A stretch of 64,000 nt of DNA from Salegentibacter sp. R32 (GTDB taxonomy: Bacteria; Bacteroidota; Bacteroidia; Flavobacteriales; Flavobacteriaceae), in assembly GCF_008692195.1 (NCBI RefSeq), contig NZ_RXOM01000060.1:62001-126000 (forward strand). Reading direction: 5' to 3'. How positions within the stretch are numbered: the first letter of the stretch is position 1; the number at the start of each line of letters is the position of its first letter. This document shows, one piece after another, positions 1-64,000 of this stretch. The notes beneath the pieces were generated by a model. It saw only the letters and a program-made list of their open reading frames with translations, had not been told where the DNA came from and made no database searches. The translations under genes and the position numbers were made by a program.

Positions 1-24
1 AAAATGGGGCGTGGTTTGATGTAA
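1..24 (+). CDS. 3' end of an upstream gene, possibly nusB
   Basis: Frame 1 reads seven codons, KMGRGLM, and then a TAA stop, so this looks like the last residues of a gene entering from the left. In flavobacteria the gene order nusB - DUF1573 lipoprotein - yajC is common, and a basic GRGL-type tail would suit NusB. Too little is present to prove this. The -33 element of the next gene's likely promoter lies inside this tail. Confidence 0.4.
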   Translation, partial: KMGRGLM

Positions 25-46
25 TAAATCATTTTTATTACTTTTA
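15..46 (+). promoter_or_regulatory. Putative promoter of the DUF1573-yajC unit
   Basis: A TTTG at 15-18 is followed after 20 bases by TACTTTTA at 39-46. This is one mismatch from the Bacteroidota -7 consensus TAnnTTTG, with normal spacing. The start codon follows at 86. Confidence 0.45.
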
Positions 47-85
47 GCGCTCAAAAATCAATTTTTAAACTTAAAAAATAGAACA

Positions 86-586
86 ATGAAAAAAGTAGTT
101 TTGATGTTAGCTGCAGTAGCCACTGTAGGGTTTACCTCTTGTAAAGAAGAAAAAGCTTCTGATAAGGTAAACGAAGAAAAGGTTGAAGAAGTAGCAGAAA
201 GAGATGCAAACTCAGAAGGAACTCCACAAATGAAGTTTGAAGAAGAAATGCACGATTTTGGTACTATCAATGAAGGTGATGTTGTTGAACATACTTTTAA
301 GTTCACTAACACAGGAGATGCTCCTTTAGTAATCTCTAATGCAAAAGGAAGCTGTGGTTGTACTGTACCATCTTGGCCAAAAGAGCCAATCGCAGCAGGT
401 GAAACAGGAGAAATGTTAGTGAAGTTTAATTCTCGTAACAAGCCTAACAACCAAATGAAAACTGTTAGAATTACTACTAACACAGAGTCTGGACAAGAAA
501 TGATTAAGATTAAAGCTTTTGTGACACCTAAGTCTGGAGGTGATCAAGCTCAAGCTGAATCTCACGAAGGTCATTCCCATAGCTAA
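86..586 (+). CDS. DUF1573 domain lipoprotein
   Basis: A 166-residue exported lipoprotein. The N-terminal signal ends in a lipobox with the acceptor cysteine at residue 19 (GFTSC). An acidic, lysine- and glutamate-rich linker follows. Residues about 48-150 form the DUF1573 beta-sandwich, recognised by FEEEMHDFGTINEGD, the FTNTGDAPLVI stretch and the GSCGCTVPSWP cysteine motif. The tail is rich in Gln, His and Ser. DUF1573 proteins are abundant in Bacteroidota and resemble MSP/ASPM-type immunoglobulin folds; their biochemical role is not established. It lies 23 bases upstream of yajC and is probably cotranscribed with it, an arrangement often seen in flavobacteria. Confidence 0.9.
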   Translation: MKKVVLMLAAVATVGFTSCKEEKASDKVNEEKVEEVAERDANSEGTPQMKFEEEMHDFGTINEGDVVEHTFKFTNTGDAPLVISNAKGSCGCTVPSWPKEPIAAGETGEMLVKFNSRNKPNNQMKTVRITTNTESGQEMIKIKAFVTPKSGGDQAQAESHEGHSHS

Positions 587-609
587 AAAGAATACAGAAA
601 ATTTATTTT

Positions 610-909
610 ATGGAAATTATCCAAAGTCTTTGGCCCTTTTTAGCAATTTTTGCAGTGATGTACTTCTTTATGATTCGTCCGCAAATGAAGCGACAAAAAC
701 AAGAGAAGAATTTTGCTGAAGAATTAAAAAAAGGGGATAAAGTAGTTACTAAAAGTGGAATGCACGGAAAAATAGTTGACTTTAGTGAAAAGCTCAACGC
801 GGTAATTATTGAAACCGGAGCCGGTAAAATCACTTTCGATAAGTCTTCCATCTCTATGGAACTTAGCGCTGCTTTAAACAAACCAAAGGACGAAAAAGAA
901 AAGAAATAA
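610..909 (+). CDS. yajC: Preprotein translocase subunit YajC
   Basis: A 99-residue inner-membrane protein of the Sec accessory complex SecDF-YajC. One membrane helix (about residues 5-23) is followed at once by the diagnostic FFMIRPQMKRQKQ segment. A small cytoplasmic domain follows, with GDKVVTKSGMHGKIVDF and KITFDKSSI, and then a charged lysine-rich tail. Length and motif order are normal for the family. It follows the DUF1573 gene closely and is followed by a strong intrinsic terminator, so the two genes probably form one transcript. Confidence 0.95.
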   Translation: MEIIQSLWPFLAIFAVMYFFMIRPQMKRQKQEKNFAEELKKGDKVVTKSGMHGKIVDFSEKLNAVIIETGAGKITFDKSSISMELSAALNKPKDEKEKK

Positions 910-930
910 ATTTAATTATTTCTCATTTAA

Positions 931-961
931 AAAAAAGCTTCCCAAATCGGGAAGCTTTTTT
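931..961. terminator. Bidirectional intrinsic terminator
   Basis: A perfect inverted repeat, AAAAAAGCTTCCC / GGGAAGCTTTTTT, has a five-base loop (944-948) and T-runs on both strands. It can end yajC on the plus strand and the convergent YdeI-like gene on the minus strand, whose stop codon overlaps its right arm. Confidence 0.9.
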
Positions 962-1550
962 ATTTTCTATACTTATCATTTAAACCAACTCCGTTTTTAA
1001 TCATTGGGATGCATTTTTGTAAACGAGAAATTCTTGTAGCTTCTCGCTTCGCACTAGCAATATGTTCTGTAAACTCTCGTTGTTTGCCTTTGGTAAATTT
1101 TTCAAAAGCAGATTTTAAGGATGCATCATTTTTAAAAGCTTTTTCTAATTCAGTTGGGATTTCTATGGGTTTACTTTTTCTAGGCTTAATTTCTTTGCCG
1201 TCTTTTTGTAATTGAATGGCTTCTTCTACATATTTTTTTAAAACGGAAAGTTGTAGTTGATCGTTTTCTTTAAATCTTATTTGTCGCAAAGCTTTCGTTT
1301 TTTCTTCCTGCGCATTGACGAGTAACTTTGTATTTTGCTGAAGTAAAGCTCCGTTGAAAAACCATAAAGCGCAATGATTTTTAAATGATCCTAAACCCAC
1401 GACATTTTTATTATTTAATACATAAGTTGGAGCTCCCCATTTAATAGTTTCTTCTAATTCTGTTGAAAGAAGTAATTCTCTTAGCTGTTGCAACTGTTCT
1501 TTCCATTTCTGGTGTTTTTCTGCGTATTCTTCAAATGATTTTACAGGCAT
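960..1550 (-). CDS. YdeI/OmpD-associated family protein with DUF1801-like domain
   Basis: A 196-residue soluble protein with no signal peptide. Residues about 15-115 match the DUF1801/YdhG fold, with TIKWGAPTYVLNNKNVVGLGSFKNHCALWFF as the hallmark region. The C-terminal 60 residues are the YdeI-type helical tail (IPTELEKAFKNDASLKSAFEKFTKGKQREF, then the arginine-rich IASAKREATRISR). The family is widespread in Bacteroidota; in enterobacteria YdeI has been linked to envelope or antimicrobial peptide tolerance, but the biochemical activity is unknown. It is a single gene, convergent with yajC and sharing its terminator. Confidence 0.85.
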   Translation of the reverse strand: MPVKSFEEYAEKHQKWKEQLQQLRELLLSTELEETIKWGAPTYVLNNKNVVGLGSFKNHCALWFFNGALLQQNTKLLVNAQEEKTKALRQIRFKENDQLQLSVLKKYVEEAIQLQKDGKEIKPRKSKPIEIPTELEKAFKNDASLKSAFEKFTKGKQREFTEHIASAKREATRISRLQKCIPMIKNGVGLNDKYRK

Positions 1551-1644
1551 AATTTTATTTTTATGTAATTAAAAAAAAATAAAGATATTTTTTGCGGCCG
1601 TGATGGTAGCGATAGCTTATGGCTGAAAAAAGTTTTAAAAAATG

Positions 1645-1684
1645 AAGGCTGGCAGAGCGACTAAAAGAAGCTCCTGCCAGCCTT
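1645..1684 (-). terminator. Intrinsic terminator of pepT
   Basis: Long GC-rich hairpin: AAGGCTGGCAG (1645-1655) pairs with CTGCCAGCCTT (1674-1684), extended inside by AGC/GCT with a one-base bulge. On the minus strand it is followed by a T-rich run, about 55 bases after the pepT stop codon. Confidence 0.8.
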
Positions 1685-1739
1685 TAATTTTTTAGCTTTT
1701 GTAGCTATAACTATAAGCGTACAGCGCGAAAAGCCGCCC

Positions 1740-2984
1740 TTATGATTTATTCTTTTCTGCCGTAAGTTCTGCAATTTTTACAATCACTTCGGTAGCTTTG
1801 ATCATACTTTCTACAGGAACATATTCGTAACGCCCGTGAAAGTTGTGACCGCCGGCAAAAATATTAGGACAAGGTAAGCCCATAAATGAAAGTTGAGAAC
1901 CATCGGTACCGCCACGAATAGGTTTGATAATTGGCTCAACATCTACGGCTTTCATCGCATCTTCTGCAATATCTACAATGTGCATCACCGGTTCTACTTT
2001 TTCACGCATATTGAAGTATTGATCTTTAATTTCGATCGTGATCACTTCTTTTTGATGCTGACTGTTAATTTCTGCGGCTAGATCGAGCATCATTTTTTTA
2101 CGCGCTTCAAAATGTTCTTTATCGTGGTCGCGAATAATGTAGTGCATGTTGGTTTCTTCTACCTTTCCGCTAATTTGGGTAAGGTGAAAAAATCCTTGTC
2201 GGCCTTCGGTATGTTCCGGGGTTTCTAGTCTTGGTAAAGAATTTACAAAGTCTTGCGCGATGTACATACTATTTACCATTTTGCCTTTGGCGTAACCGGG
2301 ATGTACGATTTTACCTTTAACTTTCACATCGGCACCGGCAGCATTAAAATTCTCGTATTCTAATTCTCCAATTTGGCTACCGTCCATCGTGTACGCCCAT
2401 TTGGCTCCGAATTTTTCGACATCAAATTTATGTGCACCACGACCAATTTCTTCGTCTGGAGTAAAACCAACTTTTATAGGTCCGTGTTTAATTTCTGGAT
2501 GCTGAAGTAAATATTCCACCGCGCTCATAATTTCGGTAATTCCCGCTTTATCGTCGGCGCCTAAAAGTGTAGTTCCGTTAGTAGTGATTAGCGTTTGCCC
2601 TTTGTATTGAGTCAAGTCTTCAAAATAATCTGGTGAAAGCACAATATCTTCCGCTGCATTTAACACGATATCTTTACCATCATAATTTTCTACGATTTGC
2701 GGTTGAATGTTTGCCCCGGTAAAATCTGGTGAAGTATCAAAATGTGAAACAAAACCAATAGCAGGAACTTCGTGGTCAACGTTAGAAGGTAAAGTAGCCA
2801 TCACGTAAGCATTCTCATCAATGCTCACCTCGCTCATTCCCATTTCTTTCAGTTCTTCGGCTAATTTTTTAGCTAAGTTCCATTGTTTTTCGGTACTTGG
2901 TGTACTATCGCTGGTAGGGTCGCTTTCCGTATCGATGGTGATGTAAGACGTAAAGCGATTGATAATATGTTGTTTTTTAATCAT
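1740..2984 (-). CDS. pepT: Peptidase T (tripeptide aminopeptidase, M20B)
   Basis: A 414-residue cytoplasmic di-zinc aminopeptidase that removes the N-terminal residue from tripeptides. Length and motif order fit PepT throughout. SHFDTSPDFTG (first metal histidine and catalytic aspartate) comes first, then LLGADDKAGITEIM (bridging aspartate), FTPDEEIGRGAHKFDVE (catalytic base glutamate pair), AYTMDGSQIGELEYENFNAA (second metal site), and near the C-terminus RGGTDGSQLSFMGLPCPNIFAGGHNFHGRYE with the last metal histidine. The start codon at 2984 lies about 15 bases downstream of a good -7 box. It is transcribed divergently from pyrD and ends in its own hairpin terminator. Confidence 0.96.
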   Translation of the reverse strand: MIKKQHIINRFTSYITIDTESDPTSDSTPSTEKQWNLAKKLAEELKEMGMSEVSIDENAYVMATLPSNVDHEVPAIGFVSHFDTSPDFTGANIQPQIVENYDGKDIVLNAAEDIVLSPDYFEDLTQYKGQTLITTNGTTLLGADDKAGITEIMSAVEYLLQHPEIKHGPIKVGFTPDEEIGRGAHKFDVEKFGAKWAYTMDGSQIGELEYENFNAAGADVKVKGKIVHPGYAKGKMVNSMYIAQDFVNSLPRLETPEHTEGRQGFFHLTQISGKVEETNMHYIIRDHDKEHFEARKKMMLDLAAEINSQHQKEVITIEIKDQYFNMREKVEPVMHIVDIAEDAMKAVDVEPIIKPIRGGTDGSQLSFMGLPCPNIFAGGHNFHGRYEYVPVESMIKATEVIVKIAELTAEKNKS

Positions 2985-2998
2985 TATAAATGTTTTTC

Positions 2999-3030
2999 CA
3001 AAAATACATATTCAAAAAGTGGGAAACAAA
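2999..3030 (-). promoter_or_regulatory. Promoter of pepT
   Basis: On the minus strand TATTTTTG (3006 to 2999) matches the Bacteroidota -7 element TAnnTTTG exactly. A TTTG (3030 to 3027) lies 20 bases upstream as the -33 element. The leader to the ATG at 2984 would be only about 10 bases. Confidence 0.7.
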
Positions 3031-3046
3031 GACTTTCACATTCGGC

Positions 3047-3076
3047 TTTGCCTTTTTTATTTTTAGCGTATTTTTG
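3047..3076 (+). promoter_or_regulatory. Promoter of pyrD
   Basis: TTTG (3047-3050) and TATTTTTG (3069-3076), spaced by 18 bases, match the Bacteroidota -33/-7 pattern. The pyrD start at 3094 follows with a short leader. It is divergent from the pepT promoter. Confidence 0.7.
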
Positions 3077-3093
3077 CGCAAACCTAAGCACAG

Positions 3094-4113
3094 ATGTACA
3101 AGCAACTCATACGACCTTTCTTATTTAAATTTGATCCTGAGAAAATTCATTATTTTACGTTTTCTTTTCTTCGAAAATCTTTTAAAGTACCGGGAATGGC
3201 TGGTTTTTTAAAGTCGAAATATGCGGTAGAAGATATGCGATTGGAACGAGAAGTTTTTGGATTGAAATTTAAAAATCCGGTAGGTTTGGCTGCAGGATTC
3301 GATAAAGATGCAAAATTGTACAAAGAACTTTCCGGGCTTGGTTTTGGTTTTATTGAAATAGGAACTTTAACTCCAAAACCACAATCGGGAAATCCTAAAA
3401 AACGTTTGTTTAGGCTGAAAGAAGACCAAGCGATTATTAACCGAATGGGTTTTAATAATGAAGGTGTTGTTGCTGCTGTGGAACGTTTAAAGAAAAATAA
3501 TGGTGAAGTTTTAATTGGTGGAAATATTGGAAAAAACAAAGTAACGCCTAACGAACATGCTGTTGAAGATTACAAAATCTGTTTTGAAGCGCTTTTCCCG
3601 TATGTAGATTATTTTGTGGTGAATGTAAGTTCGCCGAACACGCCAAATTTACGCGCCTTACAAGACAAAGAACCACTTACTCATTTACTAAATACGCTTA
3701 AACAGTTAAATGCTGAAAAGCCTACGCAAAAGCCAATTCTTTTAAAAATAGCTCCCGATCTTACCGATAGTCAGTTATTAGACATTATTGAGATCGTTCA
3801 GCAGACAAAAATAGATGGGGTGATCGCTACCAATACGACCATTTCACGCGAAGGTTTACAGTCTGAAAATAAAGAGGAAACCGGAGGTTTAAGCGGAAAA
3901 CCTTTAACTTCTCGTTCTACAGAAGTCATTCGGTTTTTAGCTGAAAAAAGTAATCGCTCGTTTCCCATTATTGGAGTAGGCGGAATTCATTCAGCAAAAG
4001 ATGCCTTAGAAAAACTAGAAGCTGGCGCAAGTTTAGTTCAATTATATACAGGCTTTATTTATGAAGGTCCGCAATTAATCAAGGATATTAATCAGGCGAT
4101 TTTAGGGAAGTAA
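3094..4113 (+). CDS. pyrD: Dihydroorotate dehydrogenase (quinone), class 2
   Basis: A 339-residue flavoprotein that oxidises dihydroorotate to orotate in pyrimidine synthesis and passes electrons to membrane quinone. The N-terminal amphipathic segment (about residues 1-40), which is absent from class 1 enzymes, marks the membrane-associated class 2. FMN-barrel motifs follow: [61 protein letters not shown] (the catalytic serine loop), [29 protein letters not shown], and the phosphate-binding [33 protein letters not shown]. Length and motif set are normal. The stop is followed by an inverted repeat. Confidence 0.97.
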
Positions 4114-4121
4114 TACTGTGT

Positions 4122-4195
4122 GATGCTGAACTCAATTCAGCATCGCATTCCACATATCTCACACTGATTAGACCTTGATACAAGTTCAGCATGAC
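4122..4195. repeat. REP-like element between pyrD and the LysE gene
   Basis: GATGCTGAA (4122-4130) and TTCAGCATC (4136-4144) form a perfect nine-base stem with a five-base loop. A second, inverted copy of the TGCTGAAC core follows as GTTCAGCA at 4184-4191, in the context CAAGTTCAGCATGAC. Similar TGCTGAAC-type dispersed repeats are known to me from flavobacterial intergenic regions. The hairpin could also end pyrD transcripts, but no T-run follows. Confidence 0.55.
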
Positions 4196-4233
4196 GAATC
4201 GTCGAATAAATTGAATACTTCATTAAACTTTAA

Positions 4234-4851
4234 ATGAATACCGAAATTCTTATCTCCTTTTGTTTGGCAGTATTTGCTTTGGCGCTTTCACCGGGTCCCG
4301 ATAATATTTTCGTGTTGGTACAAAGTATTCGGTTTGGTAAAAAATATGCTTTTGCAGTCGTGGCAGGATTAATGACGGGATGTTTGGTACATACTTCGCT
4401 CGTGGCGTTTGGAGTTTCTTTATTGATCGCTAAGAATGAAATGCTATTTATGCTATTGAAGATTTTTGGAGCTGCCTATTTATTTTTCTTAGCTTATAAG
4501 GTTTATCGATCTTCAGATCAGATCAATTTTTCAGCAGAAGAAGTAGAAGCGAAGCCCTTATTAAAACTTTTTCGACAAGGGTTGATGATGAATGTCTTAA
4601 ACCCGAAAGTATCTTTATTCTTTTTAGCGCTTTTTCCCGGATTTTTGTTTTCCGAAGATTTAAATGAAACTCTACAGTTTTACGTGTTAGGAATTTTGTT
4701 TATTCTCGTTTCATTCCTCGTTTTCGGGAGTATTGCTTTCTTAGCAGGATCGTTAAAAACCTATTTAGAAAAACACCAACATTCCGGAGTATTTTTAAAA
4801 TGGATGCAAATTATTGTTTTTATAGGGATTGCGATTTTTATTTTAGTTTAG
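4234..4851 (+). CDS. LysE/RhtB family exporter
   Basis: A 205-residue inner-membrane protein with about six hydrophobic segments. The family signature at the N-terminus is clear: FALALSPGPDNIFVLVQSIRFGKKYAFAVVAGLMTG. The middle signature is FRQGLMMNVLNPKVSLFFLALFPGF. RhtB/LysE members export amino acids such as homoserine, threonine, leucine or lysine, but the substrate cannot be read from sequence. It is a monocistronic gene between pyrD and the HMG-CoA lyase gene on the same strand, with about 120 bases upstream occupied by a REP-like element. Confidence 0.9.
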   Translation: MNTEILISFCLAVFALALSPGPDNIFVLVQSIRFGKKYAFAVVAGLMTGCLVHTSLVAFGVSLLIAKNEMLFMLLKIFGAAYLFFLAYKVYRSSDQINFSAEEVEAKPLLKLFRQGLMMNVLNPKVSLFFLALFPGFLFSEDLNETLQFYVLGILFILVSFLVFGSIAFLAGSLKTYLEKHQHSGVFLKWMQIIVFIGIAIFILV

Positions 4852-4939
4852 ATTTTATTTTTAAATTACATATTTTTCAACAGAAGTTAGTTTAGGTGTA
4901 TATTTTTTACAAAATATTCATTTTTTTAGACTGAAACTG

Positions 4940-4947
4940 TATATTTG
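4940..4947 (+). promoter_or_regulatory. -7 promoter element of the HMG-CoA lyase gene
   Basis: TATATTTG is an exact match to TAnnTTTG. It ends only four bases before the ATG at 4952, so the transcript would start at or next to the start codon. I see no TTTG at the expected -33 position. Confidence 0.55.
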
Positions 4948-4951
4948 AAAC

Positions 4952-5815
4952 ATGGATAACATCAAGCTTATTGAATGCCCACGTGATGCTATGCAAGGCA
5001 TTAAAACTTTTATTCCTACCGAGAAGAAAGTTCAATATATACAGTCGTTGTTGCGCTGTGGTTTTGATACCATCGATTTTGGTAGTTTCGTTTCGCCAAA
5101 AGCCATTCCGCAAATGGCAGATACCAAAGAAGTTTTAGCACAGTTAGATCTTTCTTCAACCAAAAGTAAATTGTTGGCGATCGTTGCCAATGTTCGTGGA
5201 GCGCAAGATGCAGTGGTTCATCCTCAGATTGATTATTTAGGTTATCCTTTTTCGATTTCTGAAAATTTTCAGATGCGAAACACGCATAAAACCATCGATC
5301 AATCGGTCGATATTTTAAAAGAAATTCTCGAATTAGCTAACCAGAATAATAAAGAAGTCGTGGCTTACCTTTCGATGGGTTTTGGTAATCCTTATGGTGA
5401 TCCTTGGAATGTCGAGATCGTAGGCGAATGGACCGAGAAACTCTCTAATTTAGGTGTGAAAATTCTTTCACTTTCTGATACCGTAGGAACTTCTGATGCA
5501 GAAACGATTACATATTTGTTTTCAAATTTAATTCCGCAGTATCCAGAAATTGAGTTCGGTGCACATTTACATACTACACCAGATTCTTGGCACGAAAAAG
5601 TAAATGCAGCTTATCTTGCCGGTTGCAAACGTTTCGACGGCGCCATACAAGGTTTTGGCGGTTGCCCGATGGCGAAAGATGAACTTACGGGAAATATGCC
5701 TACCGAAAAACTGGTCTCTTTCTTTACTTCAAAAAAAGCAGAAACAAATATTAGGATGGGTAGTTTTGAATCTTCTTATAATGAAGCTTTGAAAATATTT
5801 AAAAATTATCACTAA
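4952..5815 (+). CDS. Hydroxymethylglutaryl-CoA lyase
   Basis: A 287-residue TIM-barrel enzyme of the DRE-TIM (HMGL-like) family. It is expected to cleave HMG-CoA to acetyl-CoA and acetoacetate in leucine and ketone-body breakdown. Catalytic features are present: ECPRDAMQG at residues 8-16 (Arg11 and metal ligand Asp12), FVSPKAIPQMAD, SLSDTVGTSDAETI, the metal histidine pair in GAHLHTTPD, and near the C-terminus GGCPMAKDELTGNMPTE, which carries the catalytic cysteine and the metal asparagine. Length is close to the bacterial norm. It stands alone, without other leucine-catabolic genes nearby. Another DRE-TIM lyase is possible but less likely given the GGCP...GN motif. Confidence 0.88.
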   Translation: MDNIKLIECPRDAMQGIKTFIPTEKKVQYIQSLLRCGFDTIDFGSFVSPKAIPQMADTKEVLAQLDLSSTKSKLLAIVANVRGAQDAVVHPQIDYLGYPFSISENFQMRNTHKTIDQSVDILKEILELANQNNKEVVAYLSMGFGNPYGDPWNVEIVGEWTEKLSNLGVKILSLSDTVGTSDAETITYLFSNLIPQYPEIEFGAHLHTTPDSWHEKVNAAYLAGCKRFDGAIQGFGGCPMAKDELTGNMPTEKLVSFFTSKKAETNIRMGSFESSYNEALKIFKNYH

Positions 5816-5875
5816 TTTTCTTTATTGATTAATAGGTTTTTATAGTACTTTAGTCATTCTAATATTCAATTTTAG

Positions 5876-7717
5876 ATGAAGTTTACTAGCACCCTTCTAT
5901 TAATCTTTTTTCTTTTTTTATTTGCTTTTATTACATCTGCTTTCGCTGTGGATCGTGAGCATAAAACCGATTCTACTTATTATTATTTAGATTTAGCAAA
6001 ATCCAGTTCTAAACAGGATATAGAACTCACCTTGTCTTATCTAAATAAAGCAGAACGGTATTTGGCAGAAAATCCGGATGCTGAATTAGAAGGAACTTTA
6101 GATTTTTATTATGGTGTTGCCTATTATATAAAAGGTAATTACGATAAATCCCTTAACTATTTTATTTATGCGGAGAATATCTTTAGAAAGGCTAAAGATG
6201 AGGTTAATTTAAGTAAGGCCTATAATGGTATTGGACTAATTCAGCAAGCTATTGATAGACATGAAGAAGCTATTCAATATTTTCAAAAGGCTATAGATAA
6301 TACACCTAAATATTCCCATTCCTTAAGTAAATTTAATTTAAATATAGGTATTTCCCTAATTGAACTAGAACGTTACGATGAAGTTGAAACCTATATTGAT
6401 CGTGCCTATAAACTGGCCAAAAAATATAAATATGAAGAAATTTTCTATCAGATATTGAATAGGGAAGCTCAATTACTTTATCTGAATAAAAATTATACCG
6501 AAGCAAAGCTTGCTTATGAAAACATTTTATCTAATCCTAAATTTTTAAGTAATTGGGAGAAGTCTTTTGCTCACGCTGGTTTAGCAGAAGTTTTCTTAGG
6601 CTTAGATGAACTTGAACGAGCTGAAGATCATGCCTTAAAATCATTTAATTATGCAAAAGCTATTAACTCATTTTGGGACATAAATAGAAATGCCAATGTG
6701 CTTTCTAAAATATATTTGAAATTAGGGCAAGAAGAAAGCCGAAAATATTATACAACTATTAAGCAACAGTATGAAGATTCACTTTACAATAGAACAAAAA
6801 TTAGTGATATTAACTTATTGCAGTTAAAGCAGAAAGAGAAAGAAAATTTACTTTTAATTCGAGAAAAAGAAAAGTCTGAAAATAAATTACTTATTATATA
6901 TATATTACTGATTTTATTAGCGATTAAAACTAGCTTAGCGCTTTTCTTCTTATACAAACTAAAAAAATCACACGAGGAAAAAACTACTTTAAATAAACAA
7001 TTGTTAGAAAGTAACGAGCAGTTGGTTGCCATAAATAACGGAAACAATAAAATGTTCTCAATTCTCTCGCACGATTTACGTTCGCCTATATCTTCTATGC
7101 TTCAATTAATAGAATTATTAAAGGAGAATGCTTTCTCAGAAAAAGAGCAGAAAGAAGTTTTAGGTGAAATGCATTTACAGCTAACCTCAACCTCGTTAAT
7201 GCTTCAAAATTTACTAAAATGGGCCGGTGAACAAATGGAAAACACTAAAGTGAATTTAAAAGAGGTTGATCTTATTGAAAAAGTTAAAGAAGTGATGGGG
7301 GTATATTATGGCATTGCAAAAAACAAAAAAATAAAGCTAAAACACGAATTGCCAACCCAAAAAGAATTAATGGTAAAAGTAGATGAAGCTCATTTAAATG
7401 TGATTTTGCATAATATAATTTCTAATGCCATTAAATATACTCCAGAAAATCAAACGGTAAACCTGTATTATTCTATAGAAGAGAATATTTGCTTTTATGT
7501 TTTTAATGAGGGAGAACCAATTTCTGAGAAAAAAGTAAAAGAAATTGAAGATAAAACGATTCGTTTAGAGTCTGAAAAAGGAACATCTAATGAATATGGT
7601 ACGGGATTAGGTTTATTATTGGTAAAGCAATATTTAAAACCCAACAGTGCCACCCTTAGTATTGCGCCAATACCAAATAAAGGAACTCAATTTAAAATAT
7701 GTTTTAAAAAAGCTTAA
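5876..7717 (+). CDS. TPR-containing membrane sensor histidine kinase
   Basis: A 613-residue protein. A signal peptide (1-24) is followed by a periplasmic array of tetratricopeptide repeats (about 55-310; for example AYNGIGLIQQAIDRHEEAIQYFQKAI). Next come a coiled coil, one membrane helix (about 339-361), a second short coiled coil, and a cytoplasmic HisKA dimerisation domain with phospho-acceptor His399 in FSILSHDLRSPISS. The HATPase domain follows, with N-box HNIISNAIKYTPENQ and G-box GTGLGLLLVKQYL. It has no receiver domain and no adjacent response regulator, so its partner must be encoded elsewhere. This architecture is common in flavobacteria; the ligand is unknown. Confidence 0.92.
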   Translation: MKFTSTLLLIFFLFLFAFITSAFAVDREHKTDSTYYYLDLAKSSSKQDIELTLSYLNKAERYLAENPDAELEGTLDFYYGVAYYIKGNYDKSLNYFIYAENIFRKAKDEVNLSKAYNGIGLIQQAIDRHEEAIQYFQKAIDNTPKYSHSLSKFNLNIGISLIELERYDEVETYIDRAYKLAKKYKYEEIFYQILNREAQLLYLNKNYTEAKLAYENILSNPKFLSNWEKSFAHAGLAEVFLGLDELERAEDHALKSFNYAKAINSFWDINRNANVLSKIYLKLGQEESRKYYTTIKQQYEDSLYNRTKISDINLLQLKQKEKENLLLIREKEKSENKLLIIYILLILLAIKTSLALFFLYKLKKSHEEKTTLNKQLLESNEQLVAINNGNNKMFSILSHDLRSPISSMLQLIELLKENAFSEKEQKEVLGEMHLQLTSTSLMLQNLLKWAGEQMENTKVNLKEVDLIEKVKEVMGVYYGIAKNKKIKLKHELPTQKELMVKVDEAHLNVILHNIISNAIKYTPENQTVNLYYSIEENICFYVFNEGEPISEKKVKEIEDKTIRLESEKGTSNEYGTGLGLLLVKQYLKPNSATLSIAPIPNKGTQFKICFKKA

Positions 7718-7720
7718 AAA

Positions 7721-7758
7721 ATAAAACCATCTAAAAATTTTGCTTTAGATGGTTTTAT
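7721..7758. terminator. Bidirectional intrinsic terminator
   Basis: Perfect 15-base inverted repeat ATAAAACCATCTAAA / TTTAGATGGTTTTAT (7721-7735 and 7744-7758) with an eight-base loop and U-rich ends on both strands. It serves the histidine kinase gene and the convergent cysteine-rich gene. Confidence 0.85.
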
Positions 7759-7766
7759 TATAAATT

Positions 7767-8009
7767 TTATGCAACCTCTTGCGGAGCCCAATGAGAACAT
7801 TGCATATGTGGTGCAGCTTTTTTAGGATTTGGGCAAGTAGCGCTCATATATCTCGCACAGGTGGTGCAATTAGGATCGTCTTTAATGGCTGGTCGCATAT
7901 CAAAACTATCACAAGTATGCTTTATCCCTACTGTAGTTTCGTGCAATTGACAGAAATGATCTTCATATTTTTGGCAGTTTACACAGCTATTTCCTAGTCT
8001 AATACTCAT
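7767..8009 (-). CDS. Small eight-cysteine protein with a duplicated four-Cys module
   Basis: An 80-residue soluble protein without a signal peptide; I do not recognise a named family. Its eight cysteines fall into two similar modules. The first is C9-x2-C12-x7-C20-x12-C33, and the second is C48-x2-C51-x7-C59-x11-C71. Both contain a CxxC followed by a tyrosine two or three residues on, and the fourth cysteine is followed by an aromatic residue. The spacing suggests binding of zinc or an iron-sulfur centre. The coding sequence ends at the shared terminator and is otherwise isolated. The minus-strand reading is preferred because the cysteine pattern is too ordered to be chance. Confidence 0.75.
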   Translation of the reverse strand: MSIRLGNSCVNCQKYEDHFCQLHETTVGIKHTCDSFDMRPAIKDDPNCTTCARYMSATCPNPKKAAPHMQCSHWAPQEVA

Positions 8010-8112
8010 AACCTTTCTTTTTAGTTTCCTCTAAATTAGGTTGAAATGAATATAGAAACAATTTAAATAGTTGTTTGTTAGTATTTTATAATTAGATTCA
8101 TTTAAAACAAGA

Positions 8113-8135
8113 AAAGCTACCGTTAGGTAGCCTTT
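8113..8135 (-). terminator. Likely terminator of the heme-locus operon
   Basis: On the minus strand GGCTACC-TAAC-GGTAGC is followed by TTTTCTTGTTTT. The stem is short but GC-containing and lies about 40 bases after the stop of the last operon gene. Confidence 0.55.
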
Positions 8136-8171
8136 CATCATAATTCAAAAAATTAATGAGGTTTATTAATT

Positions 8172-9410
8172 TTATTTCAGAATTAATTTCTTAGTACTTG
8201 TTTGATTTCCAGATTGAAATCTAATTAAGTAATTTCCTTGGCTTAACTGAGAGACATCTAACTTTTGATTGTAAAAACCGTTATTTTGAAGCTCTTTTTC
8301 CAGGACTTTTTGACCGGTAATGGTATAAATAGCAACATTTACATTAGCGTTTTGAGAGTTTTTGTATAACACTTCAATTTCGTTTTTCGCCGGGTTCGGG
8401 TAAAAACCAAAAGAATCTCCATTCTCAAAAGTAGTTGTGCTCATTTGACTGGTTACATCTTCGTAGTTAAAGCTAAGATTACCGGTAGATTGTCCATCAA
8501 AAGAGGCAAAGTGTAAACGGTATACATTGTTATCCATATCTTTTACGTAATAATACATATCAGAAACTATATCGTATTGGTAAGAAGCATTAAGTACTTT
8601 CCAATCGTAGCCAATTGTATTAATTTCTGTCATATAGGTTTGTGCGTCTGGATCTCCTGCACCACTTTCGGTATTTTCAGCAACCGTTACGTCAGGATGG
8701 TGTAAAACTCCGGTAACGGTATATTTCATAGTTGTCCCATTATATGGATAATCTGTAGTAAATCGAGTAAATTTTAAATCCCAATCTGTTGCTTCTGGTT
8801 CAGCAATTACTTCAGCTTCATCGGCAAGATTGTAATAATTAAAAATTCTGTTTGGGTTGCTAGTGTTAGCTACCGTTTCTGTAACGTCTGGTCCCCAAGC
8901 AGAGGTTGAGTCATCCCAAGTTGAATATTTAAAAGTATAACCCGCTGCGTATTGTTCGATAAAAAACTTTCTATAAGTGTCGTCTTCATATTTTAAAACA
9001 AAAGTAGTTGTTCCTTCAACTACGTGATTGGATGGATTGTATTCTCCCCATCCGTAAGAAGCTGTACCTTGATCGAAAGCACCAAGCATCCAATCTGTAT
9101 CACTATTGTAAAGTTGCGTCCAATTGGCTTCATTAGCAATGTCTACTGTTGCATAATCTGAAGGAGTGTTAGAAACCTCGAATAATTCTATCCCGGCTCC
9201 ATCATTAATTCTGGTTGCAAATGCATAAGCACTTGTTCTTAAAAAGGCAATGTCCCAATCTGCTGCGGTGTACGAATAGCTTTCATTTTCAGAAAAATCG
9301 TAAAAAACTTCATTGGCGTAGCTTGCACCCATCGATAAGTTTACAGCTTGTTGCGCGTTAGAAATTAGCGTGATGCTAAATAATGCAATAAATAATAGTT
9401 TTGTTTTCAT
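8172..9410 (-). CDS. HmuY-like protein with T9SS sorting domain
   Basis: A 412-residue secreted protein, third gene of a leftward unit behind a TonB-dependent receptor and an HmuY-like lipoprotein. The signal peptide ends at about residue 19 (SNAQ). The body resembles the HmuY heme-binding fold: it has the repeated WDIAF and WDLKFTRF strands and the late YYYVKDMDNNVYRLHFASFD segment, which closely parallels LFYVIEDPDGNLYKLRFTAL of its neighbour. Residues about 335-412 are a type A T9SS sorting domain (FGFYPNPAKNEIEV ... VAIYTITGQKVLEKEL ... LSQGNYLIRFQSG). It is probably released or surface-held as a hemophore; heme binding is inferred, not shown. Confidence 0.8.
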   Translation of the reverse strand: MKTKLLFIALFSITLISNAQQAVNLSMGASYANEVFYDFSENESYSYTAADWDIAFLRTSAYAFATRINDGAGIELFEVSNTPSDYATVDIANEANWTQLYNSDTDWMLGAFDQGTASYGWGEYNPSNHVVEGTTTFVLKYEDDTYRKFFIEQYAAGYTFKYSTWDDSTSAWGPDVTETVANTSNPNRIFNYYNLADEAEVIAEPEATDWDLKFTRFTTDYPYNGTTMKYTVTGVLHHPDVTVAENTESGAGDPDAQTYMTEINTIGYDWKVLNASYQYDIVSDMYYYVKDMDNNVYRLHFASFDGQSTGNLSFNYEDVTSQMSTTTFENGDSFGFYPNPAKNEIEVLYKNSQNANVNVAIYTITGQKVLEKELQNNGFYNQKLDVSQLSQGNYLIRFQSGNQTSTKKLILK

Positions 9411-9439
9411 AGGTTGAATAATTTATATTGAGTGATTTA

Positions 9440-10855
9440 TTAGTTTAAAAGACTGTATTCAAAAGAAGGATAACCTCTAACTCCGTTTTCATTTACTAAA
9501 GCTGTAAATCTTAATTTGTAGAGGTTTCCATCTGGATCTTCGATCACATAGAATAAATTAGGAGTGACCGATTGAGAGAAAACATCTCTCCAATTACTAC
9601 CAATTACACGTTGATCGATCTCGAATTCATTTTCATCGATATCTTCTAAAGAGAAATTCTGGTAGTTAAGATTTTCGTTTGCTGAAACTTCGTAAGCTTT
9701 TGTTTCTGCTAATACGTTGGTAGCTACATAATCTGAGAAACCATAAGCAGTTTGCCCACCGCCCGGTAAGTCTAAAACTTCAACAAAAACGGTAAAGTTT
9801 AAATCCCATTGTGTTGCTTGCGGTTCTACATCGACAATCGTTTCATTGACTAAGCTGAAAAACGTAAAGTTATATTCCGGTGATTTTGCTATGGTAAATT
9901 CTTGGTGAGTCGAGGCTTCTAAATTTGCATATTGTAATACATATTCTCCGTTTTCTTGATGTACGCGAACCTTCATCCAGCCACGATAATCGCCTGCAAC
10001 AGCCACACTACCAACTTCCGGCGTGTTTGTGCCTACTTCATTACCCATATTGATGAGGTAAACTTTATTCTCTTCAATTGTGCTTGAAACTTCATCGATA
10101 GCGGTTTCAGAAATACTTCCGCTAGGATCGTCTACATATTCGTTAGAACCATCTTGCAATAATTGCATCTGATTTTGAAGCTGAAGCACATCGTTCGCCA
10201 CCACATTGTCGATATTGGTTTCTTCTAATGCTGCCGCCATCATAAAAAGTGAAGAATTTAGTTTTACTCGAAACTCATCTTTACTGTAAAAAGCAAGATC
10301 CCAACGATCACGTTCTACGATTTTCTCGGTTCCGGTGCTTAAGTCAACATAAACCTGATTCCCTTGATTGGGACCACCAAGTTCTGGAGCTACGCTTCCA
10401 CCGGCAGAAGCAGCGTCAAAGTAATTTGCAGTAAATGTGGTATTCCCTTGTGAGAAACCGTTGCTTACTTCAGCAATTAAAAAAGTTACGCTTTTAAGTT
10501 CTTCACCTTCGATAGGGTTAGGTGTTAGTTTTTCGAAAGTGAAAGAAGTTCCGGTGGTTCCTGCTTCAAAAGGAATTTCAATAATACCACTATTGGCTTG
10601 AGGTGTTGTGCTAAAATCTGTATCGTAAATTAAACCGTTTTCGGTATAAGTGATACTAATAGTACCGCTTTGCGAAGCTTCTTCAGAAAAAACTAAATTA
10701 ATTTCTCTATCGGTATCGCTATTGGTAAAACTGTAATTTTGATTTTCAAAAGCAACGACAAATTCATTGCTAATTCCGGTATCGTTATCATCATCGCTAC
10801 ACGCTGTTAAAAAAGCGATAAGCAATAGGCTAAATAGGTGAAATTTATATTTCAT
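9440..10855 (-). CDS. HmuY family lipoprotein
   Basis: A 471-residue lipoprotein with the lipobox cysteine at residue 19 (FLTAC). Residues about 25-135 look like an added all-beta domain. The C-terminal two thirds carry the HmuY-type pattern: RWDLAFYSKDEFRVKLNSS, WDLNFTVFVEV and LFYVIEDPDGNLYKLRFTALVN. In Porphyromonas HmuY is an outer-membrane hemophore that hands heme to the receptor HmuR. The stop of the upstream receptor gene and this start are only a few bases apart, so they are clearly cotranscribed. Heme as ligand is inferred from family and context; another tetrapyrrole or metal complex is possible. Confidence 0.82.
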   Translation of the reverse strand: MKYKFHLFSLLLIAFLTACSDDDNDTGISNEFVVAFENQNYSFTNSDTDREINLVFSEEASQSGTISITYTENGLIYDTDFSTTPQANSGIIEIPFEAGTTGTSFTFEKLTPNPIEGEELKSVTFLIAEVSNGFSQGNTTFTANYFDAASAGGSVAPELGGPNQGNQVYVDLSTGTEKIVERDRWDLAFYSKDEFRVKLNSSLFMMAAALEETNIDNVVANDVLQLQNQMQLLQDGSNEYVDDPSGSISETAIDEVSSTIEENKVYLINMGNEVGTNTPEVGSVAVAGDYRGWMKVRVHQENGEYVLQYANLEASTHQEFTIAKSPEYNFTFFSLVNETIVDVEPQATQWDLNFTVFVEVLDLPGGGQTAYGFSDYVATNVLAETKAYEVSANENLNYQNFSLEDIDENEFEIDQRVIGSNWRDVFSQSVTPNLFYVIEDPDGNLYKLRFTALVNENGVRGYPSFEYSLLN

Positions 10856-10859
10856 AGGT

Positions 10860-13004
10860 TTAAAAATTAAGGTTGTATAATAGTTTTAAAAAGTAGGATC
10901 TTCCGTAACCCAGTAACTGACTTTGAGCTCCGGAACTATGAGCGCCACCTTGGCCATTACTAAGGTTAACGCGAGTGATATCGAGCACGTTTCTAGCGCC
11001 AAGAGTAACTTCAAAATCATCAAAAAAGGTTTTTCTAATCGAAGTGTTTAACCAACCGAAACCTTCGAGTTTACTTCGTGAAATCTCATCTTGATTTTCT
11101 CCGCCATAGACAAATTGATAGGTAGGACCGTTGTATTTAAAAAAGCCAGAGAAAGTTGTGTTCCATTTATCGACGGTATAGGAAACATTAGTGTTTAGCT
11201 GAACCGAATACAGGTAATCGTCGTTATAATTTTCGCTGGCATTTAAAATTTGCGATTGCCCGGAGAAGCTAATCCCTAAATTGGTTCTAAAGTTTTTATA
11301 GCTAAGATTGTTGCGTAATGAAAGTCCCCAAGTTCTATGCAAATCAATATTTTCAAATCGGTAGGCTAGCGGAGAGTTACTCACCACGATTAAATCTATT
11401 TTATCATCGACATCTAAATACCAGGCGCTAAGTTTAGGTTGGTATTTCAGTTCATAATCTTTGCTCCAAAAAGTTTTCTTAAGGTGAAGGAACACCGATT
11501 TACCGTTTTCCGGATTCAGATTTTCATTTCCTTGCACGTTATGATTAGAATCAACCATATAGGTAAATAGTTGTTCAAAATCTGGTAGTTTAGGAGCGGT
11601 ACCGGCTATAATGCGTAATTGGTAGTTTTTAGGTAAACTAATTTTAGTACTTAACGAAGCCACATATTCCGGATTAAATCTAGAAGACATCATTAACCGA
11701 AAGCCCGGTCTAAATGAAAAAGTTGAATTCGGTTTAATTTCTGAAGAAGCAAAAGCACTGTAAGTATTGTAGGTGTTTTTCTTATTACGCTGAGAGATAT
11801 CCTGTAAAGCCAATCCGCTCTGCGTACCTTCATCTAATTGCGTTTCGTAACCTATTTCAAAATTTGCTTTTTTACTGTTGAAAAAATTGCTGAAGGTTCC
11901 TCGCGAGAAAAAACCATTTCTAGTATTGTAATCATACTTATCTAATTGCTCTTTTTCTCCAGTATTCAGGTAATACGTAAACTGCTCGTAATTTTTTAAC
12001 TGTTCCTGATAAGATGCAGAAATATTATAGTTAACCTGCCGGTCTATTTTCCCCGAAACATTTAGATGATGATAAAAACGTTCAGATCTAAAAATCTCAT
12101 CGTTAGCCGTAGGATTTACGGTTTGCGTAGCCGAATTTTCATTAAACCTTACTAAATTGGTAAAACCCAGTGTTTCTTCGGTAAAATATTCAAACTTATA
12201 GAAAGCTCTAAAATGTTTTTGGTTATTGAAGTTTACTAAACCTTTAAACGTGTTTTGCTCCTTAGGAAGCCACTCATACCCGCGAAGACTATCATTCACA
12301 TTTTCAGTTTGGTTGTAGTAATCTTTTCCTTTTAAATTATTTAGAAATCCTTTAAAATCGTTTCGGGTATATAAAGCTTGTGCATACCATTTATCAGAGA
12401 AATTATGTCCGATTTTTAGAGATTGAATATGCCGACCTTCATCAAACCAACCATACTCATCATCAACCGTTTCTTCTTGCACATAAGGTGTAATTTGCCA
12501 ACGATGGTCTGAAGATTTTTTAGTGATAATATTCACGACTCCCGTAACCGCATCGGCTCCGTATTGAACCCCCATCGAGCCTTCAATAATTTCTATTTGT
12601 TGAATGTCGTCAAGGTTTATTTGCGTTACGTCGATAGCATTTCCAAAACCTTCATCACCAACGATGGGAATATTATCGACCAAGATTTTTACGTAGCCGG
12701 AACTAAAACCAAATTGCTCGATACCAGATCTACCTTCACCGGCTTGGGGCACTACATTCATATTTAAAGTTTGGGTAAGTACATCGGCTAAATTATTTCC
12801 GGCTAAAAGTTTAATGTCTTTTTGTGTTAGCACTTCAACTTCAAAAACAGATTTGTTAACCGATTGCGGATTGTATTGCCCGGTTAAGACAACTTCGTCA
12901 AGTTTGTTGCTATTAATTGAGTCAATTTTTTTCTCAGTATTTTCCTGAGCCAAAACTTTGTTTGTTAGTAGTGATAGAAGTAAGGTTGGTAGTAAATATT
13001 TCAT
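10860..13004 (-). CDS. TonB-dependent outer-membrane receptor (HmuR-like, putative heme uptake)
   Basis: A 714-residue outer-membrane transporter with signal peptide 1-19. The TonB box region is LDEVVLTGQ. The plug domain (about 50-160) includes SGYVKILVDNIPIVGDEGFG and IEIIEGSMGVQYGADAVTGVVNIITKK. A 22-strand barrel ends in the aromatic terminus KLLYNLNF. There is no N-terminal carboxypeptidase-like domain, so this is not SusC type; it resembles siderophore/heme receptors of the BtuB/HmuR kind. It is first in the unit followed by two HmuY-like genes, which points to heme as substrate. The start at 13004 fits a -7 box about 34 bases upstream and a palindrome lying between the two. Confidence 0.88.
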   Translation of the reverse strand: MKYLLPTLLLSLLTNKVLAQENTEKKIDSINSNKLDEVVLTGQYNPQSVNKSVFEVEVLTQKDIKLLAGNNLADVLTQTLNMNVVPQAGEGRSGIEQFGFSSGYVKILVDNIPIVGDEGFGNAIDVTQINLDDIQQIEIIEGSMGVQYGADAVTGVVNIITKKSSDHRWQITPYVQEETVDDEYGWFDEGRHIQSLKIGHNFSDKWYAQALYTRNDFKGFLNNLKGKDYYNQTENVNDSLRGYEWLPKEQNTFKGLVNFNNQKHFRAFYKFEYFTEETLGFTNLVRFNENSATQTVNPTANDEIFRSERFYHHLNVSGKIDRQVNYNISASYQEQLKNYEQFTYYLNTGEKEQLDKYDYNTRNGFFSRGTFSNFFNSKKANFEIGYETQLDEGTQSGLALQDISQRNKKNTYNTYSAFASSEIKPNSTFSFRPGFRLMMSSRFNPEYVASLSTKISLPKNYQLRIIAGTAPKLPDFEQLFTYMVDSNHNVQGNENLNPENGKSVFLHLKKTFWSKDYELKYQPKLSAWYLDVDDKIDLIVVSNSPLAYRFENIDLHRTWGLSLRNNLSYKNFRTNLGISFSGQSQILNASENYNDDYLYSVQLNTNVSYTVDKWNTTFSGFFKYNGPTYQFVYGGENQDEISRSKLEGFGWLNTSIRKTFFDDFEVTLGARNVLDITRVNLSNGQGGAHSSGAQSQLLGYGRSYFLKLLYNLNF

Positions 13005-13009
13005 TATTT

Positions 13010-13020
13010 AGACTAAGTCT
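13010..13020. promoter_or_regulatory. Palindromic operator candidate in the receptor leader
   Basis: AGACT-A-AGTCT is a perfect 5-1-5 inverted repeat, extending imperfectly to TTTAGACTAAGTCTTAA (13007-13023). It sits between the minus-strand -7 box and the receptor start. The shape resembles DtxR/MntR-type metalloregulator boxes; the regulator identity is an inference. Confidence 0.45.
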
Positions 13021-13037
13021 TAATTAAATTTACGATG

Positions 13038-13045
13038 CAAATATA
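13038..13045 (-). promoter_or_regulatory. -7 element of the receptor-HmuY unit
   Basis: On the minus strand TATATTTG matches TAnnTTTG exactly, about 34 bases before the receptor start codon. Confidence 0.65.
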
Positions 13046-13052
13046 TAAGTTA

Positions 13053-13068
13053 TTTTAAACCAATCTAA
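13053..13068. promoter_or_regulatory. Second operator-like palindrome
   Basis: TTTAAACCAATCTAAA has matching TTTA/TAAA ends around an eight-base centre. On the minus strand it reads TTTAGATTGGTTTAAA, similar in outline to the palindrome at 13007-13023. It lies just upstream of the plus-strand -7 element, where a bound repressor could block the rightward promoter. Confidence 0.35.
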
Positions 13069-13078
13069 ATAAAATTTA

Positions 13079-13086
13079 TATTTTTG
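13079..13086 (+). promoter_or_regulatory. -7 element of the DUF6607-FMN protein unit
   Basis: TATTTTTG matches TAnnTTTG, with a leader of about 30 bases to the ATG at 13120. Confidence 0.6.
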
Positions 13087-13119
13087 TCGAAAATTTAAAT
13101 TCAACTTAAACTCATCAAA

Positions 13120-14019
13120 ATGAATTTTAAAAAATTATTTGCAGGAGCAGTTTTAGGTGTAGGTGTAACCGCAGCTTTTGCGCAGAAATCAGTAAAGCAA
13201 GACCGCGAAGCGATTAAAGATATGTGCGGTTGTTTTGAAGTAACCTTTAAATACACCGAGACTTTTGCGCCGGAAATTGACTACGAAAAGCATTACGACT
13301 ACAATGCAACGGCTTTAGAATGGGCAGAATTAATTAAAGATGAAAAAGACGAACTTTCGATTCAGCATTTATTAGTGATCAACGATTCTACCATCATTAA
13401 ACACTGGCGTCAAGATTGGTTATACGAAAACACTAAACGCTACGATTTTAATCACGATAACGAATGGACGTTTGTAGAAATGCCTAAAAAGGAAGTAAAA
13501 GGGCAGTGGACGCAAAACGTATATCAAGTAGATGATAGTCCACGTTATTCTGGTTCTGCCACTTGGTTTCATGCTGATGGGAAACACGTTTGGGACGATG
13601 TTGCCAGTTCACCATTACCAAGAAGAGAATATTCTAAACGTAGCGATTACAATGTGATGATGCGTGGTAACCAAGTAGAGATTACCGAAGATGGTTGGTT
13701 ACACGAGCAAGACAACGAAAAAGTAATTCGTGAAGATGGTAAAGAAGATGTACTTTTAGTTCAAGAAAAAGGCTATAATATTTATAAAAAAGTGCCCGAT
13801 GCAAAATGTAAAGCCGCTAAAGAATGGTGGGCAGCAAACAAAGAATTTTGGGCAAAAGTTAGAGCAAAATGGTCTGAAGTTTACGGTAGAGATAAAGACC
13901 TTTCGTTAGAGAAAAAAGTAGAAGGTCAAGCTTTATTTATGAAACTCTTCCCGATGGATGTAACCACGAGTCAAGATAAGATTGATGAGGTGATTGAAGC
14001 TTACGTTAAAAAAGGATAA
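13120..14019 (+). CDS. DUF6607-like exported protein
   Basis: A 299-residue protein with a cleavable signal peptide (cleavage after TAAFAQ, residue 22). The mature part is rich in Trp, Tyr and charged residues (IKHWRQDWLYENTKRYDFNHDNEWTFVEM, SGSATWFHADGKHVWDDVASSPLPRREY, CKAAKEWWAANKEFWAKVRAKW). I recognise it as the DUF6607 family, whose function is unknown; the assignment is from memory. It is first in a tight rightward unit with an FMN-attachment protein (3-base gap) and a membrane protein, divergent from the putative heme receptor. This suggests a periplasmic or surface role in iron or heme handling. Confidence 0.75.
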   Translation: MNFKKLFAGAVLGVGVTAAFAQKSVKQDREAIKDMCGCFEVTFKYTETFAPEIDYEKHYDYNATALEWAELIKDEKDELSIQHLLVINDSTIIKHWRQDWLYENTKRYDFNHDNEWTFVEMPKKEVKGQWTQNVYQVDDSPRYSGSATWFHADGKHVWDDVASSPLPRREYSKRSDYNVMMRGNQVEITEDGWLHEQDNEKVIREDGKEDVLLVQEKGYNIYKKVPDAKCKAAKEWWAANKEFWAKVRAKWSEVYGRDKDLSLEKKVEGQALFMKLFPMDVTTSQDKIDEVIEAYVKKG

Positions 14020-14022
14020 TTT

Positions 14023-14544
14023 ATGTGGAAAAGAATTTTCATAGTAGTTTTTATAGGTCTAGGTTTTAGCTTTATGGGTGGCGAATTAGAAGAGAAATTC
14101 TATAAAGCCATTCGCGGTACATACGAAGTCGATCAATTTAAATTAGAAGAAATTGAAGCTTCTGCCGCAATCAATGAAAAATTACCCGCCAAAACCGGAA
14201 ACGAAAACTTATTTCAAATTTTTTCTGATGGTCAATCTATCGGTTATGCTTATCTAGGCAAAGCTCCCAGTAAGAAAAAAGAATTTGATTATGTGGTAAT
14301 GTTCGATAACGATTTGATCATCAAAAAATCGAAAGTGCTTATTTACCGTGAAAATTACGGTCAGCAAATTGGGACGCAACGTTGGTTAAGGCAATTTATC
14401 GGGATGTCGCCGGCTTCAGAAGTAAATTATGGTGAAAATGTGGCTGCGATAAGCGGTGCAACTATTTCAGCATCTTCGATGGCAAGAGCTGTTAATCGAG
14501 TTTTAAAAACCATGAAAATTCTTCAAGAAGAAAATATTCTTTAA
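14023..14544 (+). CDS. Extracytosolic FMN-binding domain protein (covalent flavin type)
   Basis: A 173-residue protein with an N-terminal membrane anchor or signal (residues 4-20). Its FMN-binding domain (about 65-168) resembles those of NqrC/RnfG. The flavinylation motif SGAT is at residues 144-147, followed by ISAS, with Thr147 as the expected FMN acceptor; attachment would need ApbE, which is not in the window. Such proteins carry electrons outside the cytoplasm and often pair with heme- or flavin-bearing membrane partners. Here the next gene, two bases downstream, encodes a small membrane protein with histidines. With the DUF6607 protein it may form a redox module, perhaps a ferric or heme reductase. 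That role is an inference. Confidence 0.85.
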   Translation: MWKRIFIVVFIGLGFSFMGGELEEKFYKAIRGTYEVDQFKLEEIEASAAINEKLPAKTGNENLFQIFSDGQSIGYAYLGKAPSKKKEFDYVVMFDNDLIIKKSKVLIYRENYGQQIGTQRWLRQFIGMSPASEVNYGENVAAISGATISASSMARAVNRVLKTMKILQEENIL

Positions 14545-14546
14545 AA

Positions 14547-15047
14547 ATGAATTTCAACACCACTTTTGCTGAATTTCCTAAAGAAGTAAAATTATTAATC
14601 GGCGCTTTTCTCATCGTTTTAAGCGTCGGTTATTTTACCGGATTTCGCTTTGTAAATGAAACGACAGAAAATACTCCCACCGGTATTCAAGAAAATTATT
14701 TAGGGAATGAAGACGATCTGGAAGCTGAGGTGATGAAGTTCAAAAAACCAAAGCGGGAGATGCTTACCATTATTCATACGCATATCTTATCGATGTCTGT
14801 TATTTTCTTTATTTTAGGTGGTTTGGTAAGTTTTGCAAAACTCCCTGCTTGGTTAAAAAAATCATTGATGCTAGAACCGTTGCTTTCGGTTTTACTCACT
14901 TTTGGTGGTATTTATTTAATGTGGTCGGGTTATCATTTTATGCGATATGTGGTGATGATCTCGGGTATATTGATGACCACTTCATTTATGCTTTCTGTAG
15001 TTATTGTTTTTCTTCAATTATTTAAAAGAACTAAAGCTGAAATTTAA
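14547..15047 (+). CDS. Four-helix membrane protein, possible heme-binding partner of the FMN protein
   Basis: A 166-residue integral membrane protein; I cannot assign a family. Helices are at about 16-33, 77-96, 108-127 and 133-158, with a 40-residue polar loop between the first two. His77 and His79 (IIHTHILSM) open helix 2 and His130 (SGYHFMRY) follows helix 3. In a simple hairpin topology all three face the same, probably periplasmic, side and could ligate a b-type heme. It follows the FMN-protein gene by two bases and overlaps the convergent usp gene by four bases at the stop codons. A role in passing quinol electrons to the flavin is plausible but unproven. Confidence 0.6.
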   Translation: MNFNTTFAEFPKEVKLLIGAFLIVLSVGYFTGFRFVNETTENTPTGIQENYLGNEDDLEAEVMKFKKPKREMLTIIHTHILSMSVIFFILGGLVSFAKLPAWLKKSLMLEPLLSVLLTFGGIYLMWSGYHFMRYVVMISGILMTTSFMLSVVIVFLQLFKRTKAEI

Positions 15048-15877
15048 TTTTCAGGATCATAGCTTTCTGAAGGTAATACCAGAAAAGGAAACTTGGCGTT
15101 GAACCCAATTTCATTAATGATTGAACTAAATAGAATTTTTTCAATAAAACTTCTTCGGTGCTTGATCATAATTAATAAGTCAATCTTATTTTCTTTATTA
15201 AATTCTTCAATAGCTTCCGGTACACTATCTTTGTAAACCGAATTGAAATCGTGTGGAGTTTCAGCAAAAAAATTATCTAAATCTTTTTTAGATTGAAGCT
15301 GTTTCTCGTTAAGTCTAGTTCCAAAGTTAGCGTGCATCACGTGTATTTTTGCGTTTTTCTTGTCAGCAAGATTTTTAATGAAACTCATTTGGTATTCAGT
15401 AAAATCAATTTCATATTTTGTCGCAAAAAGAATGCTTTCCAATTCTTTATAATGATAATTAGATGGAATGGCTAACAGTGGGCATTTAGCAATTTGAATG
15501 GCATGAACCGTGTGTGTTCCAAATAAAAGCTCTTCCCCGCCGGAAGCACCATTGGTTCCCATTATGACTAAATCAATCTCTTTGCTTTTTACACGTTCCT
15601 CTATTTCTTCATAAAGCATGTTGAACGTAGAAACCAATTCAAATTCATGATTTTGGTTATTAAATTCTTTAAGAATGCGTTTTCTTAACCGTTCTAACTT
15701 TTTTAGAGAATTCTCTTCATAAAGCGTATTCAAACTACTGTATATAATGTAATCTGCATTATAAAGTGTATTTAAAAGAATAAAATGGCATTCCTCTTCC
15801 TTAAAAAATTGTAAAGCATAAGAAATGGCATTATATGCGTTAGCTGAAAAATCGGTGGGTAATAAAATTTTTTTCAT
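15044..15877 (-). CDS. Universal stress protein with two UspA domains
   Basis: I place the start at 15877 (277 residues, MKKILLPTDFSANA). An open frame continues 46 residues further upstream to 16015, but the -7 box at 15903-15910 lies inside it, and the Usp fold begins exactly with MKKILLPTDF. Two tandem Usp domains are present: residues 1-145, including the ATP-loop-like IMGTNGASGGEELLFGTHTVHAI, and 146-277, where the second loop is degenerate (IMIKHRRSFIEKILFSSIINEI). Such proteins modulate stress survival; the target is unknown. It is monocistronic, overlaps the end of the upstream membrane-protein gene by four bases, and is divergent from guaB. Confidence 0.88.
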   Translation of the reverse strand: MKKILLPTDFSANAYNAISYALQFFKEEECHFILLNTLYNADYIIYSSLNTLYEENSLKKLERLRKRILKEFNNQNHEFELVSTFNMLYEEIEERVKSKEIDLVIMGTNGASGGEELLFGTHTVHAIQIAKCPLLAIPSNYHYKELESILFATKYEIDFTEYQMSFIKNLADKKNAKIHVMHANFGTRLNEKQLQSKKDLDNFFAETPHDFNSVYKDSVPEAIEEFNKENKIDLLIMIKHRRSFIEKILFSSIINEIGFNAKFPFLVLPSESYDPEN

Positions 15878-15902
15878 CACTCTATGGGTATAATGTTTTA
15901 CC

Positions 15903-15910
15903 CAAAGATA
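15903..15910 (-). promoter_or_regulatory. -7 element of the universal stress protein gene
   Basis: On the minus strand TATCTTTG exactly matches TAnnTTTG, 26 bases from the chosen ATG at 15877. It argues against the longer upstream reading frame. Confidence 0.65.
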
Positions 15911-16025
15911 CAAAAGATGCTTCTTATGAAAACTGATATTTATCAGTAAAAAAATATATTTTATTACTGGTATAAACAATTCTAAAATAATTGCGGTAGG
16001 TAGAAGATTTCTCATAGGAAAAACC

Positions 16026-16033
16026 TATATTTG
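16026..16033 (+). promoter_or_regulatory. -7 element of guaB
   Basis: TATATTTG exactly matches TAnnTTTG. It overlaps the ATG of the longest guaB frame (16031), which supports the downstream start at 16058. Confidence 0.65.
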
Positions 16034-16057
16034 CATGCAATTAAATCTTTAATTGCT

Positions 16058-17530
16058 ATGACTGCACACGAAAACAAGATTTTAGGCGAAGGACTTACTT
16101 ACGATGACGTCTTACTTGTACCAGCCTTTTCAGAAGTACTTCCCCGTGAGGTAAATATTCAAACAAAATTTACGCGAAACATTACCATTAATGTTCCCAT
16201 TGTTTCTGCTGCGATGGATACCGTCACAGAATCCAGAATGGCAATCGCGATTGCTAGGGAAGGAGGTATTGGTGTTTTGCATAAAAACATGACCATCGAG
16301 CAGCAAGCGCTCAAGGTGAGAAAAGTGAAACGTGCAGAAAGCGGAATGATTATCGACCCCGTTACCTTGCCTATTACCGCAAAAGTAAAAGATGCAAAAG
16401 CATCAATGGCAGAACATAGCATTGGTGGAATTCCTATTGTTTCTGAAGAAGGAAAGCTTTTAGGAATTGTAACCAATCGTGATTTACGTTTTGAAAAAAA
16501 CAATAATAGGCCTATTTCTGAAGTGATGACCTCAGAAAATTTGGTAACCGTAGCTGAAGGAACTTCCTTAGATGACGCTGAAGATATTTTACAAGCCAAT
16601 AAAATTGAAAAACTTCCGGTAGTCAATAAAGAAAATAAATTAGTTGGTTTAATCACTTTTAGGGATATTACAAAGCTTACTCAAAAACCCATTGCCAATA
16701 AAGACCAATACGGAAGATTGCGCGTAGCTGCGGCTTTAGGAGTTACCGCAGATGCCGTAGAAAGAGCGGAAGCTCTAGTAAAAGCAGGAGTTGATGCAGT
16801 GGTTATCGATACCGCTCACGGCCATACCAAAGGCGTGGTTTATGTTTTAAAAGAAGTAAAAAAGAAATTCCCAGACTTAGAAGTTGTAGTTGGGAATATT
16901 GCTACAGCAGATGCCGCTAGATATTTAGTAGATGCCGGAGCAGATGCGGTAAAAGTAGGGATTGGTCCGGGTTCTATTTGTACGACACGTGTAGTGGCCG
17001 GAGTTGGTTTTCCTCAATTTTCAGCTGTTTTAGAAGTTGCTGAAGCATTAAAAGATACCGGAGTTCCCGTAATTGCCGATGGTGGTATTCGCTATACCGG
17101 TGATATCCCAAAAGCGTTAGCGGCGGGAGCAGATTGCGTGATGCTAGGCTCTTTATTAGCAGGAACAAAGGAATCACCAGGGGAAACCATTATTTACGAA
17201 GGAAGAAAATTTAAGTCTTATCGCGGAATGGGTTCTGTAGAAGCAATGCAAAAAGGTTCTAAAGATCGTTATTTCCAAGATGTAGAAGACGATATTAAAA
17301 AATTAGTCCCTGAAGGGATTGTAGGCCGTGTTCCTTATAAAGGAGAATTGGTAGAAAGTATGAACCAGTTTATCGGTGGTTTACGTGCCGGAATGGGATA
17401 TTGTGGTTCTAAAGATATTGCTTCGTTAAAAAGTGATGCAAAATTCATTAAAATCACTTCTTCAGGAATTATGGAAAGTCATCCACACGATGTGACCATT
17501 ACCAAAGAAGCACCTAATTATTCGAGATAA
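16058..17530 (+). CDS. guaB: Inosine-5'-monophosphate dehydrogenase
   Basis: A 490-residue enzyme that oxidises IMP to XMP with NAD+, the committed step of GMP synthesis. The start at 16058 ([22 protein letters not shown]) gives the standard length; nine more codons upstream overlap the promoter. The barrel is interrupted by paired CBS domains (about 95-215; [22 protein letters not shown] and [22 protein letters not shown]). The NAD/IMP site includes [17 protein letters not shown] with catalytic Cys308, then [29 protein letters not shown], and the flap region [22 protein letters not shown] strong terminator follows. Confidence 0.97.
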
Positions 17531-17547
17531 TTAGTTTATTTCACAGT

Positions 17548-17588
17548 AAAACAAAAGAGCCTTCCAAATTGGAAGGCTCTTTTGTTTT
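17548..17588 (+). terminator. Intrinsic terminator of guaB
   Basis: An 18-base perfect stem, AAAACAAAAGAGCCTTCC / GGAAGGCTCTTTTGTTTT (17548-17565 and 17571-17588), with a five-base loop and a U-rich tail. Confidence 0.92.
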
Positions 17589-17667
17589 AGGAATATATTT
17601 TTATTTGTGTATTTAGATAAAATAATACTAAAAATTCAAGTCTAATTTTGTGTATATTTAAATTGTT

Positions 17668-17679
17668 ATTAACGTTAAT
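17668..17679. promoter_or_regulatory. CG-centred palindrome upstream of the first acetate-channel gene
   Basis: ATTAACGTTAAT is a perfect 12-base palindrome about 80 bases before the start at 17759. Its CG centre and length resemble LacI-family operators, but its arms differ from the PUL sites (TAAAACGTTTTA). A TATATTTA (17653-17660) nearby could be a weak -7 element. Confidence 0.35.
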
Positions 17680-17758
17680 TGTGAATTTTTCGTTAAACAC
17701 AGATTTGAATTATCATAAGTAATTTAAAAGTATTTTCAATAAAAACAACTAACTAATA

Positions 17759-18349
17759 ATGGAGAATAAATCTACTTACAGTATTATAGATACAACTGCA
17801 AATCCTGGTCCGTTAGGGCTTTTAGCTTTTGGGATGACAACCGTTTTATTAAATATTCACAATGCAGGATTTTATGAAATGAACTCTATGATTTTTGGGA
17901 TGGGTATATTTTATGGAGGTACTGCACAGGTTATTGCCGGAATATTAGAGGCCAAAAAAGGTAATACGTTTGGCTTAACAGCTTTTACTTCCTATGGTTT
18001 CTTTTGGCTTACCTTGGTAGGTTTATTAGTATTGCCAAAATTAGGTTGGATTCAATCCCCTTCAAATACAGCAATGATTTGTTATTTAGTTATGTGGGGA
18101 ATATTTACATTTTTATTGTTTTTTGGAACTCTCAAAATCAATAAAGCCCTTCAATTTGTATTTGCAACTTTAGCTTTACTCTTCTTTTTATTGGCACTTG
18201 GCGATGCCACCGGAAATAAATTATTAAAACAGATTACAGGCTTTGAAGGAATTATCTGTGGCGGTTCTGCAATTTATACAGGTGTAGGAACATTACTAAA
18301 TGAAGTTTACGGTAAAGAACTATTTCCGCTAGGAACAGTAAAAAAGTAA
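17759..18349 (+). CDS. Acetate uptake channel, AceTr/SatP (GPR1/FUN34/YaaH) family, copy 1
   Basis: A 196-residue inner-membrane protein with six hydrophobic helices. The family signature [23 protein letters not shown] lies at residues 15-37 (family NPAPLGL-type motif). [29 protein letters not shown] and FTSYGFFW follow. SatP-type proteins move acetate, and in some cases succinate, with protons. A second copy at 58102 inside the PUL differs at only about 25 of 196 positions. This copy stands alone between the guaB terminator and its own terminator, immediately upstream of the PUL, and may be constitutive or controlled by the palindrome at 17668. Confidence 0.92.
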   Translation: MENKSTYSIIDTTANPGPLGLLAFGMTTVLLNIHNAGFYEMNSMIFGMGIFYGGTAQVIAGILEAKKGNTFGLTAFTSYGFFWLTLVGLLVLPKLGWIQSPSNTAMICYLVMWGIFTFLLFFGTLKINKALQFVFATLALLFFLLALGDATGNKLLKQITGFEGIICGGSAIYTGVGTLLNEVYGKELFPLGTVKK

Positions 18350-18373
18350 AAGACGCTAAAAAGCGATTTAAAG

Positions 18374-18398
18374 GCTCTCGTTTAGAGAGCTTTTTTTT
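18374..18398 (+). terminator. Intrinsic terminator of acetate-channel copy 1
   Basis: GCTCTC (18374-18379) pairs with GAGAGC (18385-18390) across a five-base loop, followed by eight Ts. Confidence 0.85.
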
Positions 18399-18446
18399 AT
18401 GTTTTATATGAAAAAAGTTTCAAAATAATTTTATTAAAATATTTTG

Positions 18447-18460
18447 CTAAAACGTTTTAT
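18447..18460. promoter_or_regulatory. LacI-type operator, PUL unit 1
   Basis: CTAAAACGTTTTAT contains the perfect 12-base palindrome TAAAACGTTTTA at 18448-18459, preceded by TTTTG. It lies about 56 bases before the GTG start of the GH38-like gene. The same core recurs upstream of other PUL units, and a LacI-family gene lies at 27715. The operator assignment is inferred from this pattern. Confidence 0.75.
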
Positions 18461-18515
18461 TATTTTAATTTGCTCAAAATTTAAGTAGTTATTTTTTAAA
18501 TAATATAATAAAACT

Positions 18516-21059
18516 GTGTTTTTTACTTCTAATCACTTTATAATTTTCATCCTATTTTTTACTGTTTGTTCGTTGAATCTTTCGGCGCAAGAAAAGGCAT
18601 ATTTTATTGATGGTTTTCACGGTGGAATTTGGGGACATTATCCTGAAAAATATACCTCTTATATTATTGAAGAATTAGAAGAGCACCCAGATTGGAAAAT
18701 TAACTTGGAAATTGAACCGGAAACTTGGGATAGGGTTCAAAAAATAGATGCAGAAGGTTATGAGAAATTCAAAATAATTTTTTCAGATCAATCTTCGAAA
18801 GGTAGAATTGAGTACGTAAATCCTAGTTACGGACAAAGTTACCTGTTCAATACTTCAGGGGAAAGCATTATTCGGCAATTTCATTATGGAATGAAAAAGT
18901 TGGAAGAACATTTTCCAAATGCGGTTTATAGCACTTATTCTTCAGAAGAGCCTTGTTTCACTAGCGCACTACCACAAATTTTAAAATCATTTGGTTTTCA
19001 ATACGCTTCTTTAAAAAATCCCAATACCTGTTGGGGAGGTTACATGAGAGCTCATGGCGGTGAATTAATTAATTGGACTGGGCCGGATGGTTCACAAATT
19101 ATCACTTCACCCCGTTATGAAATTGAAAAGCTAAAACCCGGTTCTACTTGGGAAACTATAGGAAATAGAAATTCTGTTGAATTTATTCAAGCAGCTTTCG
19201 ACTACGGAATTGAAAATCCTATAGGAATGTGTTTACAAGATGCCGTTTGGCGATGGGGACCTTGGTTGAAAGATGAATATTATAAGCCGAGTATTTACAC
19301 AACTTGGAGAAATTATTTTGAAAATATTGCTAATAAAAATAAACAAATTTCTACGTGGAAATTTAATCAAGAAGATGTGTTGGTGAGTCTGGTTTGGGGT
19401 TCACAAATTCTTCAGCAATTAGCGCAACGAGTTAGGACTGCAGAAAACAATATTGTACAGGCAGAAAAAGTGGCGGTGATAAATTATCTAGTAGAAAATA
19501 AACCTTATCCAAACGAGAATTTAGATGAAGCTTGGCGACAGCTTTTACTGGCGCAACATCACGATTGTTGGATTGTGCCCTACAATGGTAAACCCGGTAA
19601 TAATTGGGCAGACAAAGTAAAACGTTGGACGACTCATAGCAATAGAGTAAGTGATGAAGTTATTTCAACAAAAACCAATTCTTCAAAATTTATTAAAGTT
19701 TACAATACTTCCGGTTACACTAGAAATGATTTTGTGTATGTAGAAGTGCCTGAAGATTTTCAAGAGAGAAAAATTCAATTGAAAGATGAAAATAATCAAA
19801 TTTATTCAGCCGAATTCATTCAGAAAAAAGATAAACAATATTTAAACTTTAAAGCAGAAGTCCCTGCTTTTGGTTATCGGGTGTTTAGTATTGAAGAGAA
19901 AAAAAATCAAACAAAGTCTTCCATAAAAATAGACTACAATAGAAATTTAATAAAGGTGAATACTCCGCTTTATCAGTTAACATTTGATAAATCTAAAGGC
20001 GGAAGTATAACCAGTTTAATAGCAAAAGAACTTGAACAAAAAGAATTCGTAAATCAAGATTTAAAAGAAAAATTTAGCGGACTCCAAGCCAATTTTTACG
20101 AAGAGGATGGTTTTCAAACTACTTTTTCTGAAGAATCTGAATTTGAAGTGCTAGCTCAATCGCCGGAATTTCTCACCTTACAAATAAAAACACAGATTAA
20201 TCATATTCCGGTAGTCAAAAACGTTACAGTTTATAGATCAAATCCACGAATAGATTTCAATTTAAAAATAGATTGGAAAAAAAATATAGGGATAGGAGTA
20301 GACCCTGATGTAGAATTTAAAAGAAAATCAGTAAAAAAAGTATTTTATGATGATCGCGGCAAACTATTGACTGTTTTTCCGTTGAATTTAGAAGGGCAGC
20401 GTGTGTTTAAAAACGCTCCTTTTGATGCGATGGAAAGTCAATTGGAAAATACTTTTTATGATAGTTGGGACGGTATAAAGAATAATATGATAGTGAATTG
20501 GGTAGATGTAACCGATAAAGAGGAAAAATACGGTTTCGCACTATTTTCTGACCATACTACAACTTACACACACGGAAAAGATTTTCCGTTAGGCCTAACT
20601 ATTCAATATTCAGGAGCCGGTTTATGGGGAAGAAATTATACCATCGAAGGCCCTTCAGAAGTCAATTATTCCATTTTACCACACAAAGGAAATTGGCAAG
20701 AAGCACAAATTTGGAAACAGAATACCAATTGGGACGAACCTCTACGAGCTACATTTCTAAATGCAAAACCTTCCCAGACTTCCGAATCTTTATTGAAGTT
20801 GGAAAAAGAAGGGTGGCAACTTACTTCCGTAGAAAAAAGGGGAGAATCGCTTTATCTGAGAATTTTTAATGCTGAAGGGAATAGTGAACCCGGAAACATC
20901 AATTTCAACTTTAACCCCGGCCAAGTTTCATTAGTAGAACTAAACGGAGAAGAAAAAAACAAGTTGCAGGTTTTTTCAAAAAATCAACAATATCAACTAG
21001 AATTGGAAATGCCTCAATTTGGTTTCAGAACAATAAAATTAACAAACTATTCTAAATGA
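18516..21059 (+). CDS. GH38-like alpha-mannosidase family protein, atypical active site
   Basis: An 847-residue secreted protein with a GTG start and a signal peptide ending at SAQ (residue 25). The N-terminal barrel keeps GH38-like landmarks: the ESIIRQFHYGM segment (116-126), EEPCFTSALPQILKSFGF (144-161) at the place of the canonical DPFGHS..LP loop, and the helix-bundle motif AQHHDCWIV (His348-His349-Asp350). Residues about 390-847 are the beta-rich GH38 C-terminal part. The zinc site looks altered: the usual HxD is HGG (His35), and the nucleophile position reads Glu. It is first gene of PUL unit 1, overlapping the next gene by four bases (ATGA). Specificity is uncertain; it could be a divergent alpha-mannosidase or a related glycosidase. 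Confidence 0.75.
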   Translation: MFFTSNHFIIFILFFTVCSLNLSAQEKAYFIDGFHGGIWGHYPEKYTSYIIEELEEHPDWKINLEIEPETWDRVQKIDAEGYEKFKIIFSDQSSKGRIEYVNPSYGQSYLFNTSGESIIRQFHYGMKKLEEHFPNAVYSTYSSEEPCFTSALPQILKSFGFQYASLKNPNTCWGGYMRAHGGELINWTGPDGSQIITSPRYEIEKLKPGSTWETIGNRNSVEFIQAAFDYGIENPIGMCLQDAVWRWGPWLKDEYYKPSIYTTWRNYFENIANKNKQISTWKFNQEDVLVSLVWGSQILQQLAQRVRTAENNIVQAEKVAVINYLVENKPYPNENLDEAWRQLLLAQHHDCWIVPYNGKPGNNWADKVKRWTTHSNRVSDEVISTKTNSSKFIKVYNTSGYTRNDFVYVEVPEDFQERKIQLKDENNQIYSAEFIQKKDKQYLNFKAEVPAFGYRVFSIEEKKNQTKSSIKIDYNRNLIKVNTPLYQLTFDKSKGGSITSLIAKELEQKEFVNQDLKEKFSGLQANFYEEDGFQTTFSEESEFEVLAQSPEFLTLQIKTQINHIPVVKNVTVYRSNPRIDFNLKIDWKKNIGIGVDPDVEFKRKSVKKVFYDDRGKLLTVFPLNLEGQRVFKNAPFDAMESQLENTFYDSWDGIKNNMIVNWVDVTDKEEKYGFALFSDHTTTYTHGKDFPLGLTIQYSGAGLWGRNYTIEGPSEVNYSILPHKGNWQEAQIWKQNTNWDEPLRATFLNAKPSQTSESLLKLEKEGWQLTSVEKRGESLYLRIFNAEGNSEPGNINFNFNPGQVSLVELNGEEKNKLQVFSKNQQYQLELEMPQFGFRTIKLTNYSK

Positions 21060-22441
21060 TGAAAAAAATAATTTTAAGTCTTGCTCTCATCTTTTTTGTA
21101 TTGAATCATGCCAACGCTCAAGAATTAAAACCTTTTCAAGAAGGCGACCGCGTAGCTTTTTTAGGAAATAGTATTACCGAAGCAGGTTTTTATGAAAACT
21201 ACATTTGGTTATATTATATGACTCATTTCCCTGATCGGAAAATTAAAATAATGAATGCAGGTATTGGAGGTGATACTGCCGAAATGATGAATGCTCGTTT
21301 TGAAGGTGATGTATTGAAATTAGATCCCAACATTGTAGTGCTCACTTTTGGAATGAATGACAGCGGATATTTTGAATTCTGGAAAGATAATGCTGACAAA
21401 ACTGCCCAAGAACGAATAGCTAATTCATTAAAAAACTTTCAAGAACTTCAAGAAAAATTTAAAAATCATCCGGAAATTACTCCTGTAATTATGTCCGGAT
21501 CTCCTTTTGATGAGTCGGTTAAAATAGGCGCTAATAATTTTGATGGTAAAAAAGAAACCATTGAAAAAATAGTAGCTTTTCAGGAGAAAGCGGCAAAGAA
21601 AAATAATTGGGCGTATGTAGATTTATACCACCCTATGCTCAAAATAACCGAACGGGAACAAAGAAAAGATTCCACATATACCATTACAGGACCTGACCGT
21701 ATTCATCCGGGAAAACCGGGACATTTAGTGATGGCCTCTATATTCTTAAAAAATCAAGGATTGGCTGGAAAACCAGTGGCCAATGTACAAATTGATACCA
21801 GAAAAGAAAAAATTCAGCAATCAGTAAATGCTTCCACAAAACTTATAGAAGCTTCCAAAAAGCAGGTGAAATTTAATTATGAAGCCAAATCGCTTCCCTT
21901 TCCTATAGATTCGGTTTCCAGTACCTGGGGAAATCCTCACAAACAACACGAAGCCTTGGCGATTTATCCTTTCATGAAACAATTTAACCAAGAACTCTTA
22001 AAAGTTGAAAACCTAAAAAAAGGAAAGTATCAGCTAAAAATTGACGGAGAAAAGATAGCTCAATTCTCTGCAGATAGTTTAGCAAAAGGAATTAATCTCG
22101 CTTATCTTTCCAATACACCACAATACAAACAGGCAAAAAATGTGATGTATTTAAATGAGTTACGCGGTGAAATTGAAAATAAATTTAGACAATATGCTTG
22201 GATTCAATTTAATTTCATGAAAGATAAAGGTTTATTATTTGATGATTCGCAAGAAGCTTTGGATACAGCAAATGCTGTTAAAGAAGGTTTTCTGCCTAGT
22301 AAAATGGGGATTTATCAAACCTTTCGCTATAAAGAAATTCGAGAAATGTGGAAGGAGAATATGACAAAAGTAACGAATATGATTTATGAGATGAATCAAC
22401 CCAAAGATCACATTATCGAAATCAGTTTAATTGAAGATTAA
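21056..22441 (+). CDS. SGNH/GDSL-family esterase
   Basis: A 461-residue secreted hydrolase with signal peptide 1-22 (NANAQ). All four SGNH blocks are present: GNSIT with nucleophile Ser39, AGIGGDTAEMM, FGMNDS (oxyanion Asn), and DRIHPGKPGH with Asp214 and His217 as the rest of the triad. The catalytic domain covers about 28-245. The remaining 215 residues are a helix-rich extension I cannot name. In a glycan locus the likely role is removal of O-acetyl or another acyl group from sugars. Its ATG overlaps the upstream stop codon, so translation is probably coupled. Confidence 0.88.
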   Translation: MMKKIILSLALIFFVLNHANAQELKPFQEGDRVAFLGNSITEAGFYENYIWLYYMTHFPDRKIKIMNAGIGGDTAEMMNARFEGDVLKLDPNIVVLTFGMNDSGYFEFWKDNADKTAQERIANSLKNFQELQEKFKNHPEITPVIMSGSPFDESVKIGANNFDGKKETIEKIVAFQEKAAKKNNWAYVDLYHPMLKITEREQRKDSTYTITGPDRIHPGKPGHLVMASIFLKNQGLAGKPVANVQIDTRKEKIQQSVNASTKLIEASKKQVKFNYEAKSLPFPIDSVSSTWGNPHKQHEALAIYPFMKQFNQELLKVENLKKGKYQLKIDGEKIAQFSADSLAKGINLAYLSNTPQYKQAKNVMYLNELRGEIENKFRQYAWIQFNFMKDKGLLFDDSQEALDTANAVKEGFLPSKMGIYQTFRYKEIREMWKENMTKVTNMIYEMNQPKDHIIEISLIED

Positions 22442-22448
22442 TTTCAAC

Positions 22449-24785
22449 ATGAAACAACTTTCATTCTTACTTATACTATTCATAGTTCTTTCTTGCGGAA
22501 AGAAAAAAGAAGAAACTACTGCGGTCACCAAGAAAGAAAATACAAAAACTCCGGCAGATTATGTAAATCCAATGATTGGCGCTAGTACCAACGTGGGTGA
22601 CGCGGGAGTTTATCACGGTCTGGGAAAAACTTTCCCTGGAGCAGATACTCCTTATGGAATGGTTCAAGTAAGTCCCAATACCATCACCGGTGGCGATAAT
22701 GGTTCGGGTTACAGTTCGGAGCATACCAGTATTGAAGGTTTTGCATTTACACAAATGAGCGGCGTAGGTTGGTTTGGCGATTTAGGGAACTTTTTAGTGA
22801 TGCCCACCATCGGAAAGCTTCATACCAATAGTGGAAGTATAGAAAACCCTTCAAGCGGTTATCGTTCCAGTTATGATAAAAGTTCAGAAGAAGCTTCAGC
22901 GGGATATTATAAAGTTCATTTAAGTGATTACGATGTGACTGCAGAAGCTACCACAGCTCCTCATAGTGGAATGTTACGTTTTACCTTTCCAGAGTCAGAT
23001 TCAGCAAGAATTCAAATAGATTTAGCGCGAAGAGTAGGAGGAACTTCAACTCTACAATCGGTAAAAGTAGTGAACAATCATACGATTGAAGGTTGGATGA
23101 AATGTACACCGGAAGGCGGTGGTTGGGGAAATGGCGATGGAAAAGCCAATTATACGGTTCATTTTTATGCAGAATTCAGTAAGCCTTTTAAAAACTCCGG
23201 AATCTGGTCGGCCGCTATTCCTGATGATTGGTCCAGAAAGCGGGAATCTGTTACCAGTGAAAAATATCAAAATCAAATTGCTAATGCCGAAGTGCTTCCC
23301 AAAGCTTCAGAAAAAGAAGGAAAACACTTAGGTTTTTATGCAGAATTTGACACTGAAAAAGGAGAGCAAATTCTATTGAAATCTGGCATTTCATTCATCA
23401 GTATAGAAGGGGCCAAGAAAAATTTAAAAGCTGAAATAAACGATTTCAATTTTGATGAAATTCGAAAATCAGCCAAACAGTTATGGAACGAATCTTTAGG
23501 TGATATTGAAATAGCTGGAGGTTCTGAAGAAGAAAAAACTATTTTTTATACTGCATTGTACCACACTAAAATAGATCCCAGGATTTTTGAAGATGTCGAT
23601 GGGCAATATTTGGGTGGTGATGGGAAAGCCCATGCTTCAGAAGGTTTTACCAAGCGGACTATCTTTAGTGGTTGGGATGTTTTCCGTAGCCAGATGCCTT
23701 TGCAAACCATTATTAATCCTGAGTTAACGAATGATATGATTAATTCGTTAATCACTTTAGCAGAGCAAAAAGAAAAAGATTATTTTGAGCGTTGGGAATT
23801 GTTAAATGCTTATAGTGGTTGTATGTTAGGAAATCCGGCTGTCTCAGTTTTAGCCGATGCTTATGCCAAAGGAATTAAAGATTATGATGTAGAAAAAGCC
23901 TATGAACTCGCCAAAGGAAGCGTCAATAAATTTGGCAATCAGGAATTAGGTTACACACCCGGTAATCTTGGGATTTCTTATACGTTGGAATATGCGTATT
24001 TTGACTGGTGTTTTGCTCAATTAGCGGAACAGTTAAATAAATCTGACGACACAGAGGAATATCAAAAACGTTCTAAATATTATGTGAATATTTTTGATGA
24101 AGAAAAAGATTGGTTCCGACCCAAAGATGAAAATGGAAATTGGTTACCATGGCCAAAAGAAGGTCGATTAGAGCAATGGTATGGGAGTATGGAAAGTAAT
24201 GCGTACCAACAAGGCTGGTTTGTTCCGCAGGACATCGAAGGAATGGTTGATTTGATGGGCGGTAAAGAAAAAGTAATCGACGACTTGGTGAATTTCTTTG
24301 AAAAAGCTCCTGAAAATATGATGTGGAACAATTATTACAATCACGCTAACGAGCCGGTACATCACGTTCCCTTTTTATTCAACAGATTAGGAAAACCTTG
24401 GCTCACCCAAAAATACACACGAATGATTTGCAAAAGAGCCTATAAAAATTCGGTTGAAGGATTAGTGGGTAATGAAGATGTAGGGCAAATGTCTGCTTGG
24501 TATGTGTTGGCCGCTTCAGGAATTCATCCTATCGCCCCTGGAGAAACACGACTTGAAATTACAAGTCCGATGTTTGAAAAAATTACACTAAATGCCAATA
24601 AAGAAAATAGCTTCAGCATACAAGCAAATAATAATAGTAAGGAAAATATTTACATTCAAAGTGCTACATTAAATGGTCAACCTTATGAAAACTGCTATAT
24701 AGATTATCAAGATATTATGGCAGGAGGAGAACTTATTTTAGAAATGGGCGCCAAACCAAATAAGAATTGGGGTAATAACAATTAA
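22449..24785 (+). CDS. GH92 alpha-mannosidase, lipoprotein (copy 1)
   Basis: A 778-residue calcium-dependent exo-alpha-mannosidase family member. I use the ATG at 22449 rather than an in-frame TTG at 22431, because the signal then reads MKQLSFLLILFIVLSCGKKK with a clean lipobox. GH92 landmarks are YVNPMIGAS, FPGADTPYGMVQVSP, the acid-bearing MESNAYQQGWFVPQDIEGMVDLMGG (Glu582), NEPVHHVPFLFNRLGKPW, and the base motif GNEDVGQMSAWYVLAASGIHP (Asp677). The full NEPVHH loop is what I associate with alpha-1,2-type enzymes, but linkage specificity is not decidable here. Probably periplasmic or surface lipoprotein in PUL unit 1. Confidence 0.95.
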   Translation: MKQLSFLLILFIVLSCGKKKEETTAVTKKENTKTPADYVNPMIGASTNVGDAGVYHGLGKTFPGADTPYGMVQVSPNTITGGDNGSGYSSEHTSIEGFAFTQMSGVGWFGDLGNFLVMPTIGKLHTNSGSIENPSSGYRSSYDKSSEEASAGYYKVHLSDYDVTAEATTAPHSGMLRFTFPESDSARIQIDLARRVGGTSTLQSVKVVNNHTIEGWMKCTPEGGGWGNGDGKANYTVHFYAEFSKPFKNSGIWSAAIPDDWSRKRESVTSEKYQNQIANAEVLPKASEKEGKHLGFYAEFDTEKGEQILLKSGISFISIEGAKKNLKAEINDFNFDEIRKSAKQLWNESLGDIEIAGGSEEEKTIFYTALYHTKIDPRIFEDVDGQYLGGDGKAHASEGFTKRTIFSGWDVFRSQMPLQTIINPELTNDMINSLITLAEQKEKDYFERWELLNAYSGCMLGNPAVSVLADAYAKGIKDYDVEKAYELAKGSVNKFGNQELGYTPGNLGISYTLEYAYFDWCFAQLAEQLNKSDDTEEYQKRSKYYVNIFDEEKDWFRPKDENGNWLPWPKEGRLEQWYGSMESNAYQQGWFVPQDIEGMVDLMGGKEKVIDDLVNFFEKAPENMMWNNYYNHANEPVHHVPFLFNRLGKPWLTQKYTRMICKRAYKNSVEGLVGNEDVGQMSAWYVLAASGIHPIAPGETRLEITSPMFEKITLNANKENSFSIQANNNSKENIYIQSATLNGQPYENCYIDYQDIMAGGELILEMGAKPNKNWGNNN

Positions 24786-24786
24786 T

Positions 24787-26727
24787 ATGAAATATTATTT
24801 ATTTTTAATAGTAGCTATCATCCATTACATAGGAAATAGCCAAGAGTTCAAACTCTCCAGTCCAAATAAGGAAATAGAAATAACCCTGCAAACAGGAGAT
24901 AAATTATCTTTTTCAATAAAAAGTCAAGGCGAAAAAATTATAAAACACGCAGAAATAGGTATAAACATCTCTAAAAAGAGTATTCGGTATAATCCAAAAT
25001 CTACAAAAACAAAGTATATAAGCAATAAAATAGAACCCGTAGTTTCATTACAAAATGCAATTATTGAAAATAATTATAATGAATTACGAGTAAATTTTAA
25101 TAAAGGAATTGCTTTAGAATTACGTGCATATAATGAAGGGTTTAGCTACAGATTTCTACTATCAAAAAAAGATTCTATTGATGTTATAGATGAAAAATTA
25201 ACGCTTGAATTTGAAAATCCTACTTGGGTAAGTTGGGCCAACGCAGAAAGTTTTAAAAATGATTATCAAGTGGTATATCAATCAGACTCTATAGTAAACA
25301 TCGATGAAGGAAAAATGAGTACCCTTCCTTTACTATTTAAAGAGAGCGAATATAAAATTTTATTTTCTGAAGCCAATTTGTACGATTACCCCGCGATGTT
25401 TCTCAAAAAAGAAAGTCAAAAGTTAGTAGCAAATTTTCCTAAAGTTCCCTTAGAACACGAACCGGATGGAGATAGAAGTGAAAAAATCTTAAAAGAAGCT
25501 AATTATATAGCTACTATTTCAGGTGATAGGACTTTGCCTTGGCGTTTTATGGTGATTAGTAAAGACGATAAAGACATTGCAGCCAATGAAATGGTTACAA
25601 AGCTTTCTGAACAACCTGAAAATAAAAAGCAATTCTCTTGGGTTAAACCAGGGCAAGTTACTTGGGAATGGTGGCACAATGCAGAAGTGTATGGAGTAGA
25701 TTTTAAATCAGGTTATAACCAAAAAACCTATGAGTATTATATTGATTTTGCTTCAGAGAATCAGATACCTTATATAATTATGGATGAAGGCTGGGCAAAA
25801 TCAACTTTAAATCCATTTGAGCCCAATCCAACGATTAATTTACCTCAGCTCATCAATTACGGAAAAAAGAAGAATGTGAAAATCATCCTTTGGTTTACTT
25901 GGCTTGCCGTAGAACAGAATTTTGATGTATTTGAAACCTTAGAAGATTGGGGAATTGCAGGAATGAAAATTGATTTTATGGATAGGAGTGACCAATGGAT
26001 GGTTAATTACTATGAACGTGTGGCAAAGGAAGCGGCCAAACATCATTTAATTGTAGATTTTCACGGTTCTTTTAAACCGGCAGGCCTTGAAATAAAATAT
26101 CCTAATGTACTATCCAATGAAGGAGTAATGGGAATGGAAGCGAATATTCACGGAGGAGTAGCGACACCTGACAATAATATGTATTTACCTTTTGTAAGAA
26201 ATGCTGTAGGACCTATGGATTACACCCCGGGAGCTATGTATTCTGCTCATCCAGAAGATTATCGTCCCAATTGGACCAATACGATGAGTATAGGCACGAG
26301 AGCTCATCAAATAGCGATGTATGTCGTTTTTAAAAGTGGTTTGCAAATGCTGGCAGATAATCCAGTTAATTATTTGCGGGAAAAAGAATGCCTGAACTTT
26401 ATAACACAAGTTCCTGTAACTTGGGATGAAACAAAAATTTTAAAGGCAAAATCTCCAGAATACATAGTAATTGCCAAAAGAAAAGATGATACTTGGTTTA
26501 TCGGAGGAATGACTAATAGTCAAGAACGCGCTTTTGATTTTAAATTAGATTTTTTAGATGTAAATAAGGAATATGCTATGACAATTATTAAAGATGGAAT
26601 TAATGCAGATGTTCAAGCCATGGATTATAAAAAATCTACTTTTCCTGTATCGAATACAAGTGATATTAAAATTTTTATGGTTAAGAATGGAGGCTATGTA
26701 GCTAAAATAGAACCTCAATCTAAATAA
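24787..26727 (+). CDS. GH97 glycoside hydrolase (retaining-type signature)
   Basis: A 646-residue secreted enzyme with a short signal peptide (to about NSQ, residue 19). GH97 architecture is clear: an N-terminal beta-supersandwich (about 20-280; LSSPNKEIEITLQTGDKLSFSI), a barrel (WVKPGQVTWEWWHNAEVYGVDFKSG onward), and a short C-terminal sheet domain. MKIDFMDRSDQWMVNYYERVAKEAA places an aspartate, Asp396, where retaining GH97 alpha-galactosidase-type members have their nucleophile. Inverting SusB-type alpha-glucosidases lack it. This suggests alpha-galactosidase or a related retaining activity. It follows the GH92 gene after one base in unit 1. Confidence 0.9.
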   Translation: MKYYLFLIVAIIHYIGNSQEFKLSSPNKEIEITLQTGDKLSFSIKSQGEKIIKHAEIGINISKKSIRYNPKSTKTKYISNKIEPVVSLQNAIIENNYNELRVNFNKGIALELRAYNEGFSYRFLLSKKDSIDVIDEKLTLEFENPTWVSWANAESFKNDYQVVYQSDSIVNIDEGKMSTLPLLFKESEYKILFSEANLYDYPAMFLKKESQKLVANFPKVPLEHEPDGDRSEKILKEANYIATISGDRTLPWRFMVISKDDKDIAANEMVTKLSEQPENKKQFSWVKPGQVTWEWWHNAEVYGVDFKSGYNQKTYEYYIDFASENQIPYIIMDEGWAKSTLNPFEPNPTINLPQLINYGKKKNVKIILWFTWLAVEQNFDVFETLEDWGIAGMKIDFMDRSDQWMVNYYERVAKEAAKHHLIVDFHGSFKPAGLEIKYPNVLSNEGVMGMEANIHGGVATPDNNMYLPFVRNAVGPMDYTPGAMYSAHPEDYRPNWTNTMSIGTRAHQIAMYVVFKSGLQMLADNPVNYLREKECLNFITQVPVTWDETKILKAKSPEYIVIAKRKDDTWFIGGMTNSQERAFDFKLDFLDVNKEYAMTIIKDGINADVQAMDYKKSTFPVSNTSDIKIFMVKNGGYVAKIEPQSK

Positions 26728-26737
26728 GGTATAACTC

Positions 26738-27577
26738 ATGAGAGTCACTAATTTTTTCCAAACCTCGAGAAAAGTTGTCTGGATATTTTTAATTAATCTT
26801 TCTTTTACGATAAATGCAGCAGAAGTAGATACAGTAGTTACCTACAGTAATTCTATGGAGAAAGAAATTAAAGCTGTAGTTATTCAGCCTCAAAGCTATC
26901 GAAAAAATAAAAGTTTTCCTGTAGTTTACTTGTTACACGGATATTCTGGGAATTATAGTGACTGGATTAAAAAAGTACCTGCCATTAAAAAGTATGCAGA
27001 CCTATATGATTTAATTATTGTATGTCCTGACGGAAACTATAATAGTTGGTATTTAGATAGTGATGTCAAGAAAAGCAGTAACTATGAAACCTACATTTCC
27101 AAAGAGCTTGTTGGTTTTATAGATAAGAATTATAAAACTATTCCTAAGCGAAAAGCTAGGGCGATAACAGGATTAAGCATGGGTGGTCACGGGGCATTTT
27201 ATTTAGCTTTCAGACATCAGGACGTTTATGCAAATGCCGGTAGCATGAGTGGAGGTTTAGATCTAAGGCCATTTAAGGATAATTGGGAATTAAATGAGCT
27301 GTTAGGAGATTATAAAAATAATCCTGAAAATTGGGAAGAAAATAGTGTCACTATGTTTATTGATTTATTGCGACCCAATCATTTAAATATATTTTTCGAA
27401 TGTGGAGTAGATGACTTTTTCTATGCGGTAAATGTAGATTTTCATAAGAAATTATTAGAAAAGAAAATACCCCATCGTTTTACGTCTAGTCCCGGAAGTC
27501 ATACCTGGGAGTTCTGGTCTAATGCTATAAAATATCAGCTACAATTTTTTAAAGATTGTTTTAACGAGTTCAATTAA
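26738..27577 (+). CDS. Secreted alpha/beta-hydrolase esterase (CE1/esterase D-like)
   Basis: A 279-residue exported esterase. The N-terminal hydrophobic segment (about 12-28) ends at INAAE. The fold is alpha/beta hydrolase: PVVYLLHGYSGNYSDWIK (oxyanion region), CPDGNYNSWYLDS, nucleophile elbow GLSMGGHGAF with Ser147, then FFECGVDDFF for the acid and PGSHTWEFW for the catalytic histidine. The triad order and the GLSMGGHGA elbow fit the CE1/EstA group that includes acetyl xylan and feruloyl esterases. It is last in PUL unit 1 and is the second esterase of that unit. The acyl group removed is probably acetyl, judged from the locus. Confidence 0.88.
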   Translation: MRVTNFFQTSRKVVWIFLINLSFTINAAEVDTVVTYSNSMEKEIKAVVIQPQSYRKNKSFPVVYLLHGYSGNYSDWIKKVPAIKKYADLYDLIIVCPDGNYNSWYLDSDVKKSSNYETYISKELVGFIDKNYKTIPKRKARAITGLSMGGHGAFYLAFRHQDVYANAGSMSGGLDLRPFKDNWELNELLGDYKNNPENWEENSVTMFIDLLRPNHLNIFFECGVDDFFYAVNVDFHKKLLEKKIPHRFTSSPGSHTWEFWSNAIKYQLQFFKDCFNEFN

Positions 27578-27595
27578 ATAATACTGCTGAATTAA

Positions 27596-27673
27596 ATTTT
27601 CGTAAAAATAAACAATCACTAGTTGTGAAATCTGTATTAAAATTTTCATTATAAAAGTCTATTTTCGTAAAAA
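27596..27673 (+). repeat. Direct repeat in the lacI promoter region
   Basis: The 13-mer ATTTTCGTAAAAA occurs at 27596-27608 and again at 27661-27673, 65 bases apart, in the 137-base gap before the LacI-family gene. The core TTTT-CGT-AAAA is a small inverted repeat. It differs from the PUL operators, so it may be an autoregulatory or other activator site. No terminator is evident in this gap. Confidence 0.45.
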
Positions 27674-27714
27674 ATATGTAAGTTAAGGAGATAACCTTTT
27701 GTCAAGTTAGTTGT

Positions 27715-28752
27715 ATGAAAAAGAAACGGGTGTCTATAAAAGATATAGCCAAACATTTGAATGTTTCTGTGACCACAGTTTCATTTGTTTTAAATGGAAA
27801 AGCAAAAGAAAAAAGAATTTCAGAAGAGGTAACCAATAAGATTTTAGATTACGTCAAGAAAATCAATTATAAACCCAACCAGTTAGCACAAAGTCTTAGA
27901 ACAGGACAGTCTAAGATTTTAGTACTCATGGTAGAAGATATTTCCAATTATTTCTTTTCTAAATTAGCCAGGGTATTTGAAGATTTAGCTTATGAAAAAG
28001 GTTATAAGGTTCTCTTTTGCAGTAATGAAAATAGCGATAAAAAATCTATAGAACTCATCGACCTTTTTAATGAAAGGCAAGTAGATGGTTTTATTATTAT
28101 CCCTTCTGCAGGAATTGAAAACAAAATTAAATCTTTACAACAACAAAATATACCGGTGGTGCTTTTAGATAGGTTTTTTGAAGGGATGGAGATAGGTTAT
28201 GTGGGAATAGATAATAGATATGCTTCCCGACAAGGAATAGACCACTTAAATATGAATGGTTTTAATTCACCGGCATTTGTATCGATAGATGTTCAACAGA
28301 CACAAATGTTAGGTAGATTAGAAGGTTATCAAGAGGCGGCAAAAGAATATAGCTTTAAAGAGAAAAAACTTTTATTACCCTATAACCTTAAATCCAATGA
28401 ACAAGGAAGGGAAATCTTAAAGAAATTTTTTAATGAAAATCCAGAATTAGATTCTATTTTGTTCGCTACCAATTACCTAACCCAATTAGGATTAGAAGTT
28501 TTAAAAAATGATTTTCCTGAAAAAATCCATCAATTAGGTATTATTACCTTCGATGATAATGCATTGTTCTCTATTTGTACACCTGCTATTACCGCCATCT
28601 GTCAACCTATCGAGAATATGGCAAAAGAAACCATGAATATTTTATTCCAATTAATTAATAAACCAACTCAATCTACCGGTTTTCAAAATAAAATTTTAAA
28701 AACCTCTTTAGAAGTAAGGGAATCTACCAAAGCTTTAATAGAAAGAGTTTAG
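27715..28752 (+). CDS. LacI-family transcriptional regulator of the PUL
   Basis: A 345-residue DNA-binding regulator. The N-terminal LacI helix-turn-helix and hinge are textbook: VSIKDIAKHLNVSVTTVSFVLNGKAKEKRISEEVTNKI, then NYKPNQLAQSLRTGQSK. A periplasmic-binding-protein-like effector domain follows (about 62-340; ILVLMVEDISNYFFSKLARVFEDLAYEKGYKVLFC, VDGFIIIPSAG, PVVLLDRFF, LGIITFDDNALFSICTPAITAICQPIENMA). It sits in the middle of the PUL with its own upstream region. Palindromes of the type such proteins bind precede five nearby transcription units, so it is probably their repressor, induced by a sugar. The effector is unknown. Confidence 0.93.
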   Translation: MKKKRVSIKDIAKHLNVSVTTVSFVLNGKAKEKRISEEVTNKILDYVKKINYKPNQLAQSLRTGQSKILVLMVEDISNYFFSKLARVFEDLAYEKGYKVLFCSNENSDKKSIELIDLFNERQVDGFIIIPSAGIENKIKSLQQQNIPVVLLDRFFEGMEIGYVGIDNRYASRQGIDHLNMNGFNSPAFVSIDVQQTQMLGRLEGYQEAAKEYSFKEKKLLLPYNLKSNEQGREILKKFFNENPELDSILFATNYLTQLGLEVLKNDFPEKIHQLGIITFDDNALFSICTPAITAICQPIENMAKETMNILFQLINKPTQSTGFQNKILKTSLEVRESTKALIERV

Positions 28753-28848
28753 TATTGTATTTATGATAAAATTTTAGCTTTAAAAATATCATTTTATTAA
28801 TTATTGATATTTTATTTTGATATATTATTAATTTTTAATTAATTTAGC

Positions 28849-28893
28849 TAAAACGTTTTATTATGTGCACATATAAAATGCTAAATCGTTTAA
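28849..28893. promoter_or_regulatory. Paired LacI-type operators, PUL unit 2
   Basis: A perfect TAAAACGTTTTA lies at 28849-28860 and a degenerate TAAATCGTTTAA at 28882-28893, both preceded by GC. Centres are 33 bp apart, about three helical turns. The GTG start of the propeller gene is at 28910. An AT-rich stem (28783-28791 with 28805-28813) just upstream may weakly end lacI transcripts. Confidence 0.7.
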
Positions 28894-28909
28894 TCTTAAA
28901 ATTTTTATT

Positions 28910-31537
28910 GTGAAAAAAATATACACTTTTAGCACACTACTTGTTTTCCTTTGTGGAATGCTCATGCAAGCACAAATTATAACCAATGGTAGTTTTGAAA
29001 ATGGAATTAACTCTTCGTGGAGTCATTCCTTTTCAAGTGGTCAAGCAAGTTTTAATACGGAAACTATCGAAGTTAGGGATGGTTCTCAAGGTTTACGCGT
29101 TGAGGTTACCCAAACCGGAAGCGGTCAGGAAGATATTAAATCGGTGAACTCTACATTTTCCAATACTTCAAAAGAAATTTATTTAGTTAGGTTCTGGGCA
29201 AAAGCCAGTGCAGATGCAGATTTGTACGTTTCTGTGGCAGGTAATAGCACCGATAAAGTTCATTATAAAATTAGACCCCATTGGAAACTCTATCACTTAC
29301 CTTTTGATAGTTCAGCTAGTGCCATTACGCTTAATTTTTTCTATCAAAATCAAGCGACTTATTATATCGATGGCGTAGAAATATTAGACCAAGAAAGTGG
29401 AGTGATAGATGTTGAGCAAACCTTTAAATGGAATGAAAAATATACTTCTGGATTTGGATGGACGGCCGGTGATAATGATATTTCTTTAGAGTTACCCGAT
29501 GGAAGAATAGCTTATTTTTTTAATGATTCTTTCTATGGCTATAATGATGTTACCGATAACGAATTTGATAATTCAGGAGCGAAGTTTTTAAGAAATGCAA
29601 TGGTAGTTGAAGAAGCCGATGGTTTGTTGCACAGTAGGTATTCCGGAGATCAAAGTACCACCGATAGGTATTTTGAAAGTATCGAAGCTTCGCCAGATCC
29701 CAATGTAGATAACTTTTATTGGGTAGGAGATGCGATCATGGATCAAGGTAAAGTTTTAGTGTATTTAGTAGAATTACTAAATAATAGTGGAGGGGCTACA
29801 GAAACCGGTAGAACCTATATTGCTCAATTTTCCTATCCGGAATTAGAATTAGAGAATATCAAAAAACAAGAAGATTTTACAGCCGCTTATGAATCTTTTT
29901 TTAAGGATGGTAATTACCTTTATTTATATCGAACAGAAACAGCCGATGGTGGTTGGAGTAGGTTAACCCACGTAGCCAGATGTGCACAAGGAGATTTATT
30001 AGGTAGAAAGGGGACTTGGGAATTTTATGATGGAAGTAATTGGGTGAGTGATAGAAGTCAGTCACAAATTGTAAATAATGTAGGAGCAGAAGGTTTTGTA
30101 AAATTGCAAGAGGGTAACTATGCTCAAATTTCATTACCGGTTTTAGGAAGGGATCTTCAAGTATCTTTTGCAGAAAACCCTGAAGGACCTTGGACGCAGG
30201 CGCAGACCGTTTACACCATTCCCAATGATGAAGAATATTGGTGGTATTTACCCAATATACACCATCAGTTACCCAACGGTAAATTTCAAATTTCTTATTC
30301 AGTAAATTCTTGGGAAGGCTGGGCCGATGCTTGGAAAGATAAATATTGGTATAGGCAACGCTATATTCAACTAGATCTTTTGGGACTATCACCTTATACT
30401 ACTAATAATTCTCAAGATAATTTAGCCTTAAACCAACCTACTACTACCTCTTCTACCTACGGTAGTAATACTGGAAATTTAGCAGTAGATGGTGATACGC
30501 AAACCAGATGGGAAAGCAATTATAGTGATCTGCAATGGTTGAGTGTAGATTTAGGAGACGCTTATGAAATCAATCAAATTAAAATAACTTGGGAAACGGC
30601 CATGGCGGCAAATTACGAAATTCAAACCTCTCACGATGGCAGTACTTGGGCAACCGTTAAAACCATCGAAGGAAATTATTCTGAAATAAATAACCACGCA
30701 GCCTTAGCCAATGTTGCAAGATATGTGAGAATTTACGGGACTCAACGAGCCACCATGTGGGGACATTCTATTAAAGAGTTAGAAGTTTATGGTACCCCGG
30801 TGCAAAGTATAGATATTACCGATTTAGGCGGAAATATCTCAGCAGAATATAACGATTCTCCAATAACAGAAGGGATTAGCAATATTATCGATAATTCTTC
30901 TTCTACTAAATTTTTAACCTTTCATGGTTCAGCTTACGTAGATTACGAAGGTATTTCCAATTATATAGTGAATAGCTATACCATTACTTCGGCCAATGAT
31001 GCTCCTGAAAGAGACCCGCTGAGTTGGAACTTTCAAGGTTCTCACGATGGAACCAATTGGGTGACTATAGATTCCCGATCAAATGAAGATTTTGCTTCAA
31101 GATTTCAAAAACGCACTTTCAGCTTCGATAACGATAAAAGTTATCAATTTTACCGATTTGATATGAATAACAATAGCGGATCTATTCTACAAGTAGCAGA
31201 AGTTGAAATTTTTGGTTTCGATGCCCCAGTAATAGAAAATGGTATGGCAAATAGGGAAACCTTAGTGACTGAAGTAGTTTCTACAGAAGATAATCTCAAA
31301 CCTTATCCGCTTCCTTTTTCAACTACCTTATTTGTCCCTTTAGGAAACTCATTGGGTGAAAAAGAAATTACCTTATATGATATTACCGGTAAAAAATTAT
31401 TTGTAAAAACTATAGAGGGTGAAGGCTATTATCAATTAAATGCAAGTTCTATTTCCAACACATTAGCCAGCGGAATATATTTGCTGAGGATAAAATCTGA
31501 AAACACATTTAAAACCTATAAAGTTTTAAAACAATAA
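28910..31537 (+). CDS. Modular secreted protein: CBM-like, DUF5005/DUF4185-like propeller, two F5/8-type modules, T9SS tail
   Basis: An 875-residue protein with a GTG start and signal peptide 1-22 (LMQAQ). Modules in order are: a CBM4/9-like jelly roll (about 24-160; ITNGSFENG...YYIDGVEILD); a central beta-propeller-like domain (about 165-500) that I relate to DUF5005/DUF4185 (WEFYDGSNWV, QVSFAENPEGPWTQAQTVY, FQISYSVNSW); a CBM32/F5-8 type C module (about 505-635; AVDGDTQTRWESNYSDLQWLSVDLG); a second discoidin-like module (about 640-775); and a T9SS type A sorting domain (about 795-875). Enzymatic activity is unknown; a glycosidase on the cell surface is a reasonable guess. It is the only gene of PUL unit 2 and is followed by a terminator. 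Confidence 0.8.
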   Translation: MKKIYTFSTLLVFLCGMLMQAQIITNGSFENGINSSWSHSFSSGQASFNTETIEVRDGSQGLRVEVTQTGSGQEDIKSVNSTFSNTSKEIYLVRFWAKASADADLYVSVAGNSTDKVHYKIRPHWKLYHLPFDSSASAITLNFFYQNQATYYIDGVEILDQESGVIDVEQTFKWNEKYTSGFGWTAGDNDISLELPDGRIAYFFNDSFYGYNDVTDNEFDNSGAKFLRNAMVVEEADGLLHSRYSGDQSTTDRYFESIEASPDPNVDNFYWVGDAIMDQGKVLVYLVELLNNSGGATETGRTYIAQFSYPELELENIKKQEDFTAAYESFFKDGNYLYLYRTETADGGWSRLTHVARCAQGDLLGRKGTWEFYDGSNWVSDRSQSQIVNNVGAEGFVKLQEGNYAQISLPVLGRDLQVSFAENPEGPWTQAQTVYTIPNDEEYWWYLPNIHHQLPNGKFQISYSVNSWEGWADAWKDKYWYRQRYIQLDLLGLSPYTTNNSQDNLALNQPTTTSSTYGSNTGNLAVDGDTQTRWESNYSDLQWLSVDLGDAYEINQIKITWETAMAANYEIQTSHDGSTWATVKTIEGNYSEINNHAALANVARYVRIYGTQRATMWGHSIKELEVYGTPVQSIDITDLGGNISAEYNDSPITEGISNIIDNSSSTKFLTFHGSAYVDYEGISNYIVNSYTITSANDAPERDPLSWNFQGSHDGTNWVTIDSRSNEDFASRFQKRTFSFDNDKSYQFYRFDMNNNSGSILQVAEVEIFGFDAPVIENGMANRETLVTEVVSTEDNLKPYPLPFSTTLFVPLGNSLGEKEITLYDITGKKLFVKTIEGEGYYQLNASSISNTLASGIYLLRIKSENTFKTYKVLKQ

Positions 31538-31544
31538 AACTTCT

Positions 31545-31581
31545 AAAAATCGGGCTGAATTCTATATTTAGCCTGATTTTT
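31545..31581 (+). terminator. Intrinsic terminator of PUL unit 2
   Basis: AAAAATCGGGCT (31545-31556) pairs with AGCCTGATTTTT (31570-31581), with one G-U pair and a 13-base loop, followed by further Ts. Confidence 0.75.
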
Positions 31582-31670
31582 TATAATTACCTCAATTTAT
31601 TTCAACTTCTGAGCAGGTAATTTATCAGAATTCAATTTTTAGACTCAATTATTTGCTTACTTCATATTAA

Positions 31671-31702
31671 TTTGCTTTTTTAACTAAAACGTTTTAGTTT
31701 TG
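31671..31702 (+). promoter_or_regulatory. Promoter with overlapping LacI operator, PUL unit 3
   Basis: TTTG (31671-31674) and TAGTTTTG (31695-31702), 20 bases apart, match the Bacteroidota -33/-7 pattern. The perfect 18-base palindrome AACTAAAACGTTTTAGTT (31682-31699) covers the spacer and part of the -7 box, so a bound LacI protein would block the promoter directly. Confidence 0.8.
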
Positions 31703-31781
31703 AAATATTATTAAAATATATATTCAATTTTTTAAGTTGAAATCAATTTTGTTTATGAGAGTCTTTAATTCACTTCAAATA

Positions 31782-34763
31782 ATGAATCATCCAAAACTAC
31801 ATTTACTATCACTTTTAATTGGTTGTATACTATTTACAAATTGTACTACCCATAAAGAAAATAATACCATTGGCGAAGTAGGTCAAACTTCTCTTAATAG
31901 TGGCTCTTCCCTTATCAATTGGCAAGTAAAGCCCCAAGCAGAAGTGACCGATAGTCTTCAATTATTCAATAAAAATTATTCAACAACAGATTGGGTTACT
32001 GCCACTGTTCCCGGCGTTGTGTTTAATGACTATGTAAATGCTGGGATAGAGAAAGAACCCAATTTTGGCGATAATATTCATCAAGTAGATAAAGAAAAGT
32101 ACGACCGAAATTTCTGGTACAGAACTACTTTGAAAATTCCAAAAGAATATAAAGATGACGGCAAAATATGGTTAAATTTTGAAGGGATCAACCGTAAAGC
32201 AGACATTTTCCTGAATCAACAAAAACTAGGACAGCTAGATGGTTTTATGGACCGTGGAATGTTCGATATCACCAATATTGCCAAAAAAGATTCTACCAAT
32301 ATTTTAGCGGTGTTAGTGTATTGGCCACAAAAACCAATTCCCAATTATGCCAGTCCTACATATATTTCCAGTGCCGGTTGGGATTGGATGCCGTATGTGC
32401 CCGGTTTGCTAATGGGAATTACCGATGATGTTTACCTGAGTTATTCCGGTGATGTTACTATTCAAGACCCGTGGATTCGTACCAAAGTACCTACTAAAAA
32501 GAAAGCTGAATTATCCCTACAAACCGAACTGAAAAATCATTCTTCAAAAAATAAAAAAGGCACTTTAAAAGGAATCATTAAGCCGGGTAATATTGAGTTT
32601 GAGGTAGAAGTTGAATTAGCTGCTAACGAAACAAAAACCATTCAACTGGACAAATCTAAAGTTGAAAAATTTCAAATTGAAAATCCTAAATTATGGTGGC
32701 CCAATGGTTATGGTGAAGCCAATCTTTATACCTGTGATTTTCAATACATAGAAGATGGGAAAATATCAGACCAGCAAAAAGAAACCTTTGGTATTCGTGA
32801 ATATAGTTATGATAGTATTGGCGGAGTTTTGAATTTGTCAATCAACGGAGAAAAGGTTTTTCTAAAAGGCGGAAACTGGGGTATGTCAGAATACATGTTG
32901 CGTTGTCGTGGTGAAGAATATTTTACCAAAGTTAGGCTTCACAAAGAAATGAATTTTAATATGATTCGTAATTGGATTGGTTCTACTACCGATGAAGAAT
33001 TTTACGAAGCTTGTGATAAATATGGAATTATGGTTTGGGATGATTTTTGGCTGAATTCCCATAAAAACCTTCCAAGAGATATAGAAACTTTTAAGGAAAA
33101 CGCTATTGAAAAAATAAAACGCTTACGGAATCATCCTTCTATAGCCATTTGGTGTGGCGATAACGAAAGTTCTCCGGAGCCTCCGTTAAACGAAGCTTTA
33201 CATGATATTGTTGAAAAATACGATAAAACAGACCGAATGTATCAACCTAATTCCAGAAAAATAGGAGGGTTATCAGGTAGTGGTCCGTGGTCCAATTTCA
33301 GTCCGCAAACTTATTTTGTAGGACTTGATGGTTTTGGCGGTGACGAAAATACCGTAAAAGGATTAAGAAGTGAGGTAGGTACAGCCGTTTTTACCACTTT
33401 CGAAAGTTTTAAAAAGTTTATGCCCAAAGAAGATTGGTGGCCAAGAAACGAAATGTGGAACAAACATTTTTTTGGAAAATTAGCCTCTAATGGTGGACCT
33501 GATCAATATGAAAAAAGCATCAATGAAAGATATGGGAAAGCAGAAGGTATAAAGGATTTTACACAAAAAGCGCAACTACTCAATTTAGAAACCAATAAGG
33601 CTATGTTTGAAGGTTGGCGGCATAATAAATGGGACGATTCCTCAGGTATTTTAATCTGGATGAGTCAATCGGCGTATCCTTCGTTTGTGTGGCAAACCTA
33701 TGATTATTATTACGATTTAAACGGAGCTTTTTGGGGAGCCAAACGCGGATCTGAACCTTTACACATTCAATGGTCAGCAGCAGATAATACCGTCAATATA
33801 ATTAACGGAACTTTGCAGGACTATCCCAAACTTACTGCAGAAGCAGCTGTTTATGATATGAAAGGGAATAAACTTGAAAATTATACTGAAAAAAAAGAAG
33901 TTAAGATCCCTAAAAACAAATCTACCCAAGCTTTCAAACTTAATTTTAATATTAATAATTTGGCTCAAGGAGCTCAAGTTTCGGCATCTTCTACAGCTAA
34001 GGATGCAAAAGAACCAAAGAGCATCACCGATGGAAGTGCCGGTACACGTTGGAGCAGTAAGTATGATGATGATGAATGGGTTACCGTTAATTTAGGAAGC
34101 CCTACTCAAATCAATACCATTCGCTTAATTTGGGAAAGTGCTTATGCCAAAGCTTATGAAGTGCTAGTTTCTAAAGATGGTAAAAATTGGCAAGAAATTT
34201 ATAATACTACGAATGGAGATGGGAGTACCGATGAAATTACATTTCAGCCCACTAGTGTTCAATTCATCAAAATGCAAGGGAAAGAGCGTGCGACCCAATG
34301 GGGCTATTCTTTATATGAAATGGAAGCTTATAACATTCAGGAAGAAGACGATGAAAATAAACTTCCATCCGTTCATTTTATAAAACTGAAATTAAAAAAT
34401 GAGAAGGGTGAATTACTTTCAGAAAATTTTTATTGGAGAGGAGCAAAATCATTAGATTATACAGCTTTAGACCAGTTACAACCTGTTAATTTAGAAGTAA
34501 CAGAAAATAGCTCAGAGAAAGATAATAATTATACTGTGAAGGTAATAATTACCAATCCTAAAAATTCAGCTATGGTAGCATTGGCCGTTCGGGTAAAATT
34601 GGTCAATGAAGAAGGAGAACAATATTTACCAACTTTTAAAACCGATAGTTATTTTTCACTATTACCAGGTGAATCGCGTGAAGTAACCTTAGAAGTAAAG
34701 AAAGATATTTTAAAAGGAAAGAAACCTAAATTAGTGGTAGAGCCTTATAACAACATCAAATAA
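31782..34763 (+). CDS. GH2 family glycosidase (beta-mannosidase-like) with inserted CBM32, lipoprotein
   Basis: A 993-residue lipoprotein. The ATG at 31782 gives a compact signal with the lipobox cysteine at residue 21 (LFTNC); longer starts at 31737 (TTG) and 31755 are possible. GH2 domains follow in order: sugar-binding jelly roll (WLNFEGINRKADIFLNQQKLGQ), immunoglobulin-like domain, and barrel with KGGNWGMSEYMLR, acid/base Glu462 in IWCGDNESS and likely nucleophile Glu531 in LRSEVGTAVF. A CBM32/F5-8 module (about 725-855; SITDGSAGTRWSSKYDDDEWVTVNLG) is inserted among the C-terminal Ig-like domains. The WxGxNE form and long C-terminus suggest beta-mannosidase or exo-glucosaminidase-type members. 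First gene of PUL unit 3. Confidence 0.88.
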   Translation: MNHPKLHLLSLLIGCILFTNCTTHKENNTIGEVGQTSLNSGSSLINWQVKPQAEVTDSLQLFNKNYSTTDWVTATVPGVVFNDYVNAGIEKEPNFGDNIHQVDKEKYDRNFWYRTTLKIPKEYKDDGKIWLNFEGINRKADIFLNQQKLGQLDGFMDRGMFDITNIAKKDSTNILAVLVYWPQKPIPNYASPTYISSAGWDWMPYVPGLLMGITDDVYLSYSGDVTIQDPWIRTKVPTKKKAELSLQTELKNHSSKNKKGTLKGIIKPGNIEFEVEVELAANETKTIQLDKSKVEKFQIENPKLWWPNGYGEANLYTCDFQYIEDGKISDQQKETFGIREYSYDSIGGVLNLSINGEKVFLKGGNWGMSEYMLRCRGEEYFTKVRLHKEMNFNMIRNWIGSTTDEEFYEACDKYGIMVWDDFWLNSHKNLPRDIETFKENAIEKIKRLRNHPSIAIWCGDNESSPEPPLNEALHDIVEKYDKTDRMYQPNSRKIGGLSGSGPWSNFSPQTYFVGLDGFGGDENTVKGLRSEVGTAVFTTFESFKKFMPKEDWWPRNEMWNKHFFGKLASNGGPDQYEKSINERYGKAEGIKDFTQKAQLLNLETNKAMFEGWRHNKWDDSSGILIWMSQSAYPSFVWQTYDYYYDLNGAFWGAKRGSEPLHIQWSAADNTVNIINGTLQDYPKLTAEAAVYDMKGNKLENYTEKKEVKIPKNKSTQAFKLNFNINNLAQGAQVSASSTAKDAKEPKSITDGSAGTRWSSKYDDDEWVTVNLGSPTQINTIRLIWESAYAKAYEVLVSKDGKNWQEIYNTTNGDGSTDEITFQPTSVQFIKMQGKERATQWGYSLYEMEAYNIQEEDDENKLPSVHFIKLKLKNEKGELLSENFYWRGAKSLDYTALDQLQPVNLEVTENSSEKDNNYTVKVIITNPKNSAMVALAVRVKLVNEEGEQYLPTFKTDSYFSLLPGESREVTLEVKKDILKGKKPKLVVEPYNNIK

Positions 34764-34784
34764 TAAAAAGTGCCTGTAAAAATA

Positions 34785-36719
34785 ATGACAAAGCATCAAA
34801 TTTTAAAGTACAGTATTTTCATTGGGCTGTTAATAACAGCTACTGCGGTAAAATCACAAATTAAATTACCTGCGGTCATTAGTGATGGTATGGTTTTGCA
34901 ACAAAACGATAAGATAGTTCTTTGGGGCTGGTCGGCTCCGTATGAAGAAATTAAAATTACCACCAGTTGGAACCAAAAGAGTTACCAAACAAAGGCTAAT
35001 TCAGAAGGGAAATGGAAAACCAAAGTAAAAACCACGAAAGCCGGCGGACCTTTTCAAATTGAATTTAAAGGGAAAAACGCTGTAACTGTCTCAGATATTT
35101 TATTAGGAGAAGTTTGGTTGTGCAGCGGACAATCTAATATGGAAATGCCCCTTAAGGGTTTTCCAAACGAACCCATTAAAAATGCTGAAGCTGAAATAAA
35201 ATCTGCCAATTACCCAAAGATTAGAATGTTTACCGTTAAGAAAAACACTGCTTTAGAAAGAACAGAAGATACGCAAGGAGATTGGAAAACCGCCACTACA
35301 GAAAACGTAGGAAACTTTAGCGCGACAGCTTATTTTTTCGGTAAAAATTTATATGAAAAATTGAATGTTCCAATCGGTTTAATCCATTCCAGTTGGGGCG
35401 GAACGGTAGCAGAAGCTTGGACAAGTGAGAAAGCGTTGAGGGAATTAGGCGATTTTAATGCGGAGTTGGATAGAATAGATTCTTTAAAACCCATTGCTAA
35501 AAAAATTAGAAAAGATGACCAAGAAATTCAGAAAGAATGGGAATACCTAACCACACATCCTAAAGATGAATTTTATAAAACTGATTTCGATTTTTCTGAA
35601 TGGAAAAAAATGCAGGTTCCTTCAACCTTAGCCGATTCAGGATTGGAGAATTTTGATGGAATAGTTTGGTTGAAAACAAAAATTGATATTCCAAAGCAAT
35701 GGCAAGATCAAAATTTAATAATAGAACTTGGACCCATAGATGATATTGATATCACTTGGTGGAATGGTGAAAAAATTGGTGAAACCAAAAAAGAAGGATT
35801 CTATTGGGCGGCAGAAAGAAAATATAAAATTCCTGCTCAATTCATTAATACACAAAAAAATGTACTCACCGTTCGAGTAGTAGATTTTATTGCCATCGGT
35901 GGAATTTATGGGGAGAAAAGTCAATTAGAAATATACCCAGAGGCGAAACCTCAAGAAAGTATAAATATTGCGGGAGACTGGTTTTACAAAACCACAGCAA
36001 GCTTACCGAAATTACAATTACCAGAAAACGCTAATCGGCCGTCAGCACTTTTCAATGGGATGTTGTCGCCTATTATTCCCTATACCTTAAAAGGGGCAAT
36101 TTGGTACCAAGGTGAATCGAATGTAGGCCGAGCTGAGCAGTACGAACGTTTATTCCCAAAAATGATTAAGGATTGGCGAAAAAATTGGTCACAAGGTGAT
36201 TTCCCATTCTATTATGTACAAATAGCACCGTTTGGTTATTTAGGGGATGGTAGGAGAGGAGCAGCATTGCGCGATGCACAACGTAAAAGTTTAGCTACCA
36301 AAAATACAGGAATGACTGTTTTGCTGGATATAGGTTCAGAGAAAACCATTCATCCGCCTAACAAACCAGAAGTAGGACGAAGGTTATCGCTTTTAGCTTT
36401 AAATGATACTTATCATAAAAATATCAAGGCCAAAGGACCCGTAGTTTCAGCTTCAAAAGTAAAGGGGAGTCAAGTAATTTTAAAATTCAAAAATGCAAAA
36501 AAGTTAAACTATAAGAAGGAGTATAATAGTTTTGAGTTAGCAGGGGCCGATGGTAAGTATTATCCGGCACTAGTAAAAGTAGAAGGAAAAAAGCTACTGT
36601 TGAAATCAGCACAAGCGGCTCATCCGGTTTATGTAAGATATGCTTATCAGGATCATTCGGTAGCCAGTTTGTTTAATGAAGTGGGACTTCCGGCTTCTAC
36701 TTTTCAAATTCATTTATAA
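34785..36719 (+). CDS. Sialate O-acetylesterase-type enzyme with inserted jelly roll (SASA copy 1)
   Basis: A 644-residue secreted esterase. The ATG at 34785 starts a good signal peptide (cleavage near VKSQ); a GTG at 34770 is less likely. The SASA/SGNH catalytic parts are split: LLGEVWLCSGQSNMEMPL with Ser117 early, then AIWYQGESNVGRAEQYERLFPKMIKDWR and the acid/base region IGSEKTIHPPNKPEVGRRLSLLAL late. Between them (about 245-385) is a beta-galactosidase-type jelly roll (WLKTKIDIPKQWQDQNLIIELGPIDDIDITWWNG). The family removes O-acetyl groups from sialic acid or other sugars; in this mannosidase-rich locus a non-sialic target is more likely. Second in PUL unit 3. Confidence 0.9.
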   Translation: MTKHQILKYSIFIGLLITATAVKSQIKLPAVISDGMVLQQNDKIVLWGWSAPYEEIKITTSWNQKSYQTKANSEGKWKTKVKTTKAGGPFQIEFKGKNAVTVSDILLGEVWLCSGQSNMEMPLKGFPNEPIKNAEAEIKSANYPKIRMFTVKKNTALERTEDTQGDWKTATTENVGNFSATAYFFGKNLYEKLNVPIGLIHSSWGGTVAEAWTSEKALRELGDFNAELDRIDSLKPIAKKIRKDDQEIQKEWEYLTTHPKDEFYKTDFDFSEWKKMQVPSTLADSGLENFDGIVWLKTKIDIPKQWQDQNLIIELGPIDDIDITWWNGEKIGETKKEGFYWAAERKYKIPAQFINTQKNVLTVRVVDFIAIGGIYGEKSQLEIYPEAKPQESINIAGDWFYKTTASLPKLQLPENANRPSALFNGMLSPIIPYTLKGAIWYQGESNVGRAEQYERLFPKMIKDWRKNWSQGDFPFYYVQIAPFGYLGDGRRGAALRDAQRKSLATKNTGMTVLLDIGSEKTIHPPNKPEVGRRLSLLALNDTYHKNIKAKGPVVSASKVKGSQVILKFKNAKKLNYKKEYNSFELAGADGKYYPALVKVEGKKLLLKSAQAAHPVYVRYAYQDHSVASLFNEVGLPASTFQIHL

Positions 36720-36734
36720 GTCAATAGAACACCC

Positions 36735-38213
36735 ATGAGAATTAGTCAGATTAAGTTTGTTTGTGTAATTGCTTTTTTAAGTTTTGCTTTCGGTGTTTCG
36801 GCACAGGAGAGCAAGCTTAAATTAGCAGATCCTTTAACGAGTAATATGGTGATTCAGCAAAACCAAGCTTTTACGGTTTGGGGAACTGCAAAACCTAATT
36901 CAGCAGTAAAAATTGAAGCAGACTGGGCAGCGCCTGCTCAAGTAATGAGCAATAGTAAAGGAGAGTTTGAAGGAATAATTCCTGTTCCTGCTATTGAAAA
37001 AGGAGATTACACAAAGCATCGTTTAACGATTTCTTCAGGTGAAGAGCAAACAACCCTTTCCAATTTATTAATTGGTGAACTTTGGATTTGTAGCGGACAG
37101 TCGAACATGCAATTCTCCTTAAAGGAAGTCGTAAATGCTGAAGAAGAATTGCCCAAAACCCATAATGAAAATTTGAGGTTATTTAATACCCCATTAAATT
37201 TTAGCAATACACCTATCAATACGGTTAACGGGGAATGGAGAATATCTACTCCCGAGACTGCCAAAGATTTTTCTGCGGTAGGTTATTTTTTTGGGACAAA
37301 ACTTCAGCAGAAATTAGATGTGCCCATAGGATTGGTATTTACAGGAATTGGCGCTTCGGCTGCTCAAGCTTATGTTCCCAAAGAAGTGCTTGCACAAGAT
37401 GCTTTACTGGATTCGGTTTATCTTCAACCTTATTTGCAATCGGATAAATCTAAGGAAAAGATAGATGGAGGTTTTTCATTTGAAAAAGTTACTAGGCCAT
37501 ATCTGTTGTACAATGCGATGATTCATCCTTTTAAAAATTTATCGATTAAAGGTGTGATTTGGTACCAAGGCGAAGCTAATCGTGACGACCGGGAGGAATA
37601 CACCCATTTAATGTACAAAATGATTGAGTCTTGGCGAAAAGCTTTTTCACAAGGAAATTTCCCTTTTTATTATGTGCAGATTGCTCCTTACGATTACGAT
37701 AAAAAAGCACCTGAACATACAGAAGATGCCTATTTTAGAGAAGCTCAAGAGAATATTTCAAAATTGAATAATACTGAAATGGTTATTACCCTAGATGTTG
37801 GAAATGCAAAAGATTTACATCCTAAAAACAAAAAACCCATAGGAATTCGATTAGCAAAAACAGCACTGCATAAAACGTATAATTTTTTAGATGAAAATTA
37901 TTTAGGCCCTAAACCTGATTATGTGGAGTATAAAAAGGGAAAAGCCATTGTTCATTATGTTCCTGATAGTGTTTCTAAAGGATTACAAACCAATGATGGA
38001 AAGGCTCCTCAATTTTTTCAACTTGCAGGGAAAGACGGTAAGTTTTATTGGGCCGAAGCTAAAATTAAAGGAAAAACTATAGAAATCTCTTCAAAAGAAG
38101 TGAAGCATCCAACAGCGGTAAGGTATGCCTTTACTAATTATCCGGTGACTAATTTAGAAAATGCTGAGGGTTTACCGGCGTTTCAATTTCGAACAGATAA
38201 ATCTAAAGAATAG
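36735..38213 (+). CDS. Sialate O-acetylesterase-type enzyme (SASA copy 2)
   Basis: A 492-residue secreted esterase with signal peptide 1-24 (GVSAQ). It matches copy 1 in the catalytic parts but lacks the inserted jelly roll: LIGELWICSGQSNMQFSL with Ser123, KDFSAVGYFFGTKLQQKLDVPIGLV, GVIWYQGEANRDDREEYTHLMYKMIESWR, and DVGNAKDLHPKNKKPIGIRLAKTAL. N-terminal residues 25-115 form the usual beta-sandwich (LADPLTSNMVIQQNQAFTVWGTA). The start follows copy 1 by 15 bases and is the last gene of unit 3. With copy 1 and the two esterases of unit 1 it makes four predicted deacylases in the PUL. Confidence 0.9.
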   Translation: MRISQIKFVCVIAFLSFAFGVSAQESKLKLADPLTSNMVIQQNQAFTVWGTAKPNSAVKIEADWAAPAQVMSNSKGEFEGIIPVPAIEKGDYTKHRLTISSGEEQTTLSNLLIGELWICSGQSNMQFSLKEVVNAEEELPKTHNENLRLFNTPLNFSNTPINTVNGEWRISTPETAKDFSAVGYFFGTKLQQKLDVPIGLVFTGIGASAAQAYVPKEVLAQDALLDSVYLQPYLQSDKSKEKIDGGFSFEKVTRPYLLYNAMIHPFKNLSIKGVIWYQGEANRDDREEYTHLMYKMIESWRKAFSQGNFPFYYVQIAPYDYDKKAPEHTEDAYFREAQENISKLNNTEMVITLDVGNAKDLHPKNKKPIGIRLAKTALHKTYNFLDENYLGPKPDYVEYKKGKAIVHYVPDSVSKGLQTNDGKAPQFFQLAGKDGKFYWAEAKIKGKTIEISSKEVKHPTAVRYAFTNYPVTNLENAEGLPAFQFRTDKSKE

Positions 38214-38390
38214 AAAAATCTTAATTTCTTAAAGGTTAAATTAAATTTATCGCAATTTTATTTAACAAAAATTTTGTATTTATAAATAACATTTCTATAT
38301 TAGCTTAATATTAAGGATTCCGTAATATTTATATCCTTTATTTTTTAAAAATTAAATTAATTGGGTTTAATTTTTTTTATGTAATATTGC

Positions 38391-38436
38391 TAAAACGATT
38401 TATGTCGTTTTATGTTTATTTTGCTATAACGTTTTA
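38391..38436. promoter_or_regulatory. Paired LacI-type operators, PUL unit 4
   Basis: TAAAACGATTTA (38391-38402) and TATAACGTTTTA (38425-38436) each differ by one base from the perfect palindrome, and both are preceded by TTGC. Centres are 34 bp apart. A further half-site CGTTTTA lies between them at 38406-38412. They precede the SusD gene at 38451, which heads the longest operon of the locus. The rest of the 237-base gap (38214-38390) is AT-rich with no gene that I can see. Confidence 0.75.
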
Positions 38437-38450
38437 GTTAAATTGATTTT

Positions 38451-40214
38451 ATGAAAACTTACATTCAAATAGTAGTAATTTTTTTAACAATTTCGACCGT
38501 AGTTTCTTGTAGTGAAGAAAATTTTTTGGATCAAACGGTTACTACAGATTTAGATGAAAGCACCGTTTTTGCCGATAGTACTTATACCACCGCTTTTCTT
38601 ACAGATATTTATACACAGATTGGGTTTGCCAGTGACCCAGATAGGTTTAGTAATTTATTTGTTACAGCTGGTGGACTTCAAACTGCGTGTGACGAGTCGG
38701 AATTGCATACCACTAGTACTATTACAGCAGATTTACAATTTGTTACAGGGACGATGAATTCTATTTCAGTGACCGAACGTCCGTGGAATTTGCCTTACGC
38801 GAATATTCGTAAAGTGAACAGATTATTAAAAAATTTACCTAATACGCCTCTTTCCGATTTTAGAAAGGAAAGGTTTGAAGGAGAGGCACGATTTCTACGT
38901 GCATGGTATTATGCCGATCTGTTGAAGCATTATGGAGGAGTGCCCATTGTTGGTGATACTATTTATACGGCAGACGATGAAATTCCAGCTTTACGAAATA
39001 GCTATGAAGAAACAGTTGGTTATATAATAGCAGAATGTGATGCAGCTGCTCAGCTGTTGGAAGTTAAGCCAACTGGTAGGCAATACGGTAGAGCAGGAGC
39101 AGGCGCTTGTATGGCATTGAAGTCTAGGGTTTTGTTGTATGCTGCAAGTCCGTTGTATAATGGTTCTTCTTATGCAGATCCTTATAACGAGTTATTAGGT
39201 TATCCAACTGCTGATCAAGAACGATGGAAGTTAGCGATGGAAGCTGCCCAAGCAGTAATTAATTCAGGAGCTTATGAATTATATGTAGATAATGAAACTG
39301 AACCAGGCTTTGGTTTTTATGCAATATTTAATGCTGGCTCCGGAAGTAATGATGTAAACGCTACACCTGCTGAGGTTACGGTAGGGACAATTTTGGAGAA
39401 GCAAGCTACAAATGATGGAGCTCAGCTAGAGCAATTGTTTAATCCTCCTTCTAGAAATGGATTAGGAGGGGGAGGCTATCCTTACCAACAAACTGTTGAA
39501 GCATTTCCGATGGAAAACGGATTAAATATAGATAATCCTTCATCTGGTTATAACCCAAATAGTCCTTACAATAATAGAGATCCTCGATTCTATAATTCAA
39601 TTGTGTACGATCAAGCTGTATTGCCACAAGGAACTACTGATCAAGCTCCGGTAAATATTTATTTAGGATCTTACAACGGTCAACCATCTGGACAAGATGC
39701 TATTTATTCAGGAACTCCTACTGGATATTATATCAACAAATTTAGAAATAGAAATATTTCAGGAAACGGAGGTATTGGAACTAATCAAAATAGACCCTTG
39801 ATCAGGTATGCAGAAGTTTTATTGAATTATGCTGAAGCTAGAAATGAATATGTAGGACCGGACGATCAAGTTTATCAAGCTATAGAAGCTATTCGGGAAA
39901 GAGCTGGGCTAGTTCCGTTTGAACTTCCATCAGGATTAAGTCAAGATGAAATGCGGGAATTCATTAGAGAAGAAAGACGTGTTGAATTAATGTTTGAAGC
40001 TCATCGTTTCTGGGATGTAAGAAGATGGAATATCGCCAATGAAACCGAAGACCGCATGATGAAGGGAATGGAAATTACAAGAGATGGAAATTCAGTTGAA
40101 TTTAATGAGATAGATGTGCGTCAACATGTTTTTAGGGAAGCTCAATATTTTTGGCCAATACCTTATAATGAAATTGCCAAATCTCCAGAATTAATTCAGA
40201 ATCCAAATTATTAA
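38451..40214 (+). CDS. SusD/RagB family outer-membrane glycan-binding lipoprotein (first)
   Basis: A 587-residue lipoprotein with the lipobox cysteine at residue 20 (VVSCS). SusD features are plain: the N-terminal helical part with RFEGEARFLRAWYYADLLKHYGGVPIV, the ALKSRVLLYAASPLYN TPR segment, RYAEVLLNYAEARNEY, the RERAGL and EERRVELMFEAHRFWDVRRWN motif, and the C-terminal WPIPYNEIAKSPELIQNPNY. It binds glycans at the surface as the lid of a SusC transporter. Unusually it heads the operon without an adjacent SusC; three small lipoproteins separate it from the first SusC, so its partner is uncertain. Confidence 0.95.
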   Translation: MKTYIQIVVIFLTISTVVSCSEENFLDQTVTTDLDESTVFADSTYTTAFLTDIYTQIGFASDPDRFSNLFVTAGGLQTACDESELHTTSTITADLQFVTGTMNSISVTERPWNLPYANIRKVNRLLKNLPNTPLSDFRKERFEGEARFLRAWYYADLLKHYGGVPIVGDTIYTADDEIPALRNSYEETVGYIIAECDAAAQLLEVKPTGRQYGRAGAGACMALKSRVLLYAASPLYNGSSYADPYNELLGYPTADQERWKLAMEAAQAVINSGAYELYVDNETEPGFGFYAIFNAGSGSNDVNATPAEVTVGTILEKQATNDGAQLEQLFNPPSRNGLGGGGYPYQQTVEAFPMENGLNIDNPSSGYNPNSPYNNRDPRFYNSIVYDQAVLPQGTTDQAPVNIYLGSYNGQPSGQDAIYSGTPTGYYINKFRNRNISGNGGIGTNQNRPLIRYAEVLLNYAEARNEYVGPDDQVYQAIEAIRERAGLVPFELPSGLSQDEMREFIREERRVELMFEAHRFWDVRRWNIANETEDRMMKGMEITRDGNSVEFNEIDVRQHVFREAQYFWPIPYNEIAKSPELIQNPNY

Positions 40215-40251
40215 TTAAAACAAAGTATTAACCCATGTAAAAAACTACATT

Positions 40252-41175
40252 ATGAAAAAAATCACACAAATTATTAAAGAGAGAAAAGGCTTTATAGCCC
40301 CAGTTATTTTAATGTTAATAGTCGCTTCTTGTATAGTTATTGACAGTCTTCAAGCTCCTACTCAGTTGAATGCGGGTCAAATAGAAACATTTACCTTAAA
40401 TACCACTATAACTACTGAAGCTGATGTTGAAGATGATAGTTTAGTGGTAGCTATATTAATGCCTACTAGTTGGAATGCAAGACAAAATACAACAATTACT
40501 TATACCAGTAGTATAGATGGTGGGGTTGAAACCATGTCTCCTTTACCTTTAAATGAAACTCCAACTGCAGACGATACGATGACTTGGTCAGAAAAATTAT
40601 ATGATTATTTTGGAATGGGACCTAATCTTTCCGGGGATATGGAGTGGATAGCATTTGCGACAGATAAGGCTTACGATATCGCGAGTGAAGAAACAGTAAC
40701 TGCAGAGATTACTATAGAAACCTTGGTTGGAACAGAAAATTTAAGTGCTCATCTAGGTTTCTTTGTTAATTATGTTACTGACGGATTTAATTATGAAGAA
40801 GACGAAGACGATGAAAAATGGGAAGTTATTTACTCTGATTGTTTGCCGGTAGTGGGTGCTTCAGGAGCTCATAACAATTATTGTGAAGAATTAAGTGTAG
40901 ATGATCATCAATTAGCTTTTTCAAGTCCTTATCCAAATCCATTTTCAGACGAGGTTTATTTACCGTTAACATTAAATCCAGGTGAGAATGTTGAAGTGAA
41001 TTTGTATGATATTATGGGGAAAAGAGTGGGTTTCTTTCAAAGTAAAACGACTTCAGCCAATTATGATTTACCTTTAAGTTCAAACTTAGAATTAGCAAAA
41101 CTTAATCCTGGAATTTACTTAATTTCTGTAAAATCCGGAGAATATAGCTCTACATTTAAAATCATAAAAGAATAA
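40252..41175 (+). CDS. DUF4961-like exported protein with lipobox and T9SS tail
   Basis: A 307-residue protein. The N-terminus reads as a lipoprotein signal (PVILMLIVASC, Cys27). The central beta domain (about 30-205) resembles DUF4961 and aligns with the product of 41680 (ILMPTSWNARQNTTITYTSSIDGG against ILVPNSWETEENTTVTYTSSLDDG; FGMGPNLSGDMEWIAF against FGVGPNVLNDMKWVTF). The last 80 residues are a T9SS type A sorting domain (FSSPYPNPFSDEVYLPL ... VNLYDIMGKRVGFF ... LNPGIYLISVKSG). A lipobox together with a T9SS tail is odd; one may be non-functional. Probably a surface glycan-binding accessory; the function is unknown. Confidence 0.7.
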   Translation: MKKITQIIKERKGFIAPVILMLIVASCIVIDSLQAPTQLNAGQIETFTLNTTITTEADVEDDSLVVAILMPTSWNARQNTTITYTSSIDGGVETMSPLPLNETPTADDTMTWSEKLYDYFGMGPNLSGDMEWIAFATDKAYDIASEETVTAEITIETLVGTENLSAHLGFFVNYVTDGFNYEEDEDDEKWEVIYSDCLPVVGASGAHNNYCEELSVDDHQLAFSSPYPNPFSDEVYLPLTLNPGENVEVNLYDIMGKRVGFFQSKTTSANYDLPLSSNLELAKLNPGIYLISVKSGEYSSTFKIIKE

Positions 41176-41230
41176 TTTATTCTCGTAAATAATTGAATGA
41201 AATCTACCAAGTAAAAGAAAATTTAACAAG

Positions 41231-41668
41231 ATGAAAAAACAATTTTATCAACTTTTTTTCGCACTAATTTTAATAGTTGCCGGGGCTTGTTCACCCACTC
41301 AGGACGATGAAATAGAATTTTCTGAACCTAATAAAGATATCACCGGAGCTTGGGAAATAAATCAGGTTCTCCGCAATGGTGAAGATATCACTAGCTTGGT
41401 AGATTTTACTCAATTTAGAATTCTCTTTCTAGAAGACGGTACTTATGATTTTGAAAACTATCTGCCATTTGTAGTAAAAGAGGCAGGAAACTGGTCTTTA
41501 GATGATAAAAAATTTGCATTTCAAATTAACTTTCAAAATAGTGAAGGTACTACTTCTGTAGAGTTTACCTATCCTATTGTAGAAGGGAAAAGACAATTAC
41601 AGTTGGTGTTAAGCCCAGGATGCAAACAAAACAAATACATATATACTTTAAATAGAGTCGAAGAATAA
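41231..41668 (+). CDS. Small lipocalin-like lipoprotein (DUF5004-like)
   Basis: A 145-residue lipoprotein with its lipobox at IVAGACS (Cys20). The mature part resembles the lipocalin-like DUF5004 fold: ITGAWEINQVLRNGEDITSLVDFTQFRILFLEDGTYDFEN, then GNWSLDDKKFAFQINF and a strand-rich end. I know this family only as a PUL accessory of unknown function; the name is from memory. It lies between the two DUF4961-like genes in unit 4, so the three probably act together at the cell surface, perhaps in glycan capture. Confidence 0.65.
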   Translation: MKKQFYQLFFALILIVAGACSPTQDDEIEFSEPNKDITGAWEINQVLRNGEDITSLVDFTQFRILFLEDGTYDFENYLPFVVKEAGNWSLDDKKFAFQINFQNSEGTTSVEFTYPIVEGKRQLQLVLSPGCKQNKYIYTLNRVEE

Positions 41669-41679
41669 AACAAAACATA

Positions 41680-42663
41680 ATGAAAATTTTAAAAAGACTC
41701 ACTCCTAAAATAATCTTCGGTTATTTATTAATGATAATCTTAATTGCCTCTTGTGTTTATTTAGATGGAATTGGGTATGAAGAAAATGTAACCGCCGGTG
41801 AAGAAACTATATTCACGATGGATGTTAGCATTCAATGTCAAGAAGAGGGATGTAATGGAGAAAGATTAATTATCTCTATACTAGTGCCTAATAGTTGGGA
41901 AACAGAAGAAAACACGACTGTAACTTATACCAGTTCTTTAGATGACGGAACCAGAAGTATGAGCTTGGTGCCAGAAAGTGTTTTGCCCTTAAGTGGTGGT
42001 GGAGCAACGTGGGAAGATCATTTAAAAAATACGTTTGGAGTAGGTCCTAATGTTTTAAATGATATGAAATGGGTCACTTTCCAAAGTGATCAGGTTTATA
42101 ATCTTAGTCAAAATGAAGAAGCCACTGCGGATGTAACAATTACTACAAAAGTGGGAGACAAAAATTTGAGAACAAAAATTGGCCTTTTTGTTAATAATTC
42201 TAATGATGGATTAGGAGAGGATGATAGAAGATGGAAAGTAGAATACACAGATTGTATTGAGGTAACCGGTGGAGAAGGTGTGTTAATTGATTATTGTGAG
42301 CTTCATTTCAACGCAGCACAACCTTTAGTAGCTACCAAGAATGATTTCATCACTTTCAAATTTCAAGGGAATATAGAAGATAATCCATTAGATGCTGTCA
42401 ACGAAGTTCACTTCTGCTCAACGGTGTATACAAGCTCAGGAAATTCATATGCCGTTTGTGATTTAATGGAAAATACTAAAATGATGCCTATAGAAAATTC
42501 AGCAGGTAATTATTCTATTACTATATGGCCTTTAGATTATTACGGGATTTCAGAAAATGAACAATTGGATTATATAGAATATACTTTTAAAGACGCTTCA
42601 GGTACTATAGAAATTACTGAGGATGAAGGCTCACCCTTCCTGTACTATTTTGATTGTAACTAA
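41680..42663 (+). CDS. DUF4961-like lipoprotein (second copy)
   Basis: A 327-residue lipoprotein with signal LLMIILIASCVYLDG (Cys25). Residues about 30-215 align with the 40252 product, sharing the lipobox context, the PNSW..EENTTVTYTSSLDDG strand pair, the FGVGPN segment, the KIGLFVNNSNDG strand and the W+V.Y.DC end. Instead of a T9SS tail it carries a C-terminal beta domain of about 110 residues (QPLVATKNDFITFKFQGNIEDNPLDAVNEVHF...). The pair looks like a tandem duplication interrupted by the lipocalin-like gene and followed by exchange of the C-terminal module. Function unknown; likely surface binding. Confidence 0.65.
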   Translation: MKILKRLTPKIIFGYLLMIILIASCVYLDGIGYEENVTAGEETIFTMDVSIQCQEEGCNGERLIISILVPNSWETEENTTVTYTSSLDDGTRSMSLVPESVLPLSGGGATWEDHLKNTFGVGPNVLNDMKWVTFQSDQVYNLSQNEEATADVTITTKVGDKNLRTKIGLFVNNSNDGLGEDDRRWKVEYTDCIEVTGGEGVLIDYCELHFNAAQPLVATKNDFITFKFQGNIEDNPLDAVNEVHFCSTVYTSSGNSYAVCDLMENTKMMPIENSAGNYSITIWPLDYYGISENEQLDYIEYTFKDASGTIEITEDEGSPFLYYFDCN

Positions 42664-42722
42664 TCTCATTCAAAAGAAAACCTAAAAAGTTCGATTAATA
42701 AATTAAATAAAAAGTGTTACTT

Positions 42723-45700
42723 ATGCACGATTCATATAAACGTAAAAAGTTAAAAATAACATCATTTTTACTTTTTGTAGGTTTACTCTGTTCGATTGCT
42801 TCAAAAGCTCAAAATACTAATCAAGAGTCTGATACTTTTTTAATAAAAGGATTGGTTATAGATGAATATAATAATCCTATTGAAAATGTAATCTTAAGAA
42901 ACAGTAGTAAAGATTCTATAACTTCTACAGGAGAAGAAGGAAGATTTGAATTTAGTTTAGAAGCAAATCAAGATATATACTTTTATCATTCCAACTATTA
43001 TATAGAAAAAATAGCGGTTACTTCTAAAAGTAGATTGAAAGACCTAAGAATAAGGTTAAAAGAAAGGTTCTTAAGGGAAGAAAATGAGTTAAATGTATTA
43101 TATGATAAAATTCAAAAAGATAACTATTTAGGTTCGGCTTCTACTGTATATACTAATGAGTTGACGACTACACTTCAGCAAACCTATGTGCATGCATTGC
43201 CCGGAAGATTAGCCGGTTTATATACTGAGCAGACCCGAGGGATAAGAGATCCGCAAACTCAAGCAAATACAGATCTTAATTTTTTCACAGGAGCTGGAAT
43301 ACCTTTACCGGGAGAACGGAATATAGCAGCAGATAACACCCAATTTAATTTAAATCTAAGGGGGCAAAATCCGGTAGTGGTGATTGATGGAGTGCAACGG
43401 GATTTATCCTCTATAGATCCTCAAAATATAGAATCTATTTCTGTTCAAAAAGATGCTTTATCAAGTATTTTGTTAGGTATGCGCAGTTCTAGAGGAATGC
43501 TTTTAGTGACTACCAAAGAGCCCGATTCCAAAGGTTTTAGATTATCTTTCACACAAGAAACCGGTATGCAGCAATCATTGGATTTACCCAATCCTTTACC
43601 GGCTTATCAGTACGCTTATCTTCTAAATGAAGGCTTGCAACGCAATGGAATTTCAGCACTTTATTCCCAATCAGATTTTAATAAATATAAAGATGGTTCT
43701 AGTCCCTATACCCATCCAGATGTAAACTGGTATGACCAAACGTTAAAAAGTTCAGCTCCCATGTCTATTTATAATTTGAATGTAAATGGAGGGAATGAAA
43801 TTGCCCGGTATTTTTTAAGTTTAGGTTATTATACCCAAGAAGGCTTTTTTAAATCTACTGATTTAAATGATTATGAAACCAATCAGAAATTAGATAGATA
43901 TCTGGTAACTACAAAAATAGATGTAGATGTTACTGAAGAGTTTAAAGTAGGCTTAAGTTTATTTGGTAGAGTAGAAGAAGGAAATCAACCTGGTGCTACA
44001 ACGAATAATATCCTTTCTACAATTTATAATACCCCTAACAATGCTTATCCGGTTTTTAATCCTGATGGATCGTATGGAGGTAGTCGTCCTTTTTCTAGAA
44101 ATATTTGGGCAATGGTTACTAACTCAGGCTATATTGAAGATACCAAAAAGGATGTTTTAGCTACTTTAAATTTAGATTACGACTTCAATAAGTTTATTGA
44201 AGGACTTAGCTTTAAAGCGCTATCAACTATTTCAGTACAAAATAGAAGTGCGGTAAGCAGAGTGAAACAAAATGGAGTTTACGACTTTTCCTACAATGAA
44301 GATGGCTCAGATTCTTATTCTACTTATGGTACCGTCGCTGCCCAAACCAATAATTTTATTTCTGTAGGAGATTCTAGGTATTGGTATGGTCAGTTAGCTT
44401 TAAATTATGAAAAAACCTTTAATGAGCTTCATAATTTTGAAGCTAAAATTCTTGGCGACCAATATGTAGTCACTACCAACTATGATTTACCAAACCGACC
44501 AGCAGATATTGCAGGTAGTGTAAAATATGATTATAATAATAAATATTTTGCTGAAGCAGCCATCAATAGAAGTTATTATAATGGCTACCGTTCAGGCCAA
44601 CAGTGGGGAACCTTCTACGCTTTTGGTCTAGGTTGGGATATTGCCAAAGAAAGCTTTCTAGATAATGTTTCTTGGTTAAATAAATTAAAACTTAGGGCAG
44701 TATATGGAAAAACAGGAAATGGTATTGATAATGCCGGATATTATAACTGGAGACAAAGCTTTTCTTCCACTGGTATTTTTAATGAAAATGCCTATCAGCA
44801 AGGGTATTCGGGTTCAACGAACCAAGCAGTTATCGAAAATGATCCCGAATTCGGAATTTATAATCCTAATATTTCTTGGGAAAAAGCAGATAAGCTAAAT
44901 GTAGGAGTTGACGTAGATTTATTTAATAATCACTTGAATATAACTGCCGATTATTATTACGATCAATATTATGATTTACTACAAGTTCGCGGGAGAAATA
45001 TAGAATTATTAGGATACAGGTATTCTCCTGAAAATATAGGGGAAAACTTACAGAAGGGTGCAGAAATTTCATTCACTTATCAAAATAATATAGGAGATTT
45101 CAACTACTTTGTAACAGGTAACTGGTCACAACAAGCTTCTGAAATTACTTTTATGGACGAACAGTACCGGCCGTACGAGTATAATAAAAGAACCGGAAAT
45201 CCTGTCAATACAATTTATGGTTATATAGCAGATGGTTTTTATGAGACGCCGGAAGAGATAGAGCAAAGTGCTACTATCAGCAGTTCAAGTTTACAGCCTG
45301 GAGATATAAAATACAAAGATTTAAATGGTGATGGGGTTATTAATGACTTTGATGTCACTGCTATTGGAAATACCGACCCCTTAACTTTTTACGGAATTAA
45401 TGCGGGTTTCTATTATAAAGGCTTTGATTTTAATGTACTCTTACAGGGAGTCTATAATCGTGATATTTATTATAACAGTGATATTTTACAGGCAGGCTTT
45501 ATTGATACCAATCAAAGTTACGGTCAAGCTTACGCCCCCATTTTTGAAAGATGGATTCCAGAAAATGCTGATAATGCAGCTTATCCCGGGTTAACTCCAG
45601 GCATCAACGCCTTCTTCAATCCATCTCCTAACTTCTCAAACAGTTCAAGTTTATTTGTGTATTCGGGAGATTACTTTAGAGTTAAAAACATCACCTTAGG

Positions 45701-45878
45701 TTATACTTTTCCCAATGAAGTTACAAAGGCTTTAGGAGGAATCCAATTACGGGTATTTGCCCATGGTACTAATATTTTTACCGCTTCTTCATTCGATCTA
45801 GGCGATCCGGAAGTCATTAGTTTTACCAGTTACCCCAATCAACGGGTAATTAGTGGAGGCTTAAATCTTAAGTTTTAA
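42723..45878 (+). CDS. SusC/RagA TonB-linked outer-membrane glycan transporter (first, divergent)
   Basis: A 1051-residue receptor; I choose the ATG at 42723 over an in-frame GTG at 42714. The signal peptide ends near SKAQ. A carboxypeptidase-regulatory-like domain (about 40-115; IKGLVIDEYNNPIENVILRNSS) is followed by a SusC plug (LPGRLAGLYTEQTRG, LNLRGQNPVVVIDGVQRDLSSIDPQNIESISVQKDALSSILLGMRSSRGMLLVTTK) and a barrel ending in SGGLNLKF. The TonB-box region is unlike the standard EVVVVGYG; it reads ENELNVLYDKI. It is followed after 12 bases by a SusD gene and then by a second SusC. Confidence 0.93.
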   Translation: MHDSYKRKKLKITSFLLFVGLLCSIASKAQNTNQESDTFLIKGLVIDEYNNPIENVILRNSSKDSITSTGEEGRFEFSLEANQDIYFYHSNYYIEKIAVTSKSRLKDLRIRLKERFLREENELNVLYDKIQKDNYLGSASTVYTNELTTTLQQTYVHALPGRLAGLYTEQTRGIRDPQTQANTDLNFFTGAGIPLPGERNIAADNTQFNLNLRGQNPVVVIDGVQRDLSSIDPQNIESISVQKDALSSILLGMRSSRGMLLVTTKEPDSKGFRLSFTQETGMQQSLDLPNPLPAYQYAYLLNEGLQRNGISALYSQSDFNKYKDGSSPYTHPDVNWYDQTLKSSAPMSIYNLNVNGGNEIARYFLSLGYYTQEGFFKSTDLNDYETNQKLDRYLVTTKIDVDVTEEFKVGLSLFGRVEEGNQPGATTNNILSTIYNTPNNAYPVFNPDGSYGGSRPFSRNIWAMVTNSGYIEDTKKDVLATLNLDYDFNKFIEGLSFKALSTISVQNRSAVSRVKQNGVYDFSYNEDGSDSYSTYGTVAAQTNNFISVGDSRYWYGQLALNYEKTFNELHNFEAKILGDQYVVTTNYDLPNRPADIAGSVKYDYNNKYFAEAAINRSYYNGYRSGQQWGTFYAFGLGWDIAKESFLDNVSWLNKLKLRAVYGKTGNGIDNAGYYNWRQSFSSTGIFNENAYQQGYSGSTNQAVIENDPEFGIYNPNISWEKADKLNVGVDVDLFNNHLNITADYYYDQYYDLLQVRGRNIELLGYRYSPENIGENLQKGAEISFTYQNNIGDFNYFVTGNWSQQASEITFMDEQYRPYEYNKRTGNPVNTIYGYIADGFYETPEEIEQSATISSSSLQPGDIKYKDLNGDGVINDFDVTAIGNTDPLTFYGINAGFYYKGFDFNVLLQGVYNRDIYYNSDILQAGFIDTNQSYGQAYAPIFERWIPENADNAAYPGLTPGINAFFNPSPNFSNSSSLFVYSGDYFRVKNITLGYTFPNEVTKALGGIQLRVFAHGTNIFTASSFDLGDPEVISFTSYPNQRVISGGLNLKF

Positions 45879-45890
45879 AATTTTAGAATT

Positions 45891-47609
45891 ATGAAAAAAT
45901 CCATATATATCACATTAGCGTTCTCAACACTTGTTTTATTTGCCTGTAGTAGTGATTATGAAGAAGTCCCTGTGGAGCAATTTACAGAAGAATTCGTTTT
46001 TTCTGAAACAGATTCAATTGGGGAAAAAGCAAAAGAATTTTTGAATGGTATTTATTCTACCATGCAAAATGGTCATAATCGAGTAGGAGATGATTATTTA
46101 GATTCAGCTACCGACGATGCCGTTTCTTCAGCATTAGCTCAGACCAATGTTTTTAATCTTGCCCAAGGTAATTATTCTTCCATGGAAAGAATTGAAGCAG
46201 ATATGATGTGGGGAAGGTATTATGATGCATTTAGAAGAGTAAATATTTTTCAAAATAATATAGACCGCGTACCCTTAAGGCTAACCTTTAATGGTGGCGA
46301 GCCCATGAATCGTGCTTGGAAAGCTGAAGCAAGATTTATAAGGGCTTATCACTATTTTAATCTTCTAAAACGTTATGGAGGGGTTCCAATTGTACCAGAA
46401 GAAGCTCTAAACTTAGAAGATAATGTACAATTCCCAAGAAATACTTTTTCAGAATGTGTAGAATATATTGTAGGGGAGTTAGACGCTATACAAGATAGTT
46501 TAAGAATAAGACCTATACCCAACCCCCAAGCGAATGCCCACGTTGTAAATAAAGGAGCTGCTTTAGCTTTAAAATCAAGGGTTTTACTTTATGCAGCGAG
46601 TCCATTGTTTAATGAAGGTAACATAGATCCTGGTAATGAACTAACAGGATATGCTACCGGTAATGCAGAACGTTGGAGAAGAGCTTCAGAGGCTGCTAGG
46701 GATTTTATCAATACTATGCCCTATTATTCATTAACATCAGATTATCGCGATGTATTTATTACCGAAGGAAATTCAGAATTAATTTTCTTTAGACAAGGAG
46801 GTCGAAACCAAAGTATTGAGGATAAAAACGGTCCTGTAGGCTATCCAACCCCCAATGATGCCGATGGAAGAACAAGCCCTTCACAAAATCTAGTTGATGC
46901 TTTTCCTATGTTGGATGGTAAAACTATAGACGACCCAACTTCTGTGTATTCCTACGATTTTAATAATCAATATGCCAATCGGGATCCACGATTAGAATAT
47001 ACTGTCTTGCATGATGAATCTCAATGGTTAAACGAAGAAGTGGAAACCTATGTTGGAGGAAAAGACAACCCAAATACAGCTATTCAAAAAACAAAAACCA
47101 GCTATTACATGCGTAAGTTCATGGGCAAGTTTGAAAATCAAGACGATTACCAAGACGTAAGGCACGATTGGATTATGTTTCGCTATGCAGAAATCCTACT
47201 GAATTTTGCAGAGGCCGAAAATGAATTTTCCGGTCCCACGAATGAAGTATATCAAGTTTTATTTCAATTAAGGGAAAGAGCAGGAATAGAATCTGGAGAC
47301 GATAATAGATATGGCTTATCTGCAGGAATGAGCAAAGAAGAAATGCGTGAAGTTATCCATAATGAAAGAAGGATAGAAATGGCTTTTGAAGAACAACGTT
47401 ATTGGGACATTAGACGATGGAAAAAGGCTAACGAAATTTATACTCAACCCGTATACGGTTTAGAAATTACAGAGGCTGGAGGAGTTAAAAATTACAATTT
47501 AACTACTGTAAGACCACCAGCTACATTTGATGAAAATAGGTATTTATATCCTATACCTTATTCTGAAGTTGTTAAAAACAGTAATATGGTACAAAACCCA
47601 GGTTGGTAA
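45891..47609 (+). CDS. SusD/RagB family glycan-binding lipoprotein (second)
   Basis: A 572-residue lipoprotein with lipobox LVLFACS (Cys19). SusD motifs match the family: AWKAEARFIRAYHYFNLLKRYGGVPIV, ALALKSRVLLYAASPLFNEG, FRYAEILLNFAEAENEF, RERAGIESGDDNRYG and NERRIEMAFEEQRYWDIRRWKKANE, ending YPIPYSEVVKNSNMVQNPGW. It lies between two SusC genes (12 bases after the first, 34 before the second), so it could partner either one. By usual SusC-then-SusD order the upstream SusC is the likelier partner. Confidence 0.95.
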   Translation: MKKSIYITLAFSTLVLFACSSDYEEVPVEQFTEEFVFSETDSIGEKAKEFLNGIYSTMQNGHNRVGDDYLDSATDDAVSSALAQTNVFNLAQGNYSSMERIEADMMWGRYYDAFRRVNIFQNNIDRVPLRLTFNGGEPMNRAWKAEARFIRAYHYFNLLKRYGGVPIVPEEALNLEDNVQFPRNTFSECVEYIVGELDAIQDSLRIRPIPNPQANAHVVNKGAALALKSRVLLYAASPLFNEGNIDPGNELTGYATGNAERWRRASEAARDFINTMPYYSLTSDYRDVFITEGNSELIFFRQGGRNQSIEDKNGPVGYPTPNDADGRTSPSQNLVDAFPMLDGKTIDDPTSVYSYDFNNQYANRDPRLEYTVLHDESQWLNEEVETYVGGKDNPNTAIQKTKTSYYMRKFMGKFENQDDYQDVRHDWIMFRYAEILLNFAEAENEFSGPTNEVYQVLFQLRERAGIESGDDNRYGLSAGMSKEEMREVIHNERRIEMAFEEQRYWDIRRWKKANEIYTQPVYGLEITEAGGVKNYNLTTVRPPATFDENRYLYPIPYSEVVKNSNMVQNPGW

Positions 47610-47643
47610 ATAAAATTGGTTTAAAAGATTTTAGATAATAGTT

Positions 47644-50600
47644 ATGAAGAATATTATAATATTAATACTGTTAATCCCGGTTATTTCATTTGCTCAACGC
47701 TCAGAGATTTCAGGTAAAGTAAACTCCTCAGATGGAGAAGTCTTATTTGGGGTAAATATTCTTGTAAAGGGTGAATCTAGAGGTACGCTTACCAATGAGT
47801 TTGGAGAGTTCAGTATCAATGTCGCTCCACAAGATACCTTAATGTTTTCTTATGTAGGTTATGTGACGGAGAATATAGTGGTAGGAGATAGAGACTTTTT
47901 AAATGTCACCATGTCACTCGATCAAGGATCTTTAGATGAAGTAATTGTAGTAGGTTACGGAGAAACTAAACGTATTACCAACACCGGATCGGTAAGTTCT
48001 ATTAAAGCAGAAGAAATAAAATACGTTCCTACAGCGAGTGTACAAAATGCTTTAACAGGTAGATTGCCGGGTTTCTTTAGTCAACAAAGATCTGGACAGC
48101 CCGGACGTGATGGAGCAGATTTTTTTATTCGTGGAGTAAGCTCTTTAAATGGAGCAGGTAATAGACCTTTGATTATTGTAGATGATATAGAATATTCATA
48201 CGAGCAATTGCAGCAAATTAATGTGAATGAAATTGAAAGTATTTCTATCTTAAAAGATGCTTCTACAACCGCTATTTATGGAATAAAAGGAGCCAATGGA
48301 GTATTGGTTATTAAAACTAAAAGAGGAAAAATAGGAAGACCAAAAGTAAATGCAAGAATAGAATCTGGGATTCAAACCCCTATTAGAAAACCAGATTTTT
48401 TACAATCCTACCAAACTGCTTTATTGGTAAATGAAGCGAGAGCTAATGATGGATTACAGCCGATGTTTACCGATGAAGATTTAGAGCATTTTAGAACCGG
48501 TGATGACCCTTATGGACACCCAGATGTAGATTGGTACGATAGAATTTTTAAAGATATAGCATACCAGCATAATGCCAATATAGATATCTCTGGAGGAACG
48601 GAAAAATTAAAATATTTTGTTTCTGGAGGGGCTTTTTCTCAAAACGGTTTAGTAAGGGACTTTTCTAGTCAAAACTCAGATATTAATAATAACTATTTTT
48701 ATAGAAGATTTAATTACCGTGCCAACTTAGATTATGATGTTACCGAATCTACTTCCTTACGATTAGATGTTACTTCAAGATTCGGGAATATCAATCAACC
48801 TCACAACAAAAATGTAGTATCAGAGATTTACGATTGGACTAAAATTCATCCCTATTCATCACCATTTTTGAATCCAAATGGTTCATATTCATATGCTTAT
48901 GATACTCAAGATAATTTAGCTACCATTAATGCAAGGCTTGCCAATGGAGGTTACGATAGGATTAAAAGAACAGACTCTAATATTTTAATAGGTGCAGAGC
49001 AAGATTTTAGTTCTTTAGTAGAGGGACTTTCAGCAACATTAAGAATTGCTTATTCCAGTATAGACGAAACACAGAGAAGTGTGGTAAGGGAAACTTTTCC
49101 AACTTACCACTATAACCCAGATAATGATACCTATACCATAGATCCAAGAGGTAATTATGCATACGGTCAATATAATGTTCAAGGTGGACAAAATGTTTCT
49201 AGCCAAAACTTAAATATCCAAGGTTTTATTAATTACGATAAAGAGTTCAATGAAGATCATTCCATTAGCACTATGCTGTTGTATAATAGACAGAGTAGTT
49301 CTTTCTTATCAAATGTTCCCTCAAAATTTAAAGGATATACCGCTAAAGTTAATTACAATTATAAAGACAAATGGATATTAGATGTCAACGCTGCTTATAA
49401 TGGTACCGATAGGTTTGAATCTGATGACCGCTTTGGTTTATTTCCGGCAGTAGGTTTAGGATATAGCATTTCAGAAGAAAAATTCTTTAAGGATACTTTT
49501 TCAGATATACAATTACTAAAATTAAGAGCTTCCTACGGAGTCGTAGGTTCAGATGTGACTCCGGGTAACCAATATTTATATCAACAAGTTTATCAAGAAG
49601 GCGGAGGTTATTACTTCGGATATGCAGGTTACCCTACTGTTTACGAAGGAGCACTGGGAAATAATAATGTTACTTGGGAAAAAGCGAGAAAATTTGATGT
49701 GGGGATAGATTTAAATATGTTAGACAATAAGCTTTCCCTTACCTTAGATTATTTTTATGATTACAGATATGATCAATTAGTTACTCGTCAGGATATTCCT
49801 AATATTTTAGGGGTAGATATATCACCTAATAATATTGCAGAGACAGAGAACAAAGGTTTCGATGGACAGATTTCTTACCAAACTAAAATTTTTGATGAAG
49901 TCCAATTCAACTCTAACTTAGTATTTTCTTACGCAAAAAATAAAATCCTTTATCAAGCGGAAGCCCAAAAAGCTTATCCTTATCTGCAAAGTACAGGTCA
50001 TCCTATTGGTCAACCATTTGGTTATACTTATATTGGTTTTTATAGCGAAGAAGATATAGCCAACAACAGTGACAATAATCCTGAAAACGATGTCCCTGTT
50101 CCATTAACAGATATTCCGGTACAAGCGGGAGACTTAAAATATAAAGATTTAAACGGAGACGGGGTAATCAATAATTTTGATAGAGGTCCCATTGGTAAAC
50201 CAAATTTACCAACCACCACGTATGGTCTTTCCTTGGGCTTAAATTATAAAGGATTTAGTGCCAAAGTATTGTTTCAAGGAGCTTTCGACTACAGTTTTAG
50301 TGTCGTAGGAAAGGGAATTGAACCATTTCAAAGTCAATTTCAACCCATTCACTTAAGTCGATGGACACCTGAAACTGCAGATACCGCAGAATTCCCAAGA
50401 CTAACTACTAACCCTAATACCGTCAACAGTCCTTCCACCTATATGTCAGATTTCTGGCTGGTAGATGCTTGGTACATCAGGTTAAAAACGGTCGATGTTT
50501 CTTATCAATTACCAGAAAGATGGTTGCCATTCGATATCAACAGCGGAAGAATTTACATTAATGCTTTCAACTTGGTTACGTGGACAAGCTACGACAAATA

Positions 50601-50691
50601 CCAACAAGACCCGGAGATTAACACCAACACCGCCGGTGATGCATATTTAAACCAAAGAGTGGTAAATTTAGGATTACAAGTAGGATTTTAA
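47644..50691 (+). CDS. SusC/RagA TonB-linked outer-membrane glycan transporter (second)
   Basis: A 1015-residue receptor with signal peptide 1-17 (ISFAQ). The carboxypeptidase-like domain (about 20-95; ISGKVNSSDGEVLFGVNILVKGESRGTLTNEFGEF) leads into the TonB box DEVIVVGYGETKR. The plug has ALTGRLPGFF, FFIRGVSSLNGAGNRPLIIVDDIEYSYEQLQQINVNEIESISILKDASTTAIYGIKGANGVLVIKTKRG. The barrel ends RVVNLGLQVGF. It is followed after nine bases by a GH92 gene. With no SusD directly behind it, its lid may be the SusD at 45891 or the leading SusD at 38451. Confidence 0.96.
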   Translation: MKNIIILILLIPVISFAQRSEISGKVNSSDGEVLFGVNILVKGESRGTLTNEFGEFSINVAPQDTLMFSYVGYVTENIVVGDRDFLNVTMSLDQGSLDEVIVVGYGETKRITNTGSVSSIKAEEIKYVPTASVQNALTGRLPGFFSQQRSGQPGRDGADFFIRGVSSLNGAGNRPLIIVDDIEYSYEQLQQINVNEIESISILKDASTTAIYGIKGANGVLVIKTKRGKIGRPKVNARIESGIQTPIRKPDFLQSYQTALLVNEARANDGLQPMFTDEDLEHFRTGDDPYGHPDVDWYDRIFKDIAYQHNANIDISGGTEKLKYFVSGGAFSQNGLVRDFSSQNSDINNNYFYRRFNYRANLDYDVTESTSLRLDVTSRFGNINQPHNKNVVSEIYDWTKIHPYSSPFLNPNGSYSYAYDTQDNLATINARLANGGYDRIKRTDSNILIGAEQDFSSLVEGLSATLRIAYSSIDETQRSVVRETFPTYHYNPDNDTYTIDPRGNYAYGQYNVQGGQNVSSQNLNIQGFINYDKEFNEDHSISTMLLYNRQSSSFLSNVPSKFKGYTAKVNYNYKDKWILDVNAAYNGTDRFESDDRFGLFPAVGLGYSISEEKFFKDTFSDIQLLKLRASYGVVGSDVTPGNQYLYQQVYQEGGGYYFGYAGYPTVYEGALGNNNVTWEKARKFDVGIDLNMLDNKLSLTLDYFYDYRYDQLVTRQDIPNILGVDISPNNIAETENKGFDGQISYQTKIFDEVQFNSNLVFSYAKNKILYQAEAQKAYPYLQSTGHPIGQPFGYTYIGFYSEEDIANNSDNNPENDVPVPLTDIPVQAGDLKYKDLNGDGVINNFDRGPIGKPNLPTTTYGLSLGLNYKGFSAKVLFQGAFDYSFSVVGKGIEPFQSQFQPIHLSRWTPETADTAEFPRLTTNPNTVNSPSTYMSDFWLVDAWYIRLKTVDVSYQLPERWLPFDINSGRIYINAFNLVTWTSYDKYQQDPEINTNTAGDAYLNQRVVNLGLQVGF

Positions 50692-50700
50692 AAAATAATC

Positions 50701-52980
50701 ATGATTAAACATTCCATTACATATCTATTTCTATTTAGTTTCATTTTTATCAATGCCCAACAACAAAACTTAGTTGATTATGTCAATACCCGACAAGGCA
50801 CGTTTTCAACACCAGGATTAAGTTACGGAAATACCTATCCAACTGTGGCCATGCCATTTCCTGTACATTCCTTTTCAGCACAAACTGGAAAAAACGGTGA
50901 TGGCTGGAAGTATCAATATCAAGCTGAAACCATTCGGGGATTTCAACAAGTTCATCAATGCAGTCCATGGGTAAACGATTATGCAACATTTTCTTTAATG
51001 CCGATTTTAGGAGATTTAGTAGTGAATGAAGATGAAAGAGCCACAGTATTTCAACACAAAAACGAAACCGCGAAACCCTACTATTATCAGGTGAAATTGG
51101 ATAACGGAATTAATACTGAAATTTCTCCCGTCACCCGTGGCGGACATATGAAGTTCAGCTTTCCAAAAGGAGATAAAGCTTATTTGGTGTTTGATGGTTA
51201 TACCAAACAAAGCAGTGTGAAAATTCATCCAAAAGAACGAAAAATTACCGGATGGGTTCACAACGGACTTTTAATCCCCGATAACTTCAAAGCTTATTTT
51301 GAAATTACTTTTAGTAAACCTTTTAAAAGTTACGGTACTTGGGAGAACAGGGAAAATACCATACAGCAAAATCAAACTTCAGCTGAAGGGGATGGAAAAG
51401 GTTTTTATTTAGAGTTTAAAGAAGGTACCAGTGTTGAGGTGAAAATCGCTTCCTCTTACATAAGTCAAGAACAAGCCGCTTTAACAATGGAGCAGGAGCT
51501 TAAAAAACATCGAAAATTTAAACATACCAAAGAAGCAGCAAAAGAGGCGTGGAACAAATTATTTAATCGAGTAGTTGTTGAAACCGAATCTGAAAAGGAT
51601 AAAGAAACTTTTTATTCCTGTTTGTTCAGGGCAAATCTCTTTTCCCATCGTTTCTTTGAAATAGATGAAGAAGGAAATCCTTACTATTTTAGTCCATATG
51701 ACGGAAAAATCCACGATGGCTATATGTACACCGATAATGGATTTTGGGATACTTTTAGAGCGCAATTTCCATTAAGCAATATTCTGCACCCCACGATGCA
51801 AGGCAGGTATATGCAGTCTTTATTAGATGCTCAAGAACAAAGCGGTTTTTTACCTACATGGTCTTGTCCCGGTATGTCAGGAATTATGATTGGTAATCAC
51901 GCCATTTCCCTATTGGCAGATGCACACGCCAAAGGGATAAAAGGTTTCGATGCTCAGCAAGCCCTGAATGCATATTACCATGAAATTACCAATAAAGGTC
52001 CTTGGGGAGGCTCTAACGGAAGGGAGGCATACGATGCTTGGTTTCAGTTAGGTTATATCCCAACGAAAGAAGTTGGTGAAAGTGCTGCCAAAACTTTAGA
52101 ATATGCCTACGATGATTGGTGTGGTTATTATATGGCAAAATCTTTAGGGGATGAACATTATACAAATGTTTTTGGTCGCCAAATGTATAACTATAAAAAT
52201 ATCTATGATGCTTCAGAGGGCTTTATGAGAGGTAAAAAACGAAGCGGAGAATGGGAAGAGAATTTTAATCCATTAGCTTGGGGTGATCCATTTACCGAGG
52301 CCAACTCTTGGCAATATAGCTGGTCGGTTTTTCATGATGTAGAAGGACTTGTTAATTTGATGGGTGGAAAAGAAAAATTCATCAATAAGCTGGATACATT
52401 TTTTAATATGGAATCTACTTACGACGTAGGTAGTTACGGTCACGTAATTCACGAAATGCGGGAAATGGAAATTGCCGATATGGGCCAATATGCACACGGA
52501 AATCAACCCGTACAACATGTAGCTTATTTATACAATTTCGTAGGACAACCATGGAAATCTCAGGCCAAAACCCGAGAAATAATGTCTAAACTATACAATG
52601 CTACAGAAAAAGGTTATCCCGGAGATGAAGACCAGGGAGGTATGTCTTCTTGGTATATTTTAAGCTCTTTAGGTTTTTACAGCGTTTGTCCGGGAACTGA
52701 TCAATATGTGTTGGGAAGCCCAATGTTTGAGAAATCCTCTATAGATTTAGAAAACGGAAACACATTCACGGTAATTGCCAAGAATAATAGTGCTGAAAAT
52801 GTTTACATACAATCAGCTAAATTAAATGGAAAAACTTATGATAAAAATTACATCACTTACGGAGATATTAGCAATGGTGGAACTTTAGAATTAGTGATGG
52901 GAAATACACCTAATAAAAGTCGAGGGATTTCTGAAGAAAGTAAACCGTATTCAGTTTCAATAAAAGTGAAAAATGAATAA
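50701..52980 (+). CDS. GH92 alpha-mannosidase (copy 2)
   Basis: A 759-residue secreted enzyme with signal peptide 1-19 (FINAQ). GH92 landmarks are LVDYVNTRQGTFSTPGLSYGNTYPTVAMPF, PFTEANSWQYSWSVFHDVEGLVNLMGG with acid Glu533, and GDEDQGGMSSWYILSSLGFYS with base Asp644. The two-domain layout and length are normal. The loop read NEPVHH in copy 1 is NQPVQH here, so the subsite and hence linkage preference probably differ. The usual opening GxxxGNTxPGA..P is also changed to SYGNTYPTVAMPF. It has no lipobox, so it is likely periplasmic. Position in unit 4 directly after the SusC gene supports a role in trimming imported oligosaccharide. Confidence 0.93.
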   Translation: MIKHSITYLFLFSFIFINAQQQNLVDYVNTRQGTFSTPGLSYGNTYPTVAMPFPVHSFSAQTGKNGDGWKYQYQAETIRGFQQVHQCSPWVNDYATFSLMPILGDLVVNEDERATVFQHKNETAKPYYYQVKLDNGINTEISPVTRGGHMKFSFPKGDKAYLVFDGYTKQSSVKIHPKERKITGWVHNGLLIPDNFKAYFEITFSKPFKSYGTWENRENTIQQNQTSAEGDGKGFYLEFKEGTSVEVKIASSYISQEQAALTMEQELKKHRKFKHTKEAAKEAWNKLFNRVVVETESEKDKETFYSCLFRANLFSHRFFEIDEEGNPYYFSPYDGKIHDGYMYTDNGFWDTFRAQFPLSNILHPTMQGRYMQSLLDAQEQSGFLPTWSCPGMSGIMIGNHAISLLADAHAKGIKGFDAQQALNAYYHEITNKGPWGGSNGREAYDAWFQLGYIPTKEVGESAAKTLEYAYDDWCGYYMAKSLGDEHYTNVFGRQMYNYKNIYDASEGFMRGKKRSGEWEENFNPLAWGDPFTEANSWQYSWSVFHDVEGLVNLMGGKEKFINKLDTFFNMESTYDVGSYGHVIHEMREMEIADMGQYAHGNQPVQHVAYLYNFVGQPWKSQAKTREIMSKLYNATEKGYPGDEDQGGMSSWYILSSLGFYSVCPGTDQYVLGSPMFEKSSIDLENGNTFTVIAKNNSAENVYIQSAKLNGKTYDKNYITYGDISNGGTLELVMGNTPNKSRGISEESKPYSVSIKVKNE

Positions 52981-52983
52981 GTT

Positions 52984-54576
52984 TTGAATATAAAAATTTA
53001 TACATACCTGAAAATTATCCTTATACTTTGTTTAGTGGGATTCCATTTTTCCTGTCAAAACTCTAAACAAAAACAAGAGAACAAAGAAAATCGCCCCAAC
53101 ATAATTTATATTATGGCAGACGATTTAACTACTCAAGCTATTACCGCATATAATGATCGTTTTAAGGGTATTGCAGATACCCCAAATATAGATAGGCTTG
53201 CCAAAGAAGGAATGATATTTCAAGATGTATTGTGTACCAATGCTATTTGCGGTCCAAGTAGAGCTGCAATTTTAACCGGTGATTATAGTCACAAAAACGG
53301 ATATTACAAAAATACTAAAGGAGGAAAATTTGATGCCTCTCAATGGACGTTTCCTCAGGCGTTTCAAAAATCCGGATATCAAACCAGTCTCTTCGGGAAG
53401 TGGCATTTAGGAAGTGAACCCAAAGGATTTGATACTTATAAATATCATGCTGCAGGAGGCCAGCAGGGACTGTATTGGAATCCAATTTATAATGAAAACG
53501 GTAAGGAGGTTGAAGAAAAAGGCTATGCTACCAATTTAACCACAGATTTTGCTCTCAATTGGTTAGATAGTAACAAAAATAGTGGTAACCCCTTTTTAAT
53601 GCTTTTGCAATATAAAGCGCCTCATCGGCCCTGGCAACCTGATAAAAAGTATGAAAATTTATGGGAAAGTTTGGAATTGCCATATCCTTCTACTTTTAAC
53701 GACACTTATGAAGGAAGAGAAAAAACAGCCGGGAACACAGAAATGACAATGGATTTTTTCAGCCGAAACGATATGAAAATGAAAGCCCCCGACAGTATCG
53801 AAAAAAAAGGAATGTGGGAGTTTTATGGAGCAATGAGAAATCAAGTAGTAATTCCTGAAGGGATGAATACTGAAGAAGCCAGAAAATGGCGATACCAAAC
53901 TTTCATTAAGGCCTATTTAGCTACTATTAAATCTGTAGATGATAATATAGGAAGGGTCTTAGATTATTTAGATAAAAACAATCTAACAGAAAATACGATG
54001 GTTGTTTTAACATCAGATCAAGGCTTTTACCTTGGAGATCATGGTTTTTTTGATAAAAGATTTATTTATGAAGAATCACTTAGGATGCCATTTATTGTAA
54101 GGTATCCCAATAAAGTTAAAGCCGGTTCAGAAAATACAGACATTATAGGGAATATAGATTTTGCTTCAACATTTCTTGAGGTGGCCAATATAAAAACAAA
54201 GCACTCTACACAAGGGAAAAGTTTTAAACCTGTACTCTTCGGAGAAAAACTTAAAAATTGGAGAGATGGACTTTATTACCATTACTATGAATTTCCTTTT
54301 TGGCATCACGTTCAGCCACATTATGGCATAAGAACAGATCGTTACACCCTAGCTCATTTTTATTACAATATAGATGAATGGGAACTTTACGATAATCAAA
54401 AAGATCCGGAGCAATTAAATAACATAATTGATAACGCAAAATATTCAGGAACTGTCAAAAAACTTAAAGAAAAATTAAACGATTTAATGAAAAAATATGA
54501 GGACGATAAAAGTCTAGAAGATTTTCGTGAGATAAGTGATAAAGATTTTGGCCGTTTGTCAAAAAATATGAAATAA
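52984..54576 (+). CDS. Type I sulfatase (S1 family) lipoprotein
   Basis: A 530-residue lipoprotein beginning at a TTG codon three bases after the upstream stop. The signal ends in FHFSC (Cys24). Sulfatase features are NIIYIMADDL (metal aspartates), AICGPSRAAILTG with Cys89 as the formylglycine precursor (C-x-P-S-R form), FGKWHLGS, APHRPWQPD, and VVLTSDQGFYLGDHGFFDKRFIYEESLRMPFIVRYP. The C-terminal HYGIRTDRYTLAHFYYNIDEWELYD is typical of S1 enzymes acting on sugar sulfates; GlcNAc-6-sulfatase-like members come to mind but I cannot fix the subfamily. It implies that the target glycan carries sulfate. Maturation would need an anSME/FGE enzyme encoded elsewhere. Confidence 0.92.
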   Translation: MNIKIYTYLKIILILCLVGFHFSCQNSKQKQENKENRPNIIYIMADDLTTQAITAYNDRFKGIADTPNIDRLAKEGMIFQDVLCTNAICGPSRAAILTGDYSHKNGYYKNTKGGKFDASQWTFPQAFQKSGYQTSLFGKWHLGSEPKGFDTYKYHAAGGQQGLYWNPIYNENGKEVEEKGYATNLTTDFALNWLDSNKNSGNPFLMLLQYKAPHRPWQPDKKYENLWESLELPYPSTFNDTYEGREKTAGNTEMTMDFFSRNDMKMKAPDSIEKKGMWEFYGAMRNQVVIPEGMNTEEARKWRYQTFIKAYLATIKSVDDNIGRVLDYLDKNNLTENTMVVLTSDQGFYLGDHGFFDKRFIYEESLRMPFIVRYPNKVKAGSENTDIIGNIDFASTFLEVANIKTKHSTQGKSFKPVLFGEKLKNWRDGLYYHYYEFPFWHHVQPHYGIRTDRYTLAHFYYNIDEWELYDNQKDPEQLNNIIDNAKYSGTVKKLKEKLNDLMKKYEDDKSLEDFREISDKDFGRLSKNMK

Positions 54577-54610
54577 AAAATCTAACTATTAATTATTCTA
54601 AAAGCTAAGA

Positions 54611-56896
54611 ATGACTTTTTTACAAAAATCTAATACAAATTTTGCTAAAAGCTTTTACCAAAAAGCGATACTTTTAATTTCAAGTTTTTCCATATTGGCA
54701 GTTGCTACTTCTTGCGATGGAAATAAAAAAGAAAAAGACGAAAATATTCCCAAAGAAAATCAAACAGAAGAAGTGAATTATGCCGAAATGGTAAATGCAG
54801 AAATTGGTAATAAAGGTAAAGGCGTAAGCGAAACCGAATTACAATTTGAAGCTGGATTCACTTTTCCCGGAGCAACTTACCCTTTTGGAATGGTTCAATT
54901 CACGCAAACTTTTTTTCAACCGGATAAAGGTTTTGTAATTAATCAATTAAGTGGAGCTGGTTGTCCAAACATGGGAAACCTTCCAACTATGGCCTTACCT
55001 GGGGAGTTAAAAGAGTCGCCTAACGATATGAAAGGTATAAATCCTTCCAACGAAAATATCAATGCAGTAGCAGGACATTACCAGACAAAATTGAGTACTG
55101 ATATTCTAGTAGATTTAACAGCTACTAAACGTACGGGAATGGCCAAATTCAGCTTTCCCAAGAATAATAAAACAGGAACAGTAGTCATTGGTACCGGTAT
55201 AAACGCCAATAAAATGACCAATGCTGAAGTAACTATTACTGGTACCTCTAGTTTTGAAGGTCATGCCGATGGTGGTTCATTTTGCGGTTCAGCAACGCCT
55301 TATATCGTTTATTTTGTAGGAGAATTTGATACAAAATCTTCAACCTCTGGAACGTGGACAGGTGAAGATTTTAAAGAAGCTTCTAAAAACGCTTCAGGTG
55401 AAAACTCAGGAGCTTACTTCACTTTCGATGTATCTTCAGGAAAACCCGTTCAGTATAAATTCGGGATTTCTTATGTGTCTTTAGAAAATGCACGGGAAAA
55501 CTTAAAAGCAGAAAATAGTAACTTCAATTTTGAATCCACCAAAAACGAAGCAATGCAAGCCTGGAACAGCTATCTGTCTAAAATTAAAGTAAAAGGCGGT
55601 AGCAAAGATCAGCAAGTTCAGTTTTATACACATTTGTATAACTCATTAAAGCATCCCAGTATTTTTAGCGATGTAAATGGTGAATATTTAGGTTCAGACA
55701 GCAAAGTATATAAAGCGGAAGGATTCGATTATTACACTGCTTTTAGTAACTGGGATACGTATAGAACACAAACCCAATTAATTGCATTATTGGCACCAGA
55801 AGTTACTTCAGATGTCGTAAAATCACATTTAATGTTTGCAGAGCGTTCCGGTGGTGGTCTTCCAAGATGGGTATTGGCCAATTATGCCACCGGAATTATG
55901 CAAGGCGACCCAAGTTCAGCAGTAATTGCCAATGCTTATGCTTTTGGAGCACAAGATTTTGATAAAGAAAAAGCCTTAAAAATTATGCGCCGTGGAGCAG
56001 AAGAACCCGGTCTTAAAACGCAAGAAGTGACTACTAGAACTTTCTTAGAGCAATATTTAGAAAAAGGATATATCTATGACCACATGGGAGCTTCCATTGC
56101 TTTAGAATTTACAACCGCAGATTTTGCCATTGGTCAGTTTGCCAAGCAAGCCTTAGGAAATAATAAAGTAGCTAACCAATATTTAAAACGATCACAATAT
56201 TGGAAGAATTTGTATAACCCGAAAACCAAATGGTTAAACTCTAAAAATGAAGACGGCTCGTGGAAAGGTAAAAATGACGATTGGCGTGAAGCTACCTATG
56301 CCAATTATCATTGGATGGTTCCTTATAATTTGGGAAAACTTATCGATACTATGGGTGGTAAAAAACCTGCAGAACAGCGATTAGATTCATTGTTCGTTAA
56401 AATTGATGCTACTTATTATCAAGATTGGTTTGCCGCAGGTAACGAACCCGATTTTCAAGTGCCTTGGGTTTATAACTGGACGGGATCTCCGTATAAAACC
56501 CAAGCGATTGTTCGCAGAATTTTAGAAGAAAAATATCAAAATGCAGCCAGTGGTTTACCTGGTAACGAAGATTTAGGCTCTATGGGAGCTTGGTATGTGT
56601 TTGCTAATATTGGTTTATATCCAATGATCCCGGGACTTGGAGGTTTCGCTATCAATAGTCCGACTTTTTCAGATATCCAAATTGAATTAGGTAATGGGAA
56701 TACTATTCATATTACCGGAGGTTCACCAGAGAAGAAATATATTGAATCACTTCAGGTGAATGGCAAAGAGTGGAATAACACTTGGATTTCTTTAGATAAA
56801 TTGGAAGAAGCCGAAAACCTAAAATTTGAACTTTCTGAAACACCAAACAAAGAATGGGGTACAACAACGCCACCACCATCGTATGATTCAAAATAA
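54611..56896 (+). CDS. GH92 alpha-mannosidase, lipoprotein (copy 3, divergent)
   Basis: A 761-residue lipoprotein with a rather long n-region before the lipobox at VATSC (Cys35). GH92 landmarks are YAEMVNAEIGNKGKG, FTFPGATYPFGMVQFTQ, REATYANYHWMVPYNLGKLIDTMGG with Glu560, and GNEDLGSMGAWYVFANIGLYP with Asp654. The substrate loop reads NEPDFQVPWVYNW, unlike copies 1 and 2, so a different linkage or an accessory specificity is likely. Identity with the other two copies looks low outside the catalytic motifs, which argues for old paralogues rather than recent duplication. Encoded in unit 4 between sulfatase and GH130. Confidence 0.93.
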   Translation: MTFLQKSNTNFAKSFYQKAILLISSFSILAVATSCDGNKKEKDENIPKENQTEEVNYAEMVNAEIGNKGKGVSETELQFEAGFTFPGATYPFGMVQFTQTFFQPDKGFVINQLSGAGCPNMGNLPTMALPGELKESPNDMKGINPSNENINAVAGHYQTKLSTDILVDLTATKRTGMAKFSFPKNNKTGTVVIGTGINANKMTNAEVTITGTSSFEGHADGGSFCGSATPYIVYFVGEFDTKSSTSGTWTGEDFKEASKNASGENSGAYFTFDVSSGKPVQYKFGISYVSLENARENLKAENSNFNFESTKNEAMQAWNSYLSKIKVKGGSKDQQVQFYTHLYNSLKHPSIFSDVNGEYLGSDSKVYKAEGFDYYTAFSNWDTYRTQTQLIALLAPEVTSDVVKSHLMFAERSGGGLPRWVLANYATGIMQGDPSSAVIANAYAFGAQDFDKEKALKIMRRGAEEPGLKTQEVTTRTFLEQYLEKGYIYDHMGASIALEFTTADFAIGQFAKQALGNNKVANQYLKRSQYWKNLYNPKTKWLNSKNEDGSWKGKNDDWREATYANYHWMVPYNLGKLIDTMGGKKPAEQRLDSLFVKIDATYYQDWFAAGNEPDFQVPWVYNWTGSPYKTQAIVRRILEEKYQNAASGLPGNEDLGSMGAWYVFANIGLYPMIPGLGGFAINSPTFSDIQIELGNGNTIHITGGSPEKKYIESLQVNGKEWNNTWISLDKLEEAENLKFELSETPNKEWGTTTPPPSYDSK

Positions 56897-56903
56897 AAAG
56901 AAA

Positions 56904-58091
56904 ATGAAATTTAGAACAATATATGCCGGATTGTTTCTCGCTTCAACTATAGGCTTAATTTCCTGTGGAGAAAAGAAAAAACAAACCGAAACTGAAAAAG
57001 TTAAGGAAGTTTATACGGAAGAAAAAGACACTTCAAAAATTAATAAAGATTGGGCAATTACCGGTTTTACTCGTCCTGAAGGTATAAATCCTGTTTTATC
57101 ACCTATGGAAGAATCTACTTTTTTTTCAGAAATGAATCAAAAAAAGATTGCTTGGGAATCTAATGATGTTTTTAATCCCGCTGCGACGGTAATGGGAGAT
57201 AGTATTTACGTTCTCTACCGTGCTGAAGATAAATCGGGTAAAGGAATTGGTGAGCGTACTTCCAGAATTGGTTTAGCATCATCAGCGAATGGTTTCGATA
57301 TGAAAAGACGAACTACTCCGGTTTTATATCCTAAAAATGATAACCAGAAACAATATGAATGGCCGGGAGGATGTGAAGACCCACGTGTGGCGATGACTGA
57401 GGATGGAACTTACATAATGCTCTACACTCAATGGAATAAAGATGTACCGAGATTAGCGGTTGCTACTTCCACAAATCTAATCGATTGGGAGAAACACGGT
57501 CCTGCTTTTGAAGAAGCTTACGACGGTAAATATTTAGACCGCTTTAGCAAATCTGCATCAGTAGTTACCAAAATTGACAACGGAAAACAGGTAATTACAA
57601 AAGTCAACGGAAAATATTTGATGTATTGGGGAGAAAAAAATGTATTCGCAGCCACTTCAGAAAATTTAAAGGACTGGAAACCTGTGGAAGAAAATGGCAA
57701 ATTAAAAATATTAATGTCACCAAGAAAAGGTTTTTTTGACAGTCAGTTAACCGAATGTGGACCGCCGGCCATTTTAACTGAAAATGGAATTGTTGTGATG
57801 TATAACGGTAAAAACCTGAAAGGTGAAGGAGGCGATAAAAATTATACGGCCAATACCTATTGTGCCGGACAGGTTTTATTCGATAAAGAAAATCCAACTC
57901 AAGTTATAGACCGTTTAGATGAACCCTTTTTAGTGCCAACCGCTTCTTTTGAAAAAAGCGGACAATATCCTGCTGGAACTGTTTTTATCGAAGGTTTGGT
58001 TTGGTTTAAAAGTAAGTGGTATTTGTACTACGGTTGTGCCGATAGTAGAGTAGGAGTAGTAGTTTCAGAAGATAAAATAAAGAAATACTAA
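56904..58091 (+). CDS. GH130 family protein, lipoprotein (mannoside hydrolase or phosphorylase)
   Basis: A 395-residue lipoprotein. The ATG at 56904 is chosen because it starts the signal [21 protein letters not shown] (Cys21) and follows the GH92 stop; the frame is open back to 56826 inside that gene. The five-bladed propeller shows [24 protein letters not shown], the GH130 hallmark [23 protein letters not shown] (Glu158, Asp159), [19 protein letters not shown] and [25 protein letters not shown]130 enzymes act on beta-mannosides. Cytoplasmic ones are phosphorylases, whereas exported members are beta-1,2-mannosidase-type hydrolases in Bacteroides mannan systems. The lipoprotein signal therefore favours hydrolysis here. 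Confidence 0.9.
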
Positions 58092-58101
58092 TTCAATAAG
58101 T

Positions 58102-58692
58102 ATGGAAAACAATCAACACTATAGCATTACAGATACGACTGCCAATCCGGGACCATTAGGCTTATTAGCTTTTGGGATGACCACAGTCTTGTTAAATATC
58201 CACAATGCCGGTTTTTTTGAAATGAATTCCATGATTTTCGGAATGGGGATTTTCTATGGCGGTTCTGCTCAGGTTATTGCCGGGATTTTAGAAGCTAAAA
58301 AAGGAAATACCTTTGGTTTAACTGCTTTTACTTCTTATGGTTTTTTCTGGTTAAGCTTAGTCGGTCTTTTAGTAATGCCAAAATTAGGTTGGATTGAAGC
58401 TCCTTCCAATACCGCCATGATTTGTTATTTGGTAATGTGGGGCATTTTTACGTTTCTTTTATTCTTCGGTACCTTAAAAGTAAATAGAGCTTTACAAGTG
58501 GTTTTTGCAACCTTAACCTTACTTTTTTTCTTATTGGCATTAGGGGATATTACTGGCAACTCAACTATCAAGACTGTTACTGGTGTTGAAGGGATTTTAT
58601 GTGGTGGTTCTGCTATTTATACTGGCGTAGGAACCTTATTAAATGAAGTTTACGGAAGAGAAGTTTTCCCGTTAGGAACAATTAAAAAATAA
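58102..58692 (+). CDS. Acetate uptake channel, AceTr/SatP family, copy 2 (inside the PUL)
   Basis: A 196-residue, six-helix inner-membrane protein. It carries [23 protein letters not shown] and [29 protein letters not shown], and differs from copy 1 (17759) at about 25 positions, mainly at the N-terminus and in the loop near residues 150-165. The DNA differs at many silent sites, so the duplication is not recent and the protein is under strong selection. It is embedded between GH130 (10 bases) and a propeller lipoprotein gene (14 bases), hence induced with the PUL. It would import the acetate freed by the locus esterases. Confidence 0.93.
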
Positions 58693-58706
58693 ATTAAAAA
58701 GAAAGA

Positions 58707-60611
58707 TTGATGATGAAAAATATAATTACACTATTAGGTTTATTTTGTTTGATGGTAGCTTGTCAAGAAGATGATTATGATGCACCACCAAGCCCCGGTA
58801 GAATGATTAAAAGTTTTACTTTAGAGAACGGTCAAGTGGGCAATGCGAGTATTAGAAGCAATATTGAAGACCCAAAAGTAATCGTGAAAATTTCTCAGTA
58901 TGAAGATTTAACTTCGGTTATTCCTAACATCAAAATATCAGAAGGGGCAAGTATTTCTCCCAATTCAGGAGAAGCTATTGATATTTCAGAAAATACTACA
59001 AAAACTTATAAAGTTACTGCTGCTTCTGGTCAAGAATTAGATTGGACGGTAGAATTTAACCTTGTAGATACAAATTTAGGAGAATATGGAGCGTACATCA
59101 TTAAAAGTAGAGCAAGTGAAAAATCTCTAGCCGTAGCTGGAGATACTTTGTACAATGAAAAATATTGGGATGGTGCTTTTATTAACTTAGAAAATACAAC
59201 ATCAGAAGTTGGGAGTTTAGTGAGTAAATATAAAAAATGGCATATCATTTTACATTCTTCTGAAGGTGAAGTAGATTATTTTAAAATCAGGAATATGTTT
59301 TCCGGTAAGTTTATAAGTGCTCCCCTAGAAAACTCAAGTGAAGAAGAGGCTCAATTGATACAAGTTGGCTATGAGCCCTCTTCAGAAAATGAAGACTTAG
59401 AACTGTGGGAAGGTAGGAAGATAGGAGATTATTATGAATTCGTAAATAAAGCCAATGGACTTTACCTTACCGATTTATCTTCTGATGAAATTGATTCAGA
59501 AAGTTTGGCAATACAATCTCCCGCATCGGGAGAAGAAAATCAAGAATGGAATCTAATTCCTATTGAAAACGAATCGTACCGCGACGATATATTTACTAAT
59601 TTCTTTGAAAGAAATGAGGAATGGATGGGATCGGTAGCTTTTGACCAAGGGAATAGTATTCCCTTAACTTGGGGACCAAATGCCGGAAAAGTACTATGGA
59701 TTACAGAAGATTCTTGGGATGGTGCACAACTTACTCCAAATGATCGATTTGATTGTAATCATTTTTTTTGGTATAATAATTCCATCTTAATTCAACCATA
59801 TGAAGATGATTGGGATCCTGAACATACGGTAAGTATTACCAATTCACAAGAAACCGTTCATCCCCGCCAAATGTTTGATGATACGCCCGGTAATGATTGG
59901 GTATGGCCTGGAACGGGAGTAGAAATTGAAGATAAAGTGTACATTTTTGCAGGAGAGGGTACTGAATTAAACGCTAATGAGAATGCCATGTATGTTCTTA
60001 CTCAAAATGCCGGTACCGAATGGGATGTGGAACGAAAAACCCCAAATGGCATTACAGGAGCTGCTGGTTGGATAAAAGATGGTGACGGTTATATTTACAC
60101 TTTTACAAGAGAATCTATTGGTTATGGTTATGAAAATTATATACATGTGGGGAGATGGCCAGAAAACGATCCTGATACTTGGGAGTTTTGGGATGGTTCT
60201 TCGTGGGTAGAAGAAATGCCACAAGGAAGCTCAAGTTCTGTATTTACAGGCTTAACCAATATTGGGGTGGCAAAAGTAAACGATAAGTATGTAATCATGT
60301 CGGTAGATCAAGGCTTTTTTTGTGATGTAGATCGGGGAAAAGTCTATATTTCTACATCTAATAACCCAACGGGACCTTTTTCAGAACCGAAACTGGTATA
60401 TCAAATTACAGAATATCTAAAGGGCCAATATACAAGATATTATACCACAATTGTACACCCACATGCAGATAATGGTCATCAAGAACTGTTGTTGAGTTAC
60501 AGTGTTAATTTTGGAGCTTGTGAGCAAGAGCCTTGTCAAGAGGGCTTCCTAGATCCATATTATTATAGAATAAAAGGAATTCGAGTCCCTTATGAAATGA
60601 TTGGCTTATAA
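58707..60611 (+). CDS. Lipoprotein with DUF5018-like, ricin-like and DUF5005/DUF4185-like propeller domains
   Basis: A 634-residue lipoprotein (lipobox MVACQ, Cys20). Residues about 28-118 resemble the Ig-like DUF5018 domain (IKSFTLENGQVGNASI ... ISEGASISPNSGEAIDI ... YKVTAASGQELDWTVEF). Residues about 125-290 look like a ricin-type beta-trefoil (GAYIIKSRASEKSLAVAGD ... YYEFVNKANGLYLTDL ... ENQEWNLIPI). Residues about 295-634 form a propeller-like domain related to that of the 28910 product: WEFWDGSSWVEEMPQG, YISTSNNPTGPFSEPKLVY and ELLLSYSVNFGACE parallel WEFYDGSNWV, ENPEGPWTQAQTVY and FQISYSVNSW. Enzymatic role unknown; probably a surface glycan-active or glycan-binding protein. Confidence 0.72.
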   Translation: MMMKNIITLLGLFCLMVACQEDDYDAPPSPGRMIKSFTLENGQVGNASIRSNIEDPKVIVKISQYEDLTSVIPNIKISEGASISPNSGEAIDISENTTKTYKVTAASGQELDWTVEFNLVDTNLGEYGAYIIKSRASEKSLAVAGDTLYNEKYWDGAFINLENTTSEVGSLVSKYKKWHIILHSSEGEVDYFKIRNMFSGKFISAPLENSSEEEAQLIQVGYEPSSENEDLELWEGRKIGDYYEFVNKANGLYLTDLSSDEIDSESLAIQSPASGEENQEWNLIPIENESYRDDIFTNFFERNEEWMGSVAFDQGNSIPLTWGPNAGKVLWITEDSWDGAQLTPNDRFDCNHFFWYNNSILIQPYEDDWDPEHTVSITNSQETVHPRQMFDDTPGNDWVWPGTGVEIEDKVYIFAGEGTELNANENAMYVLTQNAGTEWDVERKTPNGITGAAGWIKDGDGYIYTFTRESIGYGYENYIHVGRWPENDPDTWEFWDGSSWVEEMPQGSSSSVFTGLTNIGVAKVNDKYVIMSVDQGFFCDVDRGKVYISTSNNPTGPFSEPKLVYQITEYLKGQYTRYYTTIVHPHADNGHQELLLSYSVNFGACEQEPCQEGFLDPYYYRIKGIRVPYEMIGL

Positions 60612-60703
60612 AATTCATTTTTTGAATGTTTGTGTTTGGTAGTAAGGGGGAGATAAGTGAAAAATTTCTTCCCCTTTTTCTAAAAATTAAAAAATCTTTA
60701 CTC

Positions 60704-62821
60704 TTGAAACTATATCAAAAATTCTTCGTTTTACTGTTTGCTTTTTTTTCAATTCAAGCAATGGCCCAAAATTCTTTTTTAGCTGAAAAAGATATTGCTA
60801 TATTTTATCCAAAAGATTTTGATTCTTTACAAACCCTGCCTTCTTTGGCTATTGTACATCCTTTGACTAAACAAAGGAATCTACCGGATAATTGGGAAAT
60901 TCAACCAAAATTCAGCTTAATAGACGGTAAAAATGCAGTTGAAATAAATTTTGCTGAAAGTACCGACTTATATGGAACAGGTGAAGTTACCGGAAGTTTA
61001 AGAAGAAACGGAAGGGAAATAACCCTCTGGAATACCGATAACGGAAACTACTTACAATACAATGGAGACAGACTCTACCAATCACATCCTTGGGTGTTGG
61101 GAGTTCGTGAAGATGGTACTTCTTTTGGAATTATTGCCGATCATACCTGGAAACAAGAAATAAAATTGAACCATCCTATTCAAATGATTAGTGAAGGACC
61201 CTCGTTTCGTGTAATTGTCATTGAAAAAGAAACACCTCAAGAAGTCGTTCAAGCTTTAGGGAAATTAACAGGAACTATAGAATTACCTCCCTTATGGGCT
61301 ATTGGCTATCAACAATCTAGATTTTCATATTATCCGCAACAACAAGCAGCTTCTATTGTGGATGAATTTAGAAATCGACAAATTCCCTTAGATGTGCTGT
61401 GGATGGATATTAATTATATGGACGGTTTTAGAATATTCACTTTTGACCCAAAAGGATATGCTGATCCAAAAAAATTAAACGAGTATTTGCATAAAAACGA
61501 TGTGAAATCTGTCTTTATGATCGACCCTGGCGTAAAAAAAGAAGAAGGATATTTTGTTTACGACCAAGGAACGAGTGGGAATCATTGGACGCTTAATAAA
61601 AATAATGAAGCCTTTACCGGTAAAGTTTGGCCGGGACAATGTGTATTCCCAGATTATACAAGACCTGAAACCAGAACTTGGTGGGCTTCACTCTATAAAG
61701 ATTTTATGAGTTTAGGAGTCGATGGAGTTTGGAACGATATGAATGAGCCTTCAGTATTTGATGGAACTAACGGAAGTATGCCTCCCGATAACTTTCATAG
61801 AGGTGGAGGTGAATTACCCAAAGGAAGCCACTTGCGTTATCACAATGTTTATGGAATGCTTATGGTAAAAGCAACTCGGGAAGGAATTTTAGAGACAAAT
61901 CCCAATAAACGACCATTCGTGCTTTCAAGGTCTAATTTTATGGGTGGTCAGCGCTACGCAGCTACTTGGACGGGCGATAACAAATCTACTTTCGACTATT
62001 TAAAAGAATCCATCCCAATGTCTATTAACTTGGGACTTTCGGGACAACCTTTTAACGGTCCTGATATTGGAGGATTTTCAGGAGATGCCAATCCAGAACT
62101 TTTCGGTCAGTGGATTGCGTTGGGAGCGTATTATCCATTTTCCAGAAACCATACTTCAACAGAAACCGTGGCACAAGAACCTTGGGCGTTTGGTGAAGAA
62201 ATAGAAAAGGTTTCCAGAACGGCCATTAACAGAAGGTATAAGCTACTTCCTTATTTATATACTTTATTCCGAGAGGCTTCAGTGAATGGAATGCCGGTGA
62301 TGCGTCCCATATATTTTGCAGATATAAAAGACAAAACATTAAGGGAGGAAGAACAAGCATTTCTCATTGGAAAAGACTTAATGATTATTCCGCGATGGGC
62401 TAAAAATGTCCATGAACCTAAGGGGAATTGGGAAACTATTCCATTTGAAAAAGAAGACGATGGCTACCAATCTATCGTAAAATTAAGACCGGGGGGTGTG
62501 GTTCCTATTTCAAAGATTGTTCAAAGTACCGAAGAATATTCAGCAGAAAAAATAACCCTTCTTGTCAATTTAGCTGAAAGAGGAAAAGCTTCAGGAAGTT
62601 TGTATGACGATGAAAAAGATGGTTTTGGATATAAAAATGGTGAATTTTCACTATTTGAATTCAAAGCAAAAAGAGTTTCAAAAAATCAAATTAAAGTTAG
62701 AATAAAACAAAAAGAAGGAAATAGAAAAATTAAACAACAATATAGAATCGGTTGGGTAAAAGATAATCAAATACACTACAGTGCTTGGTCATATTCTAAT
62801 AACATTCACTTGATAATTTAA
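60704..62821 (+). CDS. GH31 glycoside hydrolase (alpha-glucosidase-like)
   Basis: A 705-residue secreted enzyme. I choose the TTG at 60704, which begins a compact signal peptide (MKLYQKFFVLLFAFFSIQAM when read as Met, cleaved near AMAQ). The longest frame starts with ATG at 60626 but adds an unlikely 26 residues. GH31 motifs are DVLWMDINYMDGFRIFTFD, GVWNDMNEPSVFDG with nucleophile Asp345, AATWTGDNKSTF with acid/base Asp425, GPDIGGFSGD and RYKLLPYLYTLFREA. An N-terminal beta domain and C-terminal sheets complete the normal layout. The family includes alpha-glucosidases and alpha-xylosidases; the NDMNEPS form fits alpha-glucosidase. Last gene of unit 4. Confidence 0.93.
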   Translation: MKLYQKFFVLLFAFFSIQAMAQNSFLAEKDIAIFYPKDFDSLQTLPSLAIVHPLTKQRNLPDNWEIQPKFSLIDGKNAVEINFAESTDLYGTGEVTGSLRRNGREITLWNTDNGNYLQYNGDRLYQSHPWVLGVREDGTSFGIIADHTWKQEIKLNHPIQMISEGPSFRVIVIEKETPQEVVQALGKLTGTIELPPLWAIGYQQSRFSYYPQQQAASIVDEFRNRQIPLDVLWMDINYMDGFRIFTFDPKGYADPKKLNEYLHKNDVKSVFMIDPGVKKEEGYFVYDQGTSGNHWTLNKNNEAFTGKVWPGQCVFPDYTRPETRTWWASLYKDFMSLGVDGVWNDMNEPSVFDGTNGSMPPDNFHRGGGELPKGSHLRYHNVYGMLMVKATREGILETNPNKRPFVLSRSNFMGGQRYAATWTGDNKSTFDYLKESIPMSINLGLSGQPFNGPDIGGFSGDANPELFGQWIALGAYYPFSRNHTSTETVAQEPWAFGEEIEKVSRTAINRRYKLLPYLYTLFREASVNGMPVMRPIYFADIKDKTLREEEQAFLIGKDLMIIPRWAKNVHEPKGNWETIPFEKEDDGYQSIVKLRPGGVVPISKIVQSTEEYSAEKITLLVNLAERGKASGSLYDDEKDGFGYKNGEFSLFEFKAKRVSKNQIKVRIKQKEGNRKIKQQYRIGWVKDNQIHYSAWSYSNNIHLII

Positions 62822-62843
62822 GTGAATAAATTGCCAAAAAAAG

Positions 62844-62857
62844 CTAAACCGATTTAG
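62844..62857. promoter_or_regulatory. LacI-type operator, PUL unit 5
   Basis: CTAAACCGATTTAG has matching CTAAA/TTTAG arms around CCGA and retains the CG centre of the other PUL sites. A TAATATTG (62868-62875), one mismatch from the -7 consensus, follows, and the ROK gene starts at 62881. Confidence 0.6.
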
Positions 62858-62880
62858 TTATATTTTTTAATATTGTACGC

Positions 62881-64000
62881 ATGAATATATATGCAGATAA
62901 AAGAATTGTTTTGACCTTAGATGCCGGAGGAACAAATTTTGTTTTTTCAGCTTTAAAAGGAGGAGAAGAAATTGTGAAGCCAATTACACTTCCTTCTAAT
63001 TCCCATCATTTAGAAAAATGTTTAAAAACCATCATTGAAGGTTTTAAATTAATTATAAAAGAATTATTGCCTCAAAAACCTATAGCGATAAGTTTTGCTT
63101 TTCCTGGACCTGCAGATTATAAAAACGGAATTATAGGAGACCTTATTAACTTACCTTCTTTTAAAGGAGGAGTGGCACTCGGCCCAATGTTAGAAAATAT
63201 TTTCGAGCTTCCCACTTACATCAATAACGATGGCGACCTTTTTACTTATGGAGAAGCGATTGCAGGGATTTTACAAGAACTAAATGAAGATTTAAAGAAG
63301 AACAAAATTAAAAAACAATTCAATAATCTCTTCGGAATTACTTTAGGAACAGGATTTGGTGGCGGAATTGTCATTAACCAAAATATATTTGAAGGCGATA
63401 ATTCAGCAGCTGGTGAAATTTGGTTAATGCGGGATTTTAAGAATACAAAACTTTTGGTAGAAGAGAGTGTGAGTATTAGGGCCATTCAAAGAGTTTACGG
63501 GGAAATTTCAGGAGATAAACAAACATTAACTCCTCGTGAAATTTATTACATCGCTACTGGGAAGGCAAAAGGGAATCAAGCAGCAGCATTAAAAGCCTTT
63601 AGTGAAATGTCCTTAATGATTGGAGAATCTTTGGCGAATGCTATTACTTTATTAGATGGACCTATTGTAGTAGGTGGTGGAATTTCCGGTGCTTCAGAAT
63701 TAATAGTTCCCGGAGTGGTAAAACACCTAAATGGTTTTATAGAAAATTTAGAAAGTGAAAAAATACCGCGCTTGGTTTCTAAAGTCTATAATATGGATGA
63801 AAAACAATCCTATGAGTCTTTTTTAAATTGGCCAAGTAAGAAAATAAAGATACCCTTTAGCGATAAAGAAATCCGTTATAATCCTGAAAAAAGACTTGCA
63901 ATTGGTCTTTCTAGATTAGGCACAAGTAGAGCAATTTGTTTAGGAGCCTATGCTTTTGCATTGGCAAAGATGAATTCTCAACAACCAAATTCCGATTTAC
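62881..64000 (+). CDS. ROK family sugar kinase, 3' end outside the window
   Basis: At least 373 residues, open to the window edge. ROK features are the phosphate loop LTLDAGGTNFVFSAL (residues about 11-25), SFAFPGPADYKNGIIGDLINLPSF, the sugar-binding INNDGDLFTYGEAIAG, and GITLGTGFGGGIVINQNIFEG. The cysteine zinc motif common in ROK proteins is absent: the segment after AAGEIW has no cysteine. There is no DNA-binding domain, so this is an enzyme, probably phosphorylating mannose, glucose or an N-acetylhexosamine released by the PUL. An operator precedes it; the start codon lies only five bases after the -7-like box, so the leader is very short or absent. Confidence 0.85.
   Translation, partial: MNIYADKRIVLTLDAGGTNFVFSALKGGEEIVKPITLPSNSHHLEKCLKTIIEGFKLIIKELLPQKPIAISFAFPGPADYKNGIIGDLINLPSFKGGVALGPMLENIFELPTYINNDGDLFTYGEAIAGILQELNEDLKKNKIKKQFNNLFGITLGTGFGGGIVINQNIFEGDNSAAGEIWLMRDFKNTKLLVEESVSIRAIQRVYGEISGDKQTLTPREIYYIATGKAKGNQAAALKAFSEMSLMIGESLANAITLLDGPIVVGGGISGASELIVPGVVKHLNGFIENLESEKIPRLVSKVYNMDEKQSYESFLNWPSKKIKIPFSDKEIRYNPEKRLAIGLSRLGTSRAICLGAYAFALAKMNSQQPNSDL

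Follow-up and report, generated by a model that had tools for sequence, protein, structure and literature searches.

An acetate channel gene and four predicted esterase genes in an alpha-mannan-type PUL of Mesonia

Gene content of the locus

The window, the whole 64,000-nucleotide stretch of DNA that was analysed, holds a Mesonia PUL of the alpha-mannan type with four esterase genes and an acetate channel gene, SatP-B. Open reading frames make up 95.5% of the window, all window genes described below lie on the + strand, and a search for structured RNA returned no Rfam family above threshold in the window. SatP-A (17759-18349), an AceTr paralogue beside IMPDH, is followed by a terminator-like hairpin (18370-18394, + strand) and then by a run that is opened by a GH38 alpha-mannosidase (18516-21059, PF01074) and continues with a GDSL/SGNH esterase (21056-22441), GH92 a (22431-24785), a GH97 enzyme (24787-26727, closest solved structure the alpha-galactosidase 3a24) and a CE1-like esterase (26738-27577). 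A LacI-family regulator, proposed to serve the PUL (27715-28752), and an F5/8C and DUF5005 protein with a Por secretion tail (28910-31537) precede a GH2 enzyme (31737-34763), whose closest solved relative is an exo-beta-D-glucosaminidase and the next a beta-mannosidase, and two SASA-type carbohydrate esterases, SASA1 (34785-36719, start at 34770 or 34785) and SASA2 (36735-38213).

SatP-B's run is opened by SusD-like 1 (38451-40214), followed by DUF4961, DUF5004 and DUF4961 genes (40252-42663), SusC-like 1 (42714-45878, weak Pfam matches to Plug and beta-barrel), SusD-like 2 (45891-47609), SusC-like 2 (47644-50691), GH92 b (50701-52980, closest solved structure 2wvx, named a putative alpha-1,2-mannosidase), a sulfatase (52984-54576), GH92 c (54611-56896), a GH130 beta-1,2-mannosidase of the BT3780 type (56826-58091), SatP-B (58102-58692), a RicinB-lectin/DUF4185 protein (58707-60611) and a GH31 enzyme (60626-62821). 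The GH130 protein scored 616.2 bits against NF058598 (cut-off 550) and matched the structures 3qc2 and 5a7v, and both it and the DUF4185 protein have lipoprotein-like N-termini. A ROK sugar kinase gene (62881-64000) continues beyond the window end and is followed by a sugar porter gene (L105:2043-3368).

Two pairs of SusC and SusD homologues in tandem, together with GH92, GH130 and GH31 genes on one strand, identify the locus as a PUL. It resembles the PULs that Flavobacteriia and Bacteroides use for alpha-mannan (GH92, GH38, GH130 and SusCD) in its three GH92 genes, its GH38 gene, its BT3780-type beta-1,2-mannosidase and its two SusCD pairs. It differs from them in combining a sulfatase with GH38, in its four esterases and acetate channel, and in the absence of a GH76 or GH99 endo-alpha-mannanase among the scanned window proteins, which sets it apart from PULs for yeast-type alpha-mannan. 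North Sea PULs with GH92 are described as often sulfatase-rich and as distinct from sulfatase-free PULs with GH76, GH125 or GH38 (PMC6298971). The substrate of the Mesonia PUL is probably a mannose-rich glycan from which ester groups are stripped.

Esterases

Each of the four esterases has a signal-like N-terminus and a clear family match: PF13472 for the GDSL protein (7br2, 1.3e-126), PF00756 for the CE1-like protein, and PF03629 for SASA1 (9h4u, 7.6e-135) and SASA2 (9h4u, 1.2e-78). Together with PF01184 for both AceTr proteins, these matches bear out the families that an earlier note on this DNA had assigned from the sequence alone to the six genes, whose positions it also gave correctly. 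The motifs GQSN (SASA1), GQSN (SASA2), GNSI (GDSL) and GLSMG (CE1-like) are present, which we take to be the catalytic serine motifs of these families. The four predicted esterases would deacylate the glycan, with acetyl as the putative released group. The best solved relatives of the CE1-like protein are named ferulic acid esterases, which counts against the acetate reading for this enzyme. No report of acetylation was found for alpha-mannan of the PUL's type, and the parts of the mannan-PUL papers drawn on here are silent on acetylation. The beta-mannan locus of Bacteroides cellulosilyticus is similar in that carbohydrate esterases (BcCE7, BcCE25) are made with a mannan locus, and different in that its target is beta-mannan and that the relevant part of its description lists an MFS transporter and SusCD, with an acetate channel unmentioned there (PMC13276840).

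Two AceTr channels

SatP-A and SatP-B scored 270.9 and 275.7 bits against the NCBIfam model AceTr_1 ("acetate uptake transporter", NF038013, cut-off 50), and 127.9 and 139.9 bits against PF01184 (cut-off 25). The residues F24, Y79 and L138 are present along with the family's SYGFFW motif; this F/L/Y set we take to form the constriction of the solved SatP structure. SatP-B matched the SatP structures 5ys3 (1e-67) and 5zug (2.4e-65), with 181 residues aligned to 5ys3; hydropathy gave overlapping stretches and no clean helix count. SatP-B shares the family over nearly its full length, and its constriction residues, with SatP (YaaH) of E. coli and Citrobacter koseri. The AceTr signature in the first TMS is given as NPAPLGL(M/S) (PMC13316224); at this site NPGPLGLL is found, with one substitution relative to NPAPLGL and L in place of the usual M/S. 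Unlike the E. coli and C. koseri genes, that for Mesonia SatP-B is embedded in a PUL behind LacI-type operators.

A genome search found no PF01184 genes beyond these two. AceTr is carried by 3 of the 16 genus genomes, 7/199 family genomes and 14/395 phylum genomes (own genome included in each). In the tree SatP-A and SatP-B form sister groups inside Mesonia, best explained as paralogues whose divergence took place inside the Mesonia lineage, or else separates it from an unsampled close relative. Among plasmid records, 171 of 72,556 carried AceTr, 141 of them from Salmonella, which is uninformative here.

SatP-A does lie beside the PUL, as the earlier note had pointed out, and appears to be a separate gene with its own transcription unit. 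Membership in the PUL was considered and rejected: the terminator-like hairpin follows the gene, the PUL operator is absent from the upstream gap (17531-17758), and in M. aestuariivivens SatP-A occupies the same place and the PUL is missing. M. aestuariivivens has a SatP without the PUL, and a SatP protein therefore needs no PUL. The earlier note had counted SatP-A as part of a scavenging system and had named expression independent of the PUL as the outcome that would speak against this; such independence is what the sequence suggests for SatP-A. A different, CG-centred palindrome lies in the same gap (17673).

Placement and regulation of SatP-B

SatP-B lies 10 nt after the GH130 gene and 14 nt ahead of the lipoprotein gene, inside the main run as the earlier note described. 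The run continues on the same strand from SusD1, with gaps of at most 55 nt, behind a pair of LacI-type operator-like sites (38389 and 38423, spanning 38389-38437), and the only + strand terminator-like matches in 38100-58000 (52631 and 56573) are both intragenic. Further operator-like sites precede GH38 (18446-18460), the F5/8C gene (28847-28861, with a weaker second site at 28880-28894), GH2-SASA1-SASA2 (31683-31697) and ROK (62843-62857). The operator gave 21 matches on both strands against 4.41 expected, a number reached by 0 of 100 shuffles, and sites scoring at least 19 were intergenic in 6/6 cases in the window (from which the matrix was built) and in 5/5 in Mesonia sp. UWMA-0090. Genome-wide, the operator 12-mer with one mismatch showed no excess (65 places, 113 for the reversed control). 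A fourth exact genome copy of the 12-mer (contig C64) was set aside as chance because it lies inside an ORF that is transporter-like by eye. The four esterase genes lie outside SatP-B's run and are divided between two further units that carry the same operator.

SusC1, used as the marker of the PUL, was found in 2 of 16 Mesonia genomes, and SatP-B occupies the same slot in both. The second, UWMA-0090 (90% complete), has an operator pair before SusD1, retains all four esterase kinds, and encodes a SatP-B of 90% identity (dN/dS 0.040 for the pair) as the single AceTr gene found, with no SatP-A; GH97, GH2 and the sulfatase were not found in the UWMA-0090 stretch. The two PULs have diverged to dS >1. 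Judged by sequence, from the operator pair and the conserved slot, including in a genome that lacks SatP-A, SatP-B is a member of the PUL.

The arrangement is carried by two species only. SusC1 had matches in 8 of 397 genomes (own included), and the other seven, at 30-32% identity, were rejected as orthologous PULs in other Flavobacteriaceae; no AceTr match occurred in the stretches read from these seven. The DUF4185 lipoprotein was found in 5/395 genomes (own included), in one of the four others beside a SusC/SusD pair, and no AceTr match lay in the stretches read around those four; two of these four genomes (G325 and G511) carry AceTr on another contig.

AceTr neighbourhoods in other genomes

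AceTr loci were surveyed for same-strand runs with a gap limit of 150 nt, later widened to 200 nt, and counts were made at 100, 150 and 200 nt. 80 of 439 confirmed AceTr relatives were kept, and two rows were left out (L198, in which the AceTr match covers half of the family and was missed by BLAST, and L189, from the same genome as L076); 16 of 94 loci were shorter than 15 kb, and the survey detects homologues of the window proteins, SusC/SusD and AcsA only. No SusC/SusD homologue was found in the AceTr run (gaps ≤150 nt) of any of 95 non-Mesonia loci, so PUL embedding of AceTr is rare, and the earlier view that such channels are not standard PUL parts holds as far as tested.

Three MAG loci combine AceTr with carbohydrate esterases in a run: SASA-CE15-CE4-AceTr (L035, Mucilaginibacter), CE15-AcsA-AceTr with a gap of 164 nt (L053, Mucilaginibacter) and AceTr-orf-CE1 (L036, Ferruginibacter). 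As glucuronoyl esterases, CE15 enzymes do not necessarily release acetate. The L035 CE4 protein has TYDD and lacks a strict H[ST]xxH; genes farther along in L036 appear glycolytic by eye, and the best NCBIfam matches of its CE1-like protein are S-formylglutathione hydrolase and feruloyl esterase, all below cut-off. Across 94 non-Mesonia loci, window-type esterases accounted for 2/91 genes in AceTr runs and 0/1421 others at ≤150 nt (p = 0.004), and for 2/134 and 0/1378 at ≤200 nt (p = 0.008); AcsA accounted for 3/91 and 1/1421 (p = 8e-4), and for 4/134 and 0/1378 (p = 6e-5). These p-values were computed after the esterase matches were known, and genes within runs are not independent. Adding CE15 and CE4 gave 5/134 and 0/1378 (p = 5e-6), an enrichment that is partly circular because two of the five matches are the queries themselves, and that is not relied on. 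Most other loci showed neither an esterase nor AcsA in the AceTr run.

The main alternative is that SatP-B is a duplicate of SatP-A that landed in the PUL by chance and was kept as a mildly useful acetate channel, unlinked to the esterases. The sister grouping inside Mesonia, the position of SatP-A next to the PUL and the restriction to two species favour such a history, but the retention of one slot in two PULs at dS >1, under purifying selection and behind PUL operators, the persistence of SatP-B in UWMA-0090 without a second AceTr gene found, and the occurrence of AceTr beside esterases or AcsA in other loci make it unlikely.

Acetate metabolism and direction of transport

Two AcsA acetyl-CoA synthetases scored above cut-off in the genome, and a malate synthase gene adjoins an isocitrate lyase gene, which provides the glyoxylate shunt. 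Acetate kinase had no match in the genome, compared with matches in 9 of 14 control genomes, and no ADP-forming acetyl-CoA synthetase exceeded its cut-off, which only 1 of 14 controls passes. The search covered these two acetate-forming enzymes, further acetate-forming routes being CoA transferase, pyruvate oxidase and NagA. Import through SatP-B fits better than export because acetyl-CoA synthetase and the glyoxylate shunt are present and acetate kinase is absent. A role as a valve, exporting acetate or dissipating acid that arises in the cytoplasm when the cell grows rapidly on the glycan or uses N-acetyl sugars, would draw on a channel that is bidirectional in principle, on weak, below-cut-off matches of the ROK kinase to N-acetylhexosamine kinases and on the GH2 enzyme's likeness to exo-beta-D-glucosaminidase; set against the lack of matches to the two acetate-forming enzymes searched and the acetate translocation by C. 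koseri SatP, described as unidirectional (PMC8471396), it appears quite improbable. That the cargo of SatP-B is a different small carboxylate (succinate, lactate, propionate or some other acyl group that the esterases set free) is the least probable alternative, and a very doubtful one: E. coli SatP is described as also taking up lactate and succinate (PMC13316224) and the esterases are placed by family only, but the constriction residues, SYGFFW and the passing of the acetate equivalog model by both proteins point to acetate, while still compatible with other acids.

Proposed function

With some confidence, we favour SatP-B as an inner-membrane acetate channel that was recruited into an alpha-mannan-type PUL and recovers acetate, or a similar small acid, freed by exported esterases. 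A glycan signal would relieve the LacI-type regulator; the SASA, GDSL and CE1-like esterases would strip acyl groups from glycan fragments outside the cytoplasmic membrane as GH92, GH38 and GH130 cut the sugar; SatP-B, made from the operator-controlled run, would take up the freed acetate, in the direction suggested by characterised relatives; and acetyl-CoA synthetase and the glyoxylate shunt would assimilate it. The locus is best read as coupling deacetylation to the capture of acetate, with acetyl specificity, co-expression and transport all predicted. The interpretation in the earlier note is thereby partly supported: the capture of acetate as carbon is favoured for SatP-B (operators, conserved slot, acetate metabolism, esterase and AcsA runs elsewhere) and not for SatP-A, which seems independent of the PUL.

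More tentatively, and with the balance slightly against it, Bacteroidota may repeatedly have linked exported carbohydrate deacylases to an acetate channel, in some cases together with acetyl-CoA synthetase, which would make the acetyl decorations of polysaccharides a carbon source in themselves, and the Mesonia, Mucilaginibacter and Ferruginibacter cases would represent one side-group-capture strategy with more than one origin. Models of PULs count sugars, and the acetyl removed is usually regarded as a waste product or as a supply of acetate to neighbouring cells. The Mesonia locus suggests that acetate removed from the glycan is also eaten by this marine bacterium. If some degraders do have a dedicated, co-regulated acetate channel, acetyl decorations would belong to the meal, predictions of how much acetate such bacteria feed to others would be too high, and the presence of AceTr beside esterases would be a marker of acetylated substrates.

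The PUL and the two acetate channel genes

Two PF01184 genes were found by genome search, both within the window: SatP-A (17759-18349, + strand), beside IMPDH, and SatP-B (58102-58692, + strand), inside the run of PUL genes. Both score over the cut-off of the acetate uptake transporter model, the two are 87% identical, and the alignment of SatP-B with solved SatP proteins spans 181 residues. A tree of 87 AceTr proteins places the Mesonia sequences, four in number and the window's two among them, in a single group (support 100/100), which splits into window SatP-A with M. aestuariivivens JHPTF-M18 (99/75) and window SatP-B with Mesonia sp. UWMA-0090 (100/91); this split indicates that SatP-A and SatP-B are old, distinct lineages inside the sampled Mesonia group. 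The dN/dS of these two pairs, 0.042 and 0.040, indicates purifying selection, the values being rough at dS > 1.

From 18516 onward, Pfam matches on one strand gave the order GH38, GDSL, GH92, GH97, CE1-like, LacI, F5/8C-DUF5005, GH2, SASA, SASA, then SusD, DUF4961, DUF5004, DUF4961, SusC, SusD, SusC, and then GH92, sulfatase, GH92, GH130, AceTr, RicinB/DUF4185 and GH31, followed by a ROK kinase and, beyond the window, a sugar porter. The earlier note's observation of four predicted deacylase genes and an AceTr gene in one glycan locus stands. Since GH130 scores over the cut-off of the NCBIfam BT3780 beta-1,2-mannosidase model and is accompanied by three GH92 and a GH38, the gene content points to an alpha-mannan that contains beta-1,2-mannose, or to a glycoprotein glycan of similar kind, as substrate; GH76 and GH99 were absent among Pfam matches of window proteins.

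A DUF4961 gene stands on either side of the DUF5004 gene between SusD1 and SusC1 (40252-42663), and one of the two carries a Por secretion tail. With its listed TTG start, GH130 overlaps the third GH92 gene by 71 nt (56826-56904); a start at the ATG of codon 27 removes the overlap and leaves an N-terminus that resembles a lipoprotein's. Downstream of the PUL (L105:6274-20000, beyond the window end, and L106), genes resembling uronate catabolism and another SusCD-like locus with possible pectin enzymes were named by eye.

Operator-like sites and proposed regulation

A palindrome resembling GCTAAAACGTTTTAG lies upstream of GH38, the F5/8C gene, GH2, SusD1 and ROK, the operator-like sites of SusD1 being a LacI-type pair 34 nt apart (38389-38437). 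Allowing at most three mismatches on both strands, 21 matches were counted against 4.41 expected (0 of 100 shuffles as high), a count in which a palindromic site scores twice, once per strand, and which includes four weak places inside genes. Exact TAAAACGTTTTA occurs four times in 4.08 Mb, three of them in the window; with one mismatch there was no genome-wide excess (65, versus 113 for the reversed control). With a weight matrix trained on six window sites, UWMA-0090 gave five sites at scores of at least 19; each is intergenic, and two of them form a pair before SusD1, spaced 35 nt. The PUL's LacI protein would bind these operator-like sites.

The matrix detected no operator site upstream of SatP-A in the window or in M. 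aestuariivivens, and a terminator-like hairpin lies 3' of SatP-A in the window. Because operator-like sites precede the PUL runs, none precedes SatP-A and a terminator-like hairpin follows it, SatP-B plausibly belongs to the PUL regulon and SatP-A does not. The esterases are in runs distinct from that of SatP-B (GH38-GDSL-GH92-GH97-CE1 and GH2-SASA-SASA), each behind the same operator type, so esterase-channel coupling would be at the level of the regulon.

The gap upstream of SatP-A contains a CG-centred palindrome, TTAACGTTAA (17673), which differs from the PUL operator.

Comparison of Mesonia genomes

In M. aestuariivivens, IMPDH is followed by SatP-A and next by an MFS gene, with no PUL between; in UWMA-0090, the PUL follows IMPDH and carries SatP-B in the slot from GH130 to a lipoprotein gene, the same MFS gene comes next, and SatP-A was not found at the IMPDH-PUL junction. 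The window has IMPDH, SatP-A, the PUL with SatP-B, and the MFS gene of both relatives. Using SusC1 as a probe, the PUL was present in 2 of 16 Mesonia genomes, both with SatP-B; a third genome gave only a 29% match. As far as two loci allow comparison, UWMA-0090 retains SatP-B and each of the four kinds of esterase, plus an additional GDSL; GH43 replaces the F5/8C gene, and GH97, GH2 and sulfatase were unmatched in the 60 kb examined.

Between the window and UWMA-0090, dS was 0.17-0.34 in five genes upstream of IMPDH, 0.75 in IMPDH, and 1.02-4.04 across 19 PUL genes (ROK yielded no value). At 1.45, SatP-B has diverged in step with its PUL neighbours. Downstream, dS was 2.20 and 1.78 for MFS genes, 1.14 for an oxidoreductase, and 0.66 and 0.46 for the next two genes; the divergent block therefore exceeds the PUL and abuts a nearly identical upstream flank. 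Either the PUL block or the flank upstream of it would have been exchanged; these genes do not discriminate between the two. Over 9440-62821, a recombination edge appears near or inside IMPDH.

AceTr neighbourhoods in other genomes

Of 98 AceTr loci examined, one (L198) had no detected AceTr and two were from Mesonia, leaving 95, with one genome represented twice. None of these 95 had a SusC/SusD homologue in the AceTr run (same-strand genes with gaps of at most 150 nt), and six had one elsewhere in the sequence surveyed. The commonest setting, mainly in Mucilaginibacter, was AceTr between a histidine phosphatase, gpmA-like as judged by eye, and an AHSA1 protein (48/83 loci by clustering; 39/95 by a stricter string test).

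In L035:1286-6429 (Mucilaginibacter sp. RYN_333, MAG), SASA, CE15 (matching 6hsw at 2.7e-88), a PF01522 polysaccharide deacetylase and AceTr lie on one strand with gaps of 20, 73 and 80 nt, placing the predicted acetate channel immediately 3' of three putative de-esterifying or deacetylating enzymes. L053:593-4985 (Mucilaginibacter sp. LS_ISSM_2_bin.109, MAG) has CE15, then acetyl-CoA synthetase (AcsA) after a gap of 89 nt and AceTr after one of 164 nt; further along, on the other strand, is a gene with weak, below-cut-off similarity to an arabinofuranosidase. L036:9977-12330 (Ferruginibacter sp., MAG) has AceTr, a membrane protein and a CE1-like esterase that shares 54% identity with that of the window (gaps 95 and 12 nt). 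CE15 proteins need not liberate acetate, and the same may hold for the L036 esterase. L035 and L053 (AceTr 86%, CE15 72% identical) may have a common origin, which would give two or three origins of such pairings besides Mesonia. AcsA also directly follows AceTr in L037, L074 and L076, and a GH29-type alpha-L-fucosidase gene lies 5' of AceTr on the same strand in L028:8059-10585 (gap 218 nt) and L030:8087-10585 (gap 190 nt; by clustering).

Enrichment was counted in 94 non-Mesonia loci for homologues of chosen proteins only. With gaps allowed up to 100, 150 and 200 nt, window-kind esterases made up 2/72, 2/91 and 2/134 genes of AceTr runs, versus 0/1440, 0/1421 and 0/1378 other genes (p = 0.002, 0.004 and 0.008), and AcsA 3/72, 3/91 and 4/134, versus 1/1440, 1/1421 and 0/1378 (p = 4e-4, 8e-4 and 6e-5); the esterase matches were known before testing, and the genes are non-independent.

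Probable direction of acetate flow

Judged by eye and from hydropathy, each of the four esterases begins with a signal-like N-terminus, so their products would arise on the outer side of the cytoplasmic membrane. Two AcsA genes in the genome score over cut-off, the second (L144:8632-10452, G000:C17) stopping just past PKTRSGKIMRRIL, ~30 residues short of the other copy, and a malate synthase gene adjoins that of isocitrate lyase. Two acetate-forming routes were checked: acetate kinase had no match in the genome (found in 9/14 controls), and ADP-forming acetyl-CoA synthetase had none over cut-off, with two weak matches (just 1/14 controls passes). For C. koseri SatP, one paper states one-way acetate movement (PMC8471396).

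Among the titles and abstract openings listed from open-access papers, a scope outside which preprints and most subscription papers fall, neither an acetate channel in a PUL nor acetate capture from glycan deacetylation via a co-encoded channel was described, and passages from three mannan-PUL papers (PMC13063451, PMC6298971, PMC9213526) leave acetate in such a role unmentioned. In a pneumococcal study, acetate freed from mucin by esterases was measured, and the discussion credits better growth to sugar access (PMC5352144).

The suggestion that acetate stripped from the glycan is itself captured is not supported for SatP-A. For SatP-B it is strengthened by the second species, by operator-like sites in common, by the genes of acetate metabolism and by the AceTr-esterase runs elsewhere; putative capture of acetate after deacylation is the best available reading of SatP-B.
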